Both the position numbers and the translations under genes were made by a program. The notes beneath the pieces are model-generated. The model worked only from the letters and a program-made list of their open reading frames with translations. It ran no database searches and had not been told where the DNA came from. A stretch of 39,192 nucleotides of DNA from Acanthamoeba castellanii str. Neff (lineage: Eukaryota; Discosea; Longamoebia; Acanthamoebidae): assembly GCF_000313135.1 (NCBI RefSeq), contig NW_004457367.1:48503-87694 (forward strand), read 5' to 3'. Positions 1 through 39,192 of the stretch are shown here, one piece after another. Positions within the stretch are counted from its first letter, which is position 1. Each line of letters starts with the position of its first letter.

Positions 1-76
1 CGGTTGTCGCGATAACCGCGAAAACCACCCCTCTCCTTCGCATGTACATGGCCACACATGTGAAACAGCATGAACA

Positions 77-592
77 GGAGATGAGTCGCCGCCCACCCCG
101 CAACATCCGCGGATGTCGCGACTTCCGCTGTTGTGCGATGGGGGCGGAGTAGACAGAAAGAACTGCAACTGTGTCTGCAAATATTCCCTTTCTTTCTTAA
201 ACTAGTTAAACGCGTTTAACGAGTGTTACTCGTTTTCGTTGCATCCCCTTCATTGTTTTGATCTGACCGACGCCCAGCAGCTGGGCGCTCTCTCCCCTTG
301 CCTCTTTCTTTACCCACAATAAAATCCGATCTTTCACCAAATCGTTGGAGGTCTGCTCCAGTGCCCAAAAATGATTTTTTTTTATTCTTGGCGCGTAGCT
401 CGCGCGTAGCTCACGCGCGGACTACACGTTTATCTCGTTCTACGCGTGCTACGCGTTTCGGACTCATCTCCGGAGATGAGTTGCCGCCCACCCCGCAACA
501 TCCGCGGACATCACGACTTCCGTGGATGTCGTGGAACACTGTGGATGTCGTGATTACCTGCGGATGTCGCAGTTGGCTGGCGACTCATCTCC
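77..592. repeat. GGAGATGAGT / ACTCATCTCC inverted-repeat units
   Basis: GGAGATGAGT stands at 77-86 and 472-481, and its reverse complement ACTCATCTCC at 462-471 and 583-592. The termini therefore enclose two abutting units, 77-471 and 472-592. Next to the left termini both units carry closely similar sequence (GCCGCCCACCCCGCAACATC, then CGCGG). I see no clear target duplication on either unit. The same termini recur at 2285 and 3823, which suggests a dispersed family of small inverted-repeat elements. Part of unit 1 is overlain by the terminal repeat of another family, ending at 248. Confidence 0.55.
199..248 (+). repeat. solitary right terminal repeat of the GGGGATGC element family
   Basis: The segment reads into CGTTTTCGTTGCATCCCC and matches almost exactly the right ends at 973-1022 and, less closely, at 1450-1487. 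No partner left end (GGGGATGCAACG) lies upstream inside the window, so this is a truncated copy or one whose left end lies outside. It shows that at least three copies of the family sit within 1.5 kb. Confidence 0.6.
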
Positions 593-628
593 TCTGGAAA
601 ATTTTGATGGCAGGCCGCTGGCTATCAA

Positions 629-1022
629 GGGGATGCAACGAAAACGCGTAACACTCGTTAAACGCGTTTAACCAGTTTAACTAGTAAAACACTGATTAAA
701 CTCGTTTAACGACCTGCCCACTCGTTGAACGTGTGGGCCACTTGTGAAACGAGTGGAGAATGTGTGAAACGAGTAGAGAACGCGTGAAACGAGTAGCAAA
801 CGCGTGAAACGAGTAGAGAACGTGTGGAACGAGTAAAACCCGCGTGGAACGAGTAAAAAATGCGTAAATAACGAGTAAAACGAGTAAATAACGAGTTAAA
901 GGAGTAAAAAAACGCCTAAAAAACGAGTAAAATGACCACAAACCACCTGTGGCAACACTGATTAAACGCTTTAAACTAGTTAAACGCGTTTAACGAGTGT
1001 TACTCGTTTTCGTTGCATCCCC
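629..1022. mobile_element. short inverted-repeat element (MITE-like), copy 1, TSD CAA
   Basis: The element begins GGGGATGCAACGAAAACGCG and ends with the inverted match CGTTTTCGTTGCATCCCC. The inverted arms continue for about 50 bp, including a run related to TTAAACGCGTTTAA. The flanks are ...GGCTATCAA and CAAGGCAAGC..., giving a 3-bp duplication CAA. The 394-bp element has no coding capacity; its centre (about 715-935) is a degenerate minisatellite of about 20-bp units containing AACGAGTA and GTGAAACGAG. A 3-bp duplication with G-rich termini would fit a PIF/Harbinger-like or CACTA-like non-autonomous element, but the superfamily cannot be settled from this sequence alone. Confidence 0.75.
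715..935 (+). repeat. internal ~20-bp minisatellite of MITE copy 1
   Basis: Repeated units of about 20 bp, each built around GAAACGAGTAGAGAACG or a close variant, run through the element interior and become shorter (AACGAGTAAA) towards the right. The array carries no credible gene; the apparent minus-strand reading frame here is simply the translated repeat. Confidence 0.7.
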
Positions 1023-1182
1023 CAAGGCAAGCGAGAAAACTGGCGGACATCGCGGCCGGCGACTCATCCCCTTACGCTACAAGTGGTGAGGTGGACAGCG
1101 CACTGTAGCGCCCTATGTCGTACGTCAACTTGTAGCCCATGGTTTATTTGGTCTGGAAATTTAATGGCAGGCCGCTGGCTAT

Positions 1183-1487
1183 GGGGATGCAACGACAACG
1201 CGTAGAACTATAACTCGTAAAACTAGTGGAACTCGTGGAACTAGTTTTCTACTCGTGGCTACTCGTGAACACAGCAATGGCTTGTCGTACAGTCCTCATT
1301 CTGCTCATTCACGAAGGCCCGTTGCCTGGCAGAGCAACAGGCACCTTTGGCAGCCGTGGAGCTTTCAAGGCAAGTGAGTTTTCCTGAATACGTCATCGGC
1401 TTCCACGTGGGTTAGTGAGCTATTCGTGTTTCGAGTTTTAGGAGTGTTACGAGTTAAACTAGTTCTACGCGTTGTCGTTGCATCCCC
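1183..1487. mobile_element. short inverted-repeat element (MITE-like), copy 2, TSD TAT
   Basis: The left end GGGGATGCAACGACAACGCG is matched by the right end CGCGTTGTCGTTGCATCCCC. The flanks ...GGCTAT and TATCAAGGCAAG... give a 3-bp duplication TAT. It is 305 bp long and differs internally from copy 1, sharing mainly the termini and the GTTAAACTAGTT-like subterminal motif. The host sequence around it (GGCAGGCCGCTGGCTATCAA followed by GGCAAG) is the same as that around copy 1, so both entered the same kind of target repeat, three base pairs apart. Confidence 0.75.
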
Positions 1488-1573
1488 TATCAAGGCAAGT
1501 GAGAAAAATAGCATGCTATCGGTTGAATGGCCTAGAAAAAAATGCCAGGCTGCGAAAAAGGAGAGGGACTAGC

Positions 1574-1817
1574 GGCCCAATGAAGCATCCTACAGGTCTG
1601 GGTAGTATCACATCCTGAAGCCATGCTCTGCGCAATTTGACTCTATTGTGAGGTCAAGAGCTTACAGATCAAGCGAGACATCCTGTTTAAGTGGTTTTAT
1701 AGTCCTCCCGGCCCAATGAGCGGTCCTGCAGGGCTGAGTCCTATCACATCTTGAAGCCCGTGCTCTGCGGCGCATTTTGACTCTATTGCGAGCTCATGAG
1801 CTTACTGTGCAAGCGAG
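1574..1817 (+). repeat. two-copy tandem duplication, ~136-bp period
   Basis: The segment starting GGCCCAATGA at 1574 is repeated from 1710. Both copies share the blocks TATCACATC, TGAAGCC, GCTCTGCG, TTTGACTCTATTG and AAGCGAGA in the same order. Substitutions are numerous, so the duplication is old. No function is visible. Confidence 0.65.
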
Positions 1818-2284
1818 AAAGCCAGTCATCTTGCTCGTGTGGTGGAGGTTGCAATCATTGCACTAGTCACCATAGTTGCAATAGTCACACAAACCACATA
1901 TATCAGGACCACAAGGAGACTCATCTAAATTGTTCATTTTGTTACCATTATTTTTTCATTATATTTTTTTATATTTTTGTTTTTTCTTTGATTCCTTGAA
2001 TTAAGCCAGCTGTAGGTATAAGAATCATTAATTTTCTTAAAATGATTTATTCGAGATGTGGTTATTGTGGGGACGCTTGACTTGGTTGACAATAGCCCAG
2101 TGATTGCTGTTGCATGCACCCTCTGGGCGCTGAGAGTGAACAGCAGTCCCATGGAGGAGTTGCTCACTGTTCCACACTCACATTGTACCATGGTGAATGG
2201 AGATGAAGCACTTCAGCTCAGGGCAGAAGAAGTGCCAGTGCTGGGTGCACTCACTGCACTGGCAGTGGCTCTCATGTTCTTTGA
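1818..2284. other. AT-rich spacer, nothing recognised
   Basis: The stretch contains a very T-rich run (1935-1995) and short frames on both strands without recognisable similarity. I see no RNA gene, splice structure or transposon terminus in it. Confidence 0.5.
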
Positions 2285-2599
2285 GGAGATGAGTACTCAT
2301 GAGTACAACTGTGGATGTCAGGATATCTGTGGAAGTTGCAACATCTGCAGTGGATCCTGGTGGGCACAACTCCTCTCCTGTTGTGTTGTTTAGTCATGCA
2401 CATGTGGGGTTCATTGTGCTGATATGTGGTATGAATGTCATGGAATACAACTAAATAATAATAATATATATTTCTATATTTTAGTTTAATAATTGGAGAA
2501 ATGCAGTGGCTCAGACATAGTGGCACATAGCACTTGTGTGGTAGGTACATTGGCTATTTCTTTCCACAGGGACTCTGTCAGAGGCAAGATTAAGTCAGT

Positions 2600-2870
2600 G
2601 TGCAGGTAGAAGAGTGGCCACAACAGAGAAGAGGTGCATGACAGAGGAGACAAGAGGAAGAGAAGAGGCCTAAGGTGGTTACCAGTGCAGCTTGAGCATC
2701 ATCAGCACTATTGTTATTGTCCTCCACTTCCTTGTTGTCCTTGTTGTCCTACACAACAGAGAAGAACAGGAAAAGGGGGCATACCATTGCACTGCCTCTT
2801 CTCCTTGTTGCACACCTCTTCTTCCCCTTGTCATTGTTGCACACCTCTTCTTCTCCCCTTTCATTGTATA
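2600..2870 (+). other. spacer with a ~30-bp tandem duplication
   Basis: TTGTTGCACACCTCTTCTTC occurs twice in succession (from about 2807 and 2837). The remainder is pyrimidine-rich and holds no recognisable gene. Confidence 0.4.
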
Positions 2871-3505
2871 GGAGGAGATTGACATTGACAAGAGACACCT
2901 TGCACTCACTGACAATAAGCCCTTGGGTCCATCTCAACAGTACGAAATTCACAATTTTTATCATATTAACACATACTAACATTGAGTCTTCACACAGAAA
3001 CAAGGGGCGGCCAGGCAAGAAGTCATGGAAGAATGGCAAGAAGAAGTGAGCACAGCAAAGCACTGTTCTGAAGCCATCCACCACAACACTGCTCAACTTG
3101 TAATGTTGCAGGAGGAGCTTGACAACACCCTGGCCCTCCTGTCAAGCATTGTACCTGGCCTCAAGAGCTACAAACCCATATCCATCAATGGCAGACATGC
3201 AGCACATGCTGCTGAGGTCAAGGCTGAGAGCATTGCACATGTCAAAGATGGCTATGAAGAGCTCCCTCCTGCCACTGCCTGCCTCCTCAACAAGGAGTTT
3301 GTCTTGGCCCACCTTCACACCAATGACTTTCCTGACATCTCCAGTACCTCTCATGTGTGGCTTTGATTATCACTTGTCTTGTTATTAATCCCATTCTATT
3401 CATAGCCAATGACTTGGCAGACCTCATCAGCATCCTGCATGAGGTCAAGGGACTTATGCCACCCCTGAACTGCAGTTCCATCAAGGAGTGTGGTGTGACC
3501 TTTGG
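2870..3505 (+). repeat. left arm of a large imperfect inverted repeat
   Basis: The arm can be followed in reverse complement through 3930-4560. Shared landmarks include ATAGGAGGA, AATAAGCCC, AAACAAGGG followed by GGCCAGGCAAG, GTCATGGAAGAATGG, the CATCCATCAATG-type region and GGGACTTATGCCA. The arms have accumulated many substitutions and small indels, so this is two old opposed copies rather than a recent palindrome. Confidence 0.75.
3025..3366 (+). pseudogene. decayed reading frame of unknown type (left arm copy)
   Basis: The frame encodes 113 residues beginning MEEWQEEVSTAKHC, with a helical leucine-rich stretch (VMLQEELDNTLALLSS) and KSYKPISINGRHAAHAAEV. The mirrored copy at 3842-4420 carries the corresponding sequence on the minus strand (for example LPPLPAS and DLADLV), in shifted frames. 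The preservation of a protein-like sequence in both arms suggests a once-coding repeat, probably transposon-borne. I do not recognise a domain. Neither copy is intact: the frames shift and stop. Confidence 0.4.
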
Positions 3506-3929
3506 GATGGGGCAACATGGAAGTACCACAAGGGTGGCAAGCATGCCTTCCAGTCCTATCTCCTCAAGGCTGGCAAGTATCTGTATTTCCTAAAATTAAA
3601 AATTAACAATGTGGGGGAGAAAAATTACGAAAATATTGGATTATATAATTTTATTGGTGTGGTGGAGATGCTTAACCTGGTAATAGCCCAGTGATTCGCT
3701 CGCCATGCTGACCAGGACTTCCACAGATGTCATGACAACCATGGATGTTGCAACAACTGCAGAATCAGGACATCCATGGGTAGTTGTGACTTCCATGGTG
3801 AACCACAACATCCACAGACAAGACTCATCTCCTGAGGAAGATCACATCACTCCTACAGTGTCCATCCTCAGCCTTGTCATGGTGGGCTGCTGTGGTGTAG
3901 TTGAAGGTGTCAAACATGCACATGGTGTT

Positions 3930-4560
3930 GGTCTGAGCAAATAGGGGCACACCCCTTGCTGCTGCATACCATGGCATAAGTCCCATGACATCACAGAGGA
4001 TACAGACAAGGTCTGCCAAGTCATCAGCTGCATTGAATGGAATAGGTGTAAAAACAAGACAAGCAATATTAAAGCCACATGTGAGCAGTACCAGAGATGT
4101 CAGGAAAGTCAATGGTGTTGAGGTGGGCCAATACATTGTTGTGGAGGCAGGCAGTGGTGGGAGGAAGCTCTTCATAGCCATCTTCAATACATGCAACATT
4201 CATTGTGAAGTCCTGCAGCCTCTACCTCTGCAGCATGTGCTGCATGTCAATCATTGATGGATATGGGTTTGTAGCTCTTGAGGCCAGGCGGGCAAGAGTG
4301 TTGTCAAGCTCCTCCTGCAATGTTGCCAGTTGAGCAGCATTGCAGCTGATGGCTGCTGCACAGTGCTTTGCTGTGCTCACTTCTTCTTACCATTCTTCCA
4401 TGACTTGCCTGGCTGGCCCTTGTTTCTGTGTAAAGAGGATGTTACTTACTATTAGTGAAATGATGAGGGTTGTAGTTGCAAGATGGAACAGAGGGCTTAT
4501 TATCAGCTGCTACAGGGTGTCTGTCCTGACATCAATGTCCTCCTATGTATGTGAAGGAGA
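3930..4560 (-). repeat. right arm of the large imperfect inverted repeat
   Basis: This is the reverse-complement partner of 2870-3505. The spacer between the arms (about 3506-3929) contains the ACTCATCTCC terminus at 3823. On the minus strand the arm holds a broken version of the frame seen in the left arm; the longest open piece is 3825-4199. Confidence 0.75.
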
Positions 4561-6020
4561 AGAAATTTTTAAGCGTGCTTGGGCGTAGGGTGTGGGATCG
4601 AGGTCGGTGGCATTGAGGAGGCACTGCATGCTGTTCATGATTGTCTGGTTGAACCACTTGTTGGTTGTGGGAAGAAAGTGTTGGATGGTGTCAACTGCAG
4701 GCATCCTTGAGCAGGTAGGTCCAGGACCAGCACAAGTAGCTATCAACAATGTCCGTGAGTGGTGGGGGGAGGCTCTTGCTATGGCCACCCTCCTCTACAA
4801 CATCATGCCACATCAAGCAAACAAGAACAAGTCCCCTGCAGAACTGTAGGAGGGAAGCCCCCACAACTCTGCCACATCTGCAGACCTTTGGCTGGAGACT
4901 TGGATTGACAAGGACAAGGATGCTCAACAAAAAGGTCAAACTGAATTTCAATGATCACCCAGATTCCATGGTCACCTCTGCGCCCTTCCACATGGACCAC
5001 AACACCAACCCACCCTGCCATGCTGCATCCTAGATTTCGCTTAAAACAAAACAAAAAGCAGAGCTAAAAGAAAAAAACAGAATGATTTCTTTTCTCTGCA
5101 GTGGCCATTTTTTTCTTGCTGCAGTAGTGCAGCCACAGGGGAGCATTGTAGCACATTCCAGGCATTCTTTACATCCAGGTTTTTGCACATCACCCTGTTT
5201 GAAAGTGCCTTTTCGAAGGTGGACAAAAACCAGACAAAAATGTAGCACTTTCTAAAGAATTCTGGTGAAGTGCCAGAACAATAGGGGGGAGGGGGGAGGT
5301 ACCATTGGTTGAGTTGTCCACTGTGGCCAAAGGGTGGGCATGAGTTGGTTTCTCTTTTTTTGCCACCTTCACACCACACAGTTTGCCAGTCCCCCCCCTC
5401 AACCAGATTGTCTCACAGAATCACAAGGAAGAGAAGTCAGGTTGCATTTATAAGACAAGTAATGTGTGGTGGTTGTGCAAGGCAGATCATTTGGGACTGT
5501 GCTAGTGATTCCTAGGGTTGTCAAACCCATTGTGGGGACAACAGAAGCAGGAAATCTATGTTTCCTGGCACTCACCTCACAAACCTCCCCATTTTGTTTT
5601 TCATGATTGAACTACATTCTGGGGAGGGGTGAGTAATGCATACCAAGTGCTGCTATCATTCAGAGGGCTGGTACAGGTTTGTGGTGGCCACCTGTGGGGT
5701 CGAGGGCTGAGTGCAAAGTGATATGGCAGAGTATCTTTTTCCATTTCCAACTTCTCCTATTTGGTGAGTGGATGTCAGGTGTTGTCTTCCAGGCATGCCC
5801 ATGCTGCTATTGCAGGGCAGGCTTGAGCACCCTGTTTGGATACCAGCAACCCCAAGGTGTCAGGAGCTGATGTGCTGTGCGCCAATGGTGGATTGAGGAC
5901 AGCAAGGGCTTAATCAACCTTGGCAATGCAACATTACACCCAAGTCATTATGTTCTGCTCACACCACAGTCTCACAATCAAGCTCAAAAAGCAACCAGTA
6001 AAACATTCTCTTTTTTGTGC
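4561..6020. other. no gene recognised
   Basis: Only short frames without recognisable motifs are present on either strand. The composition resembles the flanking transposon debris. Local features are a poly-A-rich patch near 5041-5090 and G/C runs near 5281-5300. I found no splice-consistent chain of conserved coding segments here. Confidence 0.5.
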
Positions 6021-6033
6021 ATGCACCCAATCC

Positions 6034-6264
6034 AATGCACACAGTTATTTTTTATTGTCAATTTTATTCTATTTCTTATTTTATATTTGTGTTGTCACAT
6101 TTCCACTTTCCTGTTCCTGTGATCCTGCTAATCCAACACACATCAGATCAGGTATTTCTTTTTTATTGTTAATTTTATTACACAACTGTTTTTTCATGTT
6201 GCTTTTGTAATGTGTCTGCTTTCCTGTTCATGTGCATGCAACAATCTAATGCACATCAGATTAG
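6034..6264 (+). repeat. tandem duplication, 113-bp period, AT-rich
   Basis: Two successive units share TTTTTTATTG followed by AATTTTATT, then CTTTCCTGTTC and finally CACATCAGAT[C/T]AG. The last block falls at 6139-6151 and 6252-6264, giving an offset of 113 bp. The unit lies directly upstream of the decayed transposon frame. Confidence 0.65.
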
Positions 6265-6304
6265 TATGACTGATTATTTCTCTTCTCCTTATGTAGGTTT
6301 TAAT

Positions 6305-7700
6305 CTACATGCATGATCTTGGCATCAACCAAAACAACTACCTTCTCAATATCAATGACACAGCAACCCAACTTCACCACTTGCACAGCATCAGCATATT
6401 CATCACCAGCAACCCTCAACACCTCATGCCTGCCATCAACCAGCTCACACATCATGCCAACCTTGAGTACAAGCTCACACTCACCTTCCACTTCTCCAAG
6501 GTTGCCTACACCTCTGACCACCCAGCACCTGCTCACATCAGTGGCTTCTTCATCATTCTCTTCTGCCCTGCCAACTGCCCCTTCAACACCATCTCCAAGC
6601 CCTTCTCCTGAGAGAGAGACAGCTCAGGTTGGTGCTCCTTACTGCTACCTCTCCCACATTCCTCTACCACCTGCCATCAAGGACAACATCAGAGCTATGC
6701 CAGTGAGCCTTGCTCTCATGGCCAAGAACAAGGTGCTTCTGCATCCCTGCTTCTACAGCTTCCTCCTCACCAGCATCAACATCCCAGCCACCACTGAGGA
6801 CCACATCCACATGGTCTATGATGCCCAACCCACCTACAACATGCTGCTTCCCCTCAGCATCATCATGAATGTTACCTCCTGCCATTCACCAACAAGGCCC
6901 CCAACTTCACCCACACAAGGACTATGCAACCTGGGCCATACACTTCCTTGCTTGAGGAGTGGATGACAACACCCTCCAGAGCACAACCAATGCCTTCAAT
7001 ACCCTCCACCATCCCCTCCTTACTCCCTATATTCCTCCCCCTAGTCTCACCTCCACTTGCCTAACCCCCACTTCCAGTCACAAGTCTTTCAATTGGTGAG
7101 CCTATTTCTGAGTTCTTTTCTTCCAGCCAAACCTCTTTACTCACCCCTCTTCAGTCTAACTTCTACAACCTCAGTATTCCCATACATCACATTTCACAGC
7201 AGAGGCACAGGCCTATCATGCAGACAGGGCAGCCCACCTCACCTTGCTGCATCCAAGAGGCTGGCTTACATGTGCACAGCTGGCTAAGTCATGCCCAAGG
7301 AACTACATGAGTCTCATATTTTCACTCACTAGTGCTTGGGTGATCTCATTGATCATGCCACAGGGAAGCACCTCCATCATCACCCTCAGTTTGCATGGCC
7401 TAAGTACTCTAACCTCATCATCACCACTCTTTTCCAACACCTCAACAACCATGTCAGCTCATATGCCCCAGGCTCTCCACAACCACACACCCTTTGCTTT
7501 CCTCAGCTTGCTCACAGCACTTGATATGTTCAAGGAGATCATCTTCAGCTTCCTGATTGTAGGTCACACCCATGAAGACATTAATCAACTCTTCTCCACA
7601 GTGCAGACCAAGTTCCACTCAGCAAGTGTTCACACCCCAGTGTATGTCAAGTCCCTTGATTTGGCTCATGCCCCTCACCCATCTCATCAACTCTGACCCT
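6305..7700 (+). pseudogene. decayed transposon-type gene with GHTHED motif (DUF7869-like C-terminus)
   Basis: The best-kept part is near 7500-7640, where one frame reads FAFLSLLTALDMFKEIIFS followed by FLIVGHTHEDINQLFSTV. The hydrophobic strand plus GHTHEDI[D/N]xxFS pattern is typical of the C-terminal end of DUF7869-type proteins found in eukaryotic transposon-like genes. Upstream, a second frame carries LTFHFSKVAYTSDHPA near 6476, which could match the family's central strand. The pieces lie in different frames with stops between them (6612, 6964, 7522), so the gene is broken. Assignment of the 3' motif is fairly secure; the rest is tentative. Confidence 0.5.
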
Positions 7701-8026
7701 TCTATTCTCTCCCCATCAACTTGACACCTTTGGTCTGTTTATGCTGAGTGGCATAGGGATCATTGGCAGGACCATGGCTCATCTTGCCCACAACACAGTC
7801 CTGGAGTTGACCATGACACTCTCAAAGAAATATATGCCCAACTCTAGCAGTCTTCTCTCTTAGCATCTTTTGTAATGTACACTTTGTTGTTGATAATTGC
7901 TTGATAATCTGTTGTCATGTGTGTACACACCAATTTTGGAGTGCACAAGGCCAGTGGCGGAGGAAAAGAGAATTTCTGTCATTTTCCCTCTCCGAGTACT
8001 AGTTTTGTTGCCCGCACAAGAGGAAG
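7701..8026 (+). promoter_or_regulatory. transposon/host boundary and RhoGEF upstream region
   Basis: The 326 bp between the transposon remnant and the RhoGEF start codon change from AT-rich debris to host-like sequence near 7940. The last 60 bp hold a pyrimidine-rich stretch (CATTTTCCCTCTCC), which may mark transcription initiation. No canonical TATA box is obvious, and the promoter function is inferred only from position. Confidence 0.3.
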
Positions 8027-10105
8027 ATGGAGACGACGGACGATTTTGTGGAGGTGGAACTGCCCGACAACGAGTACTTCCACGAGGGGGTGGTGGGTCT
8101 GGCAATGGATATTGTAGCCGATTGTAAAATGGTGGTGGAGACGGTCAATGGGATCAACACCGAAATGGAACCCGACACCACCGACACGACCGATGCCATC
8201 AAAGAAACCTTCGTGCAGGCCATCAAGCGAGTTCCGCAGAGTGCTGCACGTCTCGTGGACATGACGCACCAGTTTATTAGAGAAAATGCTGCGTTCTACC
8301 TTGACGACCAGCAGTATCTGGTTCGCCTTGTTCCCCCTCTTTTTTTTCTTTGTTTCTTGTTTTTAAATCATCAAAAAAAAACGCGTTGTATGGTGGCAAA
8401 TTATCACTTCAAACCGCATCAATTAAGGTTCATTTATGTTTATTTGTTCTGAATTATTATTTTCTTATTTAAAACCCAACAAAACAAAACAAATCAACAG
8501 GATCTGTTCAAGATTCTGCAAGCCAACACGCGAGCGGTAAAGGAAAGTGTGTTGCTGCTGTTGCGATTGGCCACGGTGTCGGTGTGGACCACCAAGTCGG
8601 CCGCCACGACGGCCAAGACGCAGGGCCAGCTGGAGACCTACTGCAAGAACGTCGCCCTGGCCATCAAGAAGGTCCTTCTTCCCTCCCTCCCAGCGCTTAG
8701 CCCTTTTCTCGGCTCCTCCTACGACTACTCACACCGGCGGCCGCGTGTCTGTGCAACGGTCTTCCCCCTTGGGTTCCTCCTGTGTGACCACCACCACGCG
8801 GCGCTGGTGTTGCGGCAACCTGCATCACGTGCACATGTTTTTATATATATAATATATATATATAAATGTATATAAACATGGATATATATATATGCAGGTC
8901 ATCGGAGCGGCAGATCAGCTGCGACTGATGCAGGAGCAAGAAGAGGAGGGCCTCATCGAGGAAGAGGCCGAGGAGCTCGCGCGTCTCGTCATGGACAAGA
9001 CCGTCCAGGTGCGGGGCGGGAGCGCCGTGTGCGTGTGTGTGTGCGTGTGCGTGTGCGTGAAATCTGGCCAGGATGGTGGTCCTCTCTGCGGACGCATATG
9101 GCCACACCTCCCGAGGATCTAATGGCATCGCCCTACCTTGGCTCTCTCCTCTATCTCCATTGATATATCCGCACAGCTGGCCCGGGCCGGTTCGGCGGCT
9201 GTCAAGGAGCTCGTGGAGGCCACCTACCAGCTGCAGGACAGGGAGCACTTTGTCGTCGCCGTCAAGAGCACCCTCCAGGCCATCACCCCTTTCGTTGGTG
9301 CGCCCTCTCTACCTCTCCTCTCCTGTGGTTCGTCCCTTTTTGTGGGCATCCGTTGGACCAATCCCGTTGGACGATCTCTTCTGTTGTTTGTTTCTCATCG
9401 CGCTGCTCTCTCCCCCCACGCGCGCGGGCAGATTTCGGGGCAGCGCTGTCCTTGCGAGAGGCCGACGCCCTGCGCAAGGCTGCCTTTGATTTCCTCACCG
9501 CCGCCAAGGCCGCGTTCCAGGTTTCACACCCCCCTCCTTTCGTGCTACCCCCCCCCGGGGGGTGTCCCTCCTCCGCCCGCCCCCCTTGCTTTTTAGAAGA
9601 GGTGATGCCCAACGTCGATATGAGCCTGACCCCGGCCTGACCCCCTCCCCCCTCCTCCTACTCCTCCTTCGACGTCGACATGTCGAATGCAACGACGAAA
9701 AGGCGCAAAATGACGACGCCAGCTTTGCGCGCCTGGAAAGTGCCAAGGACGGGCTGGCCGAAGCCATGCGCGCGACAGTGCTGGCAGCCCGCGCAATCAA
9801 CACAGAGGACATCGTACGCAATCAGCTTGCTCCTGCCGACGCGTTCGACGACGGCGCGGACGAGGCCGAGGAGGAGGAGGCCGAGGAGCCCTACCTGGCC
9901 CCCGCCCCCGTGCGCCCTGCCGCCGCCGCCGCCTCCTCCCCGCTGCTGATCGGCGCCCGCCAGTCCGCCCCTCCCGGTGCCCTCGCCCATCGCCTCGCTC
10001 CGCCCGCCTCCAACGGAGCCACCGGTGCGCTCCTCCCATCCCATTGGGTTCACCCATGCGTGCACTTGGCGTGCTCTCTCCTCTCATCCCTCCTCGCTGG
10101 CTCCC

Positions 10106-10136
<31 letters not shown>

Positions 10137-10348
10137 CTGCGCTCACTCGCCGCGCCACGCCAGGTTTCCGCAAGCAGACTCGAACGCAGAACTCCCTGCC
10201 CCCGGTGATGAATACGACGATGCAGCTACAACAGCGACAACAACAGACCCTGCACAGCGAGGGCGAGGACGGCCCTGGCAACGCAGACAAGATGCGGCAC
10301 ACCACCATGACTGGCCAGCACATCAACCAGATCCAAGTACTTACACGC

Positions 10349-10390
<42 letters not shown>

Positions 10391-12149
10391 ATGTCGGACT
10401 TCTACGCACGCACCAGCTGCCCCAGAAGGAGGAGGGATAGTGTACTGGGAGTGGCAACTGACACCGATGAACAACCAACAACCAACCAACCAACAACCAA
10501 CAACAGCTGCTGAGGCAGCACCTCCAACTGCCCCCGTCCGAAGCGCAAGCCGTGGTCAAGCGAGGCACCGTTCGCAGAAAGGTCCGCTGACGCGCCTCGC
10601 CCCCCCCCCGCCCTCCAACGCAGCTCTCCATTCCCCCGCGTTCCTACTTACACTGGGCGGGCGGGCGTTCCTCTGTGGTTCTCTCAGGTGGCGGCCAGGA
10701 AGAGCGAGGAGCCGTTGGCCGTGGACATGGCCAGATACGAAGCCGAGATCAAGAAGATCGAATTCCTACAGGTGATCCGCCCACACGCGACACACACACA
10801 CGTTTGGTGGTCGCGGATTAGAAGTCTTGTTTGTTTGTTTGTTTGTTTGTTTGTGGGGCGGGGTGGTCCTTGCTCCTTGGGGTGAGGGGTTGGCGGTAAC
10901 CTGCTGACTCGCGGGGTGGTGGTGGTGGTGGTCGGGCGCGTGCAGCGGTTCATGCGCAAGTGGCTCAGGATCAGCAAGTTCCGCAACACCGCCCTCAACT
11001 TCCTCACCGCGCCCGAGTCGGAGAGGCTCCGCAAGCGCAACATGGCCTTCAGGGAAATCGTCTGCACCGAACGGGTACCCCCTCCCTCAGCTGCCGCCGC
11101 CGCCTCACCTTGCTCTGCGCTAGTGAGAGGCCAATACACACATACACACATACACACGTACACACGTACACACGTACACACGTACACACGTACACACGTA
11201 CACACGTACACACACACACATACACACATACACACATACACACATACACACACATTCCTATGTACATGTAGCTGATAGGGGGTTGTGTCGGCGGCAACCA
11301 CGACATGCAGGGCTATGTGAACAACCTGGAGGAGCTCGAGAAGCGCATCATCTCCCCGCTCAAGGCCTCGTCGCACAGCTTCATCTCCGAGAAGGAGGTC
11401 GGTGTCCTCTTCTCCAACCTGGAGAGCATCACCTGCCTCAACATCCAGGTACTAACTACCGTCACAGCCACCCACCACCCACCGCCCACCACCGAGGACA
11501 AGGAGGGAAACGACACCGCCACGGATGGACTGGCTGGGATGGGATGGGCTGGGCTGGAACTTATGCGCCTGGGAGTGGTGGTGGCGGCGGCGGCTGTTGG
11601 GTGGGGGTTGCGTTACGTTGCGTTTTACCTCTTATATATATTTATATACATATGCTATGGTACCACAGATCCTGGAGCTGATGGAGGAGCGCATCGAGCA
11701 GTGGCCGTGCGAGGGCCGCTTTGCCGATATATTTATTGAAAAGGCCCCCGTGCTCCGGCTCTACACGGACTACCTCAACAACTACGACCGACAGGTGCCC
11801 CCCCCCCACCAACCTCGCTTGCTCGCTGAAGGTCAGGGATCAGCCGAGCCCATCGTTGGTCGGTGCTCTGGATGCGTGGTCGTCGTTCTCACGTTGGCTG
11901 GGCTGGGTTGTGTGGGAGTCCAGATGACTGTGCTCACCGAGTTGGAGAAGAAGCCGGCCTTCATCCAATTCATCAAGGCCTGCAAGGCCAAAATGAACCT
12001 GGGCAACTACCTCATCCTGCCCGTCCAGCGCCTCCCCCGATACGAGATCCTCCTCGAGGGGCTCAAGCGATACACCTCCGAGGAGCACGTCGACTACCCC
12101 AACATCATCGCCGCCCTCGACAAGGTACACACATCAAACAAAGCACGCA

Positions 12150-12181
<32 letters not shown>

Positions 12182-13303
12182 CACACAAAGCACACACTAC
12201 CCAACTGCACCGTACCACAGGAGTGGCTTATGGCGCTAACTCCAACCGTAATCAACCACAACCAACCACAGGTCAAAGAGCTCAACTCCCACGTGGACAA
12301 GAAGAAGAAGGACGAGGACAACCGACGAGCGATTCAGGAGATCCAAAAGGCCGTCTCCGGTGCACCCACTCTCTTTGTCGCCCACCGCCAGTTCATCAGG
12401 TACGCGCGAACGCGGCCCTATCCCATCTCCAGTGGCGGTTCGCTCACCGGCCGGCCACACGACAATCACCCTCCTCCCCCCCCCAATAACCAACCAACCA
12501 ACCACCCACCACCCACCACCCTCCTCGTCGTCGTCAATGCTTGCAGGGGCGGTCTCGTCGACGTGCTGGCGGGGAAGAAGAAGGAAAAGTTCTACGTCTA
12601 CCTCTTCACCGACATCCTGTTGCTGACCAAGGCCAAGGTACACCCCCCCCCGCGGGCTGCTGCTCCCCCTGCCCACCCACCTGCCACCAGCCGCCACCCA
12701 CCACAACAATCGGCGATGTCGCTTCAGGCCACGGCACATGCTTCTTCTTCTTCTTCTAACACGACCTCGTGCCCTCGTCATTGGCATCGATGCAGGTGAA
12801 AACCGTGGTGCCCGGTGCTGCCCGCCCCAAGTCCAAGCTCAAGGACTTGATCTACCTCAAGGTACCATTTGAAGTGATGCGCACCAGCCAGCCACCAGCC
12901 ACCACCACCAGCCACGGGACTCACTCACGGAGCACCTCCATTACTGTTCGTCCTCCTCCGCAGGATGGACCTTTTTCAGCTTCCGCCATGTCGTTGGACG
13001 GGTCTTCTGCCCTGCGGCTGGTACACTTGCCCCTCCCCTTTCTCTTTTCTCGAACTTCCCCACTCTCCCTCCCCCCTAGCCAATCGGGGGGGGGTTGACC
13101 GTCACGGTGTAGTGACCTCTCTCTTCCTCTCTCTCTCTCTCTCTCTCGCGTTGGTTGCGCTGTGGCTGGGCGAATGGTCGTTACAGGTCGGAGGGCGCAA
13201 GGAGTTTTTGTTCTGCTTCTCTTCCGACACAGAGCGGGACGGCTGGCAGAGGGACATCGACACCGTCCTGCGAGAGGAGGGCTGGAAGAAGATCTTCTAC
13301 TGA
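8027..13303 (+). CDS. RhoGEF (DH-PH) protein, 18 exons
   Basis: This is a Dbl-family guanine nucleotide exchange factor for Rho/Rac GTPases. Exons: 8027-8320, 8501-8671, 8898-9008, 9177-9297, 9432-9520, 9703-10024, 10164-10336, 10507-10581, 10688-10771, 10946-11074, 11311-11448, 11669-11794, 11924-12124, 12272-12399, 12547-12637, 12796-12861, 12964-13020, 13187-13303. Phase is kept throughout, giving 830 aa. Residues 1-260 are predicted helical and acidic (vinculin/talin-like in flavour, no firm family); about 260-430 is low complexity (poly-E, poly-A, Q-rich). The DH domain spans about 505-695 and includes the hallmark NYLILPVQRLPRYEILLEGL. A PH domain follows (about 715-825) with KFYVYLFTDILLLTKAK and a closing DGWQRDID helix. 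The start at 8027 is the first ATG of the open exon. The acceptor of exon 6 (9703) is the least certain border. The gene converges on its neighbour. Confidence 0.88.
10106..10135 (+). repeat. (AAT)n microsatellite in a RhoGEF intron
   Basis: About ten AAT units lie inside the sixth intron (10025-10163), between its donor and the CAG acceptor. Confidence 0.9.
10349..10390 (+). repeat. (CT)n-(CA)n compound microsatellite in a RhoGEF intron
   Basis: A CT run (about 10349-10369) passes directly into a CA run (10370-10390), close to the donor of the seventh intron (10337-10506). Confidence 0.9.
10827..10853 (+). repeat. (TTTG)n microsatellite in a RhoGEF intron
   Basis: Six to seven TTTG units lie in the intron 10772-10945. 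Confidence 0.9.
11134..11254 (+). repeat. (ACACAT/ACACGT)n array in a RhoGEF intron
   Basis: Alternating hexamer variants ACACAT and ACACGT form a 120-bp array inside the intron 11075-11310. The long valine/cysteine-rich frame on the opposite strand is only the translated repeat. Confidence 0.9.
12143..12187 (+). repeat. (GCAC)n-(AC)n microsatellite in a RhoGEF intron
   Basis: GCAC units pass into a CA run inside the intron 12125-12271. Confidence 0.9.
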
Positions 13304-13624
13304 GACAACGTCGCCTGCCCGTCCATTGCACCCCCGACATACGAAGGCCCACCGGCTTCTCCTCTTCTCCGTCGTGTGTGGCGCGGCGCATCTACCCTCC
13401 TCCTCCTCCTCCTCCTTCGATCGTCGGCTCAGCAAGCGGTCTTTGCCCCTCCTCCTAATCCCCCCCCCCCGTGTAGCATATTCCTCTCCGCGCGTGTCGT
13501 GTTGTTTTGTTGCTGGCTCGCGTTGGACAAAAAGGGTCGCCCTTTCCTCCATCCAACTCTTGCCTTTCCACCTCCACGCGGACGCTGCCGCCGGTCCACC
13601 AGCCAATGCCGCGCTGCGCAGTCG
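13304..13624. other. convergent intergenic region (3' ends of RhoGEF and NDT-like genes)
   Basis: The 321 bp between the two stop codons hold the 3' untranslated regions of both genes. A TCC-rich stretch (13395-13420) and a poly-C run (13457-13470) are present. No AATAAA signal is seen and no further gene is supported. Confidence 0.6.
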
Positions 13625-14724
13625 TCAGTGTTTGTACAGCGCCCACGGGATGGCCACGTATTCCTCCCTAGATGGGATGGGCAAGCACCAGCAGCCCCAG
13701 CAAAGAGAGAGAGAGAGAGCGTCGGTTAGCCAGGCCACAAATGGGGGGGGGCTGCGTGCATGTAAATAAATGGGGCGGGCGGGCGGGCACACGTGGCGTA
13801 CCGGGTGCCCTTCGATTGCTCGGAGAGGTGGGGGAGGAGCCAGGTGTCGTGAGACTCCACCGGGCAGTCGATGTACACCCGCTTTCCTGCGATCGGATAG
13901 GGGGGTGGTGACCCCAACAATGAGGGTGCGAAGAGGGGGAAGAAGGGGGTCAGCGAGAAGCAGGTCGCTGTGTCCGTGCGGTGGTGCGTGCGTGGTGTGT
14001 GCGTACCGAGGGCGGCAGCGATGCCAATCTCGACAAAGGCCCAGAAGCAGTCCTTCTGGTCGGTGAGGCGTGCGTAGAGGACGTCGCACTTGCTGATCTG
14101 GTGGCGCGCGTTGTCGTAGAGGACCTGCTTCTCGCGCTCGTCCACGGTGAAGTCCCTCTGCTCGTCCCGCAGCACCGAGGCGAGGGCCGCGCCGCTCCGG
14201 GGCTCGTCGTCGAGCTGGTAGAAGTAGTCCACGTCGTGGTCGAGCCCCGGACACGAAAGGAAGTGGGGACCCACGTACACCCAATTGTCGTCCCATTCCA
14301 GCTCCAGATCGCGCAGTCCCCGCATCTTGTCGAGCAAGGGCAGCGCCTCCTGCTCGCTCCTCCACTCCAGTTCCTTGAACCGCCCCAACCCGCGCCAGTC
14401 TCGGCTCGGCGCATTGAAGAACATCATCTTGCCTGCTACGTAAATGCGCTGCTTGTCCACATGCTCCTTGCCCTCGCCACCAGCAACCCCCGTTGTTGTT
14501 TCTGTAGTCGCTGGGGTGGCCACCTCCTCGGGCATGGCCGCACTGGCACCGCTCGTCGGGTGCTGATCATGATGGGGTGAACCCCCCGCAGTGCTCGTCG
14601 TTGCCGTGGCTAGAGCGGGATGATCTTCGACCATAGCATCCCCATCTCCACCTTCCTGCCGTATATCGTGCACTGGGGCAGCCGACCCCAGGGAGGGCAC
14701 TGCTTCGTCCTTCTCGAGTTCCAT
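13625..14724 (-). CDS. nucleoside 2-deoxyribosyltransferase-like protein, 3 exons
   Basis: Exons in gene order: 14724-14007, 13886-13802, 13667-13625, giving 281 aa. The first 90 residues are low complexity (acid-, S/T- and A-rich). The domain starts at RIYVAGKM (about 93-100) and continues through KCDVLYARLTDQKDC (212-226), EIGIAAALGKRVYID (about 232-246) and a tail ending TREEYVAIPWALYKH. The strand-Asp (D214) and Glu-helix-GK (E232) arrangement is that of the NDT/Nuc_deoxyrib_tr fold, which cleaves or transfers N-glycosidic deoxyribose. Activity on a particular nucleoside is not shown; such folds also occur as small-molecule hydrolases in signalling. I chose the ATG at 14724 (MELEKDEA); an upstream TTG in frame follows a stop. 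The second exon reads through a good GTACGC donor if not spliced, and the third exon restores the family-like end. It is divergent from the VPS9 gene. Confidence 0.7.
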
Positions 14725-14976
14725 CTTCGCTTCTTTTCGAAGCCCCAAACGTTTTGCCGCCTTCTGTTCCCTTGTTGTCTCCAACGGTCCACTATTTCAA
14801 ATGACGCGTCCCTCAACGTTGCCCTCTGGAATGTGAGGCATCCGACTGTGCGCTGAGCCGAGGTGTTGGGTAACGGCACCCGGGTCTGGCCGCCCCACCA
14901 CACCCCCAGCCCTCGTCGCCATCCCCCCCCCCTACCACAACCACAACAACAATAATAATCTCAACAACATTAAAAT
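14725..14976. promoter_or_regulatory. divergent promoter region, NDT-like / LRR-VPS9 genes
   Basis: The 252 bp between the two start codons must hold the 5' sequences of both genes. On the plus side the leader directly before the ATG is A-rich (AACAACAATAATAATC, then CATTAAAAT). I see no strong TATA box. Shared regulation of the two genes is possible but is inferred from spacing only. Confidence 0.45.
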
Positions 14977-15811
14977 ATGGAGGCCTGGGACAGTGGGCTG
15001 GACGACGACAACGACGATAACGACCAGCGGCAGCTGCAGCAGCAGCACGGCGGCGAGGGTGCCCTCATTGCAGGCCTCAGCGGGTCTCCTGCCCTTCACG
15101 TACTGGACCACCACCACCACGACCGCCGCCGCCGCCATCATCAGCATCAGCATGAGGTGAAGGAGGAGGCTGGCCAGCAGCAGCTCGAAGAAGAGGACCC
15201 GCTGCTGCAGCCCCCGCACCACGAGGAACCGGAAAAGGAAAAGGAAAAGGAAGAGGAGGAGGAGGAGGACAACAACAATGAAGACAAAGATGAGGAAGAG
15301 GAAGAGGAAAAGGAAGAGGCCCTGCAGCTGCTGCAGGTGGGTACGGCACCAGTAGCAGCAGCAGCAGCACGAGGTGGCCGGGGCGTAGACGCACCACCGC
15401 CGTCACCGCCGCCCGTGGCGGTCGTGGGAGGCACTGCACCGGCCGCGGCAGCAGAGGAGGGCATCGCGTCGGACGAGGGCGGAGCCACGGGGGACGCTGC
15501 CGCTCCCGTCCCCGCCACCAGCGGCGGCGGCAGCAGCACGACGTCGTTCATCGATAGCGTGGGTCCCACCAAACTGGCCCACGTGCTGGCCCAGGCGCGC
15601 GCACAGAGGGCCACCCTCCTCTCCCTCACCGGTACCCCACCCATCACCTTCCCCCTCCGCCGCCGCTGCGGCCACCACGCCTGGGCAATTGCAGCGCGGC
15701 CTCCTCGTTCTCTCTCTCTCTCTGCATTGGTGGTGCGATGAATAGTGGTGCGCACCGCTCACCACTGTGGTGGTGGCTGGTGGCTGGTGGCGGTGGTACA
15801 CCGGGGTGTGT

Positions 15812-15844
<33 letters not shown>

Positions 15845-18721
15845 TGCAGGGTGCCTGGTGGCCGAGCAGGGTGGCGTGGTGCCCAGCCAGCTGTGTGAGC
15901 TGTCGTCGCTGACCCGACTGCACCTGGCCAAGAACCACCTCACCGCCCTCCCGCCCCTGTTCGGCCTCCTCTCCAACCTCGTCGTACGCCGCCCCCGCCA
16001 CAGGCCCGCCTGCTCCCTACACGCGTGCGTGTGTGTCCTGTGTTGTGTGTTGTGTGACCTCACCGCGTGCTCTGCGGTGGCTGCGGTGGGCGTGCTGCTG
16101 CTGCTGGTGGTGGTGGCTGGTGGTGGCTGGTGGTGGCTGGTGGCTGGTGAACATACAGGAGCTGGACGTGTCGGAGAACCGGCTGGCCGAGTTGCCGTCG
16201 TCGTTCTCGCGGCTGTCGTCGCTCGAGGTGCTCAACCTGGGCATGAACGAGCTCGCGGGGCTGCCGCCGGAGGTGGGCGACCTGAGCAGCCTGCGGGTGC
16301 TCAACCTCTCCTTCAACCGCCTCGCGGCGCTCCCCACGTGGCCGCTGGGGGCCTCGCTCACGGCCCTGGTGGACCTCGACCTCTCGGCCAACGCCCTCAC
16401 GGCCCTACCCCCGGCCCTCCCGCCCACCCTCACCTCGCTCCACCTCACCGACAACCGGCTCACCGCCCTCCCCGACGACTTTGGCCTCCACGTGCCCGTC
16501 CTCCGTCGTCTCGCTCTCGCCCGCAACGCCCTCTCCGCCCTCCCCGCCTCCTTCCCGCGCCTCACCCGCCTCCGGCAGCTCGACCTCCGCGACAACCGCC
16601 TCGCGTCCCTCCCCCACGACGCACACCTGCTTGCCAAGCTCAAGGTTCTACCCCCCCATCATCATCATCATCATCCCACCACTACCACCCCTACCATCCA
16701 CCGCCATATTTTAACCGCCCCGCCATCTACCGGTCTTGGTCGCGCCGTGTCTCGTGTGGCCTCCCGATCCATGCGTGGGGTGGCGTGGCGTGGCATGGCA
16801 TCACTAATCACCCAACCACCAATCACCAATCAGGTGCTGTTCCTGGAGGGCAATCCCCTGCGCATCCCGGTGCCCCATCTGCCGGAGGGCACGCACCGCT
16901 CCTTCGCCACCAACCCGTCGGCCATCCACGCCTACCTCTCCCTCTACCAATACGGTACGGGACCCGCCTCTCGCCTCTCGCCTCTCGCCTCTCGCCTCTC
17001 GCCTCTCGCCTCTCGCCTCACGCGCGGCACGTGTGCTGCAGGGGAGGGAGCTGCTGGGGAAGACGAACACACCCAGCGCATGAACCGGGAAAACGCGCGG
17101 CAGAGCCTCGAACGCATGGTACGCGTCCTCGAAGGCTGTGCCCCGGTGCCCCACCCCCAAATCCACACACACCACTGCCACTCACTGATGTGCGCGTGTG
17201 CGCGTGTGCGTGATCATCGCCAGTTCACGAATATCGATCCCGAGGTCATTAGCAGCGTGCTGGAGGCCTGTGAGGGAAGTGCCAATTCGGCCATCGAGTT
17301 TCTTCTCTCCATCAGCGAGACCCCGGCGATCAGGTGCGCGCCCGCTCTCTTCTCTTCCGCCAAAATTTGCGCGCGGCGTGTCGTGCATGCGCGCGGTGGC
17401 TGGTATGGCGAAGAAAGCGAGGCGGCGACTGATGGCTGTCGACGCCTCTTATGCAGCGCCGCTGCGGGGAGCGGCATCTCTCCAGCGGAAACCGGCGCCG
17501 CCTCGTCCCCCTCTGCACCGGGGCCGGCCTTCTCGTTCAGTTCCCTCCTGCAGGCCATCGAAGAAAAAATCGACGAGAAGATCATCGGCGACGTACGCCC
17601 TCCCTGACTCACGCCTCTCCCTCCTCCTCGCCTCGCCTCCTCAACTCCACCGCACACGACACACGCACACACACACATGCACGCACGCACACACATGCAC
17701 GCACGCACGCACATGCACGCACACTCGACAACCACGACACAGGACGCGAGCAGGAAGGCCCGCGACAGAAGCAGCAGTATGTTCACCAAAGTGCTCAACA
17801 CCATCAAGGACAAGATCAACGAGAACCAGCAGCTCGACCCGGCCAGGGATTCCGACGACCTGCCCACCCCCGTTCCCATCACCCCAGGTGCCCACCCACC
17901 CACCCTAAATCCCCCCCCCCACCGAGCAGGCACCCAGCCAGCACATGGCACATACCAACTAACTACCTGCACGCCCCCCCCCCCTTATTTAAATACGCGC
18001 ACAGAGCTCATGGCGCACCGGGCAGCCCGTGCGCGGGTGCCCGGGGGACGTCTGTCGCAGTCGTCCACCAACAATTTCCTCGTCTACGAGGTGAGTTCCC
18101 TCTCCTCCCCCTTCCCCACCTCTACCTCTCTACCTCTCTCTGCCCCATCCCGGTGGCGGCGGCCTCCATCCACGCATCATTGCCCTTCATCGTTCTCACC
18201 ACCACCGCCACCACAACCGCCGCCACGTTGCAGAAAGAGAACAACCGGATGCTGCGCGCGCTTTGCTCGCGACCCGAGTTCCGGGATCTGCTGAACGTGC
18301 TCAAGGAAAAGCAGGCACGCCCACCACCTCCCCCCTCGCAATCCGGGTGGCGCGTCTTGTCACTCTCGCTCTCTCGCTTTCGGTGGTGACGTGGCGGGCC
18401 TGACAGCGTGTTCTTTTCCTCCCCCTCCTCCTCGTTGGGCAGCTAACCCTGCTGGTGCCGCAAGACATCGTGCTCGATGGCGTCGCCATCACGCGGGATC
18501 TCCTGCAGACGCACATCGTGCAGTGGGAAGGCACGTGTACCCACCCACCCACCTTCTTTATCTCTTTATTTGCGTATATTTATTTTTCTTACCGTGGCGC
18601 ATCGCCAGATGAGCAATCGCCCCTCTTCTCGTCCCTGAACGACATCATGGGCTCCCTCTCGCCCGACATGCAGTCCATCATCCTCTCGCTCTCCGGGTGC
18701 TCTCTCCGCTCATGTTCAGGA

Positions 18722-18753
<32 letters not shown>

Positions 18754-18854
18754 CACACACACACACACACCACACACACACCACACAACACACACACACA
18801 CACCACACGTGCGCGCTTAATGGGCTCCCTTGCTCACCCGCAATCATTGCGTGC

Positions 18855-18889
<35 letters not shown>

Positions 18890-18901
18890 GCGGGGACGTG
18901 T

Positions 18902-18945
<44 letters not shown>

Positions 18946-21326
18946 TTAACGGGTACTAGAGAAGGGAGCCGCAAGACGGCTGACATTCTGCGCGAGGGCC
19001 AGATGGAGTTTGAGGACATCGACTACGACGTGCCCCTGCTCCTCATATCCTCCCCGCTGGGCCATGTCGACGTCCTCGCCGCTGCCGCCGCGCCCACGTC
19101 GCCGTCCTCGCCCGGTACCCGGCCTCTCGACATAGACCACGCCCATCCGGAGGCTACTTCGCCATCATCTCCCTTTCCTAGTGGCGAGGCAGCCGGATCA
19201 CGCGACAGCGAAGGTGCACGCACGCACACACGCACACACGCACCCAGTGCGGTACCGGCGGTGGCCCAATTCTCCTTTCCTTCCATTCCTACATGCTGCA
19301 TGCGTGCATGCTGCATGATGATGCCTGATGCGTGCATGATGCCTGATGCGTGCATGTGCGTGGCGACAGTCATGGCGGGTCGCGTGTACTCGAGCACAGC
19401 GCAGTTTGATCTCCGCCTGGCAGCGCCGCTGTCCCTCGACGCCTTCCTCACCAAGCTGCACGACAAGAACACCCGCCAGCTGCGCATCACCATCGAGAGG
19501 TAACCAACCACCCCTTACCCCCGCCACCAGCCACCACCGCACGCCCTGCTGCTGCTGCTGCTGCTGCTGGTCACTCTCGCTGTTTGCCTCACGCTCCGGG
19601 GGGGGGGGCTAGTTTCGCTCGCTCTATCCAGAAGAGGAAGCTGGGCACCGACGACAAGGAGCAGATCCTCTCCTTTCTCAGCCGGTGCGTGTGGTGTGGC
19701 GGAGAAACCTAGCAATTGCATATAACACATATGACGTGGCGGTGTTGTGGGGGAGCGCTAACCGATTCACTCACTCACTCACTCACTCACTCACTGCTCC
19801 TGTATCAACCCCCCCCCCGCGGATGTTGTGGTGTTGGGTGTTGCGCAGGACGCGGCAAGCGATCCTTAGCCACCCCCTGTGGCGAGGCATCTCGGCCAAG
19901 GAGGCCGACTACACGGCCCAGGCACTTGAGGCGGTCGTGTACACCAAAATTTACAAGAGGTACCGCCCCATCGACCCAAGCACCACCAGCCACCAGCTAC
20001 CAGCCACCACCAGCCACCACCACCAGCCACCACCACCAGCCACCACCACCAGCCACCACCAGCAGCAGCAAGGGCCGTTGCTGACCAGGTTCTGTTTGTC
20101 TCCTCTGTGGTGGGCGGCGTGCGGCGTGGGTACATGCGCAGCATATTCCTGTCGGCGTCGGATCAGGAGAGGGACCGCATGCTGACGGAGAAGATGAAGA
20201 AGCTGGCCTTTGTCACCCCGGACATGCTCGGCATTCCTCCCCGATTTTGCAAAAAGCGCATGTGGGCCGCCGCCGAGAGAGGTACTCCTCCTCAGAAGAG
20301 GAGCCATTCCCCATTGCCCCCCCCCCAATTCCTCCTTCTCCTCCTCCTCCTCCAAACATATGCGCCCCCCCCCGACGGACTCTGAACCCGTGCGTGTGCG
20401 TGCGGGGGGTGAGCAGAACTGCTGATGATGAACTCCGTGTGCTCTCCGACCGAGAAGCTCCGGGCTCTCCTCAATGCCTGCCGACTCATCATCGGTACGC
20501 ACCTCGCCTCGCCTCGCTCGTGGGTGGGTGGTGGGTTGGCGGTGGGTTGGCGGTGGGTTGGTGGTGCACACACGTGTGGGCAATCTGACGGCCTTCTGCC
20601 CTTCTGCCCTCATCCTCTGCACCACATTCCATCCACCATCCATCCATCCATCCATCCATCCATCCATCCATCCATCCATCCATCCCTCCCTCCATATTCC
20701 ACATTCCATACTCCATAAACGTTATTAGAGCTGCTCAAATCGCTGGATAACACGGCGGGTGCCGACGACTTCCTGCCCCACCTGTGCATGGTGGTGCTCC
20801 GTGCCTATCCGCCCCATCTGCACTCCAACGTCAGGTACGACGACCACGACGACCACGACGACTCCTGCTCGCTGCTGTGCCGATATGTCTAATCTGCTTC
20901 CGGCCACCGCCATACCGCCACCGCTCCCTCAAGGTTCATTGCGCGGTACACGGCGCCGGAGATTCTCGCGGGGGAGACGCTCTACTACTACACCCAGCTG
21001 GTGTCCGTCATTTCCTTCGTGGAGAACATCGATGGCTCCCACCTCAACATGCAACCGCAGGTGCTGACATCCCCACCCCCCACCCCCACCCGCCACACCC
21101 TTTCGACCACCTCTGGTGCTCACTCAGGCAGGCATGCATGCACACATGCAGGACTATGCTCGACTCTACGACGGGGGCGGAGACCGCAGCACCCATCCAT
21201 CACAACTCCCTCGCCCGCACCATGACGCCAGCCAGGCTGCCGCCACGGGCTCCCTCGCGCTCCTCCGTCCTCAGCGCGTGGGCGCGAGTGTACGTCCCAC
21301 CTCTTCTTCTTCTTCTTCTTCTTCTT

Positions 21327-21357
<31 letters not shown>

Positions 21358-22070
21358 GTATTATTGGCCCACCCACTCACCCACCATGGGGCGGTGAGTT
21401 GTACCACTGCCGAAGAGCGAAGGGTGAAATTGGGGGGGGGTTGTTTCGTACAACACGGCACGGCGTTGTTTGTCTCTCTCCTCGCTGCCCCTGATCTCCA
21501 ACGCACCAGCCGCTGATCGTTGTGTGTCGTGCAGGTGCACTCCCGGGAGCACACTCGCTTTTTGACAGCGTCCCTCGAGGACTTGCGGTACAGCGACGTC
21601 CCGCAGTTGCTGGCCGCATACAAGGCCCTCGCTGCTGCTGCTGCTGCTGCGCCTTCCCCGCCGCCGGGGACTGCGACTGAGCAAGGTTCGTCGTCATTCT
21701 TCAGGCTGCTCCAGTTCTATCCAAGTCTTTAATCTTCACGCGGCCCCTTTCTCCAGCTGCCGACGTGGCCGAGAACGCCGGGTCGTCAGAGGGCGAGTCC
21801 CTCGTGGTGGTGAAAGTGAGGTGCGCTGGCGCCGAGGAGAACGGCAAGCTCTTTCGCATGGTGTCTTTCTCTCCGCGTGCCGGCATAGAAGGCCTGCGCG
21901 CTGCCATCGCGGGGCGATTGGCACAGAAGCCAGAAGGGGACGATCAAGCCGGCCTGGCGCAACCAGTTGTGGGTAAAATCGTGCTCCTGCCCGATGTTGC
22001 CCTGGAGTGCAGTGCTGATGTGCTGCTCCTCCAACCTGGCGACTGCTTGGAAGTCACCTTGTCCATATAA
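14977..22070 (+). CDS. LRR / CUE-like / VPS9-domain Rab5-type GEF, 23 exons
   Basis: Exons: 14977-15631, 15850-15983, 16159-16644, 16834-16954, 17042-17118, 17224-17333, 17457-17592, 17743-17887, 18005-18090, 18234-18314, 18443-18530, 18609-18696, 18960-19213, 19370-19499, 19637-19684, 19849-19959, 20073-20281, 20417-20494, 20729-20834, 20934-21060, 21152-21289, 21535-21685, 21757-22070 (1290 aa). Residues 1-218 are low complexity (Q/H-rich, then E/K-rich, then A/G/S/T-rich). About ten plant/Ras-type leucine-rich repeats ([12 protein letters not shown] type) span 225-450. A CUE-like helix set ([18 protein letters not shown], 492-509) follows. Residues 640-985 resemble the region before VPS9 in ankyrin/VARP-type GEFs ([13 protein letters not shown]). 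VPS9 lies at about 985-1095: [49 protein letters not shown]. The C-terminus (1195-1290) looks ubiquitin-like/PB1-like. VPS9 domains activate Rab5-family GTPases on endosomes. Introns 10 and 11 use GC donors. The start of exon 17 (20073) was chosen to keep phase. Confidence 0.85.
15816..15848 (+). repeat. (GC)n-(GT)n run before an acceptor in the VPS9 gene
   Basis: A CG alternation followed by a TG alternation fills the space usually taken by a polypyrimidine tract and ends directly in the CAG acceptor at 15849. Alternating purine-pyrimidine sequence of this kind can adopt Z-DNA. Confidence 0.85.
16964..17018 (+). repeat. 7-bp (CTCGCCT)n minisatellite in a VPS9-gene intron
   Basis: Seven to eight units of CTCGCCT make up most of the 87-nt intron 16955-17041. 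The array supplies the pyrimidine content upstream of the acceptor. Confidence 0.9.
17652..17730 (+). repeat. (ACAC/GCAC) array in a VPS9-gene intron
   Basis: Imperfect CA and GCAC units with interspersed ATGCACGC fill the centre of the intron 17593-17742. Confidence 0.85.
18721..18810 (+). repeat. (CA)n array in VPS9-gene intron 12
   Basis: Interrupted CA repeats occupy about 90 bp just downstream of the donor in the 263-nt intron 18697-18959. A complementary TG run lies downstream in the same intron. Confidence 0.9.
18857..18889 (+). repeat. (GCT)n trinucleotide run in VPS9-gene intron 12
   Basis: About eleven GCT/CTG units lie between the CA and TG arrays of the same intron, in what would be the loop if those arrays paired. 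Confidence 0.9.
18899..18943 (+). repeat. (TG)n array in VPS9-gene intron 12
   Basis: A nearly pure TG run of about 45 bp lies 16 nt before the TAG acceptor. It is the reverse complement of the upstream CA array in the same intron. Confidence 0.9.
19547..19570 (+). repeat. (CTG)n run in a VPS9-gene intron
   Basis: Eight CTG units lie in the intron 19500-19636. Confidence 0.9.
19767..19795 (+). repeat. (TCAC)n microsatellite in a VPS9-gene intron
   Basis: Seven TCAC units lie in the intron 19685-19848. Confidence 0.9.
19979..20072 (+). repeat. CCACCAGCCAC-type minisatellite in a VPS9-gene intron
   Basis: Degenerate CCACCA/GCCACC units run through the intron 19960-20072 up to the AGCAGCAGCAAG acceptor region. 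The many AG dinucleotides make the exact acceptor uncertain; phase favours 20072/20073. Confidence 0.8.
20628..20694 (+). repeat. (CATC)n microsatellite in a VPS9-gene intron
   Basis: About fifteen CATC units end in CCTC variants inside the intron 20495-20728. The complementary frame encodes only a WMDG repeat and is not a gene. Confidence 0.9.
21301..21357 (+). repeat. (TTC)n microsatellite in a VPS9-gene intron
   Basis: About eighteen TTC units lie soon after the donor of the 245-nt intron 21290-21534. This is a long homopurine/homopyrimidine mirror repeat of the type able to form triplex DNA. Confidence 0.9.
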
Positions 22071-22232
22071 TCATCACCAACCATCACCGCGCATAAAAGC
22101 CACTTCTTCCCTTACTGCTGCTGCTAAATGAACAGAGATATGTATTGTATCCCACGACGCCCTCTTGGTCAGGTGTTGCATCACAGGCAGGTGGTGATGT
22201 TGGGGTGGTGCTGCTGTTTCCCGTGGTGGTGG

Positions 22233-23727
22233 CTACGTAAGGAGCGGTTCGGGGCTCAACTCTGCCGCTGCGGGGAGTACGGCCAAGTGCTGGGACGAGG
22301 AGGACGAGGAGTGGTCGTGCGTTGGGACTCCGCCACGTTGAAGCTGCCGCGGATCCCTTTCTTCCGCTGGGACCCTTAGCCGGTCGGGGTTGGTCGGCAT
22401 CTGGCCCAGGTCTGTGGGCACACCGAAGGCAAATGGAGGTGGTTCTTTGCGTAGGGCGGCGTAGGCGGCGTAGGCCTCCATGAGGCGCTCCAGAAGGGCC
22501 GCCTCCTCGGCCCGCTCGGCAGCCGAGCGCTGCGCTGACGGCGGGGCGGACAACGTGAGCTCTTCGTTGTGGATCCCCTTCGGTTCACCATCATCACCAC
22601 GCCTACCGGCCTCTTCTTCTTCTTCGCCGGAGGGTTCGCCGAACACTGGAGAGGTGCAGATCTCCATCTCTGTCAGCCATTCCAACGGGAGCAGGTGAAG
22701 AGGGAGGTGAAGAGGGTGCGATTGCGTGCCTTCTGTGAACCGAGGCTGCTGTTCTTCTTCTGAGTTGGTGTGGCGGTGCTCCTCGTTCAACTCGATCTCC
22801 TGCAGGAGCGCATGGAGGGCAGAGTTCTCTCGCGCCCCAGCCGCTTGAGCCTGCTGCAGCTCCTGCTCCTTCACGGACGTGTCCGCCTCCTGTACCGTTG
22901 GCTCGGCTGGCACGCCTGGGTCAACTGTCCGTTGTGCCCAGCACACACACGTTGACAGGCAAGAGAGTTGAGACAGAGCCGGTGAGGGAGAGAGAATGCC
23001 GCAGGCGCACCTGTGAGGGTGGTGGGGGCCACCTGCTGCGGCGGCTGCTGCTGCTGGGGGTCGTTGTCGCCCAGGAGCTTGCGCAGGTGGTCGGACGACG
23101 AGGAGGAGTAGGCGTGACGCCCGAGGGCCGGCAGCGGCTTCTTGTTCACCCGTCGGGTAACCGACGTGCCGCCCAGCGCCGCCTTCACCTTGCTGCCCAC
23201 CACCCGCCACCACCCCAGGCCCTGTAGTGAGTACTTGGCCACGGGCTGCTGCAAGGAGGGAGTGCGCACCTGCCCAGCGAGTTCTTGTGTTGGTGCTGCT
23301 GCTGGGGCTGCTGCTGCCCGGGGAGCTGTTCGCGCAGGGGAGCCAGGCCGGGGTTCATGCGGCGGATGGTCTCGAACATGACCTTGGCCGTGTTGGCGTT
23401 CATGTCCACCTCCGGCACCACCTCCTCCTTTGCCTCCGCCCCTCCGTCGTCGTCGTCGTCGTCGTCTTCACGAGACTGGACCGCGGTGGTGGTGGGCTTG
23501 GCGGGTCCCTTCCTGGCGGTGGTCTTGGTCATGAGGGACCCCAGTTCGGCCCCTGCCATCCGTTCGCGAGCCCTCGCCAGCACCTCTCGTGAGGACAGCC
23601 TCTCCACCGCCCCCGGTTGCGTGGCCCCCTCCGCCAGCAGAGGCAGCACCAGCAGTACCAGCACCACCAGCATGGCCGGCCACAACCAGGCATGCGCCGC
23701 CTGGGGCACTCTCCGTGACGACCCCAT
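22233..23727 (-). CDS. hypothetical secreted protein, 3 exons
   Basis: Exons in gene order: 23727-23270, 23192-23011, 22924-22233, giving 443 aa. The N-terminus MGSSRRVPQAAHAWLWPAML leads into VVLVLLVLPLLAEGATQ, a clear signal peptide or N-terminal anchor with a likely cleavage site after AEG. The remainder is hydrophilic: a seven-Asp run near residue 90, Q/P-rich segments, a basic block (TRRVNKKPLP), helical segments (SALHALLQEIELNEEH; ALLERLMEAYAAYAALRK) and a serine run. I recognise no domain. The first intron (77 nt) was placed to bring KVKAALGGTSVTRR into frame, using acceptor GGTGGGCAG; a 21-nt alternative breaks the phase. The 3' end may hold a further undetected intron. It converges on the VPS9 gene with 162 bp between stops. 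Confidence 0.55.
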
Positions 23728-23805
23728 CTCTGACCTGCAGCACTAAGTACCCCGCTTGATGCCCCGCCGTGTGTTGGCCCCGAAGCTTTTGTTTTTTTGG
23801 GTGGG

Positions 23806-23813
23806 TGACGTCA
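23806..23813 (-). promoter_or_regulatory. CRE-type palindrome TGACGTCA
   Basis: The full 8-bp cAMP-response-element palindrome lies 79 bp upstream of the start codon of the secreted-protein gene. bZIP factors of the CREB/ATF type bind this sequence in many eukaryotes; use of the site here is an inference. An 8-bp match can occur by chance, but the promoter position raises interest. Confidence 0.35.
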
Positions 23814-23920
23814 GCAGCCCTTTCCTTTATTGGAAAATAAAAGACGGCCACACCCTTGGGGTTGGGCGGATGGGGGGCAGCTCTCTCTCTCTATGTACAC
23901 GCACCTATGTACGTCCGTCC

Positions 23921-23943
23921 GTACGTCCTGCTGGAGGACGTAC
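23921..23943. other. perfect inverted repeat (9-bp arms, 5-nt loop)
   Basis: GTACGTCCT and AGGACGTAC flank the loop GCTGG. It lies about 180 bp past the stop codon of the transcription-factor gene and 194 bp before the start of the secreted-protein gene. It could be a 3' end RNA hairpin or a dimeric protein-binding site; neither is shown. Confidence 0.5.
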
Positions 23944-24124
23944 GTAGTCGTAGAGGCGGACTAGTCGGGGAGTACCGACTGCGTTGGCGCTCAAGCAAGA
24001 GGCTGATGGGCCTCATGATGATGATGGTGATGGTGATGGGACTGGAAGTAGAAATGATGCGGGCTGGCGGGCTGCTCAATGAGGCTGTTGGATTGGAGAG
24101 CTGGTGGCTGGTTGGGTCGCGTTC

Positions 24125-26187
24125 TCACTGGAAGGAGAACTCGAGGTTGATGAAGTCCTTGTAGAAGCCGTCAATGTTGTGCAGCTCGGCCTCGTAGGAG
24201 CACGACGTGCACACACAGCTCTGTGAGGCGTAGGGAATGCGCGTGTAAGTATCATCATCATCATCATCAACTACCATTGGGGGCGCGTGAGTACCTGGAA
24301 GGAGGCAGCGGCCTCGTTGGGGTTCTGGGCACGTTTGGGGGGCGGCGGGGTGCGGGAGGCCAGGAGGGCGAGGAGGGAGCCCAGGGCCTGCAGCCGATCG
24401 GTGCCGTACTTGCGCAGCACGCGCCTGATCGCCATCGAACGGTCGAAGGACGGCAGGGCCGCGTAGGAGCGGAGGAAGGCACCCGCCGCCGCCTCCACCG
24501 GGTCCTCTTCCGACGCCGGGGCCACCGGCGAAGCTCCCTGGCTCGAGGCGCTGGCGACCGGGCCGGCAGCCGCGTGCGGGGTGCGCAGACGCGGGTCGCG
24601 CAAATGTTGGAGCTGCTGCTGCTGGTGGTGGGGCTGCTGCTGATGGGAATGGTGGTGGTGGGCCGACGACGAGGACGACGCGCAGGCGGGCGAGCACGGG
24701 GACGCCGATGAGCCCGGCAGCGGCGGCGATAGCGGATCATCGGCGGCAGGCTGGGGCCGCTGGGTCTGCAGGGTCGGTGCCGGGAAGAAGGCCGGCATCT
24801 CCTTCACGTCGGCCTGCTGCTGCTGGTGGTGGTGCTGCTGCTGGTGGTAGGGGGGGTTGAACTGCTGGTGCTGCAGCTGCAGCTGCTGCTGGTGTTGGTG
24901 TTGTTCGGGACCCGGGACGAAGGAGGCCGGCAGGAAGGAGTGGGGAAAGGCGGCCGGCAGGTCCATGAGCATCATCAGCTGCGGGTCCTCGAGAGGCGAC
25001 ACCAGGAACGCGTTCCCATCACCCACCTGCTGCTGCTGCTGCTGTTGGGACTGTTGGTGGTGCTGGGGCGGCGGCGCGTGCGGCTCGTAGTGGTGGAGCA
25101 GCTGTTGGGCGGGGGCGGCGGGGGCTGTGTCGGTGCCGTCGTTGTCGCGGGGCACGAGGCGGCAGCGCTTGGAGAGGGCGCCGATGGCGTGGGCGTGGGC
25201 CAGCTGGGCGCGCTCGATGCGCTGCGTGCACTCGAGGAGCATGTCGCCCAGGGTGCGCTTCCGACGCACCACGCGCTTGCGCGACGAGCGCGGCTTGGAG
25301 ATTACCTGGATCGGCTCCGTGAGGGCCTCCAGCACCACCGACGCCATCGAGGCCGGCTCGAGGCCGGTGGCCGGCGAGGGCGCGCCCGACGGGGGCAGCG
25401 ATGACGTGGTGGCCGGCGATTGGTCGGCGCTGGCCTCGGGGCTCGGGGGTGGGGTGAAGGCGCGCACGTGGGCGACGAAGAGGCGGTTCTGGTGCTGCGA
25501 GCTCAAGGCCCGCACCCGCGCGGTCAGCACCGCCGAGCGGCCGTCGTCGGCCACCCGCGTGGCGATGACGTCCAGCGGCGGACGCTGCACGAAGGGCACC
25601 GCGCGGCCGCCCTCGCCGTCGTAGCGCAGCCGCACCTCCATCTCGAGCCCGCGCAAGTCCGTCACCATGGTGCCGGGGGCGGTGGGCGACAACGACGACG
25701 ACGCGTCGTGGTGGTGGTGGTGGTGGTCGTGGTAGTCGTCGTCGCCGTCGGAGCGGACCTTGCCGCAGCGGCGCTCGCTGAGGCGGCACTCGCGCTTGGG
25801 GGCCTTGAGGGGCGGGGCCGGGAGGCGCACGTGGATGGAGAAGGGCACCTGCTTGACGATGACGTGGACCTCCTTGGTGACGCCGTTCTCCGTCACGGTC
25901 TCGCGGCACGGCTGGGCGAGCTCGATCGAGACGTCGAGGCGCTGGGCCAGCGGGCGGGGGTGTACCACGAGGCGGTGGTACAGGTCGGCGTCGCCGTTCG
26001 GTCCGTCCTGACCGTCGAGCCGGTGGTGGGGGCCTAGACCGGGGCGCCCCTCCCCCCTCCCCCCGCCATGGTGCCGGCAATCAATTTCGTCTTCGCCTCC
26101 TACGGCGCATCCTCCGCCGCCGTCGAGCGGGAAGGAGTGCCTGCCCGATGGCAGGGTCGCAACGCCAGCGGCGGCGTGATGGTACAT
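24125..26187 (-). CDS. putative transcription factor with Rel/STAT-like (CudA-like?) core, 2 exons
   Basis: Exons in gene order: 26187-24295 and 24220-24125, with one 74-nt intron, giving 662 aa. Residues from about 80 to 300 form the folded part: LDVSIELAQPC, a His run (HDHHHHHH), MVTDLRGLEMEVRLRY, AVLTARVRALSSQHQNRLF and VAHVRAF, then EPIQVISKPRSSRKRVVRRK. A beta-rich region closing on a PIxVxSKP + basic cluster is the pattern of p53/Rel/STAT-like immunoglobulin-fold DNA-binding domains, including amoebozoan CudA-type regulators. I assign this by pattern, not by a confirmed family match. The C-terminal half is rich in Q, H and P (polyglutamine, QHHQQ) as in activation domains, then a helical LRSYAALPSFDRSMAIRRVL block. 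The last exon adds CVCTSC and a conserved-looking acidic tail (GFYKDFINLEFSFQ). No other in-frame start looks better than the ATG at 26187. Confidence 0.55.
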
Positions 26188-26879
26188 CGTCTCGGTCGGC
26201 GAACGGAGGAGGAATGTTCGGGGCTGGGGTGGGGATCGAGGGACTCGTGGTAGTCGTCGGGGGGTTGTGTAGGTGCGGAGGTGGGCTTTGGCGAGAGAGC
26301 GAAAGCGAAAGCGACGGAGAAGATGAAGAAACTTACTCGAGAGAGGGGATTGATTTAGGCTCCTAAAGGTTTAAGAGCGGTGATGGGTGGTGGGCACGTA
26401 GATGAAGAGGTCGACAGTCTGTCTTGGAGTAGAGAGAGCTTGGTCTCTCTCTTGTCGGTCAGAGGGTCGCGGCCAGCAGTGGCCAATGAGCGCGGTGTGA
26501 CGCGAAAGCGAAGGGGGGGGCTGGTGGGCTGGGGGTGCGTGGAGGTGTGGTGGGCACTTGGGCGGTAAGGAACAAGTTCTAACGCCAAGCAAGTAAATAA
26601 ATACGCGGCCGAAAAAGACCCGTTGCTGGACAAGCGCGATTGGGCCACGGGGGTTGGGTTTCGGAGTTGGCGGACCGAGACTTGCCTTGTAGGGAAGGTT
26701 TGGGAGCGTTCGGTGGAGGATTCGGGAGAGATATAGCTCCCGTAGTGGGGGAACTGGTGCTCTGCATACCTGGGGTACCAGAGAAAAGGGAGACGACGAA
26801 GTGCCGTTGCCTGTCCTCGACGAATGGCAATAGCCGGCCATGTGCCGCCCTTTCCGGGAAATCTTGGTTGGTTCGCGAT
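26188..26879. other. intergenic region upstream of the transcription-factor gene
   Basis: This 692-bp gap contains the 5' region of the transcription-factor gene and the 3' region of CDK11, both on the minus strand. A purine-rich block (26284-26345, with GCGAAAGCGAAAGCGAC) reads as a pyrimidine-rich stretch on the coding strand and could be an initiation region. A 136-codon plus-strand frame (26640-27050) runs antisense into the last CDK11 exon; it has no recognisable features and I do not call it a gene. Confidence 0.45.
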
Positions 26880-28988
26880 TCAAAACCTGAGCTTGAACCC
26901 GGTTGGCTGGTGACCGTAGGGGTCGATGCCCAGCGCGGCGTGCGCGTCCGTCGAGTCGCTCAGGAGGTGGGCGCCAAAGAGGCCGCCCTCCACACCCGGC
27001 GAGTTCGGGCGAGGCCGCGTGCCCTGACCAAGAGAGCAGTGCCCACATGACAGACGCGTGGTGAGACGACACACTAGCGTGACGGTCGCACGGCGTGTGC
27101 GGTGAGAGTGCGGCTGCTGGTTTACCTCGTGGAGGGAGGGGAAGGTCTGGATCATGCCGGGCTCGCGCGGGAGAGGGGGTTCGGTGAAGTAGCGGTGGGA
27201 GAGGGCCTCTCGCGCGGTGATGCGCTTCTTGGGGTCGTAGGCCAGGAAGCTCATCAGCAGATCGAACCCCGCGTCGGTGGTGGCCGAGAACATCCTTTGC
27301 CGTATCGCCGACGGGTACGTCTGCAACACGATTGTCGTGAGTCCAATGGGCGATCGATGATCACCGATCGGCGATCATCGACGCTCGTCGGTGCGGGTGG
27401 TGGGCGGGTGGAGGGCAATGGTGAGGGTACCTTGAACTTCATCTTCTTGACGAAGGGCAGCTCGCTGAAGCCGGGCCACACGTCGTCGTTGGGCGTGCCG
27501 AGCATCTTGAATATTTGGTCGATCATCTGGAGCTCTGTCTGGGCCTTCATGAGGGGCTCCTTGCAGAGCATCTCGGCAAAGATGCAGCCCACCGCCCACA
27601 TGTCGATCTCCCACGAATACTCCTTGGCCCCGAGGAGAAGCTCGGGCGCGCGATACCTGTTGGCAACCACAACAACAACAACATCACCACCAACGCGGAG
27701 GCGGACAAGCCGCGACATTTCAAGCCACTGCGCGCGCTACACGGATCAATCGGCCGCTTGGCGAGGTACCAAAGAGTGACGACGGGCTGGGTGTAGGGGC
27801 GCAGCGGGTCGCCGTAGTGCCGGGCCAGGCCAAAGTCGGCCACCTTGAGGATGCCCTTGCTCGACAGCAGCAGGTTCGACGTCTTCAAGTCTCTGATGCG
27901 GGCAAGAAAGTGAGCGCGAGACTGCGAAGAGGAGGAGGAGGAGGAGGAGGAGGAAGACGAAGACGAAGAAGAGGAGAAAGAAGAGGAAGAGGAAACAGCG
28001 GAAGCTCTTCATGCCACGTCAAAATTTCCGTGATTGTAGTGTTGTGTAGTGTGCGCACCTGTGGAGGTACCAGTTGTCGTGGATGTAGGCGATGGCCTCC
28101 AGGAGCTGCTGGAGGAGGCACTTGATCTCGGACTGGAGGAAGGGGTCGCGCATGGCGGTCATGAGGTCCTTGAGGTCGTGCTCGAGGAACTCCATCACCA
28201 GGTAGAACGAGTTGGGGTCCTTCCCGATCACGATCTCCTTGGCCCGCACCACGTTCGGGTGGTCCATCTCCATCAGCACCGCCAGCTCCCGCAGCGCCGT
28301 CACCGGGAACGACTCGTCGCCCTTGATCTTGAACTTCTTCAGCGCCACCACCTCCCCCGTCTCCTTGTCCTTCGCCCGGTCTGCGCTCGCACCGCGATGA
28401 CGACGAATAACGGAGCAGGAGGAAAACGTAGAGGAGAGTGAAGAGGAAAAGGAGAAGGAGAAGGGTGAGAAGAGAGTAGAGGCCGACATGATTGACGTCT
28501 CCAAAGGGGGGGGGAGTGGCGGGGGGAGGGGTGTGCGTACGGACGACGCCATAGGCGCCCTCTTGGATGCGGTTGAGGCGCTCGTAGTGGTCCACGGAGC
28601 GGCAGCTGCGCATGGCGGCCACCAGGACCGGCAGGCCTGCTGCTGCTGCACGCAGCGGCGTTCCCTGGGGGCTGGCAGCTCGCTGCCCCGGGCTCGCCCC
28701 CTTTGGCGGCACCGACGATGAGGACGAGGACGAGGACGACGGCGAGGGCGCACGTGGGGCAGGCGAGGCTGGTAGGCCGTTGCCGGCAGTAGGCGTCGCT
28801 CCGCCCTCCTCTCGCTCTTTGCCGCCACTGCTGCTGCGAGCCCTCTTGGTGCCCACCGCGGGCGGCGTGTGCTCATCCTCCGCATCGTGTGCTCTACGTT
28901 TCGTGCTGCCGCTGGGAGGACTTAGACCCACGATTGGTCCGCGCCCTCTTGGCCGGCTTGGTTGCTGCTGGTCCTCCATCTCCATCAT
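26880..28988 (-). CDS. CDK11: CDK11-like (PITSLRE-type) protein kinase, 6 exons
   Basis: Exons in gene order: 28988-28541, 28380-28059, 27892-27770, 27656-27431, 27320-27126, 27023-26880, giving 485 aa. The first 130 residues are low complexity (P/S/A-rich with KRAR basic patches, likely nuclear). The kinase domain starts at [19 protein letters not shown]; the ATP lysine is in VALKK (K164), the cyclin-contact helix reads PVTALRE (175-181) where animal CDK11 has PITSLRE, the catalytic loop is LHRDLKTSN (D258), DFG is at 276-278 and the activation segment runs through [39 protein letters not shown] and [13 protein letters not shown] match CDK11 rather than CDK1/2. CDK11 with cyclin L acts in transcription and splicing. 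The start at 28988 (MMEMEDQQQ) is the first ATG; the promoter must lie within 84 bp or inside the SDS22 3' end. Confidence 0.92.
27921..27995 (+). repeat. purine-rich (GAG/GAA)n tract in a CDK11 intron
   Basis: GAGGAGGAG units pass into GAAGACGAAGA and GAAGAGGAG. On the coding (minus) strand this is a polypyrimidine tract directly upstream of the exon 3 acceptor at 27893. Confidence 0.85.
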
Positions 28989-29072
28989 GAACAAGACCAA
29001 CAATTCTTTTCCTTTTCTTTTCCCGATGCTTTTTTGTTGGCCAACTATTTCCTTTCTTTTTCGGCCGACACG

Positions 29073-29182
29073 TCAGTGAGGCAGCGTGGCGGAGTCGAGT
29101 TGAGCCAGCGAGGGCAGTGCAGCCACCACCTGACCACCACCGAACGTTCCGGGCTGGTGAGTTGATGTTCGGGTGGTGCTGT

Positions 29183-29220
<38 letters not shown>

Positions 29221-30958
29221 TTGGGAGTGTACCTGCTCCTGGTACTGGGGGTGTTTGGCCACGGGGTTGCCGTGGAGGTACACCGTCTCGATCGCGGGGG
29301 AGCGAATGCAGCGCAGCTCGTCAAAGGAGGCCAGCTGGTTGTCGTTGATCTGAAGAAAAGGTGCGTGCACCACAGTGAGCAACAAGTGCACTGGGCATCT
29401 TGAGCAGGCAGGTATGTAGAAAAACGGAAGGGGAGGCGGCAAACCCAGAGCTCCTCGAGAGACGTGAGGTGCTCAAGATTCTCGAGGTGCGCGATTCGGT
29501 TGGCCGACAGGTCGAGCGTCTTGAGGGACACCAAGTTATCGAGGCCGGCTATTCGGTCGATGCCGTTGTGAGAAAGGTAGAGCTCTTCAAGCAGTCGCAA
29601 GTTATCCAGTCCCGTGATCTCAGTCAGCCTGTTTGACTGCGCGCACAAGTTAAGGAGGAGAAGAAACACTTTCTTCGGCTGGCCGGTAGCGCGACGAGTA
29701 GGTACCTGGATGCTAAGTTTTCTGAGGTTGGTAAGCTGGTCCAGTCCCTGCTTTCATGAACGTTCGCGTACGTGCAGAGCAGGAAAGGAGGATTCAAGTC
29801 GTATAATAAGCTGAAGCCATAGAGATGCAAAAGGAAGACGCCTCCGCGTACCTGAATGCGTGTGATCTTGTTCTTGCCCAGCCACAGGTTCTCCAGGTTC
29901 ACGAGCCTATCCAGCCCCTCGATGGTCTGCACCCCACCGCGTGTACACACACGTGAACGCGCAACGTAAGCATCGTTTCCACCGTTTTGTGGTGCACCAC
30001 GTAAGCGCTCGGCATAACGAGCAAAGCAGCGCTTGGGAGGGGGGGGGACCCGGATTCTGTTGGACCCGAGCTCCAGGGTGGTGAGAGTGGTGAGGGTATC
30101 CAGGCCTGAGTAGCAGAAGCGATGATCATCAGCAGAGGAGCCACAGCACCGCAGAGCAGATCATGGCAGAAGCTGGGAAGAAAGAGGGAGGCGGAGGGAC
30201 TTGCCTTCGATCTTGGAGATCTTAGCAGCGATGAGATAGAGCTCGGTGAGGTGCGGCAGACCCTCGTGCGTCAAATTCTGGATGCGCCGGAAGACGTTGA
30301 AGGAGATGTCCAGGTACCTGCGACCACCCCCAACCAGTCAGTTTTGGCGAGTCCCGGCAAGAACGACTCTGTGGCAACAACGAGGCAGAAGAGCATCGAG
30401 CCGGTGGTGAGAAGGTACGTGAGGGAAGGAAGGGAGAGGTTCTCGAGAGCGGTGATTTGGTTGTCGTAGAGGTCCAGCTCGCGCAGGCTGGTGAGGGCCT
30501 CGAGGTTCTCGATCTTGTGCAGCTGGTTGTTGCGCACCACCAATTTCTGCCCTCGCCCACCACCACCAAGCAAGCGAGCAAGCAAACCGATGCAGCACCC
30601 GTCAGTCAGCTGCCCCCATAAGAAAACGTGGCGGGCACAGGGGGTAGGTGCTCACCTCCAGAGCGGGCAGGTTGTCGAGGTTCTCAAGGCGTTGGAGGCG
30701 GCAGTGGGTCAAATCCAACTCCTGTTTGGCAAAGGCCAAGCCCTCATCAGAAAGCCGCACCTCGTGGACCAGCAGATCTGTGCCTGCATAAAATGATGTA
30801 AACTGTACGAGAGGGTGGGGCACCTTGGTTGTGGGCGGTATGGTGTATCCCTCCCCCAAGCGGGAATGGGGCTTGTGGGACAGGTCCACGTATTCGGCAT
30901 TCTCCTCGATGGCGAACGAGGGCGTGTTTCCCCTACTCGCGGCTGGTGCACCCTCCAT
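29073..30958 (-). CDS. SDS22: SDS22-like protein phosphatase 1 regulatory subunit (PPP1R7), 9 exons
   Basis: Exons in gene order: 30958-30656, 30546-30419, 30317-30205, 30105-30050, 29926-29852, 29747-29706, 29636-29445, 29349-29233, 29129-29073, giving 360 aa. About eleven tandem 22-residue SDS22-class leucine-rich repeats fill residues 75-335, for example LRELDLYDNQITALENL, LELGSNRIRTIEGLDRL, LWLGKNKITRIQGLDQL and LYLSHNGIDRIAGLDNL. The C-terminal cap carries ETVYLHGNPVAKHPQY and LPSLAQLDSATLPH, matching the usual SDS22 end (LPxLxQLDAT). SDS22 binds the PP1 catalytic subunit and controls its maturation and nuclear and mitotic roles. The final exon has no ATG and is found only by splicing. 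The third intron has a GC donor (AAG followed by GCAAGT). The gene is divergent from the 7TM gene and just upstream of CDK11. Confidence 0.94.
29187..29219 (+). repeat. (GT)n microsatellite in an SDS22 intron
   Basis: A pure GT run lies just past the donor of the last SDS22 intron (29130-29232, gene on the minus strand), where it reads as (CA)n. Confidence 0.9.
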
Positions 30959-31071
30959 CTTCTTCTACTCTTTGCTTTTGTTTTTTCTTCTGTCGACCAA
31001 AAAGGCCGCGAAAGAGAAAAGGCGAAGTGCAATTCGTAAAATAAATAATAACAAACAAATACAAACCCCTC
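30959..31071. promoter_or_regulatory. compact bidirectional promoter, SDS22 / 7TM receptor
   Basis: Only 113 bp separate the start codons of the two divergent genes. Towards the receptor the leader is A-rich (AAAATAAATAATAACAAAC); towards SDS22 the minus-strand leader is also purine-rich (AAGAAAAAACAAAAGCAAAG). The short distance means that both transcripts must start from, or within, a shared region; the use of common factors is an inference. Confidence 0.55.
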
Positions 31072-32730
31072 ATGCGGGGTCCCTTGCTGCCCGTGGGGGA
31101 CGCGTCGGGAGCGGAGGCCCTCGAGCACACCTTCGTGGTGTTGAGCGCGGTGTCACTGTGCCTCGTGGCACCGCTCGTGCTCACGTTCGTGGTGTTCAAG
31201 CGCAAGTTCCCGTCCTACCTCGTCCTTTCCTTCCTCTTGTGCTCCATGGGGCTCCCTCTCTTCAGCCTATTCAACGCCTTCTTCGGGTTCGTGCTGGCCG
31301 CCTTCTTTCTTTTCCCTGCCTCAATTCCGTCAGCTTTCGTTCTTTTAGGTCCCCTCCCGTCTGACTTGGCTGTTGTTGTTGGCGCGCGCGCGTGCGTAGG
31401 GTGGAGCACCTGCTACGGGAAGGAGGCGTGGCCTGCCAGGTGCAAGCCGTCGGCATCCAGTTCTTCGCGGCCGGCATCGTGTGGGCCTGGTTCTTCCTAG
31501 GCCTCAACCTCTACACCATCGCCGTCTGGCAGGTTCACCTCTGCTCCCACCCGCACTGCCGCTTTCCCCCACACACGACACACACGGCACACGACACGAC
31601 ACGACACGACACGACACGACACGACACGACACGACACGACACGACACGACACGACACGACACGACACGACACGACACGACACGACACGACACGACACGAC
31701 ACGACACGACACGACACGACACGACACGACACGACACGACACGACACGACACGACACGACACGACACGACACGACACGCACTTGCCAATTGCACTGAGGG
31801 TGGGTGCAGGTGGGCGGTGCCAAGAGGCTGGGTCGGGTGTACCTGGTCCTCACGTGGGGCTTTTCCGGCATCCAGACCATAATCCCGGTACCCCAAACCC
31901 CCGAACCACCTTTCCTCCCTCGCAGCTTCCTCTGCCCACACGAGCCATCATTCGTCCTTTATCTTTCATCATCGAACCACCACCGCCGCCACCACCGCCA
32001 CCACGATCATGCAGTTTGCGTTCGGGCACACGGGTCCGGCCGGCTTCTGGTGCTGGATCGACTCTGGCGACAATCACGCCTGGTACGTGCACTCACCCAG
32101 AACCGTGGCCTGGCGTGTTCTCACGCGCATCGCTTACCACGCGGTATCCGTGGTGGTGGTGGTGTGGTGGTGGTGGTGGTGGTGGTGTGGCAGGGAGCTG
32201 GGGTTCTTCTACGGGGAGGTCGGGCTGCTGCTGGCGGTGGGGGTGCTCCTCTGGGCGCGGGTGCTCTACGTGATCATCTCGTACTCGCTCGATCCGATGC
32301 GCGCGGGCCTGCACGGCTACCTGCTGCGCCACGCCCTGCTGGTCGCCATGTTCGTCGGCGTCATGGTGGTGCTCTTCACCTACCGCCTCTACCAGATCTT
32401 CGACGACCCCCCGTTCTTCTTCCAAGCACGTGCGTGCCCCCAACCGCATTGACGTCGACTGATCGCATGTGTTTGTTGTTTTATTTTGCTCTCATTATGA
32501 TCATGGTTGGTGCAGTGCACGTGGTGTCGCTGTCGGGGCAGGGCTTCATCACATTCATCTGCTTCGGCATCTCCAAGGAGAACTACAACCTGTGGAAGAA
32601 GGCCGCCCTCGCTGGCGCCCGGCGGCTCCGGCGATGCTGTCGGCCGACGGCCCGCGACCCGGCCCCCTGGCGCGGGGACGAGGACACCGTGCTCCTCTCG
32701 TCGGACCACGACCCCGACGGTGAGCGGTGA
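31072..32730 (+). CDS. cAMP-receptor-like seven-transmembrane protein (GPCR), 6 exons
   Basis: Exons: 31072-31286, 31400-31532, 31810-31887, 32015-32082, 32194-32429, 32516-32730, giving 314 aa. Seven hydrophobic segments can be placed: about 22-42, 48-70, 88-112, 122-142, 167-190, 212-236 and 246-264. Family-type marks are a cysteine at the start of the third segment (VACQVQAVGIQFF), the extracellular GFWCWID motif (about 152-158) before segment 5, and SLSGQGFITFICFGISKE in segment 7, as in cAR/CRL-type receptors of amoebozoans and secretin-like relatives. The cytoplasmic tail is basic then acidic (RRLRRCC, EDTVLLSSDHDPD) with possible phosphorylation sites. Ligand is unknown. The join of exons 5 and 6 makes a leucine codon (CTG) and is the least certain. 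It converges on the zinc transporter, with 153 bp between stop codons. Confidence 0.75.
31588..31778 (+). repeat. (ACACG)n pentanucleotide array in a receptor intron
   Basis: About 38 nearly perfect ACACG units form a 190-bp array in the intron 31533-31809, making it the longest and most uniform microsatellite in the window. All six frames are open across it (5-bp unit without stops), which creates spurious reading frames such as TTRHD and RVVSC repeats. Confidence 0.95.
32149..32192 (+). repeat. (TGG)n run in a receptor intron
   Basis: TGG units extend from the centre of the intron 32083-32193 to its CAG acceptor, so this acceptor lacks a polypyrimidine tract. Confidence 0.85.
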
Positions 32731-32883
32731 TGCTGATGACGATAGGGAACAACCAACAACAACAACATGGCCAACAACAGCAGCAGCAACAACAACATGG
32801 CCAACAAGCTACACATCGGCGCGTGCGCTCGCGTGTGTATGTATATTTCCTGTACTTGCTCTTTTCTTTGTCTTCTTCTTCCT
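32731..32883. other. convergent intergenic region with AACAAC repeats
   Basis: This 153-bp gap holds the 3' ends of the receptor and zinc-transporter genes. AACAAC/CAGCAG units with two ACATGGCCAACAA words occupy 32749-32812. No gene is supported here. Confidence 0.6.
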
Positions 32884-35445
32884 CTACTCGTGGGTGCTTT
32901 GGAAGCACTCGGGCAGATCGTGCGGGTCGACCTGGATGGTGGCGTGGTTGATGCCGTACCTCGCACACGTCTCCTGCGCAGCGCCCAACACCTCGCGCTG
33001 CTCGGCTCCCTCCTCCGCTCTGTTCCCGCACCCTCAACGTGTGAGAGAAGAGCCTCCATTCAATGTATGCATTGGTGGTACAGGTGGCGAGCCGGGTGTG
33101 GGGGTACCGGATGTGGCACGACAGATAGACCTTGCCCAGGGTGATCTGCCAGATGTGCAGATCGTGCACACTGCTCACCCCTGCACCCCCCCAACCATGC
33201 CGACACACCTTGGGGAGATGAGGAGCTGCTGCTGCCATCACCGCGGACTAGCGGAGAGAGCAGTATTGGAGGAGAGGGGGGAGGGTGGAGTACGAACCGT
33301 CGATGGCTTCGAGGGAGGCGTGCACGAGGTCGAACGAGATGTGGGAGGGGACCGTCTCCATCAGTACGCCCAGGATCTGCCGCAAGATCCTGCACGCGCG
33401 CCCAACCCCCCCCCAAGTTAATTCCAGTTCAGTTCCACCCGCGAAGGGAGAAGCGTCAAAGAAAGCGAAAACATGTAAAGGGGAATAGCGGGTACTTGAC
33501 GGTGGTGAAGAGGGTGATCACGCCAAAGACCAGGGACGCGATCGGGTCGGCCAAGTTGAAATAGGTCCGCGAAGCGCTCGGGGAGCCCGTGGTCACTTGG
33601 TTGCCCACCTGCAGCACATTTCGATATACGCAGGGGCGGCGTAAGCAACGTGTTCGCGGGGGGGGGGGTGACCAGACAACGTTGGGCCAACAGAACCCAC
33701 ACCCAACGTTGTCTGCATCAGTGCGCGAGCAGGCCAATGATGCGGGTGCTATATACCCATACGACCACCGCGGCGCCGATGATGCCCACCGACTGGATGC
33801 AATCGCCAAGCACGTGAATGAGAGCCGCCCGCACGTTGACGTTGCCTGGATGAACACCGCCCCCGCCCACACCACACAAACTTCAGCATCGTGGATACAC
33901 GGGCGTGCCGGCCGGATCCTCGTGTCACATCTTGGGAAAGGCGCGTCGTCATACCCTCGTGGCCGTGGCCGTGTCCGTGCGAGTGCGCGTGCCCGGTGTG
34001 GGTGCGCACCACCTCGACCACCTCTTCGCCTGCCAATATTTATATATAGAAAGGTAGAAATCACCGTGAGTGAGGGGCAGTACTCTTAGGGGGCGAGGGA
34101 GGCGAGAGAAGTGTACCGGGGGCGGGGACTGGCGGAGGCGGCGGCGGACCGTGGGAGTGGCCGTGGGGCGCGTTGCCCCACGCCAGGATGAGCGCATCAA
34201 CGATATTCACCACCAACCCGCACACTACGCCACAACACACACACACACACACACACACACACGGCGCGCGTGTAAGACCATGCGCTCCATCAGAGGCACT
34301 GACAAACGCATTTGATTTTGAGGGAGGGAGGGAGGTGTAATGTATACCTCCAATGATGGTCATGATGCGGCCATCGAGAGTTTCGCCCTCCTCTCTGCGC
34401 GCAGCACGTCCGGTGACAATTAGTGTACCGCCGGTCGTCGTTGGAAAGGGAATGGAAGGGATGCGGCTGGACGCCGAGTGTGTACTTGATGTCCGCGATG
34501 AGTCTGAGGATGGCCTCGTAGACGAGCACGCCCACGAGCGCCCAGATCATCAGCACCGAGGCCAACGCGCCCAGGATCTCTGCCCTGGAGTCGAGAAGCA
34601 CAACAAACAACAACAACAACAACACACACAGCGAAGATGAGGAGGGTGAGGAGATGGTTGGCCCATGGTTGGAGCTAGTCATGTGGGCGTGGTGGTGGAG
34701 GAGGTGGGGTCACCTGTAGAAGCCGAACGACATGCTCTTGGTGGGTGCTCGGCGGGCGATACCCATAGCCACAAGCGACAGGAGCATCGCCGCCACATCG
34801 GTCAACTGGCACCGATTGTTCGCGTGTGCGTGTGCGGTGAGTAAGGGCACAATGCAACGAGCGGCTGCATGTGCATGCGTGAGGGGGCCAAATGAAGTGA
34901 AGTGATTGGGGGGGGGTACGCACCAGATGGGCGGCGTCTGTGATGATGGCGAGGGAATTGGCGAGTACGCCGCCCACGATTTCGCCCACCATGAAGACCA
35001 GCGTAAAGACCGTGGCAACGGTGAGAGCAATCATGGCCTTCCTGTCCCCCGCATCCATCTTGCGCTTTCCCTTCTTCCCCTTCTTCTTCATTATTGTCTG
35101 TGTGAGTCAGAGTGCCCGTTCGTTCTGGTGCTGCAGCATGGCAGCCACGCGGCTCGTTCAAAGAAACCAGCGGTTGTACCTTTGAGCCGTGGCCGTGCCC
35201 ATGACCGTGGCCGTCGTCGTGGGAATGAAGCTGGTGCTACGGCGGAGAAGTGCGGTGCAGCGGGGGGGGGGGCTTACGTGAGCTGGGCAGTGCGGCACAA
35301 CGTATGCGCAAGGTGGCCACGTCCTGCACGGAACAGGCGTATGCACAAGGTGGCGTACAAGTAGCGGCGCCCTTTCACCTCCAAGCGAGGACCCGCCGTC
35401 TTGTACGTTGCCCGGCGAGTAGTGAGCACCCTCCTCCTCATCCAT
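32884..35445 (-). CDS. CDF/ZnT-family zinc transporter, 13 exons
   Basis: Exons in gene order: 35445-35359, 35230-35180, 35097-34924, 34805-34714, 34584-34486, 34394-34348, 34224-34117, 34029-33955, 33845-33757, 33608-33496, 33389-33298, 33180-33108, 33019-32884, giving 411 aa. Cation diffusion facilitators exchange Zn2+ for H+ across organelle or plasma membranes. The metal site of segment 2 (TDAAHLLTD) and that of segment 5 (HVLGD) have the H/D pattern of zinc-selective ZnT proteins. MSFGFYRAEILGALASVLMI and DGRIMTIIG are family hallmarks. There are two histidine-rich stretches: N-terminal HSHDDGHGHGHGHG and the loop between segments 4 and 5 (GHSHG, then HTGHAHSHGHGHGHEG). The cytoplasmic ferredoxin-like end contains VHDLHIWQIT and closes with TIQVDPHDLPECFQSTHE. 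Several exons lack ATG and are found only by splicing. It is divergent from the C2-TPR-PH gene. Confidence 0.93.
34233..34263 (+). repeat. (CA)n microsatellite in a zinc-transporter intron
   Basis: A pure CA run lies upstream of the exon 7 acceptor in the intron 34225-34347; on the coding strand it reads as (TG)n in the tract position. Confidence 0.9.
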
Positions 35446-35633
35446 ATTTTGAGACTTGTGTAGATGCCGCGTACCCGCAGGCGAGAAAGGGCGGCGGATA
35501 TCTCGCATTTTCGCCGCTAGAAATCCGAGAGAAACGCTGTGGAGTTTCTTCTTGATTTCTCAACTTTTCTTCAACGAGCAGCAATTAATAACTTCTTTTT
35601 CGGGGCGAACAATAGAGAAGGGGGCTGTTAGTG
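35446..35633. promoter_or_regulatory. divergent promoter region, ZnT / C2-TPR-PH genes
   Basis: The 188 bp between the two start codons contain GCATTTTCGCCGC (an E2F-like word) near 35506 and a pyrimidine-rich stretch (TTTCTTCTTGATTTC, 35547-35561) followed by CAATTAATAAC on the plus side. Function is inferred from position only. Confidence 0.45.
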
Positions 35634-38600
35634 ATGGACTCAACAGTGTCGGGACGAGCTTATGTGACGGGTACATGCCACACCACCCCGAGCCTGTTGC
35701 TTTCGCCGAAACGGTTTGTTGGGGGGGGGGTAACAACCACCTTCGCCACCGTCAGTGGTGCGGGGGGCCGACAAACGGGGCGACTCTGCCGAGGCCGAGG
35801 GCGGGCTCTACTATGTGCTGGCGGCCTCAGACGTGGCCAAGGCCAAGACCCGCTCCGTGCCCGGCCCGACATCCGCCTGGAACGACACCCTCCAGCTGTG
35901 CGTGCTCCTCCCCCTGCCCTTGCCCTTCCGCCATTGGCCGTCGTGTGTGCTGAGAGTTAAGGCGTGGCTGGCTGCCTGGCGGATGGCAGGGACGTCGACC
36001 ACCCGTTCGGCAAGCTGGAGGTGTTCCTGTGGCGGGAGCTCAGCGGCGGCTCTGACCAGTTCCTGGTACGAACGTTCACCCACCACCGCCGCCGCCGCCG
36101 CCAGGCCTGCATTCATGCCAACGTGAGGCGCGCACAATTTGTGCTTAATTCAGAGACTGTGTGGCTCGTTTTGCGGTCTTGTGTTGCGTGTGTGTGTGTG
36201 TGTGTGTGTGATCAGGGTCGCGTGACGGTGCCGCTGGTGGAGATCTGCGACGGGAAGCCCCATCAAAACGTGCACCCGCTGCAGGGGCGGGCGGCCGAGG
36301 AGCACGTGGCGGGCGAACTGGAGCTGCTCGTCCAGTTCAAGTACATCCGCGTACCGTGCCCCCCCTTGCCCCCATCTAAGTCTTCTTTCGCGGCTTGTCT
36401 CGTCTGCCACGCGTGCCTCACAAGTGTGGTGGCGGGTACACGCGATGCTGCTGGTGGTGAGCAGAGCTGGGACATTCTGTATCGGGGCATCCAGTACATG
36501 TTCGAGCAGCAATGGACCAACGCCGCACAGGCCCTCACCTCGGCCATCCAGTCGTTCCCAGGTGCACCCCTCTCCTCCCCTCCTTTTGTTGCCTTTTGCA
36601 TTTACGTTTGCTGTAGTAGTTGCTGTTGCTCTGCTCACTCTCGGCGTGGTGGTGGTGGCCTGGTGGCCCTGTGGCCTGCAGATGTGGAGCACCTCTACAG
36701 CTACCGATCGGAAGTGTTCCTCCAGATGAACAAGCTCTCCGAGGCACCTCTTCATCCCACCCCACCCCACCGTCATGACCTGGACTAACCAATGCCGTGT
36801 GTCATCGTGTCGTCGTGTGTCGTGTGTCGTCGTGTCGTCGTGTCGTGCGTCGTCGTGTCGTGCGGGGCACCACTAGGCGATGGCGGATGCGGGCAAGGTG
36901 GTGGACATGAACCCCAATTGGGCGGAGGGGTACTACCGCGTGGGCCGGGCCTTTTTCGCCGCGCAGGACTACACACGCGCCGAGGAGGCCTACCAGGAGG
37001 GCCTCAAGAAGAACCCCACCGACCCCAACCTGGTCCAGGGCGTGGAGCTCATCCGACGCAACTTCACCAAGTCCCAGGTGCACCCGCCCCACCCCCACCC
37101 ACTGCTCAAACGCAACGCATCCTAACCACACACGCGCGCGCGCGTGTGGTGGGGGGGGGATGGTCGCATGCAGGTACGGGAATCGATGATGGCGGGCAAG
37201 GCGTGCTTCTCGCGTCGCGAGTTCGTGGCGGCCACGCTCCAGTTCACTCGGTAACCAAACCACTTTTGGACCCCTCGCTCTGTTCTTTTTGATCTGGCGT
37301 GGTGCCTTCCCGGAACCCCGAATTTACCCCCCATTCACTCACTTGAATGCAGGGCGCTGGAGGCCAATCCGGCGAGTGCGGCGCTGCTCATGTACCGCGC
37401 CATCGCCTACATGGCCAACGGCAACAACGCCCAGGCACAACGCCCCATCTCTCCCCCCCCCTCCCTAACCACCCCCGACCTACTGACGCGATCGTGTTGT
37501 TGTTGGTTGTTGGTTGGTTGTTGGTTGTTGTTGGTTGTTGTTGGTTGGTTGTTAATGCCGTAGGCGTACGAGGACGCCATGCAAATCGCCCGTCTCCACC
37601 CCGATTGGCCCAAGACGGAGGCGGCCAAGCAGGGCATGCTGGGTAAGCGTGGGCGGGGCAACATCAAGTCCAAGCCCCGCTGGTTCGTCCTCAAGCACCG
37701 CTTCCTCTACTACTACGACTCCAGCGCCGTACGCTGCCTCCCTCCCTTCTCCCTTTTTGCCGGTGCCGGCGTTGCTCACGCACGTGCGGGGGGGGGGCTG
37801 GGGATTGTTGCGCACTCGCAGGACACGGAGCCCAACGGGGTGATCTGCCTGGCGGGCTTCGAGATCAAACCGGAGGGCCGCTTCGAAATCAACGCCGAGG
37901 GCCGCTTCCAGATCGCCTTCCCCGAGTACTACTACACTCCGCACCGCGCGCCAATGGAGGAACGAACGAAAAGGTGGGGCTGACGGTGGTGGCTGATGGG
38001 TGACGCAGGCGCTCGTTCCGGCTGAAGGCCACATCCGACGCTGAGAAGGACGAGTGGGTGCGCCATCTCACCCCTCTCGCCGACTCCCCCCTCAGCCTGC
38101 CCCTCGACCAGGTGCCCCTCTCCTCCCCGCCCCGCCCTTCCGATTCCTTTGCGCATGGCCCTCTCCCCCAACGCCCCCTTACCTTGTGTGCCGTGTGTGT
38201 GTGTGCCGTGTGTCGTTGGCGGTGTCGTTGGTCGTGTCGTGTGTGCATAGAGCGAGAACGTGATCTACTGGAACACGCCGGCCCTGGCCAAAACGCACTC
38301 CTACACGGCGCTCCTCGACGCCCTCCCCTCCCTCCTCCCCATCAAGGTATGACCGCCATTCATCACTCCTCTCGGCCTTCTGCTCCCCAACAATCTCCTC
38401 ACCTCGCGCCACTTCCCGCCTTTGCTGTCCGCATGGCGGCTTGCGCGTTGGCTGGTTGGCTGGTTGGTTGCAATCGCCAGCTGGCCTCGACGGTGGCGCG
38501 GCGGATCGACACGGCCCTCACGACCGTCTCCATCAGCAACGCCGACCACGAGGGATGGCTCGCCAAGCGGCGCGAGCTCATCGACGAGTACAAGCAGCGG

Positions 38601-39192
38601 TACCTCCTCCTCTCCTCCCACCACCACCACAACTCCAAACACTCAACACACTCCCTGGTTGCGACATTACTACCAATAATCATCATCATCATCATCATAT
38701 ACAAGTTATCATCCATAATCATCCTCATCGTAATATAATATATAATATCGCGTGCTTGCGCGCCATTGGTAATCGTTAATGGGCTGGCAGGTGGTTCGTG
38801 CTGAAGGACGCGAGCCTGCACTACTTTGACGACCAGCAGCCCAAGGACCCGCAGAACGTGACGGCGCAGGGCCTGATCGAGCTGCAGGGCACCACGCTCA
38901 AGGTCACCAGCGCGCTCCTCTTCATGTTCGAGATCGCCCGGTCCGACCACGTCGTCTACAAGCTGCGTGCCGAGAACGCGCACGACTTTGGGGTGTGGAT
39001 CGACAAGCTCGGCCGCGTGTGCAAGCGCCTCGGCCACCACCTCGACTCGAGTTCCATCCTGCAGCCCTCCGACGACGCGCCCGCCGCCCCGCCCTCGCCC
39101 GTCGCCCCGCTTTCGCCCGCCACCTCTCGCCCCGCGCCCGTCGCCGCCGCCGCAGCCGCCGACTGGAACTCAAGCGGGAGCGGCAGCACCAC
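35634..39192 (+). CDS. C2-TPR-PH-PH protein, 3' end beyond window (15 exons seen)
   Basis: Exons: 35634-35670, 35756-35897, 35990-36065, 36216-36350, 36465-36561, 36682-36743, 36877-37077, 37174-37250, 37353-37434, 37564-37728, 37822-37925, 38009-38111, 38251-38346, 38481-38599, 38791-39192+. At least 632 residues. A C2 domain (about 1-130) starts AYVTVVRGADKRG and includes GKLEVFLWRELSGGSDQFLG; the usual calcium-binding Asp set appears incomplete. TPR-like helical pairs (131-320) include AMADAGKVVDMNPNWAEGYY and EEAYQEGLKKNPTDPN. The first PH domain (about 325-427) has PRWFVLKHRFLYYYDS and KATSDAEKDEWV; the second (about 476-605) has EGWLAKRR, RWFVLKDASLHYFDD and a closing FGVWIDKL helix. 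A P/A/S-rich tail is cut by the window end. C2 and PH modules suggest recruitment to phosphoinositide membranes; the TPRs suggest partner binding. Two introns (36744-36876 and 37435-37563) use GC donors. Confidence 0.85.
36801..36870 (+). repeat. (GTGTCGTC)n-like array in an intron of the C2-TPR-PH gene
   Basis: Short units GTGTC and GTC alternate irregularly through the GC-AG intron 36744-36876. Confidence 0.85.
37493..37556 (+). repeat. (GTTG/GTT)n array in an intron of the C2-TPR-PH gene
   Basis: Units GTTG and GTTGTT alternate up to the TAG acceptor of the GC-AG intron 37435-37563. Confidence 0.85.
38677..38700 (+). repeat. (ATC)n run in an intron of the C2-TPR-PH gene
   Basis: About seven ATC units lie inside an unusually AT-rich intron (38600-38790) that also holds a TATAATATATAATA patch (38733-38750). 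Confidence 0.85.

Follow-up and report, generated by a model that had tools for sequence, protein, structure and literature searches.

The intron-start signal and its U1 snRNA reader appear to have changed together in Acanthamoeba castellanii

Introduction

What reads the start of an intron when gene after gene carries C, where the usual GTAAGT has A, at the fourth donor position (+4)? The question is raised by the stretch of Acanthamoeba castellanii str. Neff DNA analysed here (39,192 nucleotides of contig NW_004457367.1; hereafter the window), for which an original prediction had proposed a lineage-wide shift in donor recognition and named an altered U6 box, loss of U6 methylation and a changed U1 5' end as candidate causes. 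In Saccharomycotina, the U1 sequence ACUUACC (227 of the 230 genomes with a candidate) and U6 ACAGA are invariant where found, and switches at +4 track the loss of METTL16 and SNRNP27K (Parker and others 2023, PMC10581693). For A. castellanii, a 2010 EST study counted 1,232 GT-AG and 21 GC-AG U2-type introns, and the available part of its text remarks on a C-rich stretch in U12 introns with no discussion of +4 (PMC2846911), while the 2013 genome paper reports 6.2 introns per gene and, in its available text, holds no words beginning snRNA or spliceosom (PMC4053784). Among the literature matches listed, with subscription papers and supplements outside their scope, we recognised no earlier report of +4C donors or of a U1 with G at position 5 (G5) in Acanthamoeba. 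We think it likely that the introns are of the ordinary U2-type GT-AG kind and that their donor consensus has moved from GTAAGT to GTACG(C/T) because the main U1 has G, not U, at position 5.

Results

Donors were evaluated in the window and in 200 kb of contig C124, from an assembly of 38.4 Mb in 250 contigs, with a two-strand gene finder built on a codon-position model that in its first form demanded nothing of an intron beyond a GT start and an AG end. Intron counts were limited to genes scoring at least 30, which left 84 of 93 genes in this flat GT/AG run and 86 of 95 in a run with trained sites. A still earlier gene finder, single-stranded and without a cost for intron length, had been rejected for fusing genes into one of 99 exons, and its figure for +4C (39.4% of 612) was not used. 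The flat run placed C at +4 in 304 of 517 introns (58.8%), with a donor profile of 43% A at +3, 59% C at +4, 43% G at +5 and 52% G at -1, preferences that emerged although the finder had no input on those positions. With trained sites, +4C rose to 400 of 519 introns (77.1%; 70 of 91 in the window and 330 of 428 on C124). Since training might feed on itself, the runs were repeated with parts of the donor masked, and these revealed +4C in 366 of 519 introns when +4 alone was masked, in 337 of 523 when all intronic donor positions were, and in 322 of 525 when the whole donor was masked and only the acceptor trained (61 to 71% across the masked runs). Donor calls are mostly model-derived, and across the flat, trained and masked runs the +4 base of model introns was C in 59 to 78% and A in 9 to 12%. 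The canonical consensus, (C/A)AG|GTRAGT, does not describe these donors at +4; the other preferences are kept, namely G at -1, A at -2, A at +3 (66%) and G at +5 (55%).

This preference exceeds chance. Where GT occurs elsewhere, the corresponding position was C in 897 of 3955 cases in introns (22.7%) and in 1941 of 5377 in exons (36.1%), and relative to the nearby intron sequence at +8 to +12 (45% C), the 396 of 507 GT donors with +4C gave a binomial p of 1.6e-52, with G at +4 depleted from 15% to 2.4% (12 of 507). Both strands shared the bias (243 of 315 and 168 of 212 introns, GC donors included), as did 48 of the 52 genes having at least four introns, so that the earlier claim of a bias in unrelated genes on both strands holds, and a genome-wide shift in donor recognition is supported within the reach of the window and of 200 kb on one other contig. 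Among the 527 model introns, on which GT or GC and AG were imposed, 507 begin with GT and 20 with GC, as expected for GT-AG introns; 15 of the 20 GC-AG introns also carry +4C, 13 of these as GCAC. The 20 GC donors were left out of the GT-only tests (composition, compensation and duplex/AUC).

Within the window, automatic models of genes scoring at least 30 contain 92 introns, with +4 being C in 72, T in 10, A in 8 and G in 2, and their +4C donors comprise 35 GTAC, 22 GTGC, 8 GTTC, 3 GTCC and 4 GCAC. Some automatic borders are wrong, e.g. those at 9027, 11581, 27742 and 33762, and rereading by eye changed the first three to GTGC, GTAC and GTAC. As a check independent of the gene finder's donors, we also counted donors from database proteins, P0241 and P0122, aligned to the window by a program given nothing beyond the genetic code and a slight reward for GT and AG, with GC rewarded less, which revealed +4 as C in 27 of 33 introns, T in 3 and A in 3. 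P0241 accounts for 23 of these, all GT-AG, 21 with +4C and two with +4A; one of its 24 gaps (19104-19133; 30 nt without an AG), which would have scored +4C, was dropped before counting, and the gap at 15100 among the 21, which is 45 bases long and in frame, could reflect strain variation and not an intron; leaving it out gives 26 of 32. P0122 supplies ten, all GT-AG (6 C, 3 T and 1 A), and moved one border of the automatic models, from 33762 to 33756, giving a +4T donor, GTAT. As P0241 is a database annotation, its own borders may be predictions. P0122, by comparison, has source contigs no longer than 2,334 bases and reads as one uninterrupted frame of 344 residues, while the gene itself covers about 2.2 kb and holds ten introns; we infer that the protein stems from spliced RNA. 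Together these counts confirm the bias that had been put at 74 of 88 donors with +4C, 42 of them GTAC; the wording "near-uniform" was slightly strong for a proportion of about 78 to 82%.

These donors lie in genes along both strands of the window. A RhoGEF-domain gene (8027..13303, forward; 20 exons in the automatic model) holds a RhoGEF match (PF00621) within the ORF at 11456-12796, and a misplaced border near 10440 leaves its model with one in-frame stop. It is followed by a small three-exon gene (13628..14535, reverse; automatic model), in which both donors are GTACGC and a weak nucleoside 2-deoxyribosyltransferase match falls below the Pfam cut-off. The LRR gene (14620..22070, forward) is drawn from the spliced alignment of P0241 and has an LRR Pfam match; P0241, from A. 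castellanii str. Neff, starts further in than the automatic model and matches it with 92% identity over 100% coverage, gene-model differences included. The database relative of this gene also lists PF02204, which we take to be VPS9. Automatic model and P0241 agree here on an intron at 15984..16158 (forward; GTC|GTACGC) and on one of the gene's two +4A introns, at 18091..18233 (forward; GAG|GTGAGT); at 18315 the automatic model has a GC-AG intron and P0241 uses a GT donor. Four reverse-strand genes come next: a three-exon gene (22236..23727; automatic model) with both donors GTGCGC; a mostly single-exon gene (24128..26841; donors GTATGC and GTACTC) whose long ORF at 24274-26370 gave no Pfam match; a CDK11 orthologue (26883..28988) with five introns and automatic donors GTACGC, GTGCGC, GTGTAG, GTACCC and GTAAAC, the third of which was set by hand to TTTG|GTACCT, restoring WYRAPELL; and an orthologue of SDS22 (PP1 regulatory subunit 7; 29076..30958), six of whose nine introns are +4C and which includes a GC-AG intron at 30204 (GCAAGT).

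A gene for a slime-mold cAMP-receptor-like protein (31072..32730, forward) has five introns, all +4C (GTTC, GTTC, GTAC, GTAC and GTGC), and an ACACG tandem repeat of 41 copies lies within one of its introns (31573-31778). The cation-diffusion-facilitator transporter (32887..35091, reverse) has ten introns, six +4C, three +4T and one +4A, by P0121 and P0122; its model, a zinc transporter, matches the A. castellanii protein P0121 with 94% identity over 99% coverage, gene-model differences included, and the automatic model and both proteins agree on the intron at 34806..34923 (reverse; CTG|GTGCGT). Its introns were counted via P0122, leaving two extra or different junctions of P0121 (35358 and 34428, both +4C) uncounted. 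P0121 retains 19 extra residues (window 34485-34395), with its donor at 34428 and that of P0122 at 34485, both GTACAC. Lastly, a C2-TPR-PH-domain gene (35634..38876, forward; 15 introns in the automatic model) has GCAC donors at 36744 and 37435, and a third, at 38818, is probably an artefact of the window's end. At the other end, window 1-8000 has a GC content of 46 to 48%, against 58 to 70% beyond, and holds inverted repeats that are probably the remains of mobile elements; arms with 81 to 92% complementarity span 3020-3461 and 3972-4406, and short inverted repeats lie at 197-1488.

Turning to the RNA that would read these donors, a search of the assembly with Rfam RF00003 (E up to 1) revealed six U1-like matches, five of which pass the gathering cut-off of 69.5 bits (80.1 to 98.6 bits) while the sixth, L014, scores 42.2 bits and falls below it. 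Three bacterial or archaeal control genomes also matched U1 at this loose threshold, none above the cut-off, and a U1 pattern search returned the identical six genes with zero control matches. Five of the six genes start AUACGUACC (equally, ATACGTACC), with G5 replacing U5, and one retains the canonical AUACUUACCUGG (ATACTTACCTGG), so that the standard U1 5' end, AUACUUACCUG, is found in one gene of six. Letter by letter, four genes read ATACGTACCTTGCTGG, the weak sixth (C152:198815) reads ATACGTACCAGTCTGG and one (C122:138519) reads ATACTTACCTGGCTGG; four of the five G5 genes also carry U at position 11 (G11-to-U). A changed U1 5' end, one of the causes suggested at the outset, is seen directly. 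In human and yeast, U1 position 5 is a pseudouridine.

The five G5 genes are spread over three contigs with dissimilar upstream flanks. In covariance alignments of L009, L010, L011 and L012, the GAUCA and AUUGCAC loops and AAUUUGUG are all retained; we take these to be the U1-70K, U1A and Sm sites. CCA(C/T)AA, which has a background frequency of 0.015 per 36-nt genomic stretch, stands upstream of all six U1 genes in an element starting at -59 to -62, and three of eight U2 genes inspected (from 15 U2 matches) have it too, at -57 to -59. In those eight U2 genes (L001-L008), three have CCACAA at -57 to -59 and no TATA, four have TATA at -30/-31, and L007 has neither. The canonical U1 gene, L009 (C122:138381-138549), is full-length and has the top Rfam score, 98.6 bits, which counts against the G5 reading.

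G5 would form a Watson-Crick pair with C at +4 and a wobble with T, leaving +4A and +4G mismatched, and the donors fit this expectation. For 497 donors (-3 to +8; called with +4 masked), the mean duplex energy, calculated like the AUC values below without pseudouridine, was -7.39 kcal/mol with U1-G5 and -4.62 kcal/mol with the canonical end, G5 being the stronger partner for 421 donors, the canonical end for 69 and neither for 7. Decoy GTs favoured G5 as well, which weakens this argument: over 3,000 of them the corresponding means were -4.02 and -2.50, with G5 stronger in 2299. We also scanned nine U1 positions, changing each to every other base (27 changes) and separating donors from decoys by Watson-Crick pairs, and U5-to-G brought the largest gain in AUC, from 0.842 to 0.876, followed by A1-to-G (0.860), G11-to-U (0.849) and A1-to-U (0.845), with no rise for the remaining 23. 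A1-to-G raises the AUC though absent from the U1 genes, which implies that C-rich introns favour G at other U1 positions too, and the scan thus supports the fit without proving it.

A further expectation is that donors mismatched to G5 compensate elsewhere. Across five call sets, one of which used none of -3, -2, -1 and +4, A at -2 was present in 57 to 70% of +4A donors, 37 to 40% of +4C donors and 32 to 45% of +4T donors (+4C against +4A, p 0.0093, 3.4e-5, 0.00035, 0.0013 and 0.0015; +4T against +4A, p 0.0026, 0.0012, 0.026, 0.0025 and 0.0018). This extra -2A in +4A donors, and not in +4T donors, supports compensation as G5 pairing predicts. The +4G donors go against it: in the flat set 11 of 55 have -2A, below +4C (p 0.013), the masked sets reveal no difference, and the full set has 7 of 12; as these donors are also the weakest at other positions in the flat set, many may be false calls. 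G at -1 did not differ between +4C and +4A donors in any of the five sets (p 0.11 to 1). Nor does donor position -3 follow U11 (C 40%, A 28%), and -3A together with +4C is if anything rarer (Fisher 0.05), the opposite sign to that expected from U11.

Other factors that act at +4 are present in the genome. A METTL16 gene lies at C59:209607-210514 in three Pfam-matching stretches, and its eight-exon model, in which CNPPF is kept, has the human U6 A43 methyltransferase as its best solved match (E 2.3e-63), so that the loss of U6 methylation suggested as a cause is unsupported at the gene level. An SNRNP27 gene at C200:372650-372904, with a weak solved match (E 0.0012), keeps YRQYMNRK, whose M we take to be Met141 in human numbering. 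A switch by METTL16 or SNRNP27K loss would entail an absent METTL16, or an absent SNRNP27K or lost Met141, and both genes are here with the methionine region intact. The C-terminal tail past YRQYMNRK is short and appears to differ from that of the human protein. The four donors of the SNRNP27 gene (GTAACC, GTAACA, GTAACT and GTATTG, the first two by eye) include none with +4C, against about 77% of model introns. Two Rfam searches, four patterns and the human sequence all failed to turn up a U6 gene in the assembly: Rfam scores reached no more than 15.1 bits, where the cut-off is 44, and none of the pattern sites inspected (nine of one pattern, read; 20 of 32 of another, read and Rfam-scanned) was U6. 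As U1 and U2 were found in several copies, U6 is probably missing from the assembly.

Discussion

The donor bias, the U1 gene sequences and their mutual fit are direct observations, and on these the intron-start signal and its U1 reader appear to have changed together. The proposed mechanism is that the G5 genes would supply the U1 used in splicing, that G5 pairing would drive donor choice, and that U1 and donors would have changed jointly. It is the same U1-donor pairing as elsewhere, with one base pair rewritten. A narrower version we hold tentatively, as a serious possibility: that the U1-donor code at one position was rewritten genome-wide through U1 alone, from pseudouridine5 with A4 to G5 with C4, with METTL16, SNRNP27K and U6 ACAGA kept. 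If so, the choice at +4 would be set by U1, the U6 base at m6A43 that faces it would be freed from its usual partner, and the one canonical U1 still present would represent either a relic or a second class of U1.

That last option leads to a different division of labour, in which two U1 classes share the introns, U1-G5 serving +4C donors and canonical U1 serving +4A donors. The intact canonical gene with the common upstream element would suit it, as would the SNRNP27 gene with its three +4A donors and one +4T donor; yet +4A donors do not prefer -3C, the partner of canonical G11 (14 of 47, against 171 of 396 for +4C), and are unclustered by gene (p 0.92), and we consider such sharing quite unlikely. 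Also unlikely, in our view, is that U6 drives the shift, the central A of ACAGA having changed (e.g. to G) so that +4C pairs in U6 and the U1 change is secondary or parallel. Once U1 has left, +4 faces U6 A43, and a changed ACAGA centre is reported for Cyanidioschyzon merolae (PMC10581693); this would moreover predict the identical -2A pattern in +4A donors, so compensation speaks for either RNA. What favours U1 is that its change is seen and suffices for first-step pairing, whereas nothing points directly to U6, whose gene the searches of the assembly did not turn up.

Loss of METTL16 or SNRNP27K function, as in Saccharomycotina, would be a natural candidate given that both are known to act at +4 (PMC10581693), and the short, different SNRNP27 tail agrees with it; against this stand the METTL16 gene with its strong match (E 2.3e-63) and CNPPF, the kept methionine region of SNRNP27, and the fact that the loss in yeasts yields +4U, not +4C, all of which makes it very improbable. 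Base content, finally, might place C at +4 in introns that are about 45% C at +8 to +12, but it would have to do so beside 66% A at +3 and 55% G at +5, raise C to 78% at +4 (p 1.6e-52), take G from 15% to 2.4% and leave the matching base in the U1 genes to chance. Composition by itself is hardly credible and is refuted by the donor counts unless most model borders are wrong.

Shifted donors and changed snRNAs have been met elsewhere in other forms. Human variant paralogues and engineered versions of U1 show that an altered 5' end can redirect the choice of donor; in Acanthamoeba the change reaches five of six genes and the majority of introns. A diplonemid with an extra U1 belongs to a genus that we take to be Sulcionema. 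In this species, S. specki, a U1 gene with a changed 5' end likewise stands beside a conserved one, but the extra U1 carries a C run and both forms are said to pair comparably with the canonical donor logo (PMC12621601), whereas the changed form of Acanthamoeba is the majority and matches a changed logo. The Saccharomycotina offer a similar lineage-level change of the preferred +4 base, from A to U (PMC10581693); Acanthamoeba differs in its altered U1 position 5 (five of six genes), in having METTL16 and in having moved to C. In Cyanidioschyzon merolae, too, the snRNA base facing donor +4 has changed (PMC10581693), but in U6 and not in U1, which that alga is said to lack (PMC6461891). Fritillaria borealis shares splice sites shifted across the whole genome, but is said to have kept its U1 5' end strictly, the explanations proposed there being RNA modification and duplication of U2AF (PMC13326754). 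The amoebozoan Entamoeba histolytica also has altered U1-based donor recognition, in its case with U1 snRNA said to be absent (PMC13292270), against six genes here.

In the available text of two studies of lineages with changed donors, the U1 5' end is unchanged (PMC10581693, PMC13326754), and the exceptions that we met are the extra U1 of the diplonemid (PMC12621601) and lineages said to be without U1 (PMC6461891, PMC13292270). A naturally changed U1 matched by its donors, in an amoeba averaging some six introns per gene (PMC4053784), would allow the roles of U1 and U6 at +4 to be separated, and would mean that a core RNA code can move. For Acanthamoeba itself, gene finders trained on GTAAGT may misplace intron borders across the genome.
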